Assembly: GCF_003013715.1 (NCBI RefSeq)
Contig: NC_072816.1
Span: forward strand, 124,001 to 188,000
Direction: 5' to 3'
From: Candidozyma auris
Taxonomy: Eukaryota; Ascomycota; Pichiomycetes; Serinales; Metschnikowiaceae
DNA length: 64,000 bases
The notes below the pieces were generated by a model that worked only from the letters and a program-made list of their open reading frames with translations, was not told where the DNA came from and ran no database searches. The position numbers and the translations under genes are program-made. Shown piece by piece: positions 1 through 64,000 of this stretch (positions within the stretch are counted from its first letter, which is position 1; each line of letters starts with the position of its first letter).

Positions 1-321
1 GTTTTTTGTACCGTTGACAGCGGGCAAAAGCAAGTCTTTTTCGACATTAGAGGCATTGAAGTGGAAAGGAGAAGCAGTGTGCAAAAACACAGTAGCTTCT
101 TGATGCTTCTTGACAAATTCATTGAAGGCACCTTCTTTTTCAATGTCTTCAACAATCTCGTAAGTGAACTTGTCTGGATTACCAGAGGCGTTCTTCACAT
201 ATTCGCCTTTCTCGTCGCTTCTGACAGAGCCGACAACGTTGTACCCCTTCTTTACAAGTTCCTGAACAATGTGCAACCCAATGAAGCCTGAAGCACCTGA
301 AATCAAAACAGTAGTGGACAT
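1..321 (-). CDS. Gre2-like NAD(P)H-dependent ketoreductase, N-terminal part only
   Basis: The first 107 codons of a gene that runs off the left edge of the window. The protein opens MSTTVLISGASGFIGLHIV, so the glycine-rich GASGFIG dinucleotide-binding loop of an extended short-chain dehydrogenase lies at about residues 9-15. The next strand ends at SVRS, and a TASPF segment follows at about residues 82-86, as in the Gre2/dihydroflavonol-reductase family. Members reduce methylglyoxal and other carbonyls with NADPH in the cytosol, and are often multicopy in CTG-clade yeasts, so the exact substrate cannot be set from this fragment. The ATG at 321 is the only reasonable start. It is transcribed divergently from ATG9. 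The catalytic YxxxK lies outside the window. Confidence 0.85.
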   Translation of the reverse strand, partial: MSTTVLISGASGFIGLHIVQELVKKGYNVVGSVRSDEKGEYVKNASGNPDKFTYEIVEDIEKEGAFNEFVKKHQEATVFLHTASPFHFNASNVEKDLLLPAVNGTKN

Positions 322-421
322 TTTAAAGATTGATGTTCTCTATAGAAATGACTTTGGAACGAGCATATCGCTGGGCTTTATAAGTTCCAGCTCGCAGCAA
401 CATCCTCTCGCATGCTGTCAT

Positions 422-430
422 TTTGCAGCC
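422..430 (+). promoter_or_regulatory. TTYGCAGCC motif, upstream of the Gre2-like gene
   Basis: Exact TTTGCAGCC followed by A, about 100 bp upstream of the reductase start. Part of a window-wide intergenic motif set; the binding factor is unknown. Confidence 0.6.
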
Positions 431-881
431 ACCACATTTAAAACCACCAATGACTTGATTGCGATTCAATGCTTGCTTGAAACGTGCATTAAAACGTCCG
501 GTTTTCTCGGTCCTCCTATTCGAGACCGCTAATGCTTTGTCAAAATGCATGTCGCTTAAACCCGCAACGGTTATAGCAACCTCAATAAGCCCTGACAAGC
601 AAGTGGTGTAACTTTTGAAATTACCACATCATATACCGTTGCATCAAAACTTCCAGGAAAAGGGTGATCACTATAATACGTTTTGATTTCCATACTCGAA
701 TGTTGCACCATTGTACGGTCGCTTCAGAATAATTCCTGAAAGATAGGCCTGGCAAGCCTCTGACTCATTCAGCAGGCTGAGGACATTTACAATTCCAAGC
801 GTTTTCGAAACGTTCATTTGCAGACTTCGTGACTTCTTTTACTTTAACTATACACAATTGTTGACTTAATTATTCTCTCTT

Positions 882-890
882 ATCGCAGCC
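882..890 (+). promoter_or_regulatory. Near match to the TTYGCAGCC motif, upstream of ATG9
   Basis: ATCGCAGCC followed by ATT, one mismatch to the motif, about 570 bp upstream of the ATG9 start. Confidence 0.35.
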
Positions 891-1462
891 ATTCACAGTT
901 ACGAACGACATGGGGTCTTTACACTCAAAGCTCAAAATTATCACATGCTTTTACCAGGGAAAACGTCTGACATCACCTACTTTAATTTGACAAATTCGAA
1001 ACATAGTCGACGTCTTATCCTCTAGTGTGTGGTCCTTCGATTCAATGATAATACTGCATATTACTCAGATTCTTGATAAAGTGTCACGGCGATATTGGAC
1101 TCTATTTCTCATTGATTCTTCTTTGTTACGTTTGATTTGAATCATTCCTGCTGCGAAGATTTACAAGTGTTGAAATTCGGTTGTTTTGGTAGCGAAATTA
1201 CGTATGGTATAGAGTTGCATCCGCTTACGTACGCTAGCTCCTAGTCCACCGAATTGATCAGTTTTGATAAATTGTTTATATTCAACTCCGTCTTGGTAAT
1301 TTGGATGTTTGAGGTTCAGATCTCATATCATTAAAGCCTTCACAAACTAGTATAGTCCACTGCTAATCGTGACCTGCATCCAACCCCACAGTGACCGTAG
1401 ATAAGGCAGGCATCCACACATACTACTACGCTAAACGTCGAAACACAATTTCACAACAGAAC

Positions 1463-4050
1463 ATGTCGTTTTACGAAGGCATTGGCTCTTCACGACACAA
1501 GGACCGCTCCCAGACTTCTGACACGTTCTTGTCCCGGGTTTTCGGCCTTCATTCCATATATAACAATTTACCTGAGAATTACAACTATTATGGTCACGAT
1601 CTCGAACTGTTAGGTGGGTCACGAGCTGATACAGAACAACAAGAGCCTTCAGAGGAACTTCAGCCGCCTCTTCTTCAGTCTGAGCTGGATCTGGATCTCG
1701 CTGGACTCTGAGGCCCAGGAGCTGCCTTTCTTAGCCCCTAGACCAGAACCGAGCCACGTTAAATGGGAAAACTTGAGTAATCATGCTCTTGAGCAGTCAG
1801 GGGAGCCTCCTCGTGGTGTCAAATTCAGTGTGCCTAGCCCGCGCGGGTGCTTCCACGAGGCGAAAGACTGGAAATATTGCCTTTGTATAATGGTCCTATT
1901 CAGCATCGCAGAGAGCCTCGTGAGGAGCCAGAGTCGCTTCACACACGCTACCAAAGGAGAATTCGCATAGAAATAGAGCCCTGATCCCTCCGCGTGAGCG
2001 AGCCCTTTATCTATGGGCGAATATTGTCAATATGGATGAGTTTCTCATTGACCTTTACTACTATTATCGAGGAAAAGGATTCGGCAACATTGTCGCAGGT
2101 CGGTGTGTTGACATATTCATCCTCATTTTCATTTTATCCTTTACAACGTTTCTCAAATGGGGAATTGACTACGACTTGTTCTTCAACCGGTGGTCGCTGC
2201 ATTCAGATGTTCAATTGACTTTAAGTGACTTGGTAATTAAAGGCTTCTTTTGGACGCGTGTGCCCTTTTCTGTAAAGCTCCTATTGCTTGGCTTCTCATG
2301 TTACATTGTGCTTCGCATTGTTCAGTTATACTTTGATTATCGGTACAAGTTGCAAGAGCTCAGGAACTTTTACACACAGCTATTAAACATTCATAGCGAG
2401 CAGGAGCTTCTGACCATCCTGTGGTCGTCAATCGTTGAGAGCTTGATGCAACTCAAGGATTACAACTCCTTAACCTCGACGACGCAGAACCTTCCTCCTC
2501 ATTACGTGAATGACCTCAGTTCGAAGGTGAGGCTCAATGCACATGATATCGCTAACAGGATCATGAGGAAGGAGAATTACATGATTGCATTAATCAACAA
2601 GGATGTCTTGGATTTGTCTATTCCAACGCCTTCATTCTTAGGAAATATCCTCTCTAGTAAGGCAGTTCTCACGAGAACTTTAGAGTGGAATCTCAAACTT
2701 TGCATTAATAATTTCATCTTCAACGAAAGCGGGCAGATTAAGCCGGCAATTTTGAAGGAAGGGTCGAGGAACAGCCTATCCCATGAACTTAGTGCTCGTT
2801 TCAAGATGGCGGCTCTCATTAACCTCGTCCTATGCCCTTTCATCGTCATATACTTCGTCCTATTGTATTTCTTCCGGTACTTCAACGAGTACAAATCCAA
2901 CCCTTCGTCTCTAATTGGGTTAAGGCAGTATACGCCTTGGGCTGAGTGGAAGCTACGTGAATTCAACGAACTCCCTCACTTCTTTATGAAGAGGTTGCAA
3001 CTTTCCATTGGTCCCGCCAGCACGTACATCAATCAATTTCCGAGTGGCTTTTTAGTTGTCAATGGCATGACCGTTGTGAATTTTGTACTGGGTGCAATAA
3101 CCGCGGTTTTGGTGATAATGGGATTACTCTTTGACGACGAAGAGCATAATTTTTGGTCATTTGAGCTTTCTCAAAACAGAACCACGCTCTTCTACATCAG
3201 TATCTTTGGAACACTCTGGGCAATTACTTCGAACTCGATGGACTCATCTACTGTGAATCATTCGACTGAAAATCATCGTCAGGGTGCCACATTTTTTTAC
3301 GATCCCGAGGCAAGTTTGCGGTATGTGTCGCAGTTTACTCATTACTTGCCCAGCTCTTGGAATGGACGCCTTCACTCTGTTGAAGTGAAAAATGAGTTCT
3401 GTGAGCTCTACAGCTTAAAAATCATCATCATTTTGAATGAGATCCTAAGCTTAATCTTGACGCCTTTCGTGCTTTGGTTCAAGGTATCCAACAACTCAAG
3501 TGCCATAATTGACTTCTTTAGAGACTACTCCATACATGTTGATGGTTTAGGTTACGTCTGCTACTTTGCTATGTTCAATTTTGAGGAGAAGGACAAGAAT
3601 ATGATGCACAGCTTGAACAAGCGCAAGCTGAAGAAAAAAAAGGATACGAAAGCTCTGAGTAAGGCAAAGCAATCTGATCTGGAACATTCGAGTGACGAAC
3701 TGAGCGATCCTGATCTCCATGACTACTACCAGGATGATAAGATGATCAAGTCTTATATGTACTTCCTTGAGAGCTACGGCAACAGCGATCCCAAAAAGCC
3801 CAAAGCACTGCGCATGCAGCATACAAGCAGTTATCGGGCCCCTCGAGGTACACCAACAGTAAAAGAAGGTTCGTCATCGGCACTCCAGGCATCGAATGGT
3901 TCAAATCGTTGGAACGGGCTGACTTTGGATAGCATCTACGAATCAACCTACGCTTTAGGCGCTGAAGCGTCCACATACAGCGAGCCCCAAAGCCGCAAAG
4001 GTGTTTTGGGGATGATTAATCAATTTTCAAAACAGCAAGCAGGAAGGTAA
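1463..4050 (+). CDS. ATG9: Autophagy protein Atg9, N-terminal region frameshifted
   Basis: Atg9 is the multispanning lipid scramblase whose vesicles seed the autophagosome. The long core frame (2032-4050) carries the family signatures: hydrophobic helices, YINQFP at about 3022-3045, THYLPSSW, LTPFVLWF and VDGLGYVC. The true protein starts upstream. Residues ERALYLWANI, conserved in Atg9, lie in frame directly 5' of the ATG at 2032. The N-terminal TFLSRVFGLHS motif lies in another frame, with an ATG at 1463 (MSFYEGIG). Three single-base shifts are needed to join these: near 1700 (one base extra), about 1838-1870 (one missing) and near 1975 (one missing). Corrected length would be about 862 residues. 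The C-terminal tail after about 3600 is charged and Ser-rich, as expected. Indels in the assembly are more likely than a pseudogene, because the rest is intact. Confidence 0.93.
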
Positions 4051-4219
4051 GGATCAGTTCTTCATGAACCCCACGGTCCAGCACTGCAGGTAAGTGTGAG
4101 GATCGATGGGCAGCGAAATGTTGATAGTATGGAGTGGCCTGCACACACACGCAACACTCTTTTTTGAGAAGAGCATCGCTTAATAGAAATACATAGTTAC
4201 AAAGTACATCGAGTTCGTC

Positions 4220-6577
4220 ATGGCCGGCTCCCAGCTCAAGCAATTAAAAGCCGCCTTGAAGGCAAAAGGACTCGTTGGTCAGACCAACGTGAAAAAGAAG
4301 AATAAAAAGAGCGCTCCATCAGAGACAAGAAAGGATCAGGAAGAAAAGAAAAGGGCTCTTGGCCAGATCCACGACGACTTCAACCTCTTCGATAACAAAA
4401 TAAATCGTGCCAAACACGACTATACTATTATTCAAGGTGGAAAATTTGTCAAGGCAGGTTCCAAACAGCATAATGACGTCGCTAAGTCGAAATCGGGCTT
4501 GGAAAAGGCATTGAAAATGAACTACGAAGCGGACAAGAAGCTTCGTGGCCGCGCAGGTGGACTCGTAGATCGAAGATTTGGTGAGAAAAACAAGAATTTG
4601 ACAGAGGAGGAGAAAATGTTGGAGAGGTTTACCAGAGAAAGACAGGCGTCGCTGAAAAAAAATATGTTTTCCTTGGAGAGTGATGACGAATACGACGATG
4701 ACGGTCTTGCGCTTACGCATTCAGGTAAAGCACTTTCGTTCGAGCAGGATTTTGATGAGGGTGATTTAGGTGTTTCAGACAAACGTTACGTCGATGAAGA
4801 TAGCGAGCAGCCACCAAAGAAGAAGTCCAAAAAGGATGTTATGGCTGAGATCATTGCAAAGTCTAAGTATTACAAAAAACAGAGGCAGATGGAGTTTCAG
4901 AAAACTCAGGATGAAATCATGGACTTGGATGACGAGTTTGGTGATGTTCTTCTGGAAATGAATAAGCAGAAGGCGGCCAATAACGCTTTCAAGCAGAAGT
5001 CGCAGCAGGATATCGAGTATGATCAAAAGATCAGGGAATTGACGTACGACAGAAGAGCTGTTCCTGCTGTTAGAACCAAGACTGAGGAGGAGTTAACAGC
5101 TGAGCATGAAGAGAATGAAGAAGCTTGAGGCTGACAGGTTGAAGAGAATGGATGGTTTGCATGAAGATAGACCCGCTGACGCTGATGATTTAGACGACGA
5201 CTTCTGGGAACGCAACAGTGAAAATGAGGCAGATGGTTTCAGGAGGAATCGGACTCTGAGAAGAAGAGCTCCGAAAGTGAAGAAGAGTCTTCAGGACGCA
5301 GACCAAAAACCCCGGCCGTGTCAATGCCTATAAGTCATGGTCAGCTATTGGAGCACTTGAGGACAAGAAGGAGATGAAGTCATTTCCCACTTCAAGAAGA
5401 TCAGCGAAGTTTATCACCCACGTCTTGCAGCAGGCAATAAGGAGAAAATGGATAACTTCGTGGGGATAATATTTGAGCACATTTTGCATATTTCAGACCA
5501 AGAGGAGGTGGACGCCAAATTAGTCGACGACTTGACGAAGCTTCTTCGAACAATGGCCGAGAAATACAACCATGCTTTGGTAGAGACGGTCAGAACCACA
5601 CTAGAACAAATAAAGACTCGTGTGGTGAAGAATCAGGTCCGCAAGAGCGATCTTGTGTGCTTTGTCATTTTAGGATACGTATTTTCTGCATCAGATCACT
5701 ACCATCTCGTGATCACCCCAGCATTAATTATCATGAACCAGTTTTTGAACAACGAAATCGGAGAAACGCATATTGAGAATATCGGCAAGGGCTTGTTTAT
5801 CTGTGACGTCCTTCTACAATACCAATTTTATGCTAAGCGCTACTATCCCGAGGTGATAAAATTTTTGGAAAGAGCTCTCACGAACCTTCTTCCAGAGCCC
5901 AAGAAGCTCGTTGATGCGCTTGATGCGAGAAAAGTAGATGGGAAAAGCAACCTTGATAAGAAGTTTCACTCGAAGACACAGCCGCGTGCAATCCGTGTTC
6001 TGGAGCTTTTTGAGGTTCCAGACGCTGAGGCGAAGTTCAATTTCATTGCGCGTGCTTTCACTACGATTGATCGAATCGTCGGGATGTGGAAAGAGAAAGT
6101 GCTTTTCTCGAGATTTTGCACCCTCTTATGACCTTGAGCAAGCATGCGCTAAGGTATTTCAGCACGGAGCTCCCACAGTTGCAAAGTTTGGTTGAGAGAA
6201 TGAGCAAGCTTGAAAGTAACCTCACCAAGAGCAGGAAGCCACTCACTTTACAAGAGCATAGACAGTTGGCGATCAAGACGTTCGCACCTAAGTTCGAGGA
6301 AAACTTCAACCCAGACAAGAAGCTGTACGACGAGAACAGAGATAGACAGGAATTGAACAAGATCAAGGCACAAATCAAGAAGGAGAAGAAAGGTGCTCTC
6401 AAGGATCTTCGTAAACAAACGAGATTCGTGGCAAGACAGCAGATCAGCGAGAAGAAGGAGATGTACTCTGCTTACCACCGCAAGATGGCCAACATCGTCA
6501 ACACCATCTCCACTGAGGAAGGTGCAGAGAAGAACCTGTATGAAAGAGAACGAAAGAAGCGAAAGAACCAGAAGTAG
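4220..6577 (+). CDS. NOP14: Nop14, small-subunit processome factor, frameshifted at four points
   Basis: Nop14 is an essential nucleolar protein needed for 18S rRNA processing and 40S assembly. The Lys-rich N-terminus (AGSQLKQLKAALKAKGL), RRFGEKNKNLTEEEKMLERF, DDLDDDFW, the helical-repeat middle (YHPRLAAGNKEKMDNF) and the basic tail (KKEKKGALKDLRKQTRFV) all match the family in order. They occur in alternating frames. One base appears extra near 5115, one missing near 5239, one extra near 5360 and one missing in an A-run near 6097. The net change is zero, giving about 785 residues against about 810 in S. cerevisiae. The ATG at 4220 is clear. Because the gene is essential in yeast, sequence error is the best explanation. 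It follows ATG9 by 169 bp on the same strand. Confidence 0.93.
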
Positions 6578-7288
6578 GTGCCCTCATCTACTAGTGTGCA
6601 TGTCTCAGATACATTGGCTTTATAGAATATCAGGATGTATAAGTACGTCTACTGTTCATGTAAGAAGTAGCTGATTTTTGTACTTTTAAAACGCAAGCTT
6701 CTTACAGTTGATCTTGAAATCAGCTTATAGATGAGCGTTGCTCAATCTAGGAATTAAAAAACGATATTCAGAAGAACGATCCATGATCTTCGCACAAATT
6801 CGTAAATACAAGTCAGATATGTCAAACAATCGCACAATGTACCCACAACAAAGAAAATGAGTGTGATAAATGAATGACAAAGGATTTCACTATTAGTCTT
6901 TTGTGGAATCGCTTTGAACTCAATTTCTTTAAGGCACAAGGCAAAAACGCCAGCCCCTATCCAGTGCGCTTTCACAATTCTCTCAAAAATGGCTGCAAAA
7001 AGCCGCACCGGCCAATCTTAACCATTGCGGCCGACCCACTCCTCAGACCCCCAGCAAACTGACCGAGAAAAATATAAATCTCGAAGAATGTGAAACTCAT
7101 ACTGTGAAATGAAAGAAAATTCCAACCTGACATTCAATTAGTCCACCTGAATCCTTATCGTCCTTCGTTCTACTCCTATTGTCTACATTGTCTCCAGCAA
7201 CCACTCTGCAGAACCGAGCAGCAGTTTATCCGTGCCTCCCGAGCAGCAATCCTTATTATCTCCAACAACACAATCTTCTCTTCATCCA
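6578..7288. other. Intergenic region and PIC2 promoter
   Basis: About 710 bp with no supported gene. It carries one exact motif copy at 6991-6999, flanked by AAAAAT, about 290 bp before the PIC2 ATG. Confidence 0.7.
6991..6999 (-). promoter_or_regulatory. TTYGCAGCC motif, upstream of PIC2
   Basis: Read as GGCTGCAAA on the plus strand within AATGGCTGCAAAA, about 290 bp upstream of PIC2. Confidence 0.6.
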
Positions 7289-8284
7289 ATGGCTAAAGAT
7301 TCTCTTGCTGACGCAATCGTGCAACCTGTGTCTGACCAGCTCAACAAGTTGGCTGGCTCAAGTAACGCCCCTGAACCTTCCAAGAAGGGCATCCAGCTTT
7401 TCTCCAAGGAGTACTATGCTGCTTGTACTATTGGAGGCATTGTCGCCTGTGGACCAACCCACTCTGCTGTGACACCCCTTGATCTTGTGAAATGCCGTCG
7501 TCAGGTGGACTCTGCGATCTACAAGTCGAATGTGGATGGATGGAAGAAGATCATCAAAACCAAAGGTGACTCGATCTTCACCGGTGTGGGAGCAACCTTC
7601 ATCGGGTACTCGTTGCAGGGTGCTGGTAAGTACGGCTTCTACGAATACTTCAAGAAGACGTATGGCGACTTGGTTGGGCAGGAGACGTTTGCCAAATACA
7701 AGACTCCAGTGTACCTTGCTGCTTCGGCATCTGCTGAGTTCCTTGCCGATATCATGTTGTGTCCACTCGAGACGATCAAAGTTAGAACACAGACCACAAT
7801 CCCTCCATATGCCAATAACGTGGCCGAGGGATTCTCCAAGATCTATAAAGCAGAGGGGTGGGCTGGCTTGTACAGTGGAATTGGGCCATTGTGGGCCAGA
7901 CAGATCCCATACACCATGGTCAAGTTCAGTACGTTCGAGAAATGCGTGGAATTGATCTACCAGTACCTTGGCAAGCCTGCTTCTGCTTACACTTCCGTCC
8001 AGCAAACAGGAATTTCTTTTGTTGGTGGTTACATTGCCGGTATATTCTGTGCTGTTGTGTCTCATCCTGCGGACGTGATGGTCTCCAAAGTCACCACCAA
8101 CAAGAAGCCTTCAGAAGGGTTGGGATCTGCCTTGAAAAGAATCTATGGGCAAATTGGCTTTGCCGGTATTTGGAACGGCTTGCCCGTTCGTATTGTTATG
8201 ATCGGTACTTTAACTGGTTTCCAGTGGTTGATCTACGACTCCTTCAAGGTCTACGTGGGCTTGCCAACCACTGGTGGCCACTAG
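7289..8284 (+). CDS. PIC2: Mitochondrial phosphate/copper carrier, Pic2 type
   Basis: A 331-residue member of the mitochondrial carrier family in the inner membrane. Three repeats each carry the Px[DE]xx[KR] signature: PLDLVKCR at about residue 63, PLETIKVR at about 168 and PADVMVSK at about 265. The sequences [30 protein letters not shown] and the C-terminal [18 protein letters not shown] are typical of Pic2 rather than Mir1. Pic2 moves phosphate, and copper in S. cerevisiae, into the matrix. An open frame extends upstream to 7232, but that codon is GTG; the first ATG, at 7289 (MAKDSLAD), is taken as the start. It converges with AGE2, with 91 bp between stops. Confidence 0.93.
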
Positions 8285-8375
8285 AGATAGTCAGAAGTGC
8301 AAGCGGACGTTCTTTCATTTGCCAGCGTCGAGCTGTACTTTATACGTATATTTTGCGTGTTGGGGTGAACCAGTG

Positions 8376-9535
8376 TCACTCCAAAATGCCTATTAAATGC
8401 CAGGATGAAAGACTGTAGCATGCTTTAGAACAGATCAAATACTCAGCTCCACACATTTTGAATAGGTCGTCGTCAAGTGTCAGACTGAACCCACTGGAGG
8501 CTGTCTGTGCAATTGTAGTTTTAGGAAGAACAGAGTCGGATGCCCATTGATTGACTGAAGCGGATGAATCGTTCCACTGGTTTTCCCACAGTGGACTGCT
8601 GTTGGTAGGTTGCGAAGGGGGTTTAGCCTGAGGCAAACTTGACAGAGAGGCCGGGCCAAACGATAAGCCATGCAAAGAGTCTGAAAGCAGATTGACCGGT
8701 TCTTGTGTAGGAGCGGGCGAAACTGGATTCCTTTTTGAGTTCAACAATGCAAGATTAGGCTGGGAGCTCTTCATGAGCGACGAAGTGGATACGTTGGAAT
8801 TGGACGACGAAGGCAGTGAGTAAAGGGACAAAATCGATTTCTTCAAGTCATTACGGCCATTGTTGGCATGCTGCTGTGGTTTCTGAGGTGGTGGAGGCGC
8901 TGGTTGAGAAACAGATGTCCTAGGAGGAACCAGAGCTTGTGGAGGTACTTTTGGCTGTGGCTTTGCAGGCGGGACAGGTGCTGGCAGAGGCAGGGCCAGA
9001 GAAAAGGTGCCAAAGTCGTCGTTTAGAAGGTCAACAGCGACCTCAGGCTGTGGTTTTTGGATGGCGGGAGTCAGCCTGGTATGCTTTTGCACTTGAGCAG
9101 GAGCGGAACTGGCAACACTTTTGGCTGGTATAGCCAGCGGGTCAGGTTTCAGCAGAGCTGCCCACTTCCTCATATCGTATTTTGTCCTAATGTAATTTTC
9201 AATCTTGGACGCATCAGGAACGTAACCGTCAGGAAGCTTCAGCTCCCAGTAGGCGTTGCACTTGCTGTTGCCCCACTTCAACATCGACTCCACCTGCTCG
9301 TCTGTCCACGCGTCCAAATCCACCGACTTCACTCTTGAGATATGCGTGCCCATCGACCTATGGATGCCAGAGCATCTGATGCAAACAAAACACCCCAAGT
9401 TCCACAGGGCCCATCTTGGGTGGGTAGCTGTTTTACAGTCTGCGCAGGTTTTGTTGGCAGGCTCTTGAGCAACAGCTTGAGTATTTGTTTGTTCTTCTCG
9501 CTGTGAGTTTTCTTGCTTGAAGGAAGCGCAGACAT
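8376..9535 (-). CDS. AGE2: Arf GTPase-activating protein Age2, one frameshift near the start
   Basis: Age2 stimulates GTP hydrolysis by Arf proteins at the trans-Golgi. The ArfGAP zinc finger is complete: CADC, then CIRC, with HPRWALWNLG between and the arginine finger segment GIHRSMGTHISRVKS after. A Pro/Gln/Ser-rich C-terminal half follows. The N-terminus MSALPSSKKTHSEKNKQ begins at the ATG at 9535 but is in a different frame from the finger. One base appears to be missing near 9465, where LLLK should run into EPANKTCADC. The upstream part of the finger's own frame (to 9716) begins at TTG and shows no homology. Corrected length is about 386 residues. Confidence 0.9.
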
Positions 9536-9803
9536 GAAGAAGAAGGAAAACTTGGGAGAATGGAGGATGGAGGTTGATTTGATTTGGCTGATAGTCGACG
9601 ATAGCGACGCAGGGTCTGTGTGCAGGAAACACCTCGAAGGAGTGGGTAGGGAGCCATAGACAAGTTTCAATGAAGGCAGCAATTTTGAAAAGGTAGACTG
9701 ATGATATGGATTTCAAGAGAGTGAAAGAGAGCTCAAGAAGGTCTGTTGAGGATCGTGAGTATTTGCGGAGGTGTGTGTTTGAAATTTATTTGTTGGAGGA
9801 GAT

Positions 9804-9812
9804 TTCGCAGCC
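9804..9812 (+). promoter_or_regulatory. TTYGCAGCC motif, upstream of AGE2
   Basis: Exact TTCGCAGCC followed by AAAC, about 270 bp upstream of the AGE2 start. Confidence 0.6.
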
Positions 9813-11030
9813 AAACAGAACAGCTGAATGTACTAGTGAGGAAGGTTAGGTAAAGCCAGAAATGACACGAAAGGACATCGGTATGGATTGATGACGCCTT
9901 TGGCGTAAGTAAGGCATCGGTCTCTGCTCAATTTTTTTGACTGAAAGGATGAGGCATCTTGGCTGGTTTTCTGTATGGCGTTGTATCACCTTCCTAAAGC
10001 AGAATCCACTTTGCAACCAGTTAGGAAGGGAGCTAGTGAATTGTCATGATTAGGCTTGCAAAGTAGTAATTCAGGCAGCAAAGCAGGGTGCAGAGGTTCA
10101 GTGCAAGCTGAGCAAAGGGTAGATCAAGGAATTTCATGGTTCAGTGTTCAGCTGGCTCGATAGCTCTTTTAGCAGAAAAGCACCACGGGGAAAATGATGT
10201 GATCCCAACACAATGAAGTGCAAATGTACTCGGATCTGACTTATGGGCCTGTCGTGGTGAAACCTCGTTGTATCGGGACTCAAAACCTCCACCATTTCAT
10301 CTTCACTGTAGTAAGTACTAATGGCTGCAAGATAGAAAGACTGAGAGCAGCCAACAAGGAGAACTCAAAAACACGACGAAATGACTATTGAGGGCCCAGT
10401 AACAGAATAAATGGAGGGTTTTGCCTTCAAAATACGAACGAGAATACACAAAACACTAGGCTGCCCACCCACTTGTCGTAAATGCCTTGCATTATTGGAG
10501 ATCAAAACACTACATATGCGTGAAGTGAACAAGGAAACGTGTGAGTCCAGTTTACTACGAAGTAGAGCTCCGACAGAAAGTAAATTGCCCATTTAGCTCT
10601 AAACATTATTTTCCTTTTTTATCTGACAGCTTGATTCAACATTGCAGTGACACCTTATTCCTTTGTATGGTCACTAAACGGCCCCGCCCACACCTGAATG
10701 TCGGCTTACCCAATCGGGATACGAATAAACTTAAGCTCTAGATCAAACCCGCCTTTTTTTTTCCATGCACCTGAAGCCTGAATGCAACCGCCTACCACTC
10801 CTCGGCATTAAGGTTAAGGTTGGAACTCCACACAAGCGCTGCAGAAGATGGGCCAACAAGCTATATGAAGGCGCGAGATGGGTTGCTCACAGTTATGGAC
10901 GTCTATACCAAATGGTATACGCGAAGAAAGTGCAGTAGAGATGGCTGGATCGAAGATATTGTGGCAGGAACCAGAATCCGTCGTATATCGGCATCAAGGT
11001 CCGTTCTGTAGACAAATAAAAAGCAACCAA

Positions 11031-11066
11031 AGATCGATCAGCAGATCGACCAGCAGATCCACCGAA
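11031..11066. repeat. Three-unit 12-bp tandem repeat
   Basis: Units of AGATCGAYCAGC repeat twice with one substitution and a third, partly diverged copy (AGATCCACCGAA). It is intergenic, between AGE2 and the cytochrome b5 gene. Confidence 0.7.
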
Positions 11067-11365
11067 CAAAGGAGGCAAAATGTCTGAGAGGTCTGGGGAT
11101 CTCAAGTTACCAGTTGAGAGGGTCCCGAGGACCCCAAGCTTTCTCGCAAAAGGCCCCAGAGCGCCTAGCCAAGCAAGGCAGTCTAGTGCGGTAACTGCTT
11201 AAGTAGTTCAAAAAAAGCTAGTGCGAAAAGGGATATACTGAGCAAAAAACACGGAGGTGAAAATGTCTACAAGAATCGAAAATAAGGTTTATCCGCTTGG
11301 ATTTATAGTTCTAGGTCAGCGAAAAGAGGTGCTTTTAACTCGCAGTTTCACTGGCGGACCCCGGT

Positions 11366-11374
11366 TTCGCAGCC
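11366..11374 (+). promoter_or_regulatory. TTYGCAGCC motif, upstream of CYB5
   Basis: Exact TTCGCAGCC followed by AAAC, about 140 bp upstream of the CYB5 ATG. Confidence 0.6.
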
Positions 11375-11515
11375 AAACCTACATACCCATCTCGGGCCGT
11401 GCACGACCGAATACCTACCAATGTCTTCACCAACATCGGGAGTTCCCCAATCACCGATCATTTTTTTCCAGTTTTGAACTCTTATACTAATTGCAAGAAT
11501 CTTCATACTACCGTG

Positions 11516-11969
11516 ATGTCGCCTGAGCTACGACCCGGGGTCTACTCGGCACAAGAGATCCGCAAACACTCGCTGCCTCTGGACTTGTGGATGACAATCC
11601 ATGGTAAAGTGTACGATGTGACTGCTTTTGCACAAGAACACCCTGGCGGTGTGGAGGTGCTCTTGGACTGCGGTGGAGTTGATGCTACAGAGGCATTTGA
11701 CGATGTGGCCCACTCGGATTTGGCAAGGGAGATGCTCGAGCCGTACTTTGTCGGTTTTGCCGAATCCGCCCAGAGAGAACACCAAAGAGGTCAGTGATCC
11801 AGAGAAGGCGCCAGAAACAGCAGCCAAGTGCACAAAACGCAACGATAAGTTGAGAGATTTCCGGCGGCAGAAGACATGTGCGCTGGTACTCGCTGGTGTA
11901 GCGCTACTGTGTGTGATTGTTGTGATGTTCCTTCAGAAGATCCAATGGTTGAGTCTTATTCAGAGGTAG
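11516..11969 (+). CDS. CYB5: Cytochrome b5, tail-anchored, one frameshift before the anchor
   Basis: Cytochrome b5 is an ER electron carrier that feeds desaturases and sterol enzymes. The heme-binding domain is complete: the HPGG motif at about residues 44-47 and the second axial histidine in the DVAHSD segment. In the same frame the protein would stop at 11797 with no membrane anchor. In the +1 frame directly after, a hydrophilic linker and then ALVLAGVALLCVIVVMFL give the expected C-terminal transmembrane anchor, ending at 11969. One extra base in the AGAGAGA run near 11774-11778 explains the break. Corrected length is about 150 residues. The ATG at 11516 (MSPELRPG) is chosen because the frame upstream begins at GTG. 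Confidence 0.85.
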
Positions 11970-12749
11970 TAGTGATGAATGCACTTTGCCTTGAAGAAAG
12001 CACGCGGAGGGCTTTATTCATGGGTTAATATCCCTTATTACATATAAGCGAAGAAGACGGCGCTAAAGGTTTCGGCATCGCAGAATACTATAATGATGCA
12101 ACTCTAGATACCAAGACTTATTCAGTGTCAAGCTGCAGTCACTGCCCTTCGAGTGTCATTCCCTACGCTTTTAGAGCCCCTATGAAGGAGAGCAGATCAC
12201 CTTATAGACAAGCTGCCCTCTAAAGTACATCTTTCGATCTCGGACAAGAGCAGATTCCTGCTTATAGAGAGCATTTCATACTTTCACCAGCCGTCTTCTC
12301 ATCGAAACTTACGTTTCAATGTTTGAACGCCTATGCATATCTCATTTAAGAACAATTGGAGGCAACTCATATTCCTATTTATTTTACGCATCAACATGAC
12401 TATAGACAATCTCGATGCTCCAGTGAACAAACGCAAGAAAAAGCAATGACTTCAGTCTTTTTCTTTTTGTCATCTATTCAATTCCCTGGCGTACTTTCGC
12501 AGCCGCTTACTCAGTCCCCACCTCCCCCGGGGAGCGTAAACAACTTATCACACTATCAACTCTAATAGACAAATCTCACAAGAAATCATAAATGCTTTTG
12601 TAGATTATCGTCCTCACGTAATATTCCATATGTAATCAAATCGGCGTTACCCAAGCCTTCATCCTATCCCTGTCCTGCATGGGGCACAACATCAGACCTA
12701 AGATAATCCAGTCTCTATTTTCTAACGAACCTAACGATTCTCCAACAAC
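11970..12749. other. Intergenic region and bZIP gene promoter
   Basis: About 780 bp with no supported gene. It holds one exact motif copy at 12496-12504, about 245 bp before the bZIP start. Confidence 0.7.
12496..12504 (+). promoter_or_regulatory. TTYGCAGCC motif, upstream of the bZIP gene
   Basis: Exact TTCGCAGCC, here followed by G rather than the usual A. Confidence 0.55.
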
Positions 12750-13862
12750 ATGCCCTACTCTCAAATTGGAGACCGCTCCCAGCCTGTGAATCACGTTAAA
12801 GACGATATCTGCGATTATATTGACCAGCCGCTCGACTTGAATCAGGAAAATATCCGTCTATTTGAGCAGCAGCAGCACTTCCAGCACCAACAGCAAATGC
12901 CCATGAACTTCCACTCTGCTGGAACTCCAGCGTTCAATATGACTCCGAATGGAATGCAGTGGCAGAGCGTGAATCAGGGACTGCCTGGCAACAACATACA
13001 CGGCGGGCCGTACATGAACAATATGCACCCAGCAATGGCTCCAGTAAGCCATGGACCTCATGAAGATGGCGCTTTTTTCAGAAGTGGCTCGGTTGGATCT
13101 AATATAGAAAAAGACCTGAATTCGTCATACCAGCAGCAGTGGGGAAGTGTCAACGTTGGCGTTGGCGGAGGCAACCATACAGATCTGTCGTTGCAGTCTT
13201 CTCCTCCGGGAGACAGTGAGGTGAAGGTTGGAGATCAGGTGAAGTCAAGAAGATCGAAGAGCCGGATCTTGAGTGATCAGGAAGAGGCGCTTTTGGCGAA
13301 AGATGATAAGGAGTTGACGGAGGAAGAACTCAAAATCAAGAAGAAGGCTCACAACAGGCTTGCGCAGCGTGCTTTCCGCGAGCGTAAACGTACAGAGCTC
13401 AAGGACCTTGAGACAAAGTTGTTGCAGAGCGAAGAAGAGAGACACAAGCTTGTGCGAGCGCTTCAGGATATCAAGCTGTCGTACGCGTCGGTACCTTCAG
13501 AAGATAGTCTCCTACGTAATGAGGTGCACAGCGCTGCCGACTCTCACTTCTCATTTCCTGGCTCTCAGGATGAGTTCATTGATCAGATGGTGGATCGAAA
13601 AAAACACAATGTCAATCCTGCTACGGTGAATAAAGTGTACGATGAGCCAGAGAAGCCAGGCAACAAGGTATTGGCGGTTGGCGCCGTGTGGGACTTTTTA
13701 CAGATTAAAGCTGAGGAGGATGGGTATGAAGGTATAGATATGTTTGATGTGATGCAGACATTGAGGGGCAAAGAGACCTGTCATGGGTATGGGCCCGCGT
13801 ACAAGCTCGACTACGTGATGGAAGCGCTTGAGAAAGTAAGGAGAGAAGTGCACGGAGAATAG
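12750..13862 (+). CDS. FCR3: Yap-family bZIP transcription factor, Fcr3-like
   Basis: A 370-residue nuclear DNA-binding protein. The N-terminal half is Gln/Asn/Met-rich. A fungal Yap-type basic region, AHNRLAQRAFRERKRTELKD, lies at about residues 197-216 and is followed by a leucine-zipper heptad (LETKLLQSEEERHKLVRAL). The NxxAQxxFR signature is that of Yap/Pap1 rather than Gcn4. The C-terminus contains LAVGAVWDFLQ and LRGKETCHGYGPAY, the His/Cys-containing block seen in C. albicans Fcr3 and related factors. The family controls stress, drug or iron responses; which one applies here cannot be read from sequence. The assignment to FCR3 rests on that C-terminal block and is moderate. Confidence 0.7.
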   Translation: MPYSQIGDRSQPVNHVKDDICDYIDQPLDLNQENIRLFEQQQHFQHQQQMPMNFHSAGTPAFNMTPNGMQWQSVNQGLPGNNIHGGPYMNNMHPAMAPVSHGPHEDGAFFRSGSVGSNIEKDLNSSYQQQWGSVNVGVGGGNHTDLSLQSSPPGDSEVKVGDQVKSRRSKSRILSDQEEALLAKDDKELTEEELKIKKKAHNRLAQRAFRERKRTELKDLETKLLQSEEERHKLVRALQDIKLSYASVPSEDSLLRNEVHSAADSHFSFPGSQDEFIDQMVDRKKHNVNPATVNKVYDEPEKPGNKVLAVGAVWDFLQIKAEEDGYEGIDMFDVMQTLRGKETCHGYGPAYKLDYVMEALEKVRREVHGE

Positions 13863-13975
13863 ACAATATCACGGCTGACATTTGTTGGGTAAGATAAGGC
13901 ACTGATATTAAGCAAATGTCAACTTTAATAATTAAATCTATTTGGTTGACAGGTAACATGCGGCCGTTCAGGTGG

Positions 13976-13984
13976 TTTGCAGCC
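13976..13984 (+). promoter_or_regulatory. TTYGCAGCC motif, upstream of STI1
   Basis: Exact TTTGCAGCC followed by AAAA, about 440 bp upstream of STI1. Confidence 0.55.
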
Positions 13985-14319
13985 AAAAGGTGCATCGAAG
14001 GTACAGCTTCAATCAGGCTTAAGAAGGAACTACAAGCAGAGCCAAATACCACTTTTATTACATTGTCTTGCCACTGCGTCTCCTTTTTCCCATTTCCATA
14101 TTCATCAAATCTGGTCGAATGATTCTCAATTTTGGGCTTCAATCAGCACTAGTATCGGGCGCTGGACCTGATTGCAAAAGGCGCCAGCACATAATCATCA
14201 TATTACCAGACTTCTTTATATTGGTGGACTCCCCAACAGACTACCAAAGCTTCGTTCTCCATAACCTTTATTTATTCTGTCTGTTTTGTCTATGTACTCT
14301 TCTTTGAACAGCCTTTCTC

Positions 14320-14334
14320 GGAAGCTTCTAGAAG
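14320..14334. promoter_or_regulatory. Heat-shock element upstream of STI1
   Basis: GGAAGCTTCTAGAAG gives three perfect inverted nGAAn units at 14321, 14326 and 14331. This is a consensus Hsf1 trimer site, 90 bp upstream of the ATG, and fits the known heat induction of STI1. Confidence 0.85.
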
Positions 14335-14359
14335 TGCACAGGTGCACTCGCCTGCTATC

Positions 14360-14367
14360 TATATAAT
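14360..14367 (+). promoter_or_regulatory. TATA box of STI1
   Basis: TATATAAT lies about 57 bp before the ATG and 25 bp after the heat-shock element, as in a stress-inducible TATA promoter. Confidence 0.7.
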
Positions 14368-14423
14368 CCTCCCCGAACATCATCACCTTAACCAACAGAG
14401 ATCAATTCACAATTCCTAGTGTC

Positions 14424-16196
14424 ATGTCTGCTGAAGAATATAAAGCTGAGGGTAACAAGCTCTTTGCAGCCAAGGAGTTTGACAAGGCCATTGAGCAGTT
14501 TACTAAAGCCATCGAAACTTCTGATGTGCCTAACCACGTCTTGTACTCCAACAGGTCTGCTTGCTACGCTTCATTGAAGAACTTCACTAAGGCATTGGAA
14601 GACGCAGAAAAGTGCGTGGAGATTAACCCTACTTGGGCCAAAGGTTACAACCGTGTTGGCGCTGCCCAGTACGGAATAGGCAACTTGGAAGATGCAAAGA
14701 AATCTTACTCCAAGGCTTTGGAGTTGGACTCACTGAACGCCATGGCCAAGAGCGGTTTGCAAGCCGTTGAGGATGCAGAGAACTCCCAGAGCCCCGACAT
14801 GGGTTTGGGTAAGATTTTCTCCGACCCCAACTTGATGAACAAGTTGAAGAGCAACCCTAAGACGGCCGAAATGATGAACGACCCAGCTTTGGTCGCCAAA
14901 GTATTGCAATTGCAACAAAATCCTAAAGCAGGCATGCAGACCATGCTCTCTGACCCACGCATGATGACGATTATGGGTGTGTTGATGGGCATTGATTTGG
15001 ACATGTTCCAGGGAAAAGATGCTCCTGGTAAGCCTGAGGAGAGTTCTTCAGCCTCAAAATCCGAGACTGCGAAGGAGGAGCCCAAGCAGGAATTCAAGGA
15101 GGAGTCGCTGTCAAAGCCCTCTTCTAGCTCCGAGTCTAATCCCGCCCCACTGAGCTCTGAGTCCAAGTCTGAGGCTACGGAGGATGTCGAGATGGAGGAC
15201 TCAAGTAAGGTAGAAGCTGATGCTGCCAAGGCTGAAGGTAATGCCTTGTACAAGCAGAGGAAGTTTGACGAGGCTATTGCAAAGTACGACCATGCATGGG
15301 AGCTTTACCAGGATATCACATACCTAAACAACAGAGCTGCCGCTGAATTTGAAAAAGGTGACTACGATGCTGCCATTAAGACTTGCGAAAAGGCAATTGA
15401 TGAAGGCAGAAGCATGAGAGCTGACTACAAGATCATAGCTAAGTCGTTTGCCAGAATTGGTAATTGTTACTTGAAGAAAGACGACTTGGAGAACGCTGCC
15501 AAGTTCTTTGACAAGTCTTTGACCGAGCATAGAACTCCAGACGTTTTGAGCAAGTTAAGAAATACACAAAAAGAGATCAAGGTCAGAGAGGCCAAGAGTT
15601 ACATCAACCCCGAAAAGGCCGAGGAGGCGAGATTGGAGGGTAAAGAATATTTCACAAAGGGTGACTGGCCCAACGCCGTTAAGGCTTACACTGAGATGGT
15701 GAAAAGAGCTCCCGAAGATGCCAGAGGGTACTCCAACAGAGCTGCTGCGTTGGCCAAGTTGATGTCATTTCCTGATGCTGTCGAAGACTGTAACAAAGCC
15801 ATTGAATTGGATCCTACATTCATCAGAGCGTATATCAGGAAAGCCAATGCGCAGTTGGCTATGAAGGAATACTCTCAAGTAATCAACACATTAAATGACG
15901 CTCTTGCAAAGGATCAAGAGTTGAACGGTGGAAAGAACGCCAACGAAATCAACCAGTTGATGCACAGAGCAATGTCGCAGCGTTTTGCAGCAATCGAGGG
16001 CGAAACTCCGGAACAAACGATGGAGAGAGTGTCTAAGGACCCAGAAATAGTTGAAATTTTGCAAGACCCTGTCATGCAGGGTATATTGGGTCAAGCCAGA
16101 GATAATCCAGCGGCATTGCAAGAGCACATGAAGAACCCAGAGGTGGCAAAGAAAGTCAACATGTTGATTGCTGCTGGCGTAATTCGTACTCGTTAG
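14424..16196 (+). CDS. STI1: Hsp90/Hsp70 co-chaperone Sti1 (Hop)
   Basis: Sti1 bridges Hsp70 and Hsp90 in the cytosol and hands over client proteins. All domains are present in a 590-residue protein, the usual length. TPR1 starts at EYKAEGNKLFAAKEFDKAIE (residues 5-24), followed by a first DP domain with Asp-Pro repeats and Met-rich helices at about residues 130-190. An acidic/Ser-rich linker runs at about 200-265. TPR2A starts at AAKAEGNALYKQRKFDEAI, TPR2B at EARLEGKEYFTKGDWPNAV, and the C-terminal DP2 domain (DPVMQGILGQARDNPAALQ) is near residue 545. The ATG is followed directly by SAEEYK, as in orthologues. The upstream heat-shock element indicates Hsf1 control. Confidence 0.97.
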   Translation: MSAEEYKAEGNKLFAAKEFDKAIEQFTKAIETSDVPNHVLYSNRSACYASLKNFTKALEDAEKCVEINPTWAKGYNRVGAAQYGIGNLEDAKKSYSKALELDSLNAMAKSGLQAVEDAENSQSPDMGLGKIFSDPNLMNKLKSNPKTAEMMNDPALVAKVLQLQQNPKAGMQTMLSDPRMMTIMGVLMGIDLDMFQGKDAPGKPEESSSASKSETAKEEPKQEFKEESLSKPSSSSESNPAPLSSESKSEATEDVEMEDSSKVEADAAKAEGNALYKQRKFDEAIAKYDHAWELYQDITYLNNRAAAEFEKGDYDAAIKTCEKAIDEGRSMRADYKIIAKSFARIGNCYLKKDDLENAAKFFDKSLTEHRTPDVLSKLRNTQKEIKVREAKSYINPEKAEEARLEGKEYFTKGDWPNAVKAYTEMVKRAPEDARGYSNRAAALAKLMSFPDAVEDCNKAIELDPTFIRAYIRKANAQLAMKEYSQVINTLNDALAKDQELNGGKNANEINQLMHRAMSQRFAAIEGETPEQTMERVSKDPEIVEILQDPVMQGILGQARDNPAALQEHMKNPEVAKKVNMLIAAGVIRTR

Positions 16197-16263
16197 CATA
16201 TGTGGAATTAGTATAAAAGTATATCATCATCGTTAAAATCGTGGTAAGCATACTATTTACAAT

Positions 16264-18869
16264 TTAAAGCCCATTATCGAAGAAGAAATTAGGAAGTGCC
16301 AGAAAATCTTGGTTTATCGCGGCGAGCAATAGGTCGTCGTCGATATTGAAGTCTTTTCTTTCAGAATCTCTAGCAGATGCAAAGTCAACAGGATGAAGTA
16401 TGTTGGAAAGTGTAGGGTCATTCTTTTTGGGTGAAGGTGCCTCCATGCCGCTCGCGTGTTGAAAAGTTAGCGAAGCAATGTCTTGGTTTGATACGCTCGA
16501 GGATGTATCAAGCGAACCATTGGGCGTGAATTTCCTGTCGTCACTTTGCAGATTTATATCTGTGTACGGATGCATGCAAGTCAAGAGACTCAACAAATCG
16601 GAAGGAGCGCTCACTTCTGTATAAAATTGAGGAAACTCCTTTTCAACTTGTTCTAAATGCGACTTAAGCTGAGGGTTGCTGCCCAATATGTCAACATTGT
16701 TATTTTCTTCATATACTTTCACAGTGATACGAAGAGCAATACGAATAATAATGCCAAATAAATGCAAACGTAAGTAGAATGCACCGGTTGAGGGTTTCTT
16801 AGCCAAATCAGTGTAGTGATTAAAGAAGTTCATTGATAAATCAATAAGCAAGTTCAAGTCGGTAACGCCTTCGCTATCATCAGAATAATTGAGGCAGTTA
16901 GCAATCAAGTTCATCATGGCGAAAAAAGGATAAGTAATTATCCAGTTCATGGCGAAGAACGAGACACTTTTTCTATTGATGCCGCGAATAAGATGAAGTA
17001 TAGTTCTTGCGCTGTCAAGGGCAAGTTTTCTGTACTGTGAGTTTTCATAAGGAGGGGTATTACCTTGATTGGGGTCGAGCTGCGAAGGAACCTTATTGAT
17101 GGTCATGAGCTGGAAGAAGTAGGCAAGCTGGAACGAAAGAATACCATCATTGACGCTGCTCATCCTTTCATCTCCGGAAAATCTCGCCAACATTAACGCG
17201 AATTCAGGCTCGAAGTAAAAGCGAGGACGAAACTCTTCCTTCAACTCATTCGATATATTCTTAAGTTCGCCGTTAAGAGAGGTGACAATATCCTGAACGC
17301 CTTTCAAACTATCATACTTGACAGTTGCACTAAAAAGTTGAAAGTATGTGAAGGCTCTAATTTGAGAAAGTTTATAAAGAAAGAAGCGAACATAAACCTC
17401 ATCAAAAGAAAAGCGCAGGTGGCCGCAAAGCTGATAAAACTTTTCAATGTCTGCCTGAGACATGAGCTGCGGCACGTACCAAGGGTCGGCGGGCGTAAGT
17501 GTAGAAACGTCGACGATGTTTACCAGCGGGGGCTTACCCGTTCTGTGACTCATCTCCACGTCAAAACACAGTACCGCCGCCCAAAGCCTGCTTCGTTTTT
17601 GAATATCTGGCTGTGGTAGATGTTGAAATGTCTCGAATCTGTGAAGACCAAGTTCCTGGGCGTATCTCAGAGCCATGCTGACAAAAGAATAATTCATCTC
17701 TGTCACAACCCAGGTGGTTTCCAAATGGACCACTAAGAGCAAAAGTGCTTGCACAGTAGCCATGCCTTCACTGACAACACTTATTGTGTGGAAGTAGTAT
17801 ACAGAGTTGAGGAACATCTCTTCTTGTAACGCAGTTAGCTGCTCGATAGGCATGGAATCCAACTTTAAGCACTTGCCACAGGGGCGCAGATCGGTAACTC
17901 TTTGATCGATGACAACAGTTATCGAAATGCATAGTATTAGACTCATGGCCATTAACTCCGAGTTCAAAAACTTGTACTGCTTCTTCTTGGGGGCACCTTT
18001 GTTGGCATAAAATTTGACAAATAGCTCCTTGGCTTCGTCAGCGTCGAGAACGAAATCTGCCAACACTATGGAGTGGTATTGCTGTAGAAGCTCAAATGTG
18101 AGCTGCTTATCGTGCGGATAAATGCCCTCTTTGAGCTTTTTGACATCGTCCTCAGGGTACAGCTTCATTTCTGTCCACACGCTCAGAAAAAGCTGTTTCC
18201 ATGCCATAAAGTAATACAATATCGTTCTGAAGGGAATTACAATCTTATGGTCCTCTGGCTTGAGCCTGGATTCAATCCACTCAATACTTTGCGTACTGAA
18301 AATGAAGACTATACCCAGATGCAATCCCTTGTAATGAAGCATCTGGTGGCCAAGATTGCAGTTGTCACAATCTCCTTGGAAGTTCTTTGAAAGGATCGAC
18401 CTCGTCCGCTCAAAAAACGCCTTACCTGACTTGAGCAGCGACGAGTGGGTCCCCTTAATTGCTTTCGGCTCATTGGAAGCGTTGTTGTTGCTATCATTAT
18501 CGTTACTCTTCCCGTATCAGTTTCCTGGAGACTCAGCTCCAGCGCAGGTGAGCTTGATGTAGTTGAGGATGAATCGGCCAGGTTTCGGTCTACGGAACCG
18601 GGAGATGGCACGTTCCGAGAATCAAGCCCGCCAACTCTATCTGCGATCTGCTGCATGAGCGACTCTAACCGATCGAGTCTGTTTGTAATCACGTCCAGCA
18701 GCGCCTTTGTTCGAGACTTGCGTGGTTTGTTACTGGGGTACTCACATGGAATCTTGATATTTGAACAGTGAGCACACGGTTGTTCTCCATTACACTTGAT
18801 CTTCTTCTTGCGGCACGTGGCGCACGCCTTGGCCACCCTGTCTCTTTTGCCCTTCACCACTGCACTCAT
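16264..18869 (-). CDS. Zn2Cys6 fungal transcription factor A, one frameshift
   Basis: A fungal-specific transcription factor of about 868 residues. The zinc cluster ACATCRKKKIKCNGEQPC continues to the fifth and sixth cysteines (CX2CX6CX5CX2CX6C) at about residues 15-42. A short coiled-coil linker (LLDVITNRLDRLESLMQQI) and the long fungal-specific middle homology region follow. After about 18510 the frame breaks: one A is missing where DTG should continue as KSNDND. The rest runs from there to the stop at 16264. It resembles factor B immediately upstream in layout and in segments such as QSIEWIESRL versus SSIDWMERQL, so the two look like old tandem duplicates. Target genes are unknown. The ATG at 18869 (MSAVVKGK) lies just before the cluster. 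Confidence 0.88.
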
Positions 18870-19353
18870 AGCTTCTTGAGATTCGAATGAGCGACAGCCG
18901 GCAAAACTGTAAATGTGCCTCAATGTCAGCAGCGCACTTGATATATATGTACTTTTTGGCAGCGTTCGATGAGAGTGGAAGGCGCAGGAGGCGCTTGTGT
19001 GCACGAGCTGAAACAATACGACTGTTGAGAAAGATGGCCGAGATGACAACTTGTACTCGAAAAAATCGCACTGCCCGATGGCTGCGAAACACGACTGGGT
19101 GCATGAATATACGACCAAGGGGAAGGTGGTACAAAGAAATGTCGAGAGGAAAGTGTTTCCTGTTGTTTTCTTATTCGTTCGAAGTTTTGTGTGAGGCGAA
19201 TGTAATGGGAACGCATCGTAATTTTCATGTGCTTCATGGACGCAACGGTGGGGATGATGAGTAAGCGGGTTGACGCCTTCTACCGTTTCTGAGCCTTCTC
19301 AAAGCTGCTGTCAAGCCTGCCAGTAGTATCTCTTTTAGAATTGTAATTTCTTT
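18870..19353. other. Intergenic region between tandem Zn2Cys6 genes
   Basis: About 480 bp between factor B's stop and factor A's start, with a motif copy at 19080-19088 and no supported gene. Confidence 0.7.
19080..19088 (-). promoter_or_regulatory. TTYGCAGCC motif, upstream of Zn2Cys6 factor A
   Basis: GGCTGCGAA on the plus strand, within GATGGCTGCGAAAC, about 210 bp upstream of factor A. Confidence 0.55.
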
Positions 19354-21708
19354 TTAGAATTGCTGACTGCTGTCAAAGAAGATATTCGGAAGGTCGTTCA
19401 TTTGGGATTGGATCAACATGTCGATGTCGTCGTAGGTCACTTCCTGGCCTAGCCCTTCAAATTGATTTCTCCGTGCATTCAAAGAAGAAGGCACCACCTC
19501 TGGCGGATGGAGCAATGGGCGTGTACCGCTAGTAAAAGATGAGACAGACGATGCCTTGCTGGAGGCTGATTTGGGCTCGTTGGTGAATGGCGATTGGCCC
19601 GTGACTTCCGGAATTATCGTCATCACCGACAGATTGAAACTCTCTTTGCTCTGGAATAACTCTGGAAACATTTCTTTTGCAGAGTCAAGGTGCGCTTTTA
19701 GTGCCAGATTGCCCTCCACGATCGAAATGCCCGTGCTTCTTTCGTAGATAGTAAGAACTAACCGTAAGAGTACCTTGAACATAAGCAGCGTGAACGTGTA
19801 CCGCTGAGGCTTGCTCATGAGATCAGTTGTTTGCTCGATGCCTCTTCTGCTTAGAATATCCATGGATGTTTCTATCAAGAGCATTAAATCGCTATAGGTA
19901 TCTGGCGAGTTTGGGAAGTTCATGCACGTTGTCAGCAAGTGTAAGAATGCTGCAGACGGGAAGAAAATTACCCATTCGAAGAAGGAATTGCTGAGATTAG
20001 CGCTTTCGCTACTTTTGAGTAAATGCGCCATTGTTCTAGCGCTATCGAGGGAAATTTGTTTGTAGCGAGCTGTCTTCTCTTCGTCCTCGTCTTCAAAAGT
20101 AAACATCAGCGGGAGCCTGTTGATGATCATAATGTGATAGAAGAATGTTAAACGAACCGACCAGCTGATTTCGTTTTCAATCTTGTCCTTGTGATTATAA
20201 ATTTGGAATCCTGGGTCGTTGAAAAATATCGGCCGCATGGACTCTGGTAGCACCTGTGCCGTAGCTAGAAGGTCTGTGTTGAGAGCATCCAAGTTTTGCA
20301 GAAGGGAGGCAAAGTCCTTCACGTTAGCGGATGCTGAAAAGAGAAGCTCGTAGCTTCTAGCTCTTATCAGAAGAATCCGAGCAAAGTAATTGTGCAAGGA
20401 GTGTACGAGTGGGGTGTCTGACACGAGAATTTCAGTGACGTTGATATCTAGAAGCTCGGGGCTTACGTCGGATCTATTGATGATGGGGGCTTTTCCTCCT
20501 CTGAAACAGACTTCCATATCCATGTAACAACATAACCACCATATGCGCTTTCTGTGAGAGCTGACAGCTCTATCTAGACCCCGGTACGACTCAATTCGAT
20601 GTAGACCCATATCTTGGGCGTATCTGATGGCGGGGACCAATAACATGTAATTTACTTGAGGAGAGAACCAATGACACTCCAAGTAACCAGAGAAAAGCAA
20701 TATCGCCTCTATAGTGTCGATACCTGCTCCAACAACACTGATTCTGTGGTAATAGTATATTGCATTACTCATAAGCCTGTCCTCAAGCTTTCTTAAGGAC
20801 TGGTCTGACCACTCCGAGCCGTCATTGACCTGCTCAAGGGGCCCAATGTTCGTCTCAAATCTCATGAAGATGGAGAAAGCAAGTGATACAGTCATCATTA
20901 GAAGCTCTGCCGAGGAAAACTGACATTTTTCGAAGTAGTATCTCTCGAACATCTTTCTGATACGTTTGATGTCGCCCACACCTTCAATTCGTAGAATCGG
21001 CGTCATGAACATATCTAAAATGCTGAATACAAGGTTGCTATTCTCCGGAAACGGCCTTGTCATGAGTCTTTTCTTTTCTTCGTGCCCGACAGGCATGGGA
21101 TCTAGCCATTTGATATAAAAATGCTTTGCTTTTCCCTGAAAAAACAACGGCATGTTAGTCAAGGGAGTGATCAAGCCCTTATTTTCTTCACCTAACTGTC
21201 TCTCCATCCAGTCGATGGAGCTCTGGGACATTATATGGGCGAAAGAGTGAGCGCCAAAGAAAAGCAGAACATTCTTCAAAGGTAGACCGCTGGAGCTGCG
21301 TTTCTGGCCCGAGGATCTGTTGCCGCCCTCTGCAGCCTCACTCACAGTTCGTGAAAGAATTGGTTCTTCCTCTCTCTCGTCATTAGACTCGTCCTCCTCC
21401 TCACTCAGACTATAAGTACCGCCGGAGCCTCTTCCATTCTCCACTTTCTTTCTTGCGCTGGCCAGCCCTCCTAGCCTAGCACTCAAGTCCAAAATCACCT
21501 CCTCGAGCCTTTCAATTCGCTGGCTGAGCAGTAGCTTCAGCAGCTTAGGTTCGAAAGCACGCTTCTTGGATGGCTGTCTCTCAGCGTAATGACAAACGAG
21601 CTCATTGGCAGTTTTGCAATTGGAGCACGGCACCTGTCCATCGCACTTCACTTTCTTTCTGCGGCACGTATCACATGCCACACGTATTCTCTTACGATCT
21701 TCAGACAT
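19354..21708 (-). CDS. Zn2Cys6 fungal transcription factor B
   Basis: An intact 784-residue transcription factor. MSEDRKRIRVACDTCRRKKV opens the protein, and the zinc cluster (CX2CX6CX5CX2CX7C) ends at about residue 41. A Leu-rich dimerisation helix (LLLSQRIERLEEVILDLSARL) follows, then an acidic Ser/Glu linker, then the fungal-specific domain with RYAQDMGLHRIESY and the arginine/tryptophan-rich KRIWWLCCYMDMEVC. An alternative in-frame ATG at 21771 would add 21 residues; the start nearest the zinc cluster is preferred. It sits head-to-tail with paralogue A. The group resembles Tbs1/Hal9-like or CTG-clade ZCF proteins, but I cannot name an orthologue. Confidence 0.88.
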   Translation of the reverse strand: MSEDRKRIRVACDTCRRKKVKCDGQVPCSNCKTANELVCHYAERQPSKKRAFEPKLLKLLLSQRIERLEEVILDLSARLGGLASARKKVENGRGSGGTYSLSEEEDESNDEREEEPILSRTVSEAAEGGNRSSGQKRSSSGLPLKNVLLFFGAHSFAHIMSQSSIDWMERQLGEENKGLITPLTNMPLFFQGKAKHFYIKWLDPMPVGHEEKKRLMTRPFPENSNLVFSILDMFMTPILRIEGVGDIKRIRKMFERYYFEKCQFSSAELLMMTVSLAFSIFMRFETNIGPLEQVNDGSEWSDQSLRKLEDRLMSNAIYYYHRISVVGAGIDTIEAILLFSGYLECHWFSPQVNYMLLVPAIRYAQDMGLHRIESYRGLDRAVSSHRKRIWWLCCYMDMEVCFRGGKAPIINRSDVSPELLDINVTEILVSDTPLVHSLHNYFARILLIRARSYELLFSASANVKDFASLLQNLDALNTDLLATAQVLPESMRPIFFNDPGFQIYNHKDKIENEISWSVRLTFFYHIMIINRLPLMFTFEDEDEEKTARYKQISLDSARTMAHLLKSSESANLSNSFFEWVIFFPSAAFLHLLTTCMNFPNSPDTYSDLMLLIETSMDILSRRGIEQTTDLMSKPQRYTFTLLMFKVLLRLVLTIYERSTGISIVEGNLALKAHLDSAKEMFPELFQSKESFNLSVMTIIPEVTGQSPFTNEPKSASSKASSVSSFTSGTRPLLHPPEVVPSSLNARRNQFEGLGQEVTYDDIDMLIQSQMNDLPNIFFDSSQQF

Positions 21709-21781
21709 GGCACGTCTTATGTTGACCTTTGGAACAGTTCTGGTGATGGTAGATCTTGGCCAGTATTGCATACGGCACTTC

Positions 21782-21790
21782 GGCTGCAAA
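21782..21790 (-). promoter_or_regulatory. TTYGCAGCC motif, close to Zn2Cys6 factor B
   Basis: GGCTGCAAA on the plus strand, about 75 bp upstream of the chosen start of factor B. Confidence 0.5.
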
Positions 21791-21972
21791 ATCCCCGTAT
21801 TCGGCTCATTGAACGGATATGAGTAAGGAAGACTATTTGTAGCGTATACTCAGTGAAACGAAGAACTCAAGGAGGATTGTAGGCGTTAGGTACTCATTTG
21901 TATTGTTGTGGTCTTATTGGAGTAGATGGCTTAGGCACGGCCAATGTATGAAGCCGTTCAGCATGCCATAAT

Positions 21973-21981
21973 GGCTGCGAA
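21973..21981 (-). promoter_or_regulatory. TTYGCAGCC motif, upstream of Zn2Cys6 factor B
   Basis: GGCTGCGAA within ATAATGGCTGCGAAATCC, about 265 bp upstream of factor B. Confidence 0.6.
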
Positions 21982-22447
21982 ATCCACTTCCAGATCTGAC
22001 CAAGAGAATATACGGGAATCATGTGATGGGTTGGAACATCTCGATAAAAAGCTCATAGCTAGAATGAAAACGTATGACGGTGAAGCTTAAGTTTCGACTC
22101 ATCAAACTTACCCTACCTCTGTCTGACCCTGTGGGGAAATCATCGATAAGCTCACAGGTAGTGGAACCTCTCTGGACGATCCTAGTAAGCTTGTCGGACG
22201 CCTGTTCTTGTAGAGACAGTGAAGTTGCTGTGGCGTGATCAAGCCGTCGAAGAAGTCCCTGTATCTCTCACTGCCCTATTTCTTTAGTACCAGTATCTGA
22301 TTAAAGTATTCGTCATCGAGGCTCCTGAGAAGTCAATTAGACTAAGAGCTCACAGTACAATAGGATTACTGTATGAGCTTCCACAGAAAATTGGTTCTAA
22401 AGCTCTTCAAAGTTGTCTTCTTGTGCTGGTACTTGGTTATGCGAAAT

Positions 22448-22456
22448 GGCTGCAAA
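22448..22456 (-). promoter_or_regulatory. TTYGCAGCC motif, upstream of NAT1
   Basis: GGCTGCAAA within GAAATGGCTGCAAAATG, about 400 bp upstream of NAT1. Confidence 0.55.
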
Positions 22457-22859
22457 ATGCAAATGATGAGTAGCAGCAAAGCCGAACGATACATTGGGCT
22501 AAGCAAAGACTTAGAGAGGCAATTTGAGCACTTTCCTTATAAAAAAAAAAGAATGCTGATACTTCTTCTCATGAATTGTGCTGCAATCAGCATTTCCATG
22601 TGCACTGTTACCATTCTCCAGACTTTTTACAAACTGCTTCTACTAAGCTATCACCACTCTCACCACATCAAAAAGTCCAACAGATTGAATGAAGCTTCTT
22701 CTCACCAACTTTCAGCAGATTTCCTTGAAAATGACCGAAATCCTATCATAAACTTCTCTCTTCATTACCCTTGCTTCCATCTGTCTACCAACTATGAACT
22801 GCACACTGCGAAATCACGATAAAATTTCCACTGCCAACCACCACCAGCTAACCCACTAG

Positions 22860-25115
22860 ATGGTTCTCAGAAAACCGATCTTCGCCAATAAAGAAGACGC
22901 CAACGCCCGCGAGGCGTTGAAGCTCTACGAGGGGAAACAGTACAAGAAAGCGCTCAAGCTTATCGACCAGAACCTCAAAAAGAACTCGAGCCATGCTGAG
23001 TCTTTGGCGATCAAAGGTTGTTGCAATTTTCAGTTGGGCCATAAAAGTGATGCTGAGCACTACATAGTTAAGGCCACAGCAAAAGATTCAAACAATTACT
23101 TGGTCGACCATCTTGCTGGTATTTATTATAGAAGCGTTGACAATTACCAAGAGGCTGCAAAATGGTTCAAAGCGGCGGTCGACAACGGGCTGCCCAACAC
23201 GTTGCTCTTGAGAGACTTGTCGCTATTGCAGTCACAAGTGAGAGACTACAAAAACTTGAGAGACTCGAGACAAGCGTTTTTGGAATCGCAACCGGGCTAC
23301 AGAGCAAACTGGACCGCTGTAGCTGTGGCGCACCACCTAAATAAGGATTACGACGCTAGTGTGAATACTTTGGCTAAGATCGAGGATATCATCAAGGAGC
23401 ACTTGCAAGAGCAGGATCGTTACGAGCAAAGCGAGTGTGTGCTTTACAAGAATAGCATCATTGCCGAGGCAGGTAACTACGCAAGAGCGTTGGAAGATTT
23501 GGAGAAAGATGTTAGCGAAATCAGAGATATGACCTCATTCATGGAGTACAAGGCGAAGTACCTCTTGTTGCTAGGCAAGAAGAAAGAAGCTTCCATGGTG
23601 TACCGTCAGTTGTTGCAACGGAACCCAGACAACGTGGGTTACTTCAATCTTTTAGAAACCTGCTTGGACACTGCTTCAGGGCCCGTGGAAACCAGATTGG
23701 CTCTCTACGATAAGTTGGCCTCTTTCTATCCACGCTCTGATCCTGCTGTATTTTTGCCATTGGGGTTCTTGCCAGCTTCCCACCCAGAGTTCCAGAAGAG
23801 AGCATCTCTGTATATTTTGGGACAATTGAAGCGTGGTGTTCCTGCAACATTTGTCAATGTGAAACCGCTTTACAAGAATAAAAGAAAGATTGTGGTGATT
23901 GAGAAAATCGTCAAGGACTTCTTCGCCAACGAAGTGCCTGGATTTAACCCTACAGTGTTTGTTTGGGTCTCCTATTTCTTATCGCAGCATTACCTTTACT
24001 TGAACAAGTTGGATGTTGCTATGGAGTATATTCAGCAAGCTCTTAATCATTCCCCTACACTTGTGGAATTGTACATTCTCAAAGCAAGAATTACCAAGCA
24101 CTTGGGCAAGATCGAGCAAGCCAAAGATATCATGGAGGAGGGCCGCAAACTAGACTTGCAGGACAGATTTGTGAATTCTAAGGCGGCCAAATATTTGCTC
24201 AGATCTAACCATGTGGATGAGGCCATCGAAGTTGTATCATTATTCACCAAGCTAGATGAGTCTGCTGTCAACGGTCTCAAAGACTTGCACACCATGCAAG
24301 CAAACTGGGTTTTGGTGGAGAGCGCTGAGGCGCACGTGAGATTATACGAAGAAAAGCTCTCTGAAGTGCGTGCTTTACCTGAAGACGCTGCTCAAAGTGA
24401 AGTATCTGATTTGCAGGATCAAGCTGATATTTACAGAGGTTTGGCATTGAAACGGTACATGGCGATCGTTAAAGTGTTCCAGACCTTCCAGTCAGATCAG
24501 TTTGACTTCCACTCTTATTGCATGAGACGAGGTACTCCTCGTGACTACATTGATACCTTGAAGTGGGAGGATAAGCTTCATTCCACGCCTATTTACGTTC
24601 GTGCTATAAGAGGCCTTCTTAAGTTATACTGGGAAATCTACCATCAACAAAAGCATACTTCCAATGGCAGCGCGAAGCCAGACACAAGGAAGAATAAAAA
24701 GAACAAACCGCTCAATGTCAAGAAGAAGAGTGAAATGATTGCCAAGGTTGAATCGGAAAAGGACGACGCAGACCCCTTGGGTGCCAAGTTGCTTTCTGAC
24801 TTGAAAGCCAATGATCATTTATTAAAGGATATGGAGAAATACGTCAACCAATTGACTAGCGAAGCTGACGATTACAAGTGCACGTGGGAGCTCGCTTTTG
24901 ATTTGCAAGTTGAGGATTCCAAATATGTGCTTGCCTTACAAGCTCTCAAGAGCTTGAGCAAACTTGAGGGATCTGCCAAGTCGGCTAATGTGTTGTCCAG
25001 AAAAAAGATTCTCGAAGAAGCATTAGCACAGGACACTAGTGTCAATCCGGCCATCGTAAAGGTGGTTCAGAAGGGCCTTGAAAGCGCATTTCCCAATTCA
25101 ACGGAGGCAAATTAA
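22860..25115 (+). CDS. NAT1: NatA N-terminal acetyltransferase auxiliary subunit Nat1 (Naa15)
   Basis: Nat1 is the TPR scaffold that wraps the catalytic subunit Ard1 and docks NatA at the ribosome exit tunnel, where it acetylates nascent Ser, Ala, Thr and Gly N-termini. The 751-residue protein begins with TPR helices (LYEGKQYKKALKLIDQNLKK, residues 21-40). It continues with RANWTAVAVAHHLNKDY, then FVWVSYFLSQHYLYLNKLDVA, all typical of Naa15. A Lys-rich segment (KPDTRKNKKNKPLNVKKK) lies at about residues 605-622, where orthologues also have a basic stretch. It is shorter than the S. cerevisiae protein (about 850 residues). Its stop codon overlaps that of SFT2 on the opposite strand. Confidence 0.95.
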   Translation: MVLRKPIFANKEDANAREALKLYEGKQYKKALKLIDQNLKKNSSHAESLAIKGCCNFQLGHKSDAEHYIVKATAKDSNNYLVDHLAGIYYRSVDNYQEAAKWFKAAVDNGLPNTLLLRDLSLLQSQVRDYKNLRDSRQAFLESQPGYRANWTAVAVAHHLNKDYDASVNTLAKIEDIIKEHLQEQDRYEQSECVLYKNSIIAEAGNYARALEDLEKDVSEIRDMTSFMEYKAKYLLLLGKKKEASMVYRQLLQRNPDNVGYFNLLETCLDTASGPVETRLALYDKLASFYPRSDPAVFLPLGFLPASHPEFQKRASLYILGQLKRGVPATFVNVKPLYKNKRKIVVIEKIVKDFFANEVPGFNPTVFVWVSYFLSQHYLYLNKLDVAMEYIQQALNHSPTLVELYILKARITKHLGKIEQAKDIMEEGRKLDLQDRFVNSKAAKYLLRSNHVDEAIEVVSLFTKLDESAVNGLKDLHTMQANWVLVESAEAHVRLYEEKLSEVRALPEDAAQSEVSDLQDQADIYRGLALKRYMAIVKVFQTFQSDQFDFHSYCMRRGTPRDYIDTLKWEDKLHSTPIYVRAIRGLLKLYWEIYHQQKHTSNGSAKPDTRKNKKNKPLNVKKKSEMIAKVESEKDDADPLGAKLLSDLKANDHLLKDMEKYVNQLTSEADDYKCTWELAFDLQVEDSKYVLALQALKSLSKLEGSAKSANVLSRKKILEEALAQDTSVNPAIVKVVQKGLESAFPNSTEAN

Positions 25116-25735
25116 GTGTTCACCCACGACTCCACTTGGCCCCTTGCAACGGTTGTTGCCAAATTCAACGTCTGACGGCCCATTGGGAAGTAGCTGACGG
25201 TATACCAGAGCGCAGCGATCAATTGGATCACGGCAAACACAATAGATAATATAGTAGATCTCAAGGACAAACTAGACACCAACGTCAATACAATAGACGT
25301 GATAAACGTTATGGTGAACAAGATGCGTGTAGATGAGCACAAATGGAGGATGTAAGCCTGAAAGCCTTGTAAGACGCCGAAACTGACAAGAAAGAAGATG
25401 GAGCCCAACGACCATAGAACAGCGAATTTTCGTGGTTTCAATGAAAGTACCGGGAACAAAAATATGCAAATGAGCCAACAGGCTATGGAGCCAGCAAATG
25501 TTAACGCAAACAATAGCATTCTGTCCCACCTAGATAACTCAAAGTAGCCAGGCTCAGAAGTGACGTAGTTATCTTCATCTTCCAAGTAGACATTCTGCGA
25601 TCTGAAGGGATTGAGCTTTTGCAACTTTGCACGAAAACCGTTTTGTTGTGGTTCTGTGGCTGTAGGAGGCAAGGGTGCCCCATCGTCTTGTGGAAGGCTT
25701 GTATACTTGTTTCTGAAAGACTTCAAGAAACTCAT
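25112..25735 (-). CDS. SFT2: Golgi traffic membrane protein Sft2
   Basis: A small tetraspanning protein of the Got1/Sft2 family that supports fusion of endosome-derived vesicles with the late Golgi. About 207 residues from MSFLKSFRNKYTSLP. The cytosolic N-terminus contains NVYLEDEDNYVTSEPGYFEL, close to the Sft2 membrane-proximal motif. Four hydrophobic segments follow: LLFALTFAGSIACWLICIFL, FAVLWSLGSIFFLVSFGVL, ILFTITFITSIVLTLVSSL and ILSIVFAVIQLIAALWYTV. An in-frame ATG at 25777 would add 14 residues; the internal ATG matches orthologue starts better. Its TAA overlaps the NAT1 stop by two bases. Confidence 0.92.
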   Translation of the reverse strand: MSFLKSFRNKYTSLPQDDGAPLPPTATEPQQNGFRAKLQKLNPFRSQNVYLEDEDNYVTSEPGYFELSRWDRMLLFALTFAGSIACWLICIFLFPVLSLKPRKFAVLWSLGSIFFLVSFGVLQGFQAYILHLCSSTRILFTITFITSIVLTLVSSLSLRSTILSIVFAVIQLIAALWYTVSYFPMGRQTLNLATTVARGQVESWVNT

Positions 25736-25781
25736 GTTGGTGGCACCAAGAGATCTCTCGGGCCGTGATATGAGCATGGTG

Positions 25782-25788
25782 TCACGTG
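25782..25788 (+). promoter_or_regulatory. Cbf1-type E-box TCACGTG upstream of SFT2
   Basis: TCACGTG lies 47 bp upstream of the SFT2 start. The sequence matches the yeast Cbf1 site; its use here is inferred. Confidence 0.45.
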
Positions 25789-25944
25789 CATGCAGAGGAA
25801 TCTAAAGAGGGTAAATCATCGGATGCAAGGTAGTCTTGAAGTAATCTTCCCAACTATGGGAAGCTCATTACTACATATTATTTATCTTACAGAATGATTA
25901 TGGGGTGGTGTTGTGTGAGACGTAGCTTGTTTGATTTGTTAAAT

Positions 25945-25953
25945 GGCTGCGAA
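25945..25953 (-). promoter_or_regulatory. TTYGCAGCC motif, upstream of SFT2
   Basis: GGCTGCGAA within TTAAATGGCTGCGAAAGG, about 210 bp upstream of SFT2. Confidence 0.6.
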
Positions 25954-26301
25954 AGGACGCAAAACTTGCAAACTCGAGATATCTGCCACGAGAAACTCAC
26001 AAAGGATTGTGTCTTGTCTGGGCCATTGCAGAGCAATTGGCTAAAAAAAAGGTAGTGGTTCATCACATAAGAGAACATCGTATTCGACCTTCATTTTCCA
26101 TTTGAATGAAACAATGTGTGGTTGTTACCTTCGCAACCATTTCTTAGTATATGTTAGTAACTTAGCACACTTATTTGAATACACTTCATGAGTTACAACT
26201 AAAATGACGCAGCTTTTGAAATTTTCGATGAAAGTTGATCTTATGCACATAGTATCAGGGCAAAAAGTAGCTTCTATAGTGTCCGCTTCTTCACATTTGA
26301 T

Positions 26302-26310
26302 TTGGCAGCC
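26302..26310 (+). promoter_or_regulatory. Near match to the TTYGCAGCC motif, upstream of GET5
   Basis: TTGGCAGCC followed by ATTC, one mismatch, about 245 bp upstream of GET5. Confidence 0.4.
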
Positions 26311-26554
26311 ATTCACTGTGAGCCCAATCAGCCAAGTACACAATGAAGTGTTTCCAAAAGCATTCAATACAGCATTTTTCGAGCTCCAACAACCAAATCC
26401 ATGATCTACTTTATTCCGTAGTGCTTCTTTTTTTTGTGTTCGGAGTCCCTTTGGAACATCCTCGTTCTCTCTTCGCACTAAATGAAAGCGAATCTACATC
26501 CTACAACGCTCACCCCATCTACTTCAACCCCATTTCGAACAGCTACTCCACTTC

Positions 26555-27175
26555 ATGTCTGATAAGCAGTTTTTCACCACGTACGCTCAGCTCATACGCT
26601 TGCTGACAGATGCTCCACAGTCTTCCTTCTATTCCACGGAAGACTACCACAAATTGAAATCTTTAGGACCTTCTCTACCCAAGGTGCCTGCTGCGTTTCC
26701 CAAAAAAAGTAATGGAGATGCCGCTGGAGAAAAGACAAAACTCAACTTTAAAAGCATCAAGCCGCCATTCAAATTCTCTACATCACTCGAAGCGCCTCTT
26801 TCTCTGACGGTGTTTAACATCAAGGGAGAGCTCGTGGAGGCTGTGGCAGCTTTGAGGGACGCTGGTGTGACGGCAAGCAACTTGAAGATGATGGTCAAGG
26901 CTAAAGTGCTTTCCGATACTACACAGATTGGCTCAGTGGCCAAAGCTAACGAGGAACTTTCCATCACCGTGATGGTATCTCCTCCTCAGACTGCTCCCAC
27001 TCCAGCTACAGAGAAGAGGGAAGAAGAACCCACATCCACTGAGGATCCAGAGGAGGCAGCTTTGGATCCAATGGTCACAGAAGCTACATGGACGAAGATC
27101 GGACTGCTTTTGTCGCTTGACATTGGCCCAGAGAGAGCGCAAAAGGCGGTAAACCAGTTCAAGACTCTAGTGTAA
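26555..27175 (+). CDS. MDY2: Get5/Mdy2, ubiquitin-like factor of tail-anchored protein insertion
   Basis: Get5 links Get4 to Sgt2 and so helps deliver tail-anchored proteins to Get3 and the ER. The protein has 206 residues, against 212 in S. cerevisiae. An N-terminal helical Get4-binding region comes first. A ubiquitin-like domain follows at about residues 85-145, recognisable from VKAKVLSDTTQIGSVAKANE and ITVMV, which parallels LLKGKVLHDN...ITVMI of the yeast protein. A Pro/Glu linker leads to the short C-terminal homodimerisation helix domain (TWTKIGLLLSLDIGPERAQK). The ATG at 26555 is well placed. Possible clients in this window are the tail-anchored Cyb5 and Inp54. Confidence 0.88.
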   Translation: MSDKQFFTTYAQLIRLLTDAPQSSFYSTEDYHKLKSLGPSLPKVPAAFPKKSNGDAAGEKTKLNFKSIKPPFKFSTSLEAPLSLTVFNIKGELVEAVAALRDAGVTASNLKMMVKAKVLSDTTQIGSVAKANEELSITVMVSPPQTAPTPATEKREEEPTSTEDPEEAALDPMVTEATWTKIGLLLSLDIGPERAQKAVNQFKTLV

Positions 27176-27266
27176 AATGTAGATTATCATGCTCAATGAA
27201 TATACAAGTAATGCTATATGCTTCCTTTTCGTTAACCTCTTTTTCTTGGTGCTGATGGCTGTTCCC

Positions 27267-27416
27267 TTACTTATTCCACCACCTCACGAGGAGCTCGTTT
27301 AGTGTGTGACCTTCAGATCGCCCCACCCTCTTTTCGTGAACATAATATGCGGAGACACCAAGCGTGATTGCGATCACTGGATCGGCAAACCGTGAGACAA
27401 GGTATTTGTATTCCAT
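27267..27416 (-). CDS. NCE101: Nce101 (Nce1) small membrane protein
   Basis: A 49-residue protein easily missed by length cut-offs. SRFADPVIAITLGVSAYYVH, then EKRVGRSEGHTLNELLVRWW, closely follows the yeast Nce101 pattern (KFSDPLLAIMVGCLSYYVYE, GRPQGHHLHEL). It has one transmembrane helix and a basic C-terminus. In yeast it was linked to non-classical protein export; the mechanism is unclear. An in-frame ATG at 27473 would add 19 residues; the start at 27416 (MEYKYLV) matches family length. The yeast gene has an intron, but none is needed here. Confidence 0.85.
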   Translation of the reverse strand: MEYKYLVSRFADPVIAITLGVSAYYVHEKRVGRSEGHTLNELLVRWWNK

Positions 27417-27470
27417 GGGGTTGTGAGAATAAATCAATCCATTTGTGAACTCCCAGAATGCGTATGGATG

Positions 27471-27478
27471 CACGTGAC
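27471..27478. promoter_or_regulatory. Cbf1-type E-box CACGTGAC upstream of NCE101
   Basis: CACGTGAC lies about 55 bp upstream of the NCE101 start and matches the Cbf1 core; function is inferred. Confidence 0.4.
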
Positions 27479-27500
27479 AAAATCACCACCACTGAGAGGT

Positions 27501-27509
27501 TTTGCAACC
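27501..27509 (+). promoter_or_regulatory. Near match to the TTYGCAGCC motif, upstream of NCE101
   Basis: TTTGCAACC, one mismatch, about 85 bp upstream of NCE101. The same variant recurs at 42390 and 55127. Confidence 0.35.
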
Positions 27510-27524
27510 ACCATTCTAAATCTA

Positions 27525-29174
27525 TTATTTATGCTTTCGGAATTTGCTTTTCATCTTACTTGTGAGATGCTTGTTCCATGCCACTCCATTCATCACTGAC
27601 TTGTGGAAGCCATAAACGTCGTGAATATCGTGTGACTCGGAAATGTTCAATGCCTCTCGTTCCATGTCGCTCATTTGCGCCGTTACCAACGCGTTGTTTC
27701 TGAGCTTGCTATGCTGCTGGGCGACGAACTCACGGCATTTGTTGATCTCGTCCTGCGAAAGAAATCCGAACCCATAGCCACCAATCTTCTTGAAACACTT
27801 ATCCACAAGTAGGTTTGGGTCGATGATTGTCTTTGGGTAGCTTTGCATAAACTGAAAAAGCTCTATTTGTTCCAGTTCAGTGGCTTTCTCCTTCTTTTCT
27901 TCATGTAGAAACTGTGAATGTTCTAGACAAAGACGGAATATGGTGAGGGATATACGGAATATGGTTTTGGATCCCTCGTACCAGAGAATGTCCCAAATTC
28001 TAAGCACGGACTCTATAGGTAAAACACCAACAAAAACTGACATGAACCACGACAGAGTCACCAAGGTGACAGGGGGTAAACGGGTGAGGATCTTATCCTC
28101 AGAAAGAACTGCGCCTTCGAAGTTCTTACCTATTATCTGCCATAGCCGTGGTATATACTCCTTCACACAGAGCATCAAAACACCTTGATCGGTGTGAACA
28201 CCTTCTAAATTAGCAGAGTGAACTTTTGGAAGGATGCGCTCGGTCAAAATGACAAGCATCCAGAACGCCCTTTCCTCGTTCATGAACAAAAGTAACATTC
28301 CGGCAAGGAAGTTGAGGGATTGGCAGTACCCGATCTGAGGCTGGAAATGGGCAAATGCAACCAACACTCTTCTAAGCGCTTTGATCATGTCGGTTTCGGC
28401 TTTCGTGTCATGCAAAATCAGCGAATTGAAGTGGATATTATCTGGGAAAGTCCTGTTTAAATCTCGTTCGATCACTTCGGTGTCTTTATTGACGACGCCC
28501 AGGGTGTCCTTTACAATTTTTTCGTATACTCCCACGTTCTTGTGGAGTCTATCTGGCCCACCAGCATAGAAGAACCACGCTTCACCTCTCCATTCTGGAG
28601 GAATGCCTTTCCTCACTAGCTTTTTAGCCTTATCGCTTTTCGGAGGGAACCGCGTCGGGTAATCTGACGAAGAGTAGCCAAGTCCATTATTCTTCAACAA
28701 CACCCGCCACTTCTTCTTCTGCTGCACTAGCTGGTCGGCGTATTCGGCAAACCACTTATTATACTGCTCCTTGGACGACTCAAAAAAGGTCAGCTCCTTT
28801 TTGAACCCGTACATGTCAAAGTCACTGCGCAAGATCTTCTCCTTATCGACCTTTTTCACCACTGGTTCATGAGCGATGATCGCCAGGCTCGTAGTCAGCT
28901 TCGTGCTCAACCGAGCCTCTCTGGCCTCCAACTCTCTTGGCTCTTCTCCACCTGCTTCTGCCGGTTGAGGGTATATAGTCGGTTCTTCGGATTCACCATT
29001 TCCAATGTAACCGTCCTCGTTTTCGTGTTTCGTCCTGGCCTCTCCATTCACATCAAAGCCCTCCATTCCGTAGTAATCTAGCAAGGAGTAGTTGTGCGAC
29101 ACATCAGTTTCGCTCCGTACTAGCACCAGCGCCAACCCGTCGTTGCTATTTGTCACGGCTCCAGGAGACGCCAT
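27525..29174 (-). CDS. MSB3: TBC-domain Rab GTPase-activating protein, Msb3/Gyp3 type
   Basis: A 549-residue RabGAP. The TBC domain starts at VRKGIPPEWRGEAWFFYAGG (about residue 187). It has the arginine-finger motif in IERDLNRTFPDN, the glutamine finger in GYCQSLNFLAG, and LSWFMSVFVGVLPIESVLRI near its end. The pre-domain (DMYGFKKELTFF, KKKWRVLLKNNGL) and PTRFPPKSDKAKK also fit Msb3/Msb4. In yeast these act on Sec4 in polarised exocytosis and on Ypt7/Vps21 in endolysosomal traffic. The N-terminal 130 residues are Glu-rich and poorly conserved. ATG at 29174 is in good context. Only one of the Msb3/Msb4 pair is likely in this clade. Confidence 0.8.
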   Translation of the reverse strand: MASPGAVTNSNDGLALVLVRSETDVSHNYSLLDYYGMEGFDVNGEARTKHENEDGYIGNGESEEPTIYPQPAEAGGEEPRELEAREARLSTKLTTSLAIIAHEPVVKKVDKEKILRSDFDMYGFKKELTFFESSKEQYNKWFAEYADQLVQQKKKWRVLLKNNGLGYSSSDYPTRFPPKSDKAKKLVRKGIPPEWRGEAWFFYAGGPDRLHKNVGVYEKIVKDTLGVVNKDTEVIERDLNRTFPDNIHFNSLILHDTKAETDMIKALRRVLVAFAHFQPQIGYCQSLNFLAGMLLLFMNEERAFWMLVILTERILPKVHSANLEGVHTDQGVLMLCVKEYIPRLWQIIGKNFEGAVLSEDKILTRLPPVTLVTLSWFMSVFVGVLPIESVLRIWDILWYEGSKTIFRISLTIFRLCLEHSQFLHEEKKEKATELEQIELFQFMQSYPKTIIDPNLLVDKCFKKIGGYGFGFLSQDEINKCREFVAQQHSKLRNNALVTAQMSDMEREALNISESHDIHDVYGFHKSVMNGVAWNKHLTSKMKSKFRKHK

Positions 29175-30302
29175 AAGATTTGACTAGTGTATAAAATTTT
29201 GTGTGACTGGAGCCTGACAAGCTTGAAGGTGGTGTCCGGGAAGCTTCCTACAGTTGAGTGGGGGACTATGTAGGCCACCGAGAATTGCTAGCGGAAGGAG
29301 TCGTCCTCTTTTAGGCTTTTCATTAGAAATTGAGAAATTAGGGAAATGATATTTTGAAGATGATGGTTTGATAGTATAATTGTATTCAAATCCTGATATT
29401 CTTCCTCACTTTGGTGGAGGGTGTTTTCGAGACGATGTGCTGGAGCAATGTGTATGGGAATTTTGCACCCATTCTCTCGCGAGACAATAACAAAGGCTAC
29501 ACGAATTAAGGATGTGATCTGGAATTAGGCTCTGGTTTCATATGGACAGAGAAAGCAAATCTTGTTCATTGAAGTATAATGTGATGTCAAAATGACTTGT
29601 GTTTTTATTGAGGATTGTTGTGAGTAGAGAATATAATTACCGAGCGACTGTTTGAGTACTTACTACAAGATTGCAACACCTTGACGGCTCAGCCAAATTG
29701 GTAGCGAAAGAGATCTTGCAAGCTCAAAATCACCACTAAGAATTTATATTTCTACAGCGCTATAAAACACCAGGGCTTAAAGATTCCCCTAGTCGAAACT
29801 TGTGGGGGTTGCCTTTAAGGATGATTAGAATGGGCTGCTCCATCGATTTGTCAAACAAGGCTAGATGCTTTTCTCAGTAATTTCAATGAAGTGTAAGAAA
29901 AATGTCCAAAGTATCATCTTCATTCAAGGAACAGAAAGGTCATTTGACTAGCCAGTCAAGCACTACCTCATCAATTAGGCAGCAGAGTCATTTTGCAGCC
30001 ATTACTAGCGCCTAAGAAAAGCGACTCACACTACATCAGCTCTGTACCACCTATTCGTAAAACCTGATCAACAATCGAAATTGGATTGTTCAAAACCGAA
30101 AAACACCATCTTGTAATGTCTACAAACATTTTGGCGACTTCTCCACCTACACCTTCCATCTTCCCCAGACCCTGCCTCCTGCAGACATGCTACCATATCA
30201 CATCACCACTGCCAAGTCTAAATCTAACCCAACTGCCAACACCCTTGTATATTACAACTTTCTTCTTATAAGGCTTCGAAATTCACTATAAATCAACTCA
30301 AC
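29175..30302. other. Divergent intergenic region, MSB3 / RIM21
   Basis: About 1.1 kb, no supported gene or RNA. It contains one exact motif copy at 29992-30000. Confidence 0.7.
29992..30000 (+). promoter_or_regulatory. TTYGCAGCC motif, upstream of RIM21
   Basis: TTTGCAGCC within GTCATTTTGCAGCCATTAC, about 300 bp upstream of RIM21. Confidence 0.6.
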
Positions 30303-31916
30303 ATGTTCTGGCGAAGCAGGGGAGCCCGCAAGGTATACCAGCTGTGTATGCCCATCGAGCTACCGGAAGGACTCATCATCAGCCACGACTTCAATAGCCC
30401 TGTGAAGTATATACGACGGGCTGTTTTTCATCAAAAATGCTACGAGGGCCTGACACCTATGTTGAACTCAAATGTCAACTTGGTGCTCAACACGTTCTCT
30501 GAATCGCTACCGCTTGTGCGCAAGTCGTGGGAAGAGTTTACTTCACCTCCTAATAGCGGTGTGTTCGTGTATAGCGTGGTTCCTATAGTGTACTCCATAG
30601 CTATTCTGGCGGTCATCACATGGTTTCTCACCATATTTGTGCTCACAAACTATACTATCAAGCCTTCGTTTCTACTACAGCTGCTGACGATCCTATCGTC
30701 GGTGTACATGCTAATAACGGTGATCAAGTCCATTGTGGTGTTACATAACCAGCAACGACAAGGCTATTTACATGGAGAGGCCCTTCTTCATGCCGTCAAT
30801 GATACGCTATATTTGAGCATCATAGACCTCATTGTCGTCCTCTCTCTTCTCATCTTGCAGGTCCAAGTTGTGATGAGACTCTTCCTGAGACAGAGCGACA
30901 AACGTCTGATTTTCTATGTGGGCACCGGTGCTGCCGTTGTCTCGCAGGCACTCTGGGGAGTCACAAAGTTTCATAACTTCCATGAAGACGCCGAGGCGGG
31001 TAAAATTATCCCTGCATTGACATACCTCATCCGTATCGCCATGGGTATGTGTTACGCAGCTATATTTACAGCTTTTTTGCTCACGAAGATCAAACAGATT
31101 GCAGCAAATAGAAATATTTGGCTCATATCTCTACTCACGTTTGTTTTCATCTACGCTCCCGTGGCGTTCTTCATCGCTGATGTCTCAAATGCTTGGGTGT
31201 ACGCCCTTTCTGAGATCTTCTCGGTGGTTACCTACGTCGTTTGCGTGGTTATACCATGGGAATGGTGTAACAAGTACAATGTAATCAGGAAAATGATGGA
31301 AAAAGAAGGTGTGTTAGGGCGTCGCTTCTACGAAGATGAGCTCTACGAGCTTGACAGATTTGAATTGTTCGTGGAAGAAGAAGAGCCAGAAAGTCGACAT
31401 TCGTTTCATGATTCTGACTCTCAAAGTGACGACCGTGGTGGTGGTGTTCCCGTGCATAGTCAAAGCAGTTCGAGCCAAACTTTGATGAAGAACACTTCAC
31501 CAGAGATCAGTCTGAATGCAGAACACTGGCAAAAGAGCAAACTTGCCAGGCTCACAGATGGGGTCAATATTGTCAAGAACAGGTTTCTTGATATCACAGA
31601 CAAAATTATCGCTACTGGTTTGGCTGTTCCCAGGTCTGTCAGTGTAGGCAGCAGTTTTGGGGGTTCGCAGCATCAGCCCGTCGAGAGACTGGCAGAGGCA
31701 CCATTGGCGCAACTCGAGAGGCATGCAAGTGAAAGGAGAAGATCTAGAGAACGACAAGAAGCAAGCCTTGGAAGAGGTACAGCTACAAGAAGCAATGAGC
31801 AAGAAGAACGAAGTGTTTCGTTCGCAGAGGTGGACAATGCTGGACGTAACCGCCGTGATGTGTTTGTTTACTCTAGACGAGATGTAGTTTTGGAACTAGA
31901 TGAGGAGGAGGATTGA
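30303..31916 (+). CDS. RIM21: PalH/Rim21-family ambient pH sensor
   Basis: Rim21 is the plasma-membrane sensor that starts the Rim101 alkaline-pH and lipid-asymmetry pathway. The 537-residue length matches yeast Rim21 (about 533). An extracellular N-terminus with two cysteines (residues 15 and 46) is followed by about seven hydrophobic segments between residues 95 and 335. The family motif after the last helix is clear: VVIPWEWCNKYNVIRKM and then GVLGRRFYEDELYELDRFEL. The remaining 160 residues are a charged, Ser/Arg-rich cytosolic tail that would recruit Rim8 and ESCRT. The related Dfg16 shares this domain, so Dfg16 is the alternative. It converges with RIB2, with 28 bp between stops. Confidence 0.75.
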   Translation: MFWRSRGARKVYQLCMPIELPEGLIISHDFNSPVKYIRRAVFHQKCYEGLTPMLNSNVNLVLNTFSESLPLVRKSWEEFTSPPNSGVFVYSVVPIVYSIAILAVITWFLTIFVLTNYTIKPSFLLQLLTILSSVYMLITVIKSIVVLHNQQRQGYLHGEALLHAVNDTLYLSIIDLIVVLSLLILQVQVVMRLFLRQSDKRLIFYVGTGAAVVSQALWGVTKFHNFHEDAEAGKIIPALTYLIRIAMGMCYAAIFTAFLLTKIKQIAANRNIWLISLLTFVFIYAPVAFFIADVSNAWVYALSEIFSVVTYVVCVVIPWEWCNKYNVIRKMMEKEGVLGRRFYEDELYELDRFELFVEEEEPESRHSFHDSDSQSDDRGGGVPVHSQSSSSQTLMKNTSPEISLNAEHWQKSKLARLTDGVNIVKNRFLDITDKIIATGLAVPRSVSVGSSFGGSQHQPVERLAEAPLAQLERHASERRRSRERQEASLGRGTATRSNEQEERSVSFAEVDNAGRNRRDVFVYSRRDVVLELDEEED

Positions 31917-31944
31917 TTTTTGCATAATTGTTACGTAGCGAAAG

Positions 31945-33678
31945 TTAGTCCTTCTTCTCATGGCCAAAAGTGGCAATCTCGAGACATTCATCTTCGTAGC
32001 CAGGGATATGAATGTACTCAACGTCAGCTTCCTCAAGTTTAGCCTTGCCCGTGTTATTCTTCACGAATGTATCGGGCTCAAGAACTCCCACAAAGCAGGT
32101 TTTAATGCTAGTGTTTAGGACTCTATCGACACAAGGTAAGTTGCCACTAAGCCTGAATGAACATGGCTCCATCGTCGTAAATAATTCTGTTCCCTTAGGT
32201 ACATCAGTAGTGTTATGTTCCTTGAAATATTTTTCTAGTGCACATTGCTCAGCGTGTGTGTTGCCAGGAAGCTCTCGGGAATGGCCAGTGGCAAGGATCT
32301 CTCCATCAAGCACCAACACAGCACCCACATTAAATTGAGTCTGAGTTTCTCCACACTTTCTTGCCTGTTCTATAGCAAGCTCCATGAACTTGCGGTGTGG
32401 ATTGATGGCCCAGTCAGGATAATCTGCTGTGTACGACCACAGCTTATCCGACGCCTCATACTTGTAGGCGTGGAGCCAGAGATCAAGATCGTTTGGACCA
32501 GGATCAGTGTAGAAGGGCATCTCACATTCGGGGCAACACTCCTTGGAGAGCACTTCACCGTCTTCCTCAGGGTGGAACCAAGTAGAGCAAGCTTTCTCTT
32601 TACCTATTTTGTCCAATCTGGCAATCACATCTTCCGAACATCCTTCGTTACCCTTTCCCAAATCATCACTACCCCAAACGAATGCACTTGAATAAATTGG
32701 GTCGTTGGCGATCGGGTGGCCTACGTATTGGAGATGCACCCTAATTTGGTGTGTTCTGCCTGTTAGTGGATGACATTTCACGATCGACGTGTCCGTAGAA
32801 GGATCATAAGACACCCTCTTGAATTCAGTCACTGCTGGTTTCCCCTTTTCGTGATCCACGACGTTCAAGGCGTGTTTTGGAGAGGCAGTATACAATGGCT
32901 GGTCTATCAGAAGAGGCTCCACAGGGAACTTACCTTTGACCCTGGCAATATACTCCTTCCTCACGTTTCTCTCACGAATCTGCTTGACAAAGTAGTCAGC
33001 ACCTTTTGCGTTTTTACCCAAGAACATGAGCCCCAGGGTGAGTCTATCTAATCTGTTGCAAGGGTGCACAGTTTTGCCGTACTCATGCTGAAATATCTTA
33101 GTGATAGTGTTATACCTGTAGCGGCCGGTGGGATGCACTGGAATACCCGAGGGTTTATCTATGGCAATTACATTTTCATCCTCGAAAACGATCTTTATAG
33201 GTCTCAGCGAAACCGCAGGTTCATGACGATGGCACCTGTGTGATATTAGATCACCATTTCTCACGATCGAGTCTATTGTCGTTGGCTTCTTGTTGATTGT
33301 AACCTGGCCCGAGGCTATGGCCTTGCGATAAATATCACCGTCCTTTTCCCTGAACTCATCGAGGAACACATCTAGGATCTTCCTGTCTCTCCATCTCTGC
33401 TTGCAGTATGTCAAATACGTGAAATAGTAAGGCGTGGTTCTTCGAAGCGGCCCGTCAATCACATACGAGGCTCCTTCAGTTTCCTCTTCGTGGATAGTCT
33501 TCTGTGGGTTTGCCGTAGACGAAAGAACGTCTTTATCGATCGTCTGCTGCTTCACCTTGAACCCATGGTCATCTCTGAGCTTTTTCGTTCCTCTTGGGGC
33601 CCTTGTTTTTGGGAAGTCAGCTGGTGACTTGTCCGCCGCAGCAGGTGATACTGCTCTTTTCTGGCCAGCCTCAGACAT
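31945..33678 (-). CDS. RIB2: Rib2, pseudouridine synthase fused to riboflavin-pathway deaminase
   Basis: A bifunctional protein of 577 residues (yeast 591). The N-terminal RluA-type domain modifies tRNA; its catalytic aspartate lies in NRLDRLT. The next residue is encoded by CTG (33034-33036) and, read as Ser, restores the family RLDRxTSG motif. [20 protein letters not shown] is also typical. The C-terminal cytidine-deaminase-like domain has the zinc motifs [11 protein letters not shown] and [13 protein letters not shown], and catalyses the DRAP deaminase step of riboflavin synthesis. The ATG at 33678 (MSEAGQKR) is preferred; an in-frame ATG at 33831 would add 51 residues without homology. 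Confidence 0.95.
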
Positions 33679-34296
33679 TCTAATTAGTGATTGGAAGTGT
33701 CTGGGGTGAATTCTCATCCAGCCTTGGAGAGTTGATATTTTTCGCACTCTGATGTGAGACAGCGGGTGCAAATTGGCAGTGGAGGAGAGATAGGAGATCA
33801 AAAGGATAAGAGCCCAAGTTTGGGTGATCATGTTAGTTGCAAGCTATAGAAGGTTTTTGAACTGGTGTGATAATCTTCGCTTTGTGCTTTCACGGAAGAT
33901 AAGTGGCAGTGAGAGTGAGGTGCCGTTATACTTGGCTTACCTACTCCAGATAGGGAGCGGTGATATGTGTTAATCGTTGGGAAAAACAGTAGGATATGCT
34001 TTCTCCAATACGAATCTTATTCTGTACAGGTCAGTATTAGCTGCTAGACGATCCCAATGCGTGCTTGGTCCCTTATTATTTACCAGACACATATCGTTGT
34101 AAGTCAGTCCTCTACCATTCTTCTGATTGAACGCTTCAGTACTCTAACGATCATAAAAGCTTTTTCGCTCTCTGTAAGGCGGCAAGAGAGTGATTAGCTC
34201 TAAAGAATGAGCAGGACTCAAGAGGTAACATTTTGAGACCATCTTACATAATTTTTTGACACATTTATGTTAATGATATACAGGGCCACAAATCAC
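33679..34296. other. Intergenic region, PRP9 stop to RIB2 start
   Basis: About 620 bp. I see no gene and no copy of the recurrent promoter motif here. Confidence 0.6.
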
Positions 34297-35838
34297 TCAA
34301 AGAAGGCCCTGCCTCTTGAGCTCGATATAGTCCTTTTCCGGCATGACGTTCCCTTCGTCATCTTCAACCTCCACTGCATTTTCTATCGTGTTTTCGAGAT
34401 TCTTTTTTGCCTTCTTTAACTTGCTCCAAAGCTCATTGGCCTCGTGGATACTAGATATACCAGCAAAGTTGATTATGTCGTCATCGTCCACTCCAAGACA
34501 TCGGAGCCCAAACACATGCTTCGCCAGGCTGAAATGTTTGTCAAACTGCTGTCTTCCTTTGTATTTGATGTTACCACAGATCTCGCAAACGTAGCTCCGG
34601 TGAAGGCCCTGAAGTTTATATAGCCAGAGTGGGATGGGAGCACCGTCAGTGCCGAGAGGGAGATGCTTGGTTAGCAAGTCATCGTCGTCGTCCTCCTCAC
34701 TGTGAGACGAGTCGCCGGCATCAGTGTCTGTAGCGGTATACTCAGAATCTTCCTGCGCTAATGCCGTATCCTCGATCAATTTTTCACGTTCTGACGCCAC
34801 TGCTCTGCGCTCGATATGGTTGATAGTGGCATCTATCGTGGGCTTGAGGAGGCTAGCTAGTTTGGAGATCTGTTGCTCCAATTTGTAGTTGCTGTTCGTT
34901 GTAGAAGGTGCGCTGTTGTCCTCGGCCACTTTCTGGTTCTTCTTATGCTTTTTGCCATCCAAATGTGCTTTGTAAACAGACTCTTTGGCAAATATTTTGT
35001 GGCAAGCACGACAGAACACCTTGCCTTCCTCATCAGGCACGCCGTCGTTCCTGGCGTCTTCCGTGTTGTTTCTTACTTGGTATTCCGATGAATTTTCGTC
35101 AATGTCATGTAGGATTTTTGTGACATCAGTAAGTGGATGTGTGAGTTGATGAAAACGTAGAAGATACTCAAGAAGCCTGTTTAAGTACCTCTTATACTCG
35201 TCTGCCTTGAAAGTCTCATACGGAAACAACGCAAACTTTCGTAGGTACTCAGTGTACGATACATTAGCTGGAACTAAGAGCTTGTACTGCTCGTAAAAGT
35301 AGGATAAGTCCACAAACTGCCCAAACAGTTCCACCTCATTGAAAACTTCTGCAAGATGCTCACCTATATGGGTACCCATACTCGAGAGAAGACACCTTCT
35401 CTTCACTTTATTTGAGTCAGCCTTTCTATCCTCTTCTGTAGCACTCAGGTAGGGAAGCACCATCGAAAGTGTATTCCGAAGAGACCCTAGCTTGTCCTGT
35501 CTCTTTTCACTGAGCTCCTTCATTGCATCTAGAATCAGATAGAACTTCATTTTTGGATCCTTGAACACGTTGATCTCACTGACGAGCTCCGTTTTGGAGC
35601 TTAATTGTTCCTTCATCCTCATTCTGTTATTCTTATACGTTTCATCGAAAAACTTGAGCTCGTTCTCCAGAAGTACCGTTTCCTTGTGAGACCTCTTCTT
35701 CTTGGGCACTAGCTCATGATCTCTGTCAATATTGCACTTTTCAGCCAAAGCAGGAAACTTGCGAAATCTTTTCGCCACAGCCACCTCGATGGCATCATTT
35801 TCCTCAAGAAGCTGTCGTTGGGCCTCCAAAAGCGACAT
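34297..35838 (-). CDS. PRP9: Splicing factor Prp9 (SF3a60)
   Basis: Prp9 is an SF3a subunit of the U2 snRNP, needed for prespliceosome formation in the nucleus. The protein has 513 residues (yeast 530). The N-terminus LLEAQRQLLEENDAIE matches SF3a60. A first C2H2 finger, FCRACHKIFAKESVYKAHLD, lies at about residue 276 and is followed by the GKKHKKN motif. The C-terminal matrin-type finger is YVCEICGNIKYKGRQQFDKH, then FSLAKHVFGLRCLGV, the best-conserved part of the family. An acidic stretch precedes it. The ATG at 35838 directly precedes the conserved N-terminus. Confidence 0.95.
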   Translation of the reverse strand: MSLLEAQRQLLEENDAIEVAVAKRFRKFPALAEKCNIDRDHELVPKKKRSHKETVLLENELKFFDETYKNNRMRMKEQLSSKTELVSEINVFKDPKMKFYLILDAMKELSEKRQDKLGSLRNTLSMVLPYLSATEEDRKADSNKVKRRCLLSSMGTHIGEHLAEVFNEVELFGQFVDLSYFYEQYKLLVPANVSYTEYLRKFALFPYETFKADEYKRYLNRLLEYLLRFHQLTHPLTDVTKILHDIDENSSEYQVRNNTEDARNDGVPDEEGKVFCRACHKIFAKESVYKAHLDGKKHKKNQKVAEDNSAPSTTNSNYKLEQQISKLASLLKPTIDATINHIERRAVASEREKLIEDTALAQEDSEYTATDTDAGDSSHSEEDDDDDLLTKHLPLGTDGAPIPLWLYKLQGLHRSYVCEICGNIKYKGRQQFDKHFSLAKHVFGLRCLGVDDDDIINFAGISSIHEANELWSKLKKAKKNLENTIENAVEVEDDEGNVMPEKDYIELKRQGLL

Positions 35839-36139
35839 GTTCTGAAGAGATGAGGTTGCAAATGTGAGACACTACAGATTGCTTACAAGTTTGTCCTGCG
35901 TATAGTGCAAGTTGGGATCCAGCCTTCACAGCATCATATCTCGTGAAATCAAGAGAAGAGAGCCAAATTGGCAGATTGTGAGTCTTTGGTTTCTTATCCT
36001 TTCATTTTTAGCACCCTCATCGCTCTACTTGAGTGATATTGCTATACCCCTGCCACTGGCCTTATCGGTCACTGATGCAGTACCGCAGCATCAATAGCTA
36101 CTCCTCCAATTGATCACCTTCACTATCTCCAATTGAGTC
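35839..36139. other. Divergent intergenic region, PRP9 / INP54
   Basis: About 300 bp shared promoter. It has no exact motif copy; GGTTGCAAA at 35854-35862 matches the TTTGCAACC variant form seen at 27501 and 42390. Confidence 0.5.
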
Positions 36140-37423
36140 ATGGTTTCTGAGAGAGATTCGAAAATCTCATTATTTCTTACCACCTTCAACGTGGCAAAGC
36201 AGCCCTTGCATGCTGCAGACTACATCTCGAGCGTGGCGCCGGCGCTACCCGAAGAGCCTTGTCATTTGTATGTGTTTGGCTTCCAGGAATTCTGCTCAGT
36301 GATGGACAGCTGCTTTGAAGAGCCTGCGACTTTTCATTTGATACAAGAAAACAGAATTGCTCTTGATACGCTAAGGAACAAGTATGGCCACGGCCTCAAC
36401 TTTACCACCATTGGCTTTTGCCATGTGGGTGCTACAGGGATCTTTGCTATCACACCGTTTCCGCTGAGATTTAGGGATTGCAAAACGGCTACAGTCAGCT
36501 GTGGGAATGGAGGTTCGTCTTTGAAAGGGGGAGCAGGTATCAGGGTGCGCTATGTTTGTGAGGAGTCTGAGCCTACCGAACTCACGTTTGCTAATGCTCA
36601 CTTGGGAGCTTACGAAGGTGAAGTGTACTACCAGAGACGGGTAAAGAACGTGTGGACAGTGATGCGGGCATTGGATTTTGGAGATGGGTACAGTTTTTTG
36701 AAACCAACGTCTCATGGGTTTTTCATGGGAGATTTGAATTTTAGGACGTGTAAGAATCCCGGAGACGAGCTCCCCACTGCTGAGCTCTCGAGATTGCGCG
36801 ATCAGACCCATGAAAGCTACCTGAAAGAAGATGTGGAAAAGCTTGTCTTGAAGTATGATGAGCTCTTGCAAGGCAAGTCCAATGGCGACGTCTTCACCGG
36901 CTTCTCAGAGGCATGTATCTCCTTCACACCAACTTATAAATATCACCCCAACACTGCTATTTACAACAGCAAGAGGTGTCCGCTGTGGTGCGATAGGATC
37001 TTGTTTCAGAATACCTATAGAAAGAATGCACCTGAAGTACACGCTTACAACAGCATTGACACATACTTGAGGTCGGACCATAGGCCAGTATACCTTCATA
37101 TCACAGTCCCCCACGACGCCCCAGAAAGTATGATCGGCCATAATGGCAATCTCGTCATTTTGCCCAGTGCGGTGCCTAGTCGACATGTTACTCAAGCTAC
37201 TAGACAAGAAATGCTGCTTCCGGAAGAAGATGATCTTGTGAGTGGGCCCACTCTGATGTACATGAAATGCACTGCTATTGATAAGTTGAAGCAATTGCTA
37301 GTAAGGCGTGTTGCAGACACAAGTTTGGGGTACGGTGTGTGGCTTGGAAGCACTCCCAAGGGCAGACTCACACTTCTCGTTGCATTTTTGTTGATCTGGA
37401 TCTTGATCTATTTGAGTCGTTGA
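36140..37423 (+). CDS. INP54: Inp54, tail-anchored PI(4,5)P2 5-phosphatase
   Basis: Inp54 removes the 5-phosphate of PI(4,5)P2 at the ER. The catalytic fold is visible: TTFNVAKQ at residues 13-20, the VFGFQEF motif at about 45, NAHLGAYEG at about 153, GDLNFRT (catalytic aspartate and asparagine) at about 196, PLWCDRIL at about 279 and the terminal SDHRPVYL at about 311. The protein ends with a single hydrophobic helix, LTLLVAFLLIWILIYL, a tail anchor as in the yeast enzyme. Length is 427 residues (yeast 384). Its stop is only 6 bp from that of convergent ABD1. Confidence 0.92.
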   Translation: MVSERDSKISLFLTTFNVAKQPLHAADYISSVAPALPEEPCHLYVFGFQEFCSVMDSCFEEPATFHLIQENRIALDTLRNKYGHGLNFTTIGFCHVGATGIFAITPFPLRFRDCKTATVSCGNGGSSLKGGAGIRVRYVCEESEPTELTFANAHLGAYEGEVYYQRRVKNVWTVMRALDFGDGYSFLKPTSHGFFMGDLNFRTCKNPGDELPTAELSRLRDQTHESYLKEDVEKLVLKYDELLQGKSNGDVFTGFSEACISFTPTYKYHPNTAIYNSKRCPLWCDRILFQNTYRKNAPEVHAYNSIDTYLRSDHRPVYLHITVPHDAPESMIGHNGNLVILPSAVPSRHVTQATRQEMLLPEEDDLVSGPTLMYMKCTAIDKLKQLLVRRVADTSLGYGVWLGSTPKGRLTLLVAFLLIWILIYLSR

Positions 37424-37429
37424 GGAGAA

Positions 37430-39103
37430 CTAATTCCCGAGTTTCTCGAATACAAACCCAACGTAGAATGCAACAGCTTCTTTCTCGGCGCCCTCCACAC
37501 CGTACTTTCCGTCTGCACGCTTCATACCATCAACTAAATTCTTATTAAGTTTGCTGAAGTATTTCGGTATCTCCTGGTTGAAGATGTCAATGAAATTCTT
37601 TTTATACTTCAAGATCAAACCAAAATCTTCACACAAAGACCTTAGGCATTCAAAAGGCACCACATATTCAGGAACGTCGTCAACGGCATCTTTCAAAAAA
37701 TAGTCGTACCTGTTTCCAAAGGGCTCTCTGAAAATACCGTCCTCTGGTGGATCCTTCTCAAACCTGACGTGGTACAACTCATTGCCAAACGTATTGTGGT
37801 CATTGAATTCTTTCTTGACAATCTTATCCCTGATGAAGTCAGACGAGGGTATCGTGCCAATGAAAGTTCCACCGGGTCTCAACGACCTTGTAATATTTGT
37901 AAGTATTGTACGAACTTTAGACTCTGTCTCCCAAGCGTAATGAAATGAAAATTGTATGCTCACACAGTCAATAGGAAACAAACCGTCCATGATACCCGGG
38001 AAATTGGGCTCTAGAATCTCGGGCAAAGTGTATGTGAACAAGTCACCAGTGGCAAAGCAAGCTTCAAAATTGTATCGTTTTGAGTCTCGAGATCTCTTGG
38101 CTTGTGGGTTTTGCGGTATGAATCTCGCCTTGTTTTGAGAGTACCTCTTGAACGCCTCCTTCACAGATGCATCCGAAATGTCTATACCAATGTACTGATC
38201 CACATGGACAAATTCACACTTATTCAAGTCACCACCTTTACCACAACACAAGTCAAGAAATACTAGTTGAGCTCCAGGCAGCAGTCTCTTGACGTGGTTT
38301 CCAAGCAACATGTACTTGATTGCATTATTGAAGTTTCGAAGCTTATAAATGGGTGACCTCGTTCTTGACCCTTGCATCCTCAGCTGGAATGTTCTTTGGT
38401 TATAATGCTGTCTCACAATGCTACTGATGTCCTTGTTCTCCTTGTGGGCTATGCTGCTCTGAAAAGTTCTGTATTCGCTTTTCTGCCCTGCTCCACCTAG
38501 TGAAGGCACATTCGTGTATGCTGCTACTGAAGGCTCTCCATCCACAGAAACCTCAGATTGTTCTCTTTCACGGTGTGTTCTTCGAGATTCCCTGTCTGGC
38601 TCAGGAGTTTCACGGCGAATAACTCGCGTATCTCTATTTTCAGGTCTAGCTCCGTATTTCAGGTACTTGTCATCCTTAGCGGCATATTTGGCATACTTGT
38701 CGTACTTCAGCGAGTCTGACGCAATTTCTCGTGCTCTAGACAGTCTCCCGCCGTACTTGTCGTACTTGTTGGCTTCCGAAGGCTGCGCTTTACTTTTCAT
38801 CCATGCTGGAAGCTCTTTCTTGGTTTCCTTGTACACTGAGGAAGACGCTGGCACGGGAGTAGCCAGGTGATCTTTTCTTGAGAGAGCCTGAATGAATTCT
38901 GGCGTCTCTTCAGTGTGGGGTCTTTTCAGTTCTGAGTCTGAAGGTTCAGCCAGACGCTTACGTCCATTTTCGTTGCTAGTGTCATCGTTAGACGGCACTT
39001 CTTCTCGTGAATTGTCCACTTTATCTCCTAGATAGGAAGTTTTTGGCCCATTTGTGGCTGTCTCTGCGCTCGGGCTGTCATTACTATCTGTTGTTTCAGA
39101 CAT
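37430..39103 (-). CDS. ABD1: mRNA cap guanine-N7 methyltransferase Abd1
   Basis: Abd1 transfers methyl from S-adenosylmethionine to the cap guanine of nascent mRNA. The catalytic domain (about residues 230-557) has the cap-binding start [20 protein letters not shown], the SAM motif [14 protein letters not shown], the [14 protein letters not shown] segment and [12 protein letters not shown], all characteristic. The 220-residue N-terminal region is charged, and holds short repeats of YDKYxxY at about residues 112-150. That region is longer than in S. cerevisiae (whole protein 436 residues), as in other CTG-clade yeasts. The ATG at 39103 is followed by a Ser/Asp/Glu-rich start. Confidence 0.95.
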
Positions 39104-39750
39104 TGGTAAATATACTATGTTTCTGAAGTGTTGATGAAGATGTTTTCCATATGCAAGACAAACACATAGAGGAAAGGAAAATTGGAGATAGTGAGATTAT
39201 TACTCCAAACACGGCAAAAAATAAAAAATTAAAAAAAAAGATAGTTTGAGTTCTGAACATAGCTGCTTATCGTTATATCTATGAAGTGGATTTATGCATT
39301 CTCCGACCATTTGCTCGCTGTTGGAAAATGGCTGCAAAACGGAGCTTGGAAGTACTTCACGCTTACAACAAGCAGAGCAAAGTCAATTGGTCCACAAATT
39401 CAACCCCATTATCGGAGTTGTGATTCACACTTTGAGATAAGTATCAAGCCATAGCGGCACCGTGAGTATCTTCCAAATCTCATCAATTACTCGTATCTCT
39501 CCCAAATTTTGTCCAGCACCAATAAAATTCTCAACACTACGATTGCCCACTTTTTCATTCATGGCGTTGTCGTTAATATATGTGCATATCTATATGGGTT
39601 GGAATCCTTGTGGCCAACCATCTTTTCTCTAATTGTCTGAGTGAGACTCTCTCATCTCGTCAAATGTTCAGCATACCATTCTCCACAACCATTGATCATT
39701 GTTGGTGAATCTGACGCTTTATTCCATCTCGAGAACCCTTTCTTCCCGTC
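39104..39750. other. Intergenic region and ABD1 promoter
   Basis: About 650 bp from FSH1's stop to ABD1's start. It has a poly(dA) tract (about 39219-39240) typical of a nucleosome-free promoter, and one exact motif copy (39330-39338). No gene seen. Confidence 0.65.
39330..39338 (-). promoter_or_regulatory. TTYGCAGCC motif, upstream of ABD1
   Basis: GGCTGCAAA within GAAAATGGCTGCAAAACGG, about 225 bp upstream of ABD1. Confidence 0.6.
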
Positions 39751-40497
39751 TCAAAGGAATGGCTTTAACTCGATGGCTCCCCATATTACATCCACAATGG
39801 GCTGCAATACATCCTTCTTATTCGGCACAAAATGCCCACCGTCATGTGTGAAGACATTCACAGCGTTTCCATACAACCTGTTCAAGTACTGAGACCTCGC
39901 TGGCGGGACAACTGCATCCTCTTTTCCGTAAATGGAAACAAACGTCGTGTCCAGCTTTCCTCTTTTATAGTACTTCTCGTACAGTTTATTCAACGACAGT
40001 CTCGCAGCGAAGTCGTCCACCAGCTCCTCATCGGTTTTGGCATCTCTGCTGGAGATAGTAAATGCAAATCCAGAGAACAAAACGGCCACTTTAAATTCAG
40101 CTAGCCCTTCGTGAGAAGCAATCGTGTTAGCCATGATGGCCGCCATGGCAGCTCCCTGAGAAAACCCCAAGATCCCATCGTAAGGACCGTTTTTTCTAAT
40201 ATAGTCTACCAAGTAGTCGTATGCTTCTTGGAAATGCTCGTAGATCCCATCGTGATAATCCCACCAGCACCTATTAACGTTCTTTGAGACTAGATCGTTC
40301 CACCTCTGCTCACTTTCGGTCTCGTCAGTTCCAAGCTGGAATGGAAGCAGCTCTTTCTTGTGGATCAAGATGGGCGGGTCAATGTACTCGAGCTCGTAGC
40401 CTAGTTTCTTGGTGAGCATTTTACGCAACCCGGACAACTTTTCTGCAAAGACACGCCCGCTTTGGAGGTATCCGGGCAAACAGAGAAAGCGTGGCAT
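39751..40497 (-). CDS. FSH1: Fsh1-family serine hydrolase
   Basis: A 248-residue alpha/beta hydrolase (yeast 243). MPRFLCLPGYLQSGRVFAEK begins the fold, as in Fsh1. The nucleophile elbow is GFSQG (about residue 117) in PYDGILGFSQGAA. The catalytic aspartate is likely in YGKEDAVVP and the histidine in THDGGHFVPNKKD. The natural substrate of yeast Fsh proteins is not settled; they react with serine-hydrolase probes. The start at 40497 is the first ATG; the frame upstream to 40590 begins at TTG. Confidence 0.92.
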   Translation of the reverse strand: MPRFLCLPGYLQSGRVFAEKLSGLRKMLTKKLGYELEYIDPPILIHKKELLPFQLGTDETESEQRWNDLVSKNVNRCWWDYHDGIYEHFQEAYDYLVDYIRKNGPYDGILGFSQGAAMAAIMANTIASHEGLAEFKVAVLFSGFAFTISSRDAKTDEELVDDFAARLSLNKLYEKYYKRGKLDTTFVSIYGKEDAVVPPARSQYLNRLYGNAVNVFTHDGGHFVPNKKDVLQPIVDVIWGAIELKPFL

Positions 40498-40730
40498 TTG
40501 GTTGCAAGAAGAAGGCGGAATTAGTTTGAAGGTTGGGGTTAATCGCAGTATGTATAGATGAGTGCGCCATCTGCTGCTTTGGGAAGACAAGTTGTGAAGA
40601 ATTTTTCATGACAAAGTGGTGAAAATGATTGTATTGGGTGGTGAACATCTCCATTTTTTTATCGTTCTATCAACTTTTTTTTTGTCCTTTTGTTTGGTGG
40701 GAATCGTGAAGCTGCTTCGCTTGGTATAGC

Positions 40731-40739
40731 GGCTGCGAA
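40731..40739 (-). promoter_or_regulatory. TTYGCAGCC motif, upstream of FSH1
   Basis: GGCTGCGAA within TAGCGGCTGCGAAACTT, about 235 bp upstream of FSH1, in the 291-bp gap before the RIT1 stop. A T11 run lies nearby at about 40674-40684. Confidence 0.55.
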
Positions 40740-40788
40740 ACTTAGTCTGGCCATATTCTATGAGCTGTAATCATGACCTTCCACCTTA

Positions 40789-42156
40789 TTACCTTCCCAT
40801 GAGGAATGTGTTGACACTCTGAAGAGTGTTCCTGCTCGGGTTTATTTTCGTGTAGTCAGCAATCTTTCCTAAATGCTGCTTGATGACGTCTTTGTTGACC
40901 AAATGGCTCGAGGAGGATTTCCAGGAGGTGTCAAATCTTTGACACAAAATGCACAAGACAACTCCGACAGAAAAATCCTTGCCAGAGTTGCACAATACTA
41001 GAACGGTTCTGCAGTCTGCCACCGCACCCATGATCTGTGGAAGAAGCGTTCGAAGCTTCTTTGACCCAAGCTTCCCGTCCTCAACCATATACTTGAGGAC
41101 ACGGCACTTTTTGTTTTCATCACTATCGGTTCTGTGTTTATCCGAGAGAACCATCACCGCATCAAACTGGTCCACCTCTTTGGCACTCAAGTCTCTATCA
41201 ATCGCACCTATGAAGATGCCAGTTTCTCCCAAGGCAGTCAACTCAAGCGGCAGCTGCTGCGCCATAACTCTTCCTTTGTAAATCTCATTCAATCTCTTGA
41301 CAAGCTCCCCATCAGAAAGCCAATTGAAGAGATTCCCTGTGTGGGGATCTATCACCCGTAACTCCTCGTTCTCGCACAGTAACATTTCCCAAAACAACTT
41401 AGCATCTAGATTACCATTGCACACTTCGCTCGTGGCCCAGAGCTCGTGGTCGTCGGCTGCACCTTGAACATAATGAAAGTGGGGAGTTGATTCACTAAGT
41501 GACACTGCCAGCGCGGTAACACACATCACCACAAAGTAATCACTCAGTGTCTGATTCTGTACTTTCTGTCCCGGATATCTCCAAACTGGCACCAAAGGTT
41601 TGAGGGCACCCAACTTTTCAATCAACTTTTTCTTCAGAATCAACCCCAATCGCTTGAGTTCCTCGGCAAACTGAGGAATCCTCTCCACAATGGCACAATG
41701 TTCGCTTTCCAGCACCATCTCCCGAGGTGTTCGAAGCCAGCAGTCTTTCTGTGCGTCCCACTTAGTTTCTTGTCCTTCGAACATCACATAGTTCAAAACA
41801 GCACACCAGATGGGCACTGTCTTCAGCAAGGCATCCGGAATCAACTTGCCCTTTCTTGTGGAGTCTACAAGCACAATTCCGCCAAACTCTTTGAATAGCG
41901 GCAACAAGTGGAAGTTGAGTCTCCTTAGTGAGAACTTCCATTGGCCCGTATGGCCGTCGGTGGACTTAAAATAGGCTGTTTCACGGAGAAGATGAGGCTT
42001 CACGTACCAGAGGCCACACCGCTCGTTGGCCACGAGAGGCAATTGCAAAGCTGCAAATTGCTCGACGTACTGAGCGTCTACAAGTATAGAGTAGAGCCTA
42101 TTTCGAAGAAGAAGCGGCTCTCGCCGGAGCTCCTTGACGGCCTCCTTGTAGTTCAT
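40789..42156 (-). CDS. RIT1: Rit1, initiator-tRNA ribosyl phosphate transferase
   Basis: Rit1 adds a 2'-O-ribosyl phosphate to A64 of initiator tRNA-Met, which keeps it out of elongation. The 455-residue protein (yeast 513) has the N-terminal block RNRLYSILVDAQYVEQFA, ERCGLWYVKP, STDGHTGQWKFSLRRLNFHL and GGIVLVDSTRKGKLIPDAL, all typical of the family. The C-terminal domain ends with the phosphatase-like loop LVLCNSGKDFSVGVVLCILC. The ATG at 42156 (MNYKEAVKEL) matches orthologues; the frame upstream begins at TTG. Confidence 0.94.
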   Translation of the reverse strand: MNYKEAVKELRREPLLLRNRLYSILVDAQYVEQFAALQLPLVANERCGLWYVKPHLLRETAYFKSTDGHTGQWKFSLRRLNFHLLPLFKEFGGIVLVDSTRKGKLIPDALLKTVPIWCAVLNYVMFEGQETKWDAQKDCWLRTPREMVLESEHCAIVERIPQFAEELKRLGLILKKKLIEKLGALKPLVPVWRYPGQKVQNQTLSDYFVVMCVTALAVSLSESTPHFHYVQGAADDHELWATSEVCNGNLDAKLFWEMLLCENEELRVIDPHTGNLFNWLSDGELVKRLNEIYKGRVMAQQLPLELTALGETGIFIGAIDRDLSAKEVDQFDAVMVLSDKHRTDSDENKKCRVLKYMVEDGKLGSKKLRTLLPQIMGAVADCRTVLVLCNSGKDFSVGVVLCILCQRFDTSWKSSSSHLVNKDVIKQHLGKIADYTKINPSRNTLQSVNTFLMGR

Positions 42157-42971
42157 GGGGGAAGCTGTCAGATGGAGGTGATGGGATGGAGTATGTGGGA
42201 GGCGCGACAATGTCGTGCTTGCCTCAGCAGTGGTTGAGTCAGCTGCACCAATGTGGTGGGAATTGAGTTTAAAAGATCAAAATGTGTGTCTTGAGAATGG
42301 GAGGAGTACAGTGGTATGCTTTATTTTGTTATACGATGTCTGTGTGGGAACTTGACTGTGAGTACTTCCACTGACCACGCGACGACATATTTGCAACCGC
42401 CGGCAGCCACACGATATAAGACACATTCCAGTAGAAGGGATAAAGGCATCATTATTTATTCCTGATCTTGACTCCATATTAGATATTCTGCACGATATCG
42501 ATTCCGTTTCATTTATGGTGGTGTCGGTCAAATCCATACTATGAAGCTCCTTCCCTCACTGTTCATCAACAAGAGGGAAAAGTTAGAGAAAACTTGACTT
42601 ATGCTTGTTGTGGGACTAGTTGTATGGACAAAAAAAGGTTCGATTAAGCTCTCAGTTTGAATTGTGGGCTTAATTTTTCTAGGCAGAGGGTATGTTACTC
42701 AATTTGTATGAATGTGGCATTGCCTGCGAAATATTGCTAATGCACAGACGTTACGGTGGAGATTTCAACTTCTTACAAGATCGTGGACAGTTCGTTCTAT
42801 GACTTCATCTCTCCTATGAAGCGCAAATAATGGACTGCCCTCTCACTCGCCTTGACTTCTGATCAGTACCTCGTTGTCGTTGCATGTTCCCAAATCATCC
42901 AGCTCTACTCTCCATCTACAACCTCATATCATCATGCTAATGTTCAATGCTATCAACGTTTCCCAACATGC
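42157..42971. other. Intergenic region and RIT1 promoter
   Basis: About 815 bp with no supported gene. It contains a motif variant (42390-42398) and a TGAGTCA at 42235-42241 that could be a Gcn4 site. Confidence 0.65.
42390..42398 (+). promoter_or_regulatory. Near match to the TTYGCAGCC motif, upstream of RIT1
   Basis: TTTGCAACC, one mismatch, about 235 bp upstream of RIT1. Confidence 0.35.
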
Positions 42972-43943
42972 TCAAAGAGCCTTGGCTTTTCTGCGTCTTT
43001 TGAGCTCAGCAAGTCTCTGTTCCTCTTCCATCTCTCTACGGTCCTCTTCCATGGCTCTCTTCTTCGACCGGGCCTCTTCTTCGAGAATTTCAGCTCCGGT
43101 GGCCTCCATATCATCCGAATCGTAGTCATCATGGAACTGCCGCTTGCGTCCACGATTGAACATCGCCCAAATTTCATCTCGATCATAATCCCGAGGGTAC
43201 TGCTCTTCCTCTTCGTCTGACGCGATAAACGAGCCCATGTCCAGGTCATCTTCCTCTTCATAGTGTCCCCTGCCATCTCTTCTATCCACTTGTGGCTTTT
43301 TCTGCCGAAGCTTCTCCTCGAGTTGTGAATTAGGCCGCCTTGCTGGGATAGGAATCCGCAGTGCCTTCGGTGCTGTTGCCGCCTCTGTCGCTTTCGTCAG
43401 AGGTTCAGGTCTCTTGACCCGCTGCATACCTTTCGGTGGCATACCTCTCACCTCACCTGTCTGCAACTTGCGCTTATCAGGCTTTGGTGGATCCGGTGAT
43501 TTGGTTTTTGCTCGTATGTGGATAGACATCTTGCTCTGGTCTATCAGAGACGCCTTCTTCATCAACTGTGAGAATGAAACTTTCGGTTTTTTGTCCCGTG
43601 GAGGTGGCGTGGGCGCCATGTTCATAGGGCTTTTGGATTTTTCCTTCATCAGAGTCGTTAGCCTGGGTTTCTCTGACGCCTTAGGTTTAGTCTCCTTCTT
43701 GGGAGGTTGTCCTTTCTTCGCACGTGCCTCGGCTTCTTTTCGTTCTCGCTCTGCCTTTCGAGCTGCTTTGAGTTTTGCCACTACAGGATCGATTGGTTTC
43801 TCTGGGCCACTCGATGGTGATCTTCGTAGTTGTGAAGGAGGCTGAGGTGTAGTTTTCCCACCATTGTGAGTCTGTCCAGATTGAACTGGCCTTTGAATTT
43901 GTCCTTTTCGCTGTATTTGCTGTAAAATATTCAGGAGCGGCAT
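42972..43943 (-). CDS. SPT2: Histone chaperone Spt2
   Basis: Spt2 binds H3-H4 and helps keep nucleosomes during transcription. The 323-residue protein (yeast 333) is basic and low-complexity for most of its length. Its C-terminal SPT2 domain is clear: DRDEIWAMFNRGRKRQFHDD, then DDMEATGAEILEEEARSKKR, then the charged helix EEQRLAELKRRRKAK. The N-terminal MPLLNILQQIQRKG start at 43943 is the first ATG; the open frame upstream begins at GTG. Confidence 0.93.
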   Translation of the reverse strand: MPLLNILQQIQRKGQIQRPVQSGQTHNGGKTTPQPPSQLRRSPSSGPEKPIDPVVAKLKAARKAERERKEAEARAKKGQPPKKETKPKASEKPRLTTLMKEKSKSPMNMAPTPPPRDKKPKVSFSQLMKKASLIDQSKMSIHIRAKTKSPDPPKPDKRKLQTGEVRGMPPKGMQRVKRPEPLTKATEAATAPKALRIPIPARRPNSQLEEKLRQKKPQVDRRDGRGHYEEEDDLDMGSFIASDEEEEQYPRDYDRDEIWAMFNRGRKRQFHDDYDSDDMEATGAEILEEEARSKKRAMEEDRREMEEEQRLAELKRRRKAKAL

Positions 43944-44253
43944 TATAGCCGGTAATGTTGTAATTGATACAAAAGCTTCGCTGCTTATGTGTTCCAACAC
44001 GCAGAAGAAGTATATGCAGGCCTCTTATAATAAACCACCACCATTTGCTTCCAAACCCAACCGCAGGTGGTCCTTGAAAGTAAATACTCAATTTGGCCAT
44101 GATCACTTTGTTGCTCGAAAAGGGAACCTTATTCATATAGTCTAAGATTCTGCTTAGTTCAAAATATCTCAGATGATATTTCAGGGCCCAATGCCCCTCA
44201 GAGACGTCAACATATCCATAGTGAAGATGATTCATGCTGAAATCCTCTTCCAA
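43944..44253. other. Intergenic region between POP5 stop and SPT2 start
   Basis: About 310 bp, promoter of SPT2. No gene and no clear motif copy. Confidence 0.6.
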
Positions 44254-44784
44254 TTATTCCTCATCAGAATCCTTCCCACTGTCTTTGAACATTTCAACAA
44301 ACTCGTTGAGCCCATTTACCATCTCATTATCGCGACCTAGCTGGATGATCAACAGCTTATTCCTCCTTATAGAGAATTGTTCACACTTTCGGATGGTGCC
44401 ACTGACATGAACACACCTCATTACCGCATCATAGTTATCTACTTTTGTCACAAGCGCTATGGCTGCCATTACCTGCTGAAAATCCTGGCGACTGCATCGT
44501 ATGATACCAGTAGATGTCTTGTTGCTGAAGTATTTCACAATTATCAGATTCCCAACTCCTCCTGCAGCAATTTCACCGTAGTGTTCGGCTACTGCGTTTC
44601 GTAGAATATTGGCTATCGATTTTGAGTTGATCGATGCTGGTGATGGCGCGTGCAATGTCAAAAGGGTATCTTTGGGATTGTTGCAAAAAGTTGAGAACTT
44701 CTCTCTTTGCGTGCCGGTTCGAGGGTCAGAGACTGGTGGGTAAAGTATATCGAAAAGAATGTATCTGTGTTTAAGGCGGACCAT
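44254..44784 (-). CDS. POP5: RNase P / RNase MRP subunit Pop5
   Basis: Pop5 is a core protein of RNase P (tRNA 5' processing) and RNase MRP (rRNA processing). The 176-residue protein (yeast 173) begins MVRLKHRYILFDILYPP, the diagnostic N-terminus. It continues with AVAEHYGEIAAGGVGNLIIV, YFSNKTSTGIIRCSRQDFQQ and the GTIRKCEQFSIRRNKLLI segment, all conserved. An acidic tail ends the protein. The ATG at 44784 is chosen since the frame upstream begins at GTG. TFC4 ends 79 bp upstream on the same strand, so the POP5 promoter is either very short or overlaps TFC4. Confidence 0.95.
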   Translation of the reverse strand: MVRLKHRYILFDILYPPVSDPRTGTQREKFSTFCNNPKDTLLTLHAPSPASINSKSIANILRNAVAEHYGEIAAGGVGNLIIVKYFSNKTSTGIIRCSRQDFQQVMAAIALVTKVDNYDAVMRCVHVSGTIRKCEQFSIRRNKLLIIQLGRDNEMVNGLNEFVEMFKDSGKDSDEE

Positions 44785-44863
44785 TGACAGAAGGGTAGGT
44801 AAGCGGAAGTCGTTTGTATGAGAAAGCCCTTGATGAGACACAAATGTACTGCATTCTGCACTC

Positions 44864-47857
44864 TTAAATGGTTAGGTATTTATTCGTGAGGTTTTGGGTC
44901 ATCTTTGTGTTTCCGTTAATCGTGTAGATGAGAGTCAAATTGTAGGCTGCATCGATCAGTAAATCATAATCGGGGTCATTTTGAAGCTGTTCGTGAAAAC
45001 TTAGTACTTTGTTGTAGTGGTCGATCGCAAGAGCAGGAAGACCTAGCATATGGAACAAACGACCAAAGTTGTATTCGATTTCTTGCTTTTCGTAGATGGT
45101 GCTGTTGACACTTCTATGCTCTTTATACTCCAAAAGATAGCTGATGCCTTGTAGAAGTTGCATGTGTCTGTTGGACGAGTTTCTTTGCATCGAGCGATGC
45201 ACATGTGCTAAACCAAGCATGAGGCATATGGTTGGATCGTTATAGTATTCTTTGTAAGCCCTTGTAAGGTAAACGATTGGTGATGAGAAGGTACGGTTGC
45301 TTCCAAGGAGACAGGCGTAGATGTAGAGTAACAGGGGGAGCTCCTTGTCGAATTTCATATTCTTCACATCAACAGTAACATGAGCAGCGCCCGAAACTTC
45401 AGTCGAAGTTCGCAATGAGTCGTACGCTTTGAGCTGTCTTAAAAAGTATTTCTGATGGTTATAGTTGCTGAAAGCTGCCCAGGCGGAGATTCCAGAGGCG
45501 AAGCAACACATAAAAGTGGCATAAATAGTCGAGGAAAACTGTGTGGATGATAGAACATAACGAACGTTGTTGCACACAGAGACAATGAAGTCTTGCTGAT
45601 TAATAGCAAGTGAGAGTCGTGCAAGACGAAGTAGCATCAGCCTCTGTTTATCTTGTATGAACACATTCACATCAAAAGCAACTTCCAAGATATTGACTGC
45701 TTCCTTGATGTCGTTATTAAAATAACGGAGGAGAAGAGCGTTTTGAACAAAGATATAGAGCCATTGATCGTAGGTTAGACCACGAAACTCCGATTTTGAA
45801 ATAAGAGTAGCTTTGGATGCAGTTGTGTCAGAAATTCCCTCATAGAGGTTATGAATCCTTGCCAATCTATTATAGATATCCAGATCTTGCTTGCGGCGAA
45901 GATACATCACGACCCCACGAAAACCATCACGTGTACTCCTAGGAAAGAAAGCTTTGATACTAGTGAACATGTCAATGAGCTGCGACGCAAGTTTCATCCA
46001 TGCCATCGCCGCTACATTGTTGTTCCGGTCTATCTGCTCCTGTAACTTTTCCATTCGGCTAAACTTTTCGAGCACCATCCTTGTTGCCGTCTTTTCAATT
46101 TCGGCTTTTTTTTCCTCTGTCATCGCCTCCTTCTTCGTGTCTTTGTAATTTCTTGCACTTCCTATGAGCGCTAGGTTATCTTCATCATCGAGAATTGAAG
46201 ATTCGGCAGCTTTGTCCTCTTTGTCTCTTTTATTAAGAGAATCATTCTCGATCTCTTGGAGAAGTTTTTTTGCTGCATCTCTTTCGTCTAAACCAATAAG
46301 TGCCTGGACTAAATTCAATTTGACATCCACATTATCTGGATCACCTCGAAGAGCTTTCAAAGATTGGACTTTTGCATTCTTAAAATCACCGAGCTCATAG
46401 TAGCATTGTCCCAAATGGATCGCCGTGTCTGTTGTGAGATCATCATCATCGACCTCCTTAAGAAAACTGATCGCTTCCTCGTAGTGTCCCTTTAACTCTA
46501 GATTTTTGCCCGCACTGTAAAATAAGTCTGCAACGTCTCGCTTGTCCGCTTCACGATTCAAGAAGCGTAAATGGGTAACAGCTTCGTCTTTCTGGTCCAA
46601 CTCTAGACGTAGGCACCCTAACTTGAACCTGATATCGATAGGCAAATGATGCGGCCTATTCACGCATTTTTCGAACATCTGGGGTTTCTTTTTCCGAATA
46701 GCAAGAGGGCGTCTGTCATCAAATTCAGCATCGTCGTCCTGTTCATCCCACCATGTTTCGTCACTTCTCCTCTGGATCCATCGAGCAACTAGCTTCAAGA
46801 CGCTAATTGCCTGAATCCAGGATTCCTGATTGATATAGAGCTCCAATAAGATATTGAGTTCAGACCAACCGAAGCGCGGCACCTTGATAGCATCACTAGG
46901 ATTCATGTTTCGCTCCAACATACGCATGTACAAGTTAATAGCGTCGTTGTTTCTCCTCTGAGCCACATACACCTCGGCTAAAACCTTAACCACATCACTC
47001 TCCTCGGGATATTGGGTCTGAAGTCTTTGCAAACCCTCAAGAGCACGGCCAAACTGTTTCTTTTCCTTATATAGCTGGGAACGGTTGAGAATATGCTCAT
47101 AGTCGTGCTCGTTATTCTTGGCAGCAATTGCCCTCGTGTAACAGTATATGGCCTGGTCAATAAAACCGAGTTCAGTACTAAGTTCAGCAACCTGGCCCCA
47201 TAAACCAGTATCTGACGGGCTCGAGAGAGCTGCCATAAACATGTAGCAGCAGCTTCTTCCATAGTTACCTTGCATTTGGCTGATTTCAGCCAACGTCTTG
47301 TAAGCATTGAAGTTCTTATTGTCAATCTTGATGACGTCAATGTAACTCTTCCAGGCTGACTCGAGGTCCCCACGAACAAAGGCAGCATTGGCTCGAGACA
47401 TGTATGTTCTCAACTCCGGGTCCATCTCTTTACTACGCATCACCTGCCTTTTGTATCCCTGGGAGCTTTTTGGACCCTTTCTTTTCATGTGAGCAGCGCT
47501 TCTCAAATTACTTAAAAGATCGCCTTCGTCGTCTATATCCATCTGATTCTCCTCATCCACATAATCCTCATCGTCATATTCGTCATCCGAGAAGATCACA
47601 GGTTGAGGATTTTCTTCATCAACAGCATCAAAATCAGCGTAGATTTGACGAGTCAATTGAGCAGCTCTGGCCTCACTAGCACTCGGTTTCTTCAGCTTTC
47701 CTCCTTTAGATCTGGAAGCACGAGGTAAGGCAGGATCGATATCTTCATCCTCAGAGATGATATCGTCGTCGTATTCCAGTTCAGTGTTGTACTCCAGTCC
47801 CAGAGCCAGGCTGAAATCTGACAAAGGGTTTTGCATATCTTCTTGTGCAGCCGCCAT
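44864..47857 (-). CDS. TFC4: TFIIIC subunit Tfc4 (tau131)
   Basis: Tfc4 is the TPR subunit of TFIIIC that recruits TFIIIB to tRNA genes. The 997-residue protein (yeast 1025) has an acidic N-terminus with DDDIISEDEDID and IFSDDEYDDEDYVDEEN. A first TPR array begins at about residue 150: RANAAFVRGDLESAWKSYID, AYKTLAEISQMQGNYGRS. The GWSELNILLELYINQESW block is typical. A second TPR array lies in the middle (LFYSAGKNLELKGHYEEAI), and the C-terminal part ends with FGRLFHMLGLPALAIDHYNK. The ATG at 47857 (MAAAQEDM) is five codons inside a frame that begins at TTG. Confidence 0.95.
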   Translation of the reverse strand: MAAAQEDMQNPLSDFSLALGLEYNTELEYDDDIISEDEDIDPALPRASRSKGGKLKKPSASEARAAQLTRQIYADFDAVDEENPQPVIFSDDEYDDEDYVDEENQMDIDDEGDLLSNLRSAAHMKRKGPKSSQGYKRQVMRSKEMDPELRTYMSRANAAFVRGDLESAWKSYIDVIKIDNKNFNAYKTLAEISQMQGNYGRSCCYMFMAALSSPSDTGLWGQVAELSTELGFIDQAIYCYTRAIAAKNNEHDYEHILNRSQLYKEKKQFGRALEGLQRLQTQYPEESDVVKVLAEVYVAQRRNNDAINLYMRMLERNMNPSDAIKVPRFGWSELNILLELYINQESWIQAISVLKLVARWIQRRSDETWWDEQDDDAEFDDRRPLAIRKKKPQMFEKCVNRPHHLPIDIRFKLGCLRLELDQKDEAVTHLRFLNREADKRDVADLFYSAGKNLELKGHYEEAISFLKEVDDDDLTTDTAIHLGQCYYELGDFKNAKVQSLKALRGDPDNVDVKLNLVQALIGLDERDAAKKLLQEIENDSLNKRDKEDKAAESSILDDEDNLALIGSARNYKDTKKEAMTEEKKAEIEKTATRMVLEKFSRMEKLQEQIDRNNNVAAMAWMKLASQLIDMFTSIKAFFPRSTRDGFRGVVMYLRRKQDLDIYNRLARIHNLYEGISDTTASKATLISKSEFRGLTYDQWLYIFVQNALLLRYFNNDIKEAVNILEVAFDVNVFIQDKQRLMLLRLARLSLAINQQDFIVSVCNNVRYVLSSTQFSSTIYATFMCCFASGISAWAAFSNYNHQKYFLRQLKAYDSLRTSTEVSGAAHVTVDVKNMKFDKELPLLLYIYACLLGSNRTFSSPIVYLTRAYKEYYNDPTICLMLGLAHVHRSMQRNSSNRHMQLLQGISYLLEYKEHRSVNSTIYEKQEIEYNFGRLFHMLGLPALAIDHYNKVLSFHEQLQNDPDYDLLIDAAYNLTLIYTINGNTKMTQNLTNKYLTI

Positions 47858-48245
47858 TGAAGAAGCTTGCAAAGGAAAGAATGCTGGTGTTACCGGGTTG
47901 TTTATGTGGGGTGTGTGCAGGCATAAGGTTATAGGTGGGAGTCATCGATGCTATGAAAGAAACCGAATTTGGTGCTTTAAATGGCTCGGTGACTATGCGG
48001 AGAGAGCCAATCACCTAAATGTATCTGGACGTTTGAAATCTGCGTTTATATTCGTTGTATCTTGTAAGTGAACAAGACTATGTGAGTGAAGAAACGTGAA
48101 TATCTACTACAACAAGTTATAGACTGAATCTTACAGAGAATCTCAATCCAATGAAAAGCTCTAGTCAGAAAGACTCCCACCTAAAAGTTCAAGTTCTCCT
48201 TTTTGATAGTTTGATGGATGTGCTTTTATCCTTTTGTCTTATAAT

Positions 48246-48254
48246 GGCCGCGAA
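48246..48254 (-). promoter_or_regulatory. Near match to the TTYGCAGCC motif, TFC4 side
   Basis: GGCCGCGAA within ATAATGGCCGCGAAAAG, one mismatch, about 390 bp upstream of TFC4. Confidence 0.4.
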
Positions 48255-48919
48255 AAGTAGTCTGTACCATCATCAGCACAAGGAACCTCTTTTGGTATGA
48301 GAGAAGCTGCTAGAATGAGATAGATACCATCAATTACTCGTGTGCTCTTTGATCTTTGACTTTGAAGTAGTAAATCTCGTACTACGGAATGTACCGTATG
48401 TATTCGGTACATCAAGGGACATTTCATGTTGAGTGATGCAATTATACTCTGTTTGAGGACGTCTACTATTTCCTTTGTCAGCTTAAACCGAGAGCATCTT
48501 TTAAGATCATTTCTCATATTTTTAGATGATATGTTGTTGGGCTGTTGAAATCAAAATAGTCCCCTTATACTGTAACTTATAAAACATAAATTCCTTGCAC
48601 TTGTAAAGAGAAAGCTTAATGGAGCTTGAAAAAGCGTTAAAAACATCAGAGTTCAGTGTAGCCATGTTATAGGGTAGAGTTTTGTTAATACTAATGAGAG
48701 TGTTAGTTTAGCACGTAGAGAGTAGTATTGGTATTATTGCCTAGAAGTGCTTACTTTGATTAAAAACACATATATATTTTTGGGAAAGAGAAACTTGATA
48801 TGATGTATCTGCAAGCTTTCACCACAGAAACTACCATTTTAATATCAAATATGTTCGATTTGCTAATCTATTTTCTATTGGTGGAAAGATGCACATACTG
48901 ATTGACTCACTGGAGATTT

Positions 48920-48928
48920 TTCGCAGCC
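48920..48928 (+). promoter_or_regulatory. TTYGCAGCC motif, upstream of ECM21
   Basis: TTCGCAGCC within ATTTTTCGCAGCCAGTTT, about 540 bp upstream of ECM21. Confidence 0.5.
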
Positions 48929-49082
48929 AGTTTCCGTAACGATTCCGAGACATTTACTACACAAGACTTTCGACAAACAAGACTGGGGACATATTCCTAT
49001 TTTTGGAGAGGGCTAAGATGAAAGAACTGTCCCCGTAGTCATTCTTTTCATCATCTCCATAACTCAAACTGGTGCTAAAATC

Positions 49083-49091
49083 GGCTGCAAA
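49083..49091 (-). promoter_or_regulatory. TTYGCAGCC motif, second copy upstream of ECM21
   Basis: GGCTGCAAA within AAAATCGGCTGCAAATC, about 375 bp upstream of ECM21. Confidence 0.5.
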
Positions 49092-49466
49092 TCTTCCGTG
49101 GAAGCTTATCGTCACATGCAGGTCTGTTATCGACCAATAGTTGCAATCCACCACAAATCTCCCGAAATCACTTTCGGAACAGCCAAGTGAATCTGCAGAT
49201 GTCTTATAATTCAAGAAATAACACTCAGCAGTTTCACTTTTACGTTTCGCTCTAGATTCTGCTTGTTCTGCTGCAGCCTGTCAAAACCTACCGTCCTGCA
49301 CATGCGCCGTTAGCTTCACCAGATACTCGTTACCTATGGTCCAATTCCAGTTCCCGTAAAACTATTCCTTCCGTTACAACCTAATAGACACAACTTTTGT
49401 TTCTGCTCGTTGCAGAATCCCCACACAAACCTATCCTGACTATCACGATATATACTCACGTCAGCG

Positions 49467-52201
49467 ATGAACTCGGCAAGGTCTCCGTTGTTCCCCCAGG
49501 CCTCGTTAGCACTTTCTCCGGCTAGAGAGGAAAACCCGGAAGAAGAAGTATACATACCCAATCTTCCTGCTCTGCCTCATGCACTGCTGCTGTCTGTACA
49601 AGTTTTCATTGTGCCAGCTGAGCAGCACTTGTTTCTTCAAGGGTACAAGCCCGCCGAATATGAGACGAGGCCACCGTCCTTGCTAAGAGGGTGCTTAGTG
49701 CTTCGTATTTTGAAGCCTGCCAGAGTGAAAAGCGTCCTGTTGCATTTTAAAGGTATTCAGCGAACAGAGTGGCCCGAGGGGATTCCCCCCAAACGGTCCC
49801 ACTACGCCGAGGTAAATGAGTTGATCAACCATACCTGGCCCTTCTACCACGTTGATAGCCATACTTTCAACTTTGGTGCTGATTTTGTCAGACCACTTCC
49901 TCTGCTGCTACAAAAGAATCAAGAAGACATTTCTCATTTCAGTCTAAACGACTCCTGGCAACTGAATCAAAACCCGGTCGATACCGCCAAGGGTTTTGCC
50001 GCCAGTCTCATCAACAGAGCGACTACCAGAGGCAATTCGCCGTCGCCGGCGCCGGCAATTACTCCAGTGACGTCGTTTCAGGATTTGACTACAGCCCTCT
50101 CGACGGGTTCCGCCTCGGAGGCCAACTCCGCCGCTACCGCCAGTACCCCCAAGCCCGGCTACTTCATGCCGGGCGACTACGTATACAATTTCGAACATCC
50201 TCTTCCAGCGCTGTCGCCTGAGTCTGTGGACGCCAACTTCGGAAGGGTCTTTTATGCCCTCGAAGCTAATATTATCAGAACAGGCGCGTTTAAGACGAAT
50301 CTAGTGGCACGGTTACCTGTAAGCGTGGTGCGTATACCCTCTGATAATAGTGTTGAGGAAAACGAGCCTATATTCATCGAGCGTGACTGGGAAGACCAGC
50401 TACGATACGAGATTCTTGTGGGCAGCAAATCCATTGTGCTTGATACTTACGTGCCCATTTCGTTCAAATTCATCCCTCTATACGGCAAAGTGGCCCTTCA
50501 CAGGATCCGTGTGTCTATCACAGAAAATTGTAATTACTACTGCCGTAACAAAACCGTGCATAGGGCAGAGCCAACGAGAAAATTTTTGTTGTTGGAACAC
50601 AAGGCGAAGCAGAATAAGTCGCTTCTCTCAAAGTCGGGTTGCTTGACAGATGATGGACCTGACATAGGCAGTGAAGATGACGAGATTCTTCCAAGAGAAC
50701 TTGAGTTTCAAATGTTTGTGCCCTCAACTATCAACAAGAAGTACAACTTCGCCATGCATCCAGACACATCGTTCGAGACCATCCAATGTGACCACTGGAT
50801 CAAAATATCCCTTCGAATTTCGAGGAAGGACCCGTCCAACCCAGAGAAACGAAAACATTTCGAGATTTCCATCGACTCACCAATCCATTTGTGCTCACCT
50901 TATGCAGCTCACTGCAACACATTGCTTCCAGCTTACGATCGGCCTGAGCAGCCCGAGCCGTTACCTCAATATGCTCCTCTGTCGCCGCCAATGTCTCCAG
51001 ATGTAACTGCTATTGACCAACTGCAAGGGTGGGTCACCTGTTATTTTCTGCGCTTCACGGGTACAGCTTCAGACCTGACTCACCGGCGCACTCGGAAGGC
51101 TCTTCCAATCGCCATCGTGGAACATCTCGTGCGGGCACGCCACATCTGTTCTATCATCTCTCGAATAGTGGTGAGCCAATCGAAAAAGACCATCGTATTC
51201 ATCTTGAAGCAAATCTTTACTCGCCTACTGAGAATCAAGTTGATTCTATTGGGCTGCCACAGGCTCAGCCCTTGCCTTGTCCCCAATCACCAGCACATTC
51301 TCCATCACCTCTCGTACCTGACAACCGCAGGCGTCCAACGGTAAACCCACCCTCTTTTGAAGCTTTGACCTCTGTCGAGGGCATACTTCCACCAGCGTAC
51401 GAGAAGGAAGATCCGGCAACCTCGCCGGTCAGAAACGAGAACACTGGAAGCTCAAAGGAGTTTATTCCTGCTGAGGCGCCTCGTACGGTAGCTGACACCG
51501 GTGTGGACTCCTCTGGTATCAAAGATATGCTCAGCAGACAATTCGATCTGACCCATAGCGAGAGTCAAGCTGCATCTGGCAACCAGCAAAACGCCAAACC
51601 CGAAGACGCAGAAGCTCATCTCATGAGGCAATCGAGGAGCCTTCGTATCCCGGAAACTGAGGACGATTTGGATCTATCTGATATTAACCTGTTCAAAAGT
51701 GGTCCCGTGTCGCCTGAACTTGGCCCATTGGCCACGAGGCGCTCTTCTGTGGTGCTGGCTGATGATGTTGACTTACCACTCGACCAGACTCTTCCACTCT
51801 TGACATTGAACGAGGGCTACACGGAGGACAACTTGAGCACATCACTGTTTGATCAAGGAAGGCGTCCTAGTGCTATCAAGAACACTAGCATGGCAGACTT
51901 GATGGATCAAGTCACTTTTGGACACACCGGAGTCGAGAATCATTTTTTCAAAAACCCTCGTCTCAAGAAGCATTACCATGAAGAGACCCAGAGCGATGCC
52001 GCTATTCACAAAGAGAGACAAAAGTCGTTTGGTGTTGTGCCCAGCAGCGAACTCCCCTCGTCAGGTTCCACAGAAAGAGCGCTGACCTCGAGCTCGGCAC
52101 GTAGTGAGATCATCAGTGAGGTGACCAATTCTTCAGGAGAAAAGGCCCATGAAGGATTCAGAGGCAACGTCTCCAAAGATGTTAATGAACCTGTGCGGTA
52201 G
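49467..52201 (+). CDS. ECM21: Arrestin-related trafficking adaptor, Ecm21/Csr2 (Art2/Art8) type, frameshifted
   Basis: An adaptor that brings the ubiquitin ligase Rsp5 to plasma-membrane transporters for endocytosis. The arrestin-N part has PPSLLRGCLVLRILKPARVK, RTEWPEGIPPKRS and NHTWPFY, which fit Ecm21/Csr2 better than Rod1/Rog3. The arrestin-C part has NEPIFIERDWEDQLRYEILV, GKVALHRIRVSITENCNYYC and HFEISIDSPIHLCSPYAAHC. PY-type motifs for Rsp5 are LPAY, LPQY and PPAYEKE. The last of these lies in a different frame from the arrestin domains. A frame change, one base missing if single, is needed between about 51025 and 51090 to join them. Corrected length is about 911 residues. The Ser/Thr-rich tail is a likely phosphoregulatory region. 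Confidence 0.82.
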
Positions 52202-52395
52202 GGTGACTGTAATATGAAGCCGAAGCGCAACCTAGTATGTTATTGGATTGAGTATAGATTTCTAATGCATAGAAGAATACTGATAGATACAAGACAAGTC
52301 TGAAGTGTAGGTTAATTTTATAAATATATGCCGCTTGTGGCGTTGCCTACGCTATTTTAAACACGCTATTTGATTTTCTATCCAGATGGAGGTGA

Positions 52396-53463
52396 TCAGA
52401 CCTTGAAGCTCTCAGAGGTCTTCTTGTCGACATACTCGCCGTTCTTCTCCTCAAGCTCCCCAAGCCATTCGTACAACACACCCAAGTCACGAGAACCCAA
52501 GTCTTCACGCTCACAAGCCTTCAAGTACCACTTTCTTGCCGTGGGGCCCAAAAACAACGCACGGTCGTACTGGTTGGCGCAGTCAGTAGCCAAAACCAAG
52601 TCCTTCTTTGTCAACTTGGTAATGAAACCGCCCTTGTAGCCCACATCAGCAGGCAAGTTGTTCTCAGGGTACACTCCAGGGATTGGGCAGTTGTCAACAG
52701 AAGCCCACGACTTACCAGTAGAAACCGAAACGAGCTTGGCGTAGTGCTGCAAGTTCAAGCCAAAGGACTTGGCCAATTGAAACGAGTCAGCCACAGCCAA
52801 GTTGGTCACGGCCAACAAGTAGTTGTTGGACAATTTTGCAGCCAAACCTGCACCGTGGTTCTTCCCACAGGGAAAGATGTTGGTGCCCATCATGTTCAAC
52901 AACTTGACCAAATCAGGAGCTACGTCCTTGTGGTCTTCACGAGAAAGCATGAACGACAAAGTTCCCTTTCTGGCGCCAGCAACACCTCCAGATACTGGGG
53001 TGTCGATGAAATCAAACTCAGGGAGCTCCTTCTTCACCATCTGGTGCACCTCAACCGAGGTAGGGATGTCAATGGTAGACGAGTCCAAGAACGTCGTCAG
53101 TCCCGTCTGAGGGTTCTTCTTATAAGCGTCCACGAGCTCGCTTACCACTCCCTTGACGTGCTTTCCCTCAGGCACCATCAGCACGATAAAGTCCAACTGA
53201 GCGTCCACGTCGGTGACGAATTTTGGAATGGCGTCCAATGTGTGGAGTTGACTCTTGGCCTCTGGTTTCTGCTGAGTGACCGTGTCCACAAACGAAGCCG
53301 TGGCCTCGGGCACCGTGTCGAAAACATACAACTTATCCAGAGGCTCCATTTTCGCATATATGTGTCTTGCCATGTGCTGGCCCATCTGGCCAAGGCCGAT
53401 GAAGCCGTAGTTGGCCCGGAGCGTGGGCGTGGTGGACAAAAAGCGAGCAAACCGAAGGGACAT
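52396..53463 (-). CDS. 3-hydroxyisobutyrate dehydrogenase, mitochondrial
   Basis: This enzyme oxidises 3-hydroxyisobutyrate to methylmalonate semialdehyde in valine breakdown. The first 17 residues (MSLRFARFLSTTPTLRA) are basic and Ser/Thr-rich, a mitochondrial presequence. The NAD-binding loop is GFIGLGQMGQHMARH at about residue 20. The substrate motif is DTPVSGGVAGARKGTLSFM, and the catalytic lysine lies in GAGLAAKLSNNYLLA. Length is 355 residues. The frame has another ATG at 53562 but the 53463 start gives a direct presequence. S. cerevisiae lacks a close orthologue of this pathway, while CTG-clade yeasts have it. Confidence 0.93.
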   Translation of the reverse strand: MSLRFARFLSTTPTLRANYGFIGLGQMGQHMARHIYAKMEPLDKLYVFDTVPEATASFVDTVTQQKPEAKSQLHTLDAIPKFVTDVDAQLDFIVLMVPEGKHVKGVVSELVDAYKKNPQTGLTTFLDSSTIDIPTSVEVHQMVKKELPEFDFIDTPVSGGVAGARKGTLSFMLSREDHKDVAPDLVKLLNMMGTNIFPCGKNHGAGLAAKLSNNYLLAVTNLAVADSFQLAKSFGLNLQHYAKLVSVSTGKSWASVDNCPIPGVYPENNLPADVGYKGGFITKLTKKDLVLATDCANQYDRALFLGPTARKWYLKACEREDLGSRDLGVLYEWLGELEEKNGEYVDKKTSESFKV

Positions 53464-54409
53464 TGCTGGGAATAGGTCGTTATTTGCACTGATCTGGAGG
53501 TGTGGAAAATGGGCTCTATTTATCCTTTGTACCCCACAAAAGCTTTGTACAGTTCCGTGCATTAGCCGAGACTAGCCGTGGAAGCCCCCAGCCCAACCAC
53601 CAAGAGGAAGTTTTTGGGAAGGTAATAATTTCTACGAGGATTTCGACCATGGAGCTCTGATTAAGCAAGATAATTCAGTGTTTTGACGGCAGTGTACGTT
53701 TTCAGCTTCGACTACGTCTGAAATCAGCATGTGGTGAGAAATGCACATGAAAGACCGCTGTGCTTCGTGGTTATAGCGCTAGCGGTGGATGCCCGAGGAC
53801 GGACAGCCAATGAAGTGCGTGTCTTAAAAGGATGATATGGTAGAGCTCTTTGGATGATTTTAGCTTTGGTTGCCTCTACTGTTGCCCTGGTGTGCTTGTG
53901 CCCGAGGAGTTCTTCTGGTGAGAAGTTTTTCACAATTGACTGTGTAAGTGTCACAAAAACTGAGAGGTGAAAAATTGGCAGAAACATGGTGGTGAAAGAT
54001 TGATATTATAAAACTCAACAAAAAGACAGTACAATTGAGTCAGTGTGGCTACAGTTCTTGTGCTTGCCACAAGACGTGGAGACCGTACGTTTGTGGTAAG
54101 CTCTAATGGGAGAGCCAGGAAAGAACGAATTATCAAGCCTCGTGTGACTCTGAGGTGTACTCGTACGATCTTTAAATTGCGTAATTGGCGTCGAGGTTGA
54201 AGATCGCAGTAGATGGTCTCTGCTGAAAGTCTCACAGGCTACGAGGAAGAAATGTGAAGGTATTGACACACGACTGCCGTAAACCGAATCCATTGCATTG
54301 ACATGCAACTGACGATTATAATAAAGACATGGCAGTCTAAGAAGATCCATTACCAAATATTTGCTTCAAAAACGGTAGCCTTTACTCGGTGGATCACTTG
54401 TCAGCATAT

Positions 54410-54418
54410 TTTGCAGCC
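54410..54418 (+). promoter_or_regulatory. TTYGCAGCC motif in the 53.5-55.4 kb intergenic region
   Basis: TTTGCAGCC within CATATTTTGCAGCCATTC, about 950 bp from either flanking start. It may mark an unannotated promoter. Confidence 0.5.
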
Positions 54419-54936
54419 ATTCTTATGCTACGCAACCCATGGACTTCAAGGGACTCTCCTTCTCATCAAGATGGTATAACACGAAAGATATTAGACGCAA
54501 ATTGTTTGTTTGAAAACTATGGAAGATTAGTTAAAAAACTTGATGTGTATGATCTTGGTACTTTCACCTCACTCTAAGCATCATGTGTGCTTTAAGACGC
54601 ATCACAATACTCTAGTCTTTTCTCTGTACGTTCGCTACAACCAAACAACTCTGACACATGTCTTTATCTTTCTAATGCAAGCTAAATACTAAAAAAGCCC
54701 CATATTCTTGTTATGAGCGGGCCTCACAATCAAACAAGGCAGTTTAACTGGTGGGACTGAAAGCGCCAGGTGCCAAAAATACCAATCGAGCTCCGTGCCG
54801 CTAACAAAATATAACCGAAGGGGGTCAACCCAAAATTCCAAATGTCCCTTCAATCTACCTATGTCCTACCGTTTTGGTTAGTTGGCGCCAGTGGGTGCCC
54901 TCTAACTATGTAGCCCCGCAACGGCATTTGTAGCCA

Positions 54937-54945
54937 TTCGCAGCC
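54937..54945 (+). promoter_or_regulatory. TTYGCAGCC motif, upstream of the DUF1989 gene
   Basis: TTCGCAGCC, followed by C, about 430 bp upstream of the DUF1989 start. Confidence 0.5.
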
Positions 54946-55126
54946 CCATGGTAGTATTGGTCTTGAAGGAGGGTAGCACTTGAGTCAGAAAAGGAACAAA
55001 AGCAGTTCAGTCAGTTTCTTGAGCAGCAATTGACCTCAACGACAAACATAATATCTGGTCTTTTACAAAAATTTCAGGTACTGAACATTTACTATGCTTC
55101 TACCTTGTGAGCCATATCCACGGCGA

Positions 55127-55135
55127 TTTGCAACC
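55127..55135 (+). promoter_or_regulatory. Near match to the TTYGCAGCC motif, upstream of DUF1989
   Basis: TTTGCAACC followed by ATTG, about 245 bp upstream of the start. Confidence 0.35.
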
Positions 55136-55377
55136 ATTGAGGACATTGACCATTCTCTGGCAAAACCAACACCATCTATTAAGTTCTTTTACAAATCACC
55201 ATCTACAGATCAAATCCTCCCTCCATCAAACGTCCCCTCCATCAAATCTTCCCTTTTCGAGACTTTTCTCTCGATCGTCCCATTTTGTGGGGTCGGGTTC
55301 GCAATTCCGCTCCGAATTTTCCACTCTACAATTCCGCCGAAATCTTCAATTCTCCCTACACTTCGTCCACACCACCC

Positions 55378-56250
55378 ATGTCCTCCTTAGCAGAAAGCTC
55401 CCAGCCTGCTCAACGTACTACTTACGGCTTGCCCAAGCCGAAACCAGCTTACTTTCCGCAACCAGGGTCTAAGATCTATGCTGATAGGGCTCTCTACAAG
55501 AAGATCGCTGAAGCTGGCAAGACAAAACAGTCCCAGACTCTCTGCCCTCCTCGCAACGGTATAGCCGTGAAGGTGCCTGCAAAATCGATCTTTCGTGTTT
55601 TCACCCCCGACGGACCTCAGGTGTGTGACTTGAACATCTGGAACTTCCACAACCCCAAGGAACGCTTCTGGGCTGCTAGAACCAGACAGTTGCACCTGGC
55701 CCACGTTTCCACGTACGACCGCTTGTGGTCGAACTTGCCTTACTTGCGCCCTTTGGCTACCATCATCGAAGACCCCTTGGGCGGCAGACACGACGAGTGG
55801 GGTGGCAGAATCCACGACACTTTGGGCACAAGGTGCGATCCGTACGTCGATAAGCTCATTTCCGGCGAAGATAACGACGACCATTGCCATTCGAACTTGA
55901 TCAGGGCCATAAAGCCTTATGGTCTCGGGGAGTTTGATGTGCACGACGTGTTGAACCTTTTCCAGGTGACTGGCTTGACTGAAAACGACCAGTACTTCAT
56001 GGAGGCTCTGCCAGCGGAGCCTGGAAGCTACATCGACTTGTTTGCAGAGACAGACTTGCTTGTGGCAATATCGGCGTGTCCTGGCGGCGATTTGAGCAAT
56101 TGGGACTGGGGGAGAAGGAGGAGACACCAAGATGAAGGACAATTGCAGAGCCTTGGGCTTGGAGGTGTGGACTTTGAACAACGAAGAGGAGGTGTTGAAG
56201 GGTTGAAAGCACCCGAGTTTGCTCCTTACAAGGGCAATCACGGATTGTAA
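55378..56250 (+). CDS. DUF1989 / urea-carboxylase-associated protein, compensating frameshifts
   Basis: A 290-residue protein of the DUF1989 family, found next to urea carboxylase or amino-acid genes in other organisms; its reaction is not well established. Conserved blocks are FRVFTPDGPQVCDLNIWNF, the TRQLHLAHVSTYDRLWSNLP region, GRIHDTLGTRCDPY with likely metal ligands, and LFAETDLLVAISACPGGDLS. After NWDWG the frame reads an odd Arg/Gln/Gly-rich stretch until about 56205. In the +1 frame that stretch reads LGLEVWTLNNEEEVLKG, which looks native. So one extra G in the G5 run at 56108-56112 and one missing G near 56205 cancel out. The start at 55378 is the first ATG; upstream begins at TTG. 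Confidence 0.85.
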   Translation: MSSLAESSQPAQRTTYGLPKPKPAYFPQPGSKIYADRALYKKIAEAGKTKQSQTLCPPRNGIAVKVPAKSIFRVFTPDGPQVCDLNIWNFHNPKERFWAARTRQLHLAHVSTYDRLWSNLPYLRPLATIIEDPLGGRHDEWGGRIHDTLGTRCDPYVDKLISGEDNDDHCHSNLIRAIKPYGLGEFDVHDVLNLFQVTGLTENDQYFMEALPAEPGSYIDLFAETDLLVAISACPGGDLSNWDWGRRRRHQDEGQLQSLGLGGVDFEQRRGGVEGLKAPEFAPYKGNHGL

Positions 56251-56365
56251 ATGGTGGTTTAGAGACTGGATCTGGTGGCTACCTGACAGTATAGATATTG
56301 GTGGCCATTTCCAGTCGATTGTATAGAATGCAAATCTTTTTATCAACTTCTAGTGTTCTCTATGT

Positions 56366-57751
56366 TTAGGACAGCCCATCAATTGCATTGCCAATCCACT
56401 CACTGATACTATCATCGGTGATGAAGCCGGCAACGTCGCTGCCAGTGTATGCGATCCCGTCGCCTCGTGCCAACATAATGTTTAGAAATTCCATGGCCTC
56501 AAGTGCTTGCTGATTCCCATCAACACGAAAAGCCTGAAGACGACCCTTGGCGACGTCAAACTCCACCGTGAGAGACTTTTCTGGGTGCACGAAACGGTGG
56601 GTGAACTTTGCCGTGGATCCAAACTTCCATTCCCACAGCATGAGCTCGCGTTTCATGTCCTCCACTTCCTGGGGAAGCTCAGTGGAGTCGTCAATAACAA
56701 AAGTCTGGCACTCACGCTCGGAGAAGGCATTGACGAGATCCTGGAGCCCGAAAAACTCGTTTTCGTCCATATCTTCCGGTTCTTTCTCTTCCGACGTAGA
56801 CTCCTTCACTGAGCCAAACTCTGCTTTAAATTCATTGCTCACAGCCTCGATGAAATCATCCTTCTCCAATCCCAAATTTGTCACCGGTGATTTGACTGAA
56901 CTGACAGAAGCAGTACTTTCGACGTAACCCACTTCGGCTTCGTCTCTGTGGAGCAATTGTCGTAGCACATCGAGCTTCAGGTTCAAAAGCATGGTTCCGT
57001 GATGGTACGAGCGTCCTTTGGTGAGCTTGTACGCTGACCCCGATACTTTAAGCTGGTCTTTTATAGTGACAATGTCTCCTCTGTCAGTAACCATGATTTG
57101 TTTTTCCGGAAGAGCTATTTCGTTAACAGCAGCACATACGACATTGGCGAATTTCTTCCGATCAAAGTCGGCTTTTGTTGTCATAAACGAGTAGTTCACG
57201 TTGCCCATATCGTGTACAACAGTGCCTCCGCCAGATCTTCTCCTCACCAATGGTAGCTTGAGCGAATTAAGCAAGGGCATGTTCACCTCTCTCCAAGGAT
57301 TCTGATTTTTTCCAATAACCACACACGGCGTGTTCAAGTAGAACATTAATCGGTTACAGTTTTGTTCATTTTCCTCTGGAAGCGGCATTTTGTGATAGAC
57401 ATAGTCCTCAAGGGCCAAATTAAGATATGGGTTTGTTAGTCTAGACACAAACACCAATGGTTTCCTCATGGTAGTTGCTTCAGCCAATGACAACCTGCTT
57501 ATATCTCTTTGAACACTCTCAGTATCATCAGCAATCCTTTGTCTCCTTGTTTCACGTTCTTCAGTCTCTTGTACTAACCCTAGTTTTTCTCTGTGAGCCC
57601 TCACCTCTGGAGACTCCTTATAATCACGGAAGCCGTCAAGATTAAAAAGTTCATCATCTGCGGGAGTTAAGTCGTCTTGAAAAGGTACATTGAGGTAACG
57701 AGCAGGAAAAACACGTGCCACGCTCGAATGTCGAAGAAACCGACTGAGCAT
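56366..57751 (-). CDS. AIM22: Lipoate-protein ligase Aim22
   Basis: Aim22 is needed for lipoylation of mitochondrial dehydrogenases and of the glycine-cleavage H protein. The 461-residue protein starts MLSRFLRHSSVARVFPAR, a clear mitochondrial presequence. The ligase fold shows NPYLNLALEDYVY, the ligand loop LVRRRSGGGTVVHDMGNVNY, IKDQLKVSGSAYKLTKGRSY and HHGTMLLNLKLD. It is longer than yeast Aim22 (409), through an N-terminal linker and an acidic insert at about residues 320-345. The ATG at 57751 is the first in frame; upstream begins at GTG. It is divergent from POP4, with 93 bp between starts. Confidence 0.93.
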   Translation of the reverse strand: MLSRFLRHSSVARVFPARYLNVPFQDDLTPADDELFNLDGFRDYKESPEVRAHREKLGLVQETEERETRRQRIADDTESVQRDISRLSLAEATTMRKPLVFVSRLTNPYLNLALEDYVYHKMPLPEENEQNCNRLMFYLNTPCVVIGKNQNPWREVNMPLLNSLKLPLVRRRSGGGTVVHDMGNVNYSFMTTKADFDRKKFANVVCAAVNEIALPEKQIMVTDRGDIVTIKDQLKVSGSAYKLTKGRSYHHGTMLLNLKLDVLRQLLHRDEAEVGYVESTASVSSVKSPVTNLGLEKDDFIEAVSNEFKAEFGSVKESTSEEKEPEDMDENEFFGLQDLVNAFSERECQTFVIDDSTELPQEVEDMKRELMLWEWKFGSTAKFTHRFVHPEKSLTVEFDVAKGRLQAFRVDGNQQALEAMEFLNIMLARGDGIAYTGSDVAGFITDDSISEWIGNAIDGLS

Positions 57752-57844
57752 CACTTTGACTTTTAGATGAGCATCGCGCACTATGTTTCTACATTATCAA
57801 CACTTTCAGCTACTACTGACGAAGGCTGTAGTTCTCTGTATCTA

Positions 57845-58645
57845 ATGGATCGTGACACGACACTAGAGAGGCATCTTCTAAGCCGAAGCTATGACTCGGA
57901 GTCGAGAATCGTGAAAATTCTTGAAGAGAGGTACTCAATCTTTGGAGGGCAGAAACCATATATACCGTTGATGCCCACAGAGGGTGAAGCAGGCACAGAG
58001 AAAGAGGCAAAGCGCCCATTACTAAAGAACGACGGGACGAGGCCAACGCTGCGCCGGAAAAAGTCAACGAGAGCTGAGCTCAAGCGGTACATTAAAGCAA
58101 CATTGGCCAACCAGAAGAGAGCGGTGAGGAAGCTTCAAAGTGACCGCAGATTACTGGTGAACAGGCTCCTTGCGAAATATCAAATTCCTCTTTATGAGGA
58201 CTACGTGAGTTTGCATCAGCTCTGGAATAAGTACATGAGAGACTTGCTATTTAGCGAGAACAAGACCCCCAACTTGAATATGGTGCTACCGAAGTTGTCT
58301 ACCGCAGATTACAACGGGTGCTTAGTGCGTGTGTTGGAGTCCAGAAACCGCAATATGGTCGGAATTGAAGGCATAGTTGTGTATGACGCCCAACACTCTT
58401 TCATAGTAGTTGTCAAGCCGAATACAGATAGGGAAGATGGACCAAGTGTTTCACCTGCCGAGAAAGTAGGAGGACTTCGAATTCTAGCGAAAAGAGGGCT
58501 GCTTTTTGGGTTTGATGTGGTTTGTGAGGATGGAGAAAATGCAACGGTTATGGGGTTCACCATCATGGGGTCGAGGTTCGAACATAGGTCCACCGACAGA
58601 TCCGGGCGCAAGTTCAAAGCCCATAACGTGGAGGATATACTATAG
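57845..58645 (+). CDS. POP4: RNase P / RNase MRP subunit Pop4
   Basis: Pop4 (Rpp29) is a core subunit of RNase P and MRP. The C-terminal Sm-like barrel is highly conserved: LPKLSTADYNGCLVRVLESR, MVGIEGIVVYDAQHSFIVVV, ILAKRGLLFGFDV and FTIMGSRFEHRSTDRSGRKF. The N-terminal half is basic and helical. An upstream in-frame ATG at 57767 exists, but the ATG at 57845 gives MDRDTTLERHLLSR, in line with the yeast start MDRTQTF, so it is chosen. Length is 266 residues (yeast 279). It converges with RPC34. Confidence 0.94.
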   Translation: MDRDTTLERHLLSRSYDSESRIVKILEERYSIFGGQKPYIPLMPTEGEAGTEKEAKRPLLKNDGTRPTLRRKKSTRAELKRYIKATLANQKRAVRKLQSDRRLLVNRLLAKYQIPLYEDYVSLHQLWNKYMRDLLFSENKTPNLNMVLPKLSTADYNGCLVRVLESRNRNMVGIEGIVVYDAQHSFIVVVKPNTDREDGPSVSPAEKVGGLRILAKRGLLFGFDVVCEDGENATVMGFTIMGSRFEHRSTDRSGRKFKAHNVEDIL

Positions 58646-58783
58646 GTAGACTATATGGAGTGCAGAGTTGTGGGTCAGAAAAGCATACAAAAAGGAAGAG
58701 CTACTACCGGAATCGTGTGCATCGTGTAATGTACATGTAGAGTGCTGAAGAAGCATTCGTGAAATGACTCAATTCGATTTTGA

Positions 58784-59743
58784 TCATACTCTGATCCAAG
58801 AGTCAAGGTATACCACGTCTTCCTCATCGACTTGTGCATTGATCACAGAGTAGTGGTCAAAAATGCTATATTGAGAAGTGGCATCGAGCTCCCCCAAGAA
58901 CTTCTGCTGCTGAGAATCAAGGGCGGCTCCCTCCTTGTACGCCCTGCCGTAACCTGCCTCTAGTACAGACTGCCACGTTGCTTTATAAACATCCACGGTA
59001 TCCTTGACCAATTCGATCTTATCATCGAAGATGAGCACCTCACAGAGAGAACGCACATCGTTGAGAGCTAAGTCGATGTTGGTAATCTTGTTCGATATTA
59101 TGAAATCCATGACAGAATCGAGGCTAGCAAACTCGGTATGTGAAGCTGGATACACGCTCAGAAATACGTTGACGTTGGCTTGAGGTTCCTGGAACGCCAG
59201 AGGAAACGTCTTGGATGCAATAAACCGCCACACAACCGTAAGTAATGAGTCAATGAATTCCGTGTCAAGCTCACTATCAGTGAACCATGGTCCTCCCGTC
59301 ACATCTATAGAGGGCTGGAGGTTGTAGAGCATGTATATCTTCCTTGTAGGATGTTTGACCGATTTGATCGATTTGATGTATCGCTGCAGCTCCAACAGCT
59401 TCAAGCATCTCATGACAATGTGTTGGTGCATGTTCGTCTTGGCCTTGAGAGTCTTCGTCCAGATACCCTCTCTTCCAGACGCCTCGATGTATGAATAAAT
59501 CATTTGCTCGTCATCGGTCATCGAGGTGAGTTTCTTCGTTTCCGAGGCCAGAATCGCCTGAAAGCGCAACTCATCTCCAACTTTGGCTAATCTCAACATC
59601 TTTCTATCCAACAAGTTTTGGGTTATGCTCAAGAGCTTGGCCAAGTCCCTCTCGTTCATGAGCTCCAAGAGCTCGTCCTGGGTGAACATCTTCAGCGCCG
59701 GCGCTTCCACCATCCGCAGGTGCAACAAGTCCGCCAGTTCCAT
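58784..59743 (-). CDS. RPC34: RNA polymerase III subunit Rpc34 (Rpc6)
   Basis: Rpc34 is a winged-helix subunit of the Pol III trimer that opens promoters and contacts TFIIIB. The 319-residue protein (yeast 317) has winged-helix segments FTQDELLELMNERDLAKLLS and MIYSYIEASGREGIWTKTLK, followed by LKLLELQRYIKSIKSVKHPT and KIYMLYNLQPSIDVTGGPWF. The latter two are the family hallmarks. DSVMDFIISNKITNIDLALN continues the third domain. The start at 59743 gives MELADLLHLRMVEAPA. It is divergent from the next gene, with about 90-115 bp between starts. Confidence 0.95.
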   Translation of the reverse strand: MELADLLHLRMVEAPALKMFTQDELLELMNERDLAKLLSITQNLLDRKMLRLAKVGDELRFQAILASETKKLTSMTDDEQMIYSYIEASGREGIWTKTLKAKTNMHQHIVMRCLKLLELQRYIKSIKSVKHPTRKIYMLYNLQPSIDVTGGPWFTDSELDTEFIDSLLTVVWRFIASKTFPLAFQEPQANVNVFLSVYPASHTEFASLDSVMDFIISNKITNIDLALNDVRSLCEVLIFDDKIELVKDTVDVYKATWQSVLEAGYGRAYKEGAALDSQQQKFLGELDATSQYSIFDHYSVINAQVDEEDVVYLDSWIRV

Positions 59744-59859
59744 GTTGTGAAATAAGATATTTGACTCCTGAAGGTCTTGTTTATTGAAACTGAAAAGTTG
59801 AGGAGGTCCAGAGTAGTAGTGAACTTTTTATCGCGATGCGCATCAACTGCTACTTTGCT

Positions 59860-60714
59860 ATGGACTATAGTGACGAAGAAACACAACCTCAGATCAGGCC
59901 TGTCTTCAAGAAAAAAGCGGTGAAGAAGGTACGAGCGTCGAAAAGAGCTTACGAAGATGTACTTGAGGATGTTGCCGAGAAGTCTCCTGTGACAACGGAG
60001 AAGCCCACAAAGAGCAAAGCTTTAGAGAGACTTCTACGGTTTAAAACTCTATCAGGGGAGGTAAACGAGGAGAGTAATGAAAAAGACAAGGATGTTGATG
60101 AGACTGCAACCTCCAAGAAGGAAGCTGCTCAATCTGGGCTGAACACAGCGTACAAGGTGCTTGAAATCAAAGAACCGGCAAAGACCTTCTCGCTACGAGA
60201 GTCCCATTTCCGAGAGAAACCGGTGGCGGTGGAGAACGAGTATGGCAGCGACTGGGAAAATGATAAACCAGCAATTGTTAAGGAAGGATCCGTTTCTGAC
60301 CACGAGATGGACATTGCCGATGTTGAGTACACGGTGCTGGCGCCCCAGGCAGATCCTGATCAATACTACACGGAGATTGTGCTGGATGTTGACATGGACG
60401 AGGGGGAAGAGAAGAAACTGCCGCGTACGGCGTCGTCTGTGCCAGAGTATATTATGCAATTGAGAAAGAACACTGAACAGCATCAGGAGACTTTAGAGAG
60501 TGCCAGGCGGCGATTAGAGGTTTCAAAATGGCGTGTGGAGCAATTAGAAGCTCGGAAGGCACAGCTACTAAAGCAAGCCGCCAATGGGAGACAGCTAGAT
60601 GTGGCTGATGTTGAGCAGTTTATTAGAGGATTGTATCAAGAGGAGAAGAAGGTAACACCAATGAAGGGCAGCAATGACGATGACGTGGACATGATGCTGC
60701 TTTTTGCTCAATGA
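59860..60714 (+). CDS. Ntr2-like spliceosome disassembly factor (tentative)
   Basis: A 284-residue charged protein. It opens MDYSDEETQPQIRPVFKKKA, has SKALERLLRFKTLSG at about residue 49, and a coiled coil at about 205-245 (QLRKNTEQHQETLESARRRL, VEQLEARKAQLLKQ). The layout of an acidic/basic N-terminus, TYKVLxxKEP-like middle and C-terminal coiled coil resembles Ntr2, which with Ntr1 and Prp43 takes apart intron-lariat spliceosomes. Similarity is weak and I would not rely on the name. An in-frame ATG at 59836 would add 8 residues. The frame and codon use look native. Confidence 0.6.
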   Translation: MDYSDEETQPQIRPVFKKKAVKKVRASKRAYEDVLEDVAEKSPVTTEKPTKSKALERLLRFKTLSGEVNEESNEKDKDVDETATSKKEAAQSGLNTAYKVLEIKEPAKTFSLRESHFREKPVAVENEYGSDWENDKPAIVKEGSVSDHEMDIADVEYTVLAPQADPDQYYTEIVLDVDMDEGEEKKLPRTASSVPEYIMQLRKNTEQHQETLESARRRLEVSKWRVEQLEARKAQLLKQAANGRQLDVADVEQFIRGLYQEEKKVTPMKGSNDDDVDMMLLFAQ

Positions 60715-61308
60715 AGGGGACATTAATGAAGTATGAAATCAGGTGGGGGCTAGGGAATTGACGTTAATAGGGGTCCTTGCCTCCGAGCTGGCTCTGAGCA
60801 AATACCCTTTGGCAGACGACCTGGCCATGCCTAGTCCATCTATTTGTAATATGACGCCTCACGAGTCTCTATCTACGGGATAGTAAGCTTATTTGTTAGA
60901 GCTAATGCCGATTGTAATGGCTTATTTCAAAGTCAACAACAGTGAAAAGCCCCAGCTCCTTCCGTTCATGGATCGCAAATATGACGAAGTCTGTTATATT
61001 TGTCTATAGAATATTCTTGTCACTAGAGACTTGCCCAGATAAATTATGGCTGTATGCTATTATTTATACATATACTCTCCTTACCCATGGGAGACACCTA
61101 CGATATACACCCACACAGTAATTCGCACCCATATTCATCTCCCAGCACTACTCATTCTTCCTAGACAACACCTCACAAACACACCAAATGTCATTGATTC
61201 GTCTTGAAACTTCCTCATCTTATTCTCTGGATTCGGGCGATCATCTTGATGTCCTTATTTTTTCAATAAATTGTTGTCTTCTCTAGCAAGTTGCACCTGA
61301 TCCTACTT

Positions 61309-61317
61309 TTTGCAGCC
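61309..61317 (+). promoter_or_regulatory. TTYGCAGCC motif, upstream of the candidate ncRNA
   Basis: TTTGCAGCC within CTTTTTGCAGCCAAAACTT. It lies about 210 bp before the TATA box at 61527, the same spacing seen at protein genes, though no protein gene follows. Confidence 0.6.
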
Positions 61318-61526
61318 AAAACTTCTACCACTTCTGAAACGAAGCGTTCACCAGAAGTCCCTGCAGTGCTGCTTCTATCTAGATTCTGTTTGTGTGACGA
61401 ACGTGAGGACATAACTTTCCCGTGAGTGTTGCTTGTTTTTATCCTTACGTTATTATCAAGCAAGGATACTGGAGCCGCCTTTCCTATGTCGCTTGTATTT
61501 TGTGGCGTGTCGGTGTTTTGAGACAA

Positions 61527-61533
61527 TATAAAG
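61527..61533 (+). promoter_or_regulatory. TATA box before the candidate ncRNA
   Basis: TATAAAG, just before the base composition turns G/T-rich. Confidence 0.5.
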
Positions 61534-61559
61534 CCCTATGCTTGATTGTAATGCTTCTG

Positions 61560-62718
61560 GCGGTGATGGGAAAACTGGTTTGGTCTGGATTGGTTGTCCG
61601 GTTGGGAGTGCTTGGCCAGGTACTCTTAGCTAGACACTTTTTCCAAAGATCGAGCCATTGTGAAGCTTTCGCTAGCAGTTCTTAACCGGTTGGAGTTGTC
61701 AGTGAGAGCGGAGCACGAGGTCGTTGCCGGGAGCTTTGCAATTGAGCTGGAGCTCTCTGATTGTTAACGTGGTTGGGTATCTACGAGCTACTTCGCCGTT
61801 AAAGTCGATAAAGGGCCCCTTTGGCGGTGAAGGAAGCTGCGTGTCGTGTTGTGGGTGTTGGTACAGTGTCAGCTACTGACTCTAGTTGGCATTGGATTAT
61901 ATAGTGAGAAAGTGTCTTGGTACTGGGTGCTGTCTCATTTTTAGCTAGGGGCTGGCAACTCCACATTGTGTGGTATTGGCCTGACTCTACGCCACAAGAG
62001 TCAGGTTGTGTTTTTGTGATAGTCTCGGCTTTTCGTCACTGGTGATTTCAGAAAGAAGCTGGGCTTCCTGATCGATTTAGGTTGCGATGATCGGGAGTAG
62101 TGTTCGTGCAACACAAGCGGCCCCTCTTTCGAAGAGGCGGGTTTCTGGGGATACAGCTACAGGCGGTTTACTGCTTGTGGTTTTGAAGGAGGCGGGTGGG
62201 ACTTCCTGTTACGTCAAGATCACGAGTAGCAGGTCGTAGCCTTTAAGGCAGTGATCGTGGGGTCTGGGGGATTTTTTCTTTTGTTTTTCTTGCTGCTAAT
62301 TAGTTGTTCGGTTGTGGCTTCCCGGCTAGTCAGATCACGCTGGTCAGGTCGTAGTAGGCTCAAAGTCCAAACTGATGCCTACATGGTCAACTGTTAGTTG
62401 GAACTTTCTGTCTACAGTGGTCTCCTCGGTCTGGTGGGCATAACTGGCCGTTGTACTGTGCTGCTAATGTCCAAAACGTCGAGAGACTAAAGTACCTAGT
62501 CTGGAATCCTCTTTTTGCCTCAGTCTGGTCGGAACATCACAGCTGAGAGAAGCGCCTGGTAGGAGTCAGCTACTAGGCGTTTGGGCGGTGGTCCCATTGA
62601 GATGCTGGTCTCTTGAGTTTGGCGGCTCCCCATGTCATCTGGCATGGGCAAAAGGATGATTTCGCAGTCTTCCTTCCTCGTAAGGCTACGGGGTTTTTCT
62701 TTTTTTTTTTTTTTTTTT
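61560..62718 (+). ncRNA. Candidate long structured noncoding RNA, identity unknown
   Basis: About 1.15 kb with no credible open frame. The plus strand is markedly G/T-rich, unlike nearby intergenic DNA. Strong hairpins are visible: a 9-bp stem 61980-61988/61997-62005; CCTCTT/AAGAGG at 62123-62137; a 10-bp stem with one G-U pair at 62553-62562/62570-62579; a 6-bp stem at 62629-62634/62643-62648; and a 7-bp stem with a G-U pair at 62676-62682/62687-62693. The last is followed directly by T5, C and a run of 19 T. Ends are guesses from the TATA box and T-run. I found no U1, U2, U6, SRP or RNase P signature. Telomerase RNA is possible on length and setting but no template was identified. Confidence 0.45.
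62676..62718 (+). terminator. Hairpin plus T-run at the end of the candidate ncRNA
   Basis: A 7-bp stem with an AGGC loop is followed by T5, C and T19. It resembles a Pol III stop, but an earlier T6 at 62272-62277 would also stop Pol III. A Pol II transcript, or two Pol III transcripts, are alternatives. Confidence 0.4.
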
Positions 62719-62919
62719 CTTTCTTTTCCTTTTCTTTTAGGTATGTTTTGAGTAGTAGTTCTCACTAGGTCTGGCAAAGGCTGAGGTGGCCCAAGGATCG
62801 TGTAGGATGTGCAAGGGTACTTAGGATTCTCAAACTATCACTAGATTTATTTTTTAGAGGCATTTCATCACGACGATGGAATTACCTTGGATCTGAACTG
62901 AAGTGAGAGCTTCATATAT

Positions 62920-62928
62920 TTCGCAGCC
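62920..62928 (+). promoter_or_regulatory. TTYGCAGCC motif, upstream of ARG3
   Basis: TTCGCAGCC within ATATTTCGCAGCCAATTT, about 275 bp upstream of ARG3. Confidence 0.6.
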
Positions 62929-63143
62929 AATTTGAGACCTACATATGCGGACCTTGAACCCCATTACAAAATTAACAAACGAATTTCTTACATGAAAGTG
63001 TTCTGAATGTAGCTTCTGCACCTCTTGTGACGCCATTGGCGCCGCTATGACTGAAACCATTGATTTTGACCAATCATAGTGAAGTCGTGCGCCGCCCAGA
63101 GATCTTTTACCGCGCTTAGCTCGTCCCATTACCCGATTGAGAA

Positions 63144-63150
63144 TGAGTCA
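63144..63150 (+). promoter_or_regulatory. Gcn4 site upstream of ARG3
   Basis: TGAGTCA, 53 bp before the ARG3 start. Gcn4 control of arginine biosynthesis is well established in yeasts. Confidence 0.65.
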
Positions 63151-63202
63151 ATCTTGCAACATATAAGCTTGAAAAATCTTCCCACCCTCAGATCTTTTCT
63201 CC

Positions 63203-64000
63203 ATGTTCAAAAGATTCTTCAGTTCTTCCGTATCCAAATCCCACATGAGCTCCCCACGCCATCTTGTCAACATTCTGCTGCTCACCAACGAAGAGTTCAA
63301 AGCCTTAGTGACGAAAGCTGAGGCACTCAAAAAGGTGGTGAAAACAGGCAATGTCGCCCTGATAAAGGAGAATCACGATAAGCTTTTGGGCAAAGTGGTT
63401 GCCCTCTTGTTTTCAAAGAGGTCCACTCGTACCAGAATCTCCACTGAAGGTGCTGCTGCTCATTTCGGTGCCCAACCCATGTTCTTGGGCAAAGACGATA
63501 TCCAATTGGGCGTGAACGAGTCGATGTACGATACAACCAAGGTGATTTCGTCAATGACATCGTGTATTTTTGCTCGTGTCAACAAGCACCAGGATATCGT
63601 GGACTTGTGCAAGGATTCGTCGGTTCCCATCATCAACTCTCTTTGCGACATGTACCATCCACTTCAGGCAATCGCCGATCTTTTGAGTATCAAGGAGACG
63701 TTCGGCAAAACTGAGGGGCTCAAGTTGGCGTGGATTGGCGACGCCAACAACGTGATCAACGATCTTGCAATTGCTGCGTTGAAGATGGGGATTTCTGTGT
63801 CTGTATCGATTCCACCTTCGGTGCTGTTTGAGAAAGTGATTGTAGACGACGCAGAGAAATTGGTTCAGGAAAGCAATGGCAAAGTGTCATTTGAGGTGGT
63901 CAACAGTCCAGCTGCAGCACTTAAAGATGCCAATGTCGTTGTTACAGATACGTGGATTTCGATGGGCGAAGAGCTGCAAAAGGAAGCCAAACTCAAGCAG
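63203..64000 (+). CDS. ARG3: Ornithine carbamoyltransferase, mitochondrial, 3' end missing
   Basis: Arg3 makes citrulline from ornithine and carbamoyl phosphate in arginine synthesis. The 266 codons present cover most of the enzyme. The carbamoyl-phosphate motif is SKRSTRTRISTEGAAAHFGA, followed by FLGKDDIQLGVNES, the HPLQAIADLL histidine motif, WIGDANNVINDL for ornithine binding and VVTDTWISMGEE. The start at 63203 gives MFKRFFSSSVSKSH before the conserved part, a basic, Ser-rich mitochondrial presequence. A second ATG at 63245 lacks it. S. cerevisiae Arg3 is cytosolic, but in most other fungi it is mitochondrial. CTG codons at about residues 20-21 read as Ser-Ser give the expected NISSLTNEEF. 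The C-terminal HCLPR part is outside the window. Confidence 0.95.
   Translation, partial: MFKRFFSSSVSKSHMSSPRHLVNILLLTNEEFKALVTKAEALKKVVKTGNVALIKENHDKLLGKVVALLFSKRSTRTRISTEGAAAHFGAQPMFLGKDDIQLGVNESMYDTTKVISSMTSCIFARVNKHQDIVDLCKDSSVPIINSLCDMYHPLQAIADLLSIKETFGKTEGLKLAWIGDANNVINDLAIAALKMGISVSVSIPPSVLFEKVIVDDAEKLVQESNGKVSFEVVNSPAAALKDANVVVTDTWISMGEELQKEAKLKQ

Follow-up and report, generated by a model that had tools for sequence, protein, structure and literature searches.

TTYGCAGCC, a word abundant across the Candidozyma auris genome and putative site of a general regulatory factor

The 9-base word TTYGCAGCC recurs between the genes of a 64-kb stretch of the Candidozyma auris genome (64,000 nucleotides, hereafter the window) and across the whole genome; in the DNA read closely it lies mostly between genes, ahead of unrelated ones. 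We consider it probable that this motif is the site of one abundant general regulatory factor that opens promoters in this CTG-clade yeast. The evidence comes from the specificity and abundance of the word, and, in a 264 kb sample, from its promoter location, its preferred distance to the start codon, the composition of the surrounding DNA and, for tandem regions, a preference for the sense strand.

Results

Abundance and specificity of the motif

Exact TTYGCAGCC was found 23 times in the window (Table 1), against a mean of 1.37 and a maximum of 6 in 100 dinucleotide shuffles. Sites with at most one mismatch numbered 66, against 29.9 +- 5.4 expected. The recurrence in intergenic DNA described in the original prediction is confirmed and is stronger than was claimed. 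The reported 20 intergenic copies were recovered outside confident genes, and the following A was present in 15 of the 20, as stated. Three copies rather than two lie inside genes (14463, 52835 and 23153), the last having been missed in the NatA auxiliary-subunit gene.

Table 1. Exact copies of TTYGCAGCC in the 64-kb window and their gene context.
Feature	Position	Strand	Context
Motif copy	422..430	+	Intergenic by our gene calls; 1.6 kb before ORF at 2032
Motif copy	6991..6999	-	289 bp upstream of mitochondrial carrier gene 7289-8284
Motif copy	9804..9812	+	450 bp upstream of ORF 8376-9353(-)
Motif copy	11366..11374	+	141 bp before 93-codon ORF
Motif copy	12496..12504	+	245 bp upstream of bZIP-like gene 12750-13862
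Motif copy	13976..13984	+	439 bp upstream of STI1-like gene 14424-16196
Motif word	14463..14471	+	Within STI1-like coding sequence; probably chance
Motif copy	19080..19088	-	~210 bp upstream of zinc-cluster ORF 18309-18869(-)
Motif copy	21782..21790	-	10 bp upstream of zinc-cluster gene 19354-21771(-)
Motif copy	21973..21981	-	201 bp upstream of zinc-cluster gene 19354-21771(-)
Motif copy	22448..22456	-	403 bp upstream of NatA auxiliary-subunit gene 22860-25115; within uncertain 149-codon ORF
Motif word	23153..23161	-	Within NatA auxiliary-subunit coding sequence (22860-25115); probably chance
Motif copy	25945..25953	-	~170 bp upstream of Got1/Sft2-like gene 25112-25777(-); 601 bp from gene at 26555(+)
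Motif copy	29992..30000	+	302 bp upstream of PalH/RIM21-like gene 30303-31916
Motif copy	39330..39338	-	226 bp upstream of mRNA cap methyltransferase gene 37430-39103(-)
Motif copy	40731..40739	-	233 bp upstream of FSH1-like gene 39751-40497(-)
Motif copy	48920..48928	+	538 bp upstream of arrestin-domain gene 49467-51344
Motif copy	49083..49091	-	375 bp upstream of arrestin-domain gene 49467-51344
Motif word	52835..52843	+	Within dehydrogenase coding sequence; probably chance
Motif copy	54410..54418	+	Divergent region between 53562(-) and 55378(+)
Motif copy	54937..54945	+	432 bp upstream of DUF1989 gene 55378-56250
Motif copy	61309..61317	+	594 bp past end of ORF 59836-60714(+); no downstream ORF in first call set
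Motif copy	62920..62928	+	Intergenic by first call set; near window end

Enrichment confined to the window, which had been named as a refuting outcome, is excluded because the enrichment is genome-wide: the 12.25 Mb genome holds 2,468 copies compared with 85 of the reversed word, a mean of about 13 per 64 kb, with the window above average at 23. The ten-base TTYGCAGCCA occurs 2,049 times (17 reversed). At position 7, A (633 versus 52 reversed) and C (446 versus 37) are also accepted and T is rare (141 versus 23), and TTYGCAVCCA in total exceeds 3,000 copies.

The close reading was made on the 264 kb sample, which includes 82.6 kb of intergenic DNA, with gene models from our own ORF calls. This sample contained 66 noncoding sites, compared with a mean of 1.16 and a maximum of 16 in 3,000 permutations of the motif letters. 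In a substitution scan of its intergenic DNA, the base word gave 38 copies, A and C at position 7 gave 14 and 9, and G at position 10 gave 6; each remaining single change left 0-3 copies and the enrichment was lost. The fuller consensus is TTYGCA(G>A>C)CC(A>G), usually with T before and W-T after. With near-homopolymers excluded, 8-mers of the motif rank at the top in intergenic DNA, behind TATA repeats.

Placement relative to genes

Site density in the sample was 0.878 per kb in noncoding and 0.090 per kb in coding DNA, a roughly tenfold difference; 17 of 83 sample sites fell within called coding sequence, and at 30 further loci 9 sites lay in an ORF of at least 150 codons. The proposed clustering at 200-300 bp held in the sample, where 18 sites lie at this distance compared with 8.5 +- 2.7 expected, a value reached in 0 of 2000 randomisations, distances being counted from the ATG rather than from mapped transcription start sites. 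Of the 92 genes whose upstream DNA extends to 250 bp or more, 44 had a site there and 48, about half, had none; of the 30 genes with less, only 1 had a site, which for the most part bears out the statement that genes with very short upstream regions lack the motif. The reversed word was found upstream of none of the 92.

By type of region, sites were present in 14 of 19 divergent regions of at least 300 bp and 0 of 5 shorter ones, and in 21 of 46 tandem regions of at least 300 bp and 3 of 23 shorter ones. Convergent regions carried a site in 1 of 22 cases; with a combined length of 2.5 kb, they make no strong negative control. Use of either orientation, as originally described, is true of the genome as a whole (1015 forward and 1034 reverse copies of TTYGCAGCCA), but tandem intergenic regions show a bias: of 36 sites there, 27 have TTYGCAVCC on the sense strand (binomial p 0.004). 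The genes next to the window copies belong to unrelated Pfam families, in agreement with the earlier view that the targets share no function. In the sample, promoters with and without a site did not differ significantly in TATA, poly-A or CACGTG content.

Flanks and base composition

On both sides of the site the AT fraction is 0.594 at 25-125 bp, compared with 0.566 at random places in the same regions, and falls to 0.548 at 150-250 bp, compared with 0.567; a contrast as large was reached in 0 of 1000 randomisations. T-tracts are in excess 5' of the site (16 versus 7.9, p 0.005); for A-tracts 3' of the site the excess was not significant (12 versus 8.0, p 0.13). To judge from the letters, this composition would fit an open region between nucleosomes. 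In an alignment of 47 copies, the core carries 1-2.2 bits per position, and positions beyond the core and the next few bases carry at most 0.26 bits. With flanks almost uninformative, the motif is therefore no repeat family.

Comparison with known sites

The original prediction held that the motif matches no known site. The Reb1 and Rpn4 words are not enriched in the genome, nor are the Abf1 and Rap1 words that were tried in the sample. The Reb1 word TTACCCGG is rarer in the genome than its reverse (116 versus 360), the Abf1 word RTCRYNNNNNACG gave 9 copies in intergenic DNA of the sample versus 20 reversed, and neither the Rap1 word nor CACGACA was enriched there. CACGAC has been described as a general-regulatory-factor word specific to C. 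albicans (PMC2897762). A search with PF04684 for an Abf1 protein gave no match in the genome, and none in the control genomes either. Cbf1-type words are mildly enriched in the sample: RTCACRTG occurs 18 times versus 7 reversed, and TCACGTGA 7 times in intergenic DNA versus 0.9 expected. Because some known words are thus mildly enriched, the motif's factor need not be the sole factor of its kind.

The Rpn4 proteasome element (PACE) TTTGCCACC, given earlier as GGTGGCAAA, is not enriched genome-wide (116 versus 123 reversed); it is one substitution away from the motif. The YY1/REX1 site has the core GGCAGCCAT and shares GCAGCCAT with the motif. The YY1 word CCGCCATNTT occurred once in the 82.6 kb of intergenic DNA, and a literature search for the YY1/REX1 site found nothing. 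Inspection of C2H2 genes covered the two with four-finger clusters, which by eye we take to be Azf1-like and Zap1-like.

The claim of no match has to be softened, both for the closeness to the Rpn4 element and for the C variant of the motif (446 genome copies), which alone among the variants, as YGCACCCR, fits the Aft1/2 consensus YRCACCC (PMC4694146). Unlike Aft sites, the motif prefers G over C at position 7 by about 4.6 to 1, does not use A for its first G (TTYACAVCCR has 2 noncoding copies in the sample, as does the control), and adjoins unrelated genes, whereas Aft sites serve the iron regulon. YRCACCCR itself gave 24 noncoding copies in the sample versus 18 reversed, and, with so many yeast motifs known, chance alone can make one of them fit.

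Discussion

Together the results are best explained by a general regulatory factor. One abundant sequence-specific protein would bind TTYGCA(G>A>C)CC(A>G) in the promoters of unrelated genes, mostly 200-300 bp before the start codon, and once bound would exclude nucleosomes and thereby set the open region where transcription starts. Behaviour of this kind, as originally proposed, is partly supported: the word, its spread, placement, distance and surrounding composition all fit, while protein binding and nucleosome displacement are what we infer from them. Such a factor, and not Reb1, Abf1 or Rap1, would then do the general-regulatory-factor job in this yeast.

As the putative binder, a WRKY-GCM1 protein of the Aft/Rbf1 family may be considered, though the lead is weak. 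Pfam AFT is found at three loci in the genome, two above the cut-off and the Rbf1 orthologue below it, the Rbf1 identity being taken from the names of homologues. The DNA-binding domain of Rbf1 is strongly conserved in the CTG clade (27 of 48 homologues aligned), and the WRKY-GCM1 domain is akin to the DNA-binding domains of transposases. That Rbf1 or an Aft-like relative took over the job, recognising TTYGCAVCCA and organising chromatin at about half of promoters, is a tentative proposal that we think rather unlikely.

Rather than serving a factor that organises chromatin, the motif could be the site of a conventional regulator that is active only under certain conditions and controls a very large regulon. 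This would suit the presence of a site in no more than about half of the upstream regions that are long enough, and the 27 to 9 sense-strand bias in tandem regions in our opinion exceeds what a purely chromatin-opening site should show. However, several thousand copies, unrelated neighbouring genes and a base composition that changes around the site on the scale of a nucleosome make such a regulator improbable. The same strand bias would be expected if the motif acted in RNA, within 5' untranslated regions, but both strands are used equally genome-wide and the distance peak lies beyond the 5' leaders of yeast, which are usually shorter than 200-300 bp; we give this proposal very little weight.

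Slightly less remote, yet still most improbable, is a role at replication origins or in another chromosome-level function, in which the promoter location would be secondary because open DNA is found there. The mostly intergenic sites and their strand balance across the genome agree with this role, but the more than 3,000 copies of TTYGCAVCCA in 12.25 Mb are too many for origins, and the distance peak is tied to start codons and the orientation bias to the gene. High copy number might also mark a dispersed repeat of which only the core is left; the flanks, which cannot be aligned, already contradict this and leave it virtually no probability.

Among the matches listed in mainly open-access literature none describes the motif, which is weak evidence that no description is in print, and the accessible parts of PMC2897762, PMC11221756, PMC12248020, PMC7559329, PMC7565893, PMC4694146, PMC4161868 and PMC551538 give none. 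If a general regulatory factor does act here, a promoter element that ranks among the commonest in this yeast has no factor described in those matches, and promoter and expression data from this yeast group would have to be read differently. The turnover of general regulatory factors, published for other yeast lineages (PMC2897762), would also gain a clean example.

The motif word itself differs from the words of Reb1, Abf1, Rap1 and Cbf1. Like their sites, it is one specific word present in many promoters of unrelated genes, and it shares with them a promoter position and a composition like that around an open region, both read here from the DNA letters alone.

Results

The motif TTYGCAGCC occurs 23 times as an exact match in the window (C5:124001-188000 of a 12.25 Mb genome assembled as seven contigs) against a chance expectation of 1.37. 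Genome-wide totals were obtained by pattern search, which returned 2,468 copies of TTYGCAGCC and 85 of the same word written backwards; when the final A was included (TTYGCAGCCA), the respective counts were 2,049 and 17. Site positions were studied in a 264 kb sample, made up of the window and C1:1,000,001-1,200,000, in which 122 called ORFs served as the gene models for the position analysis.

A substitution scan of the intergenic DNA of this sample found 38 copies of the base word TTYGCAGCCA. Position 7 also accepts A (14) or C (9), and position 10 accepts G (6); every remaining single change gave 0-3 copies. The genome counts of position 7 variants agree with the scan: the A variant is present 633 times (control, 52) and the C variant 446 times (control, 37), while the T variant, at 141 (control, 23), exceeds its control yet reaches 7% of the G form. 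The fuller form of the motif, TTYGCAVCCR, has 66 noncoding sites in the sample; 3,000 letter permutations of the motif gave a mean of 1.16 and a largest count of 16. When 8-mers of intergenic DNA were ranked with near-homopolymers excluded, pieces of the motif came top after TATA repeats. The base before the motif is T in 46 of 62 cases and the motif is followed by W-T, and among 47 copies every position in the farther flanks carries at most 0.26 bits. Three other words, CTGGCGCC (9 vs. 0.7), TCACGTGA (7 vs. 0.9) and GTGTGCAG (12 vs. 2.5), are also enriched in the intergenic DNA of the 264 kb sample.

The 66 noncoding TTYGCAVCCR sites lie in 75.1 kb, compared with 17 coding sites in 188.9 kb, and 62 of the 66 are flanked by called ORFs on both sides. 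Divergent intergenic regions contain a site in 14 of 19 cases when at least 300 bp long and in none of five when shorter; the corresponding fractions for tandem regions are 21/46 and 3/23, and only one of 22 convergent regions has a site. Upstream regions of at least 250 bp had a site within their first 600 bp in 44 of 92 genes, as opposed to one of 30 genes with less upstream DNA, and the reversed word was found in none of the same 92. With sites placed at random within the same intergenic regions as the null, 18 sites fell 200-300 bp before a start codon where 8.5 ± 2.7 were expected (0 of 2000 placements), and no other distance class was notable. In tandem regions, the strand that reads TTYGCAVCC is the sense strand in 27 of 36 cases (binomial p 0.004).

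On contig C1, 21 of the first 30 forward matches lie outside ORFs of at least 150 codons, with the nearest start codon 69-719 bp away, and nine lie inside such ORFs. Both ends of this contig carry an imperfect telomere-like repeat, CTTAGGTGGTGTCTGGGTTT, of about 20 bp, in which the A/T stretches are variable.

Base composition around the sites was averaged over noncoding bases only. For 63 sites, mean AT on both sides was 0.590 in the 25-125 bp band and 0.541 in the 150-250 bp band, compared with 0.565 in either band for random places in the same regions, which reached the site pattern in 0 of 1000 trials. The pattern was repeated with a larger gene set (62 sites). Runs of at least six T were in excess 5' of the motif (16 vs. 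7.9, p 0.005), and the excess of A runs 3' of the motif was not significant (12 vs. 8.0, p 0.13).

A Pfam scan covered 28 ORFs of the window, some of which are fragments of one gene, and two had no match. Among the window ORFs with Pfam matches, the genes adjoining sites share no common pathway. NOP14 appears to be split: two ORFs each match a separate part of Nop14, and another ORF comes after them; assembly indels, introns or real lesions are alternative explanations. A zinc-cluster regulator likewise appears to be split, over two ORFs that overlap by 34 bp.

Genes adjoining motif sites and other features of the window and contig C1
Feature	Coordinates	Strand	Basis
Site-adjoining co-chaperone, STI1 type			Pfam
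Site-adjoining zinc-cluster proteins (two)			Pfam
Site-adjoining NatA subunit			Pfam
Site-adjoining Got1/Sft2-like protein			Pfam
Site-adjoining mRNA cap methyltransferase			Pfam
Site-adjoining serine hydrolase			Pfam
Site-adjoining PalH/RIM21			Pfam
Site-adjoining arrestin			Pfam
Site-adjoining DUF1989 protein			Pfam
Site-adjoining mitochondrial carrier			Pfam
Site-adjoining bZIP protein			Pfam
NOP14, apparently split, full span	4220-6577
NOP14, ORF matching one part of Nop14	4220-5128
NOP14, ORF matching a different part	5448-6131
Third ORF after the NOP14 pieces	6128-6577
Zinc-cluster regulator, apparently split, full span	16264-18869	-
ORF with Zn2Cys6 domain	18309-18869	-	Pfam
ORF with fungal_trans domain	16264-18342	-	Pfam
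Telomere-like repeat, one end of contig C1	L051 1-371
Telomere-like repeat, other end of contig C1	L052 790-1000

Discussion

Judged from sequence, the composition around the sites is that of open DNA with a nucleosome on either side, for which it is a proxy only. The Rbf1 orthologue of this genome is 88% identical to Rbf1 of Candidozyma haemuli, which suggests that the yeast belongs to Candidozyma or is closely related to it. No description of the TTYGCAVCCR motif was found among the literature matches listed. It is established that general regulatory factors turn over between yeasts, species-specific words included (PMC2897762). Since such turnover with species-specific words is published there, the kind of element that TTYGCAVCCR would represent is already known.
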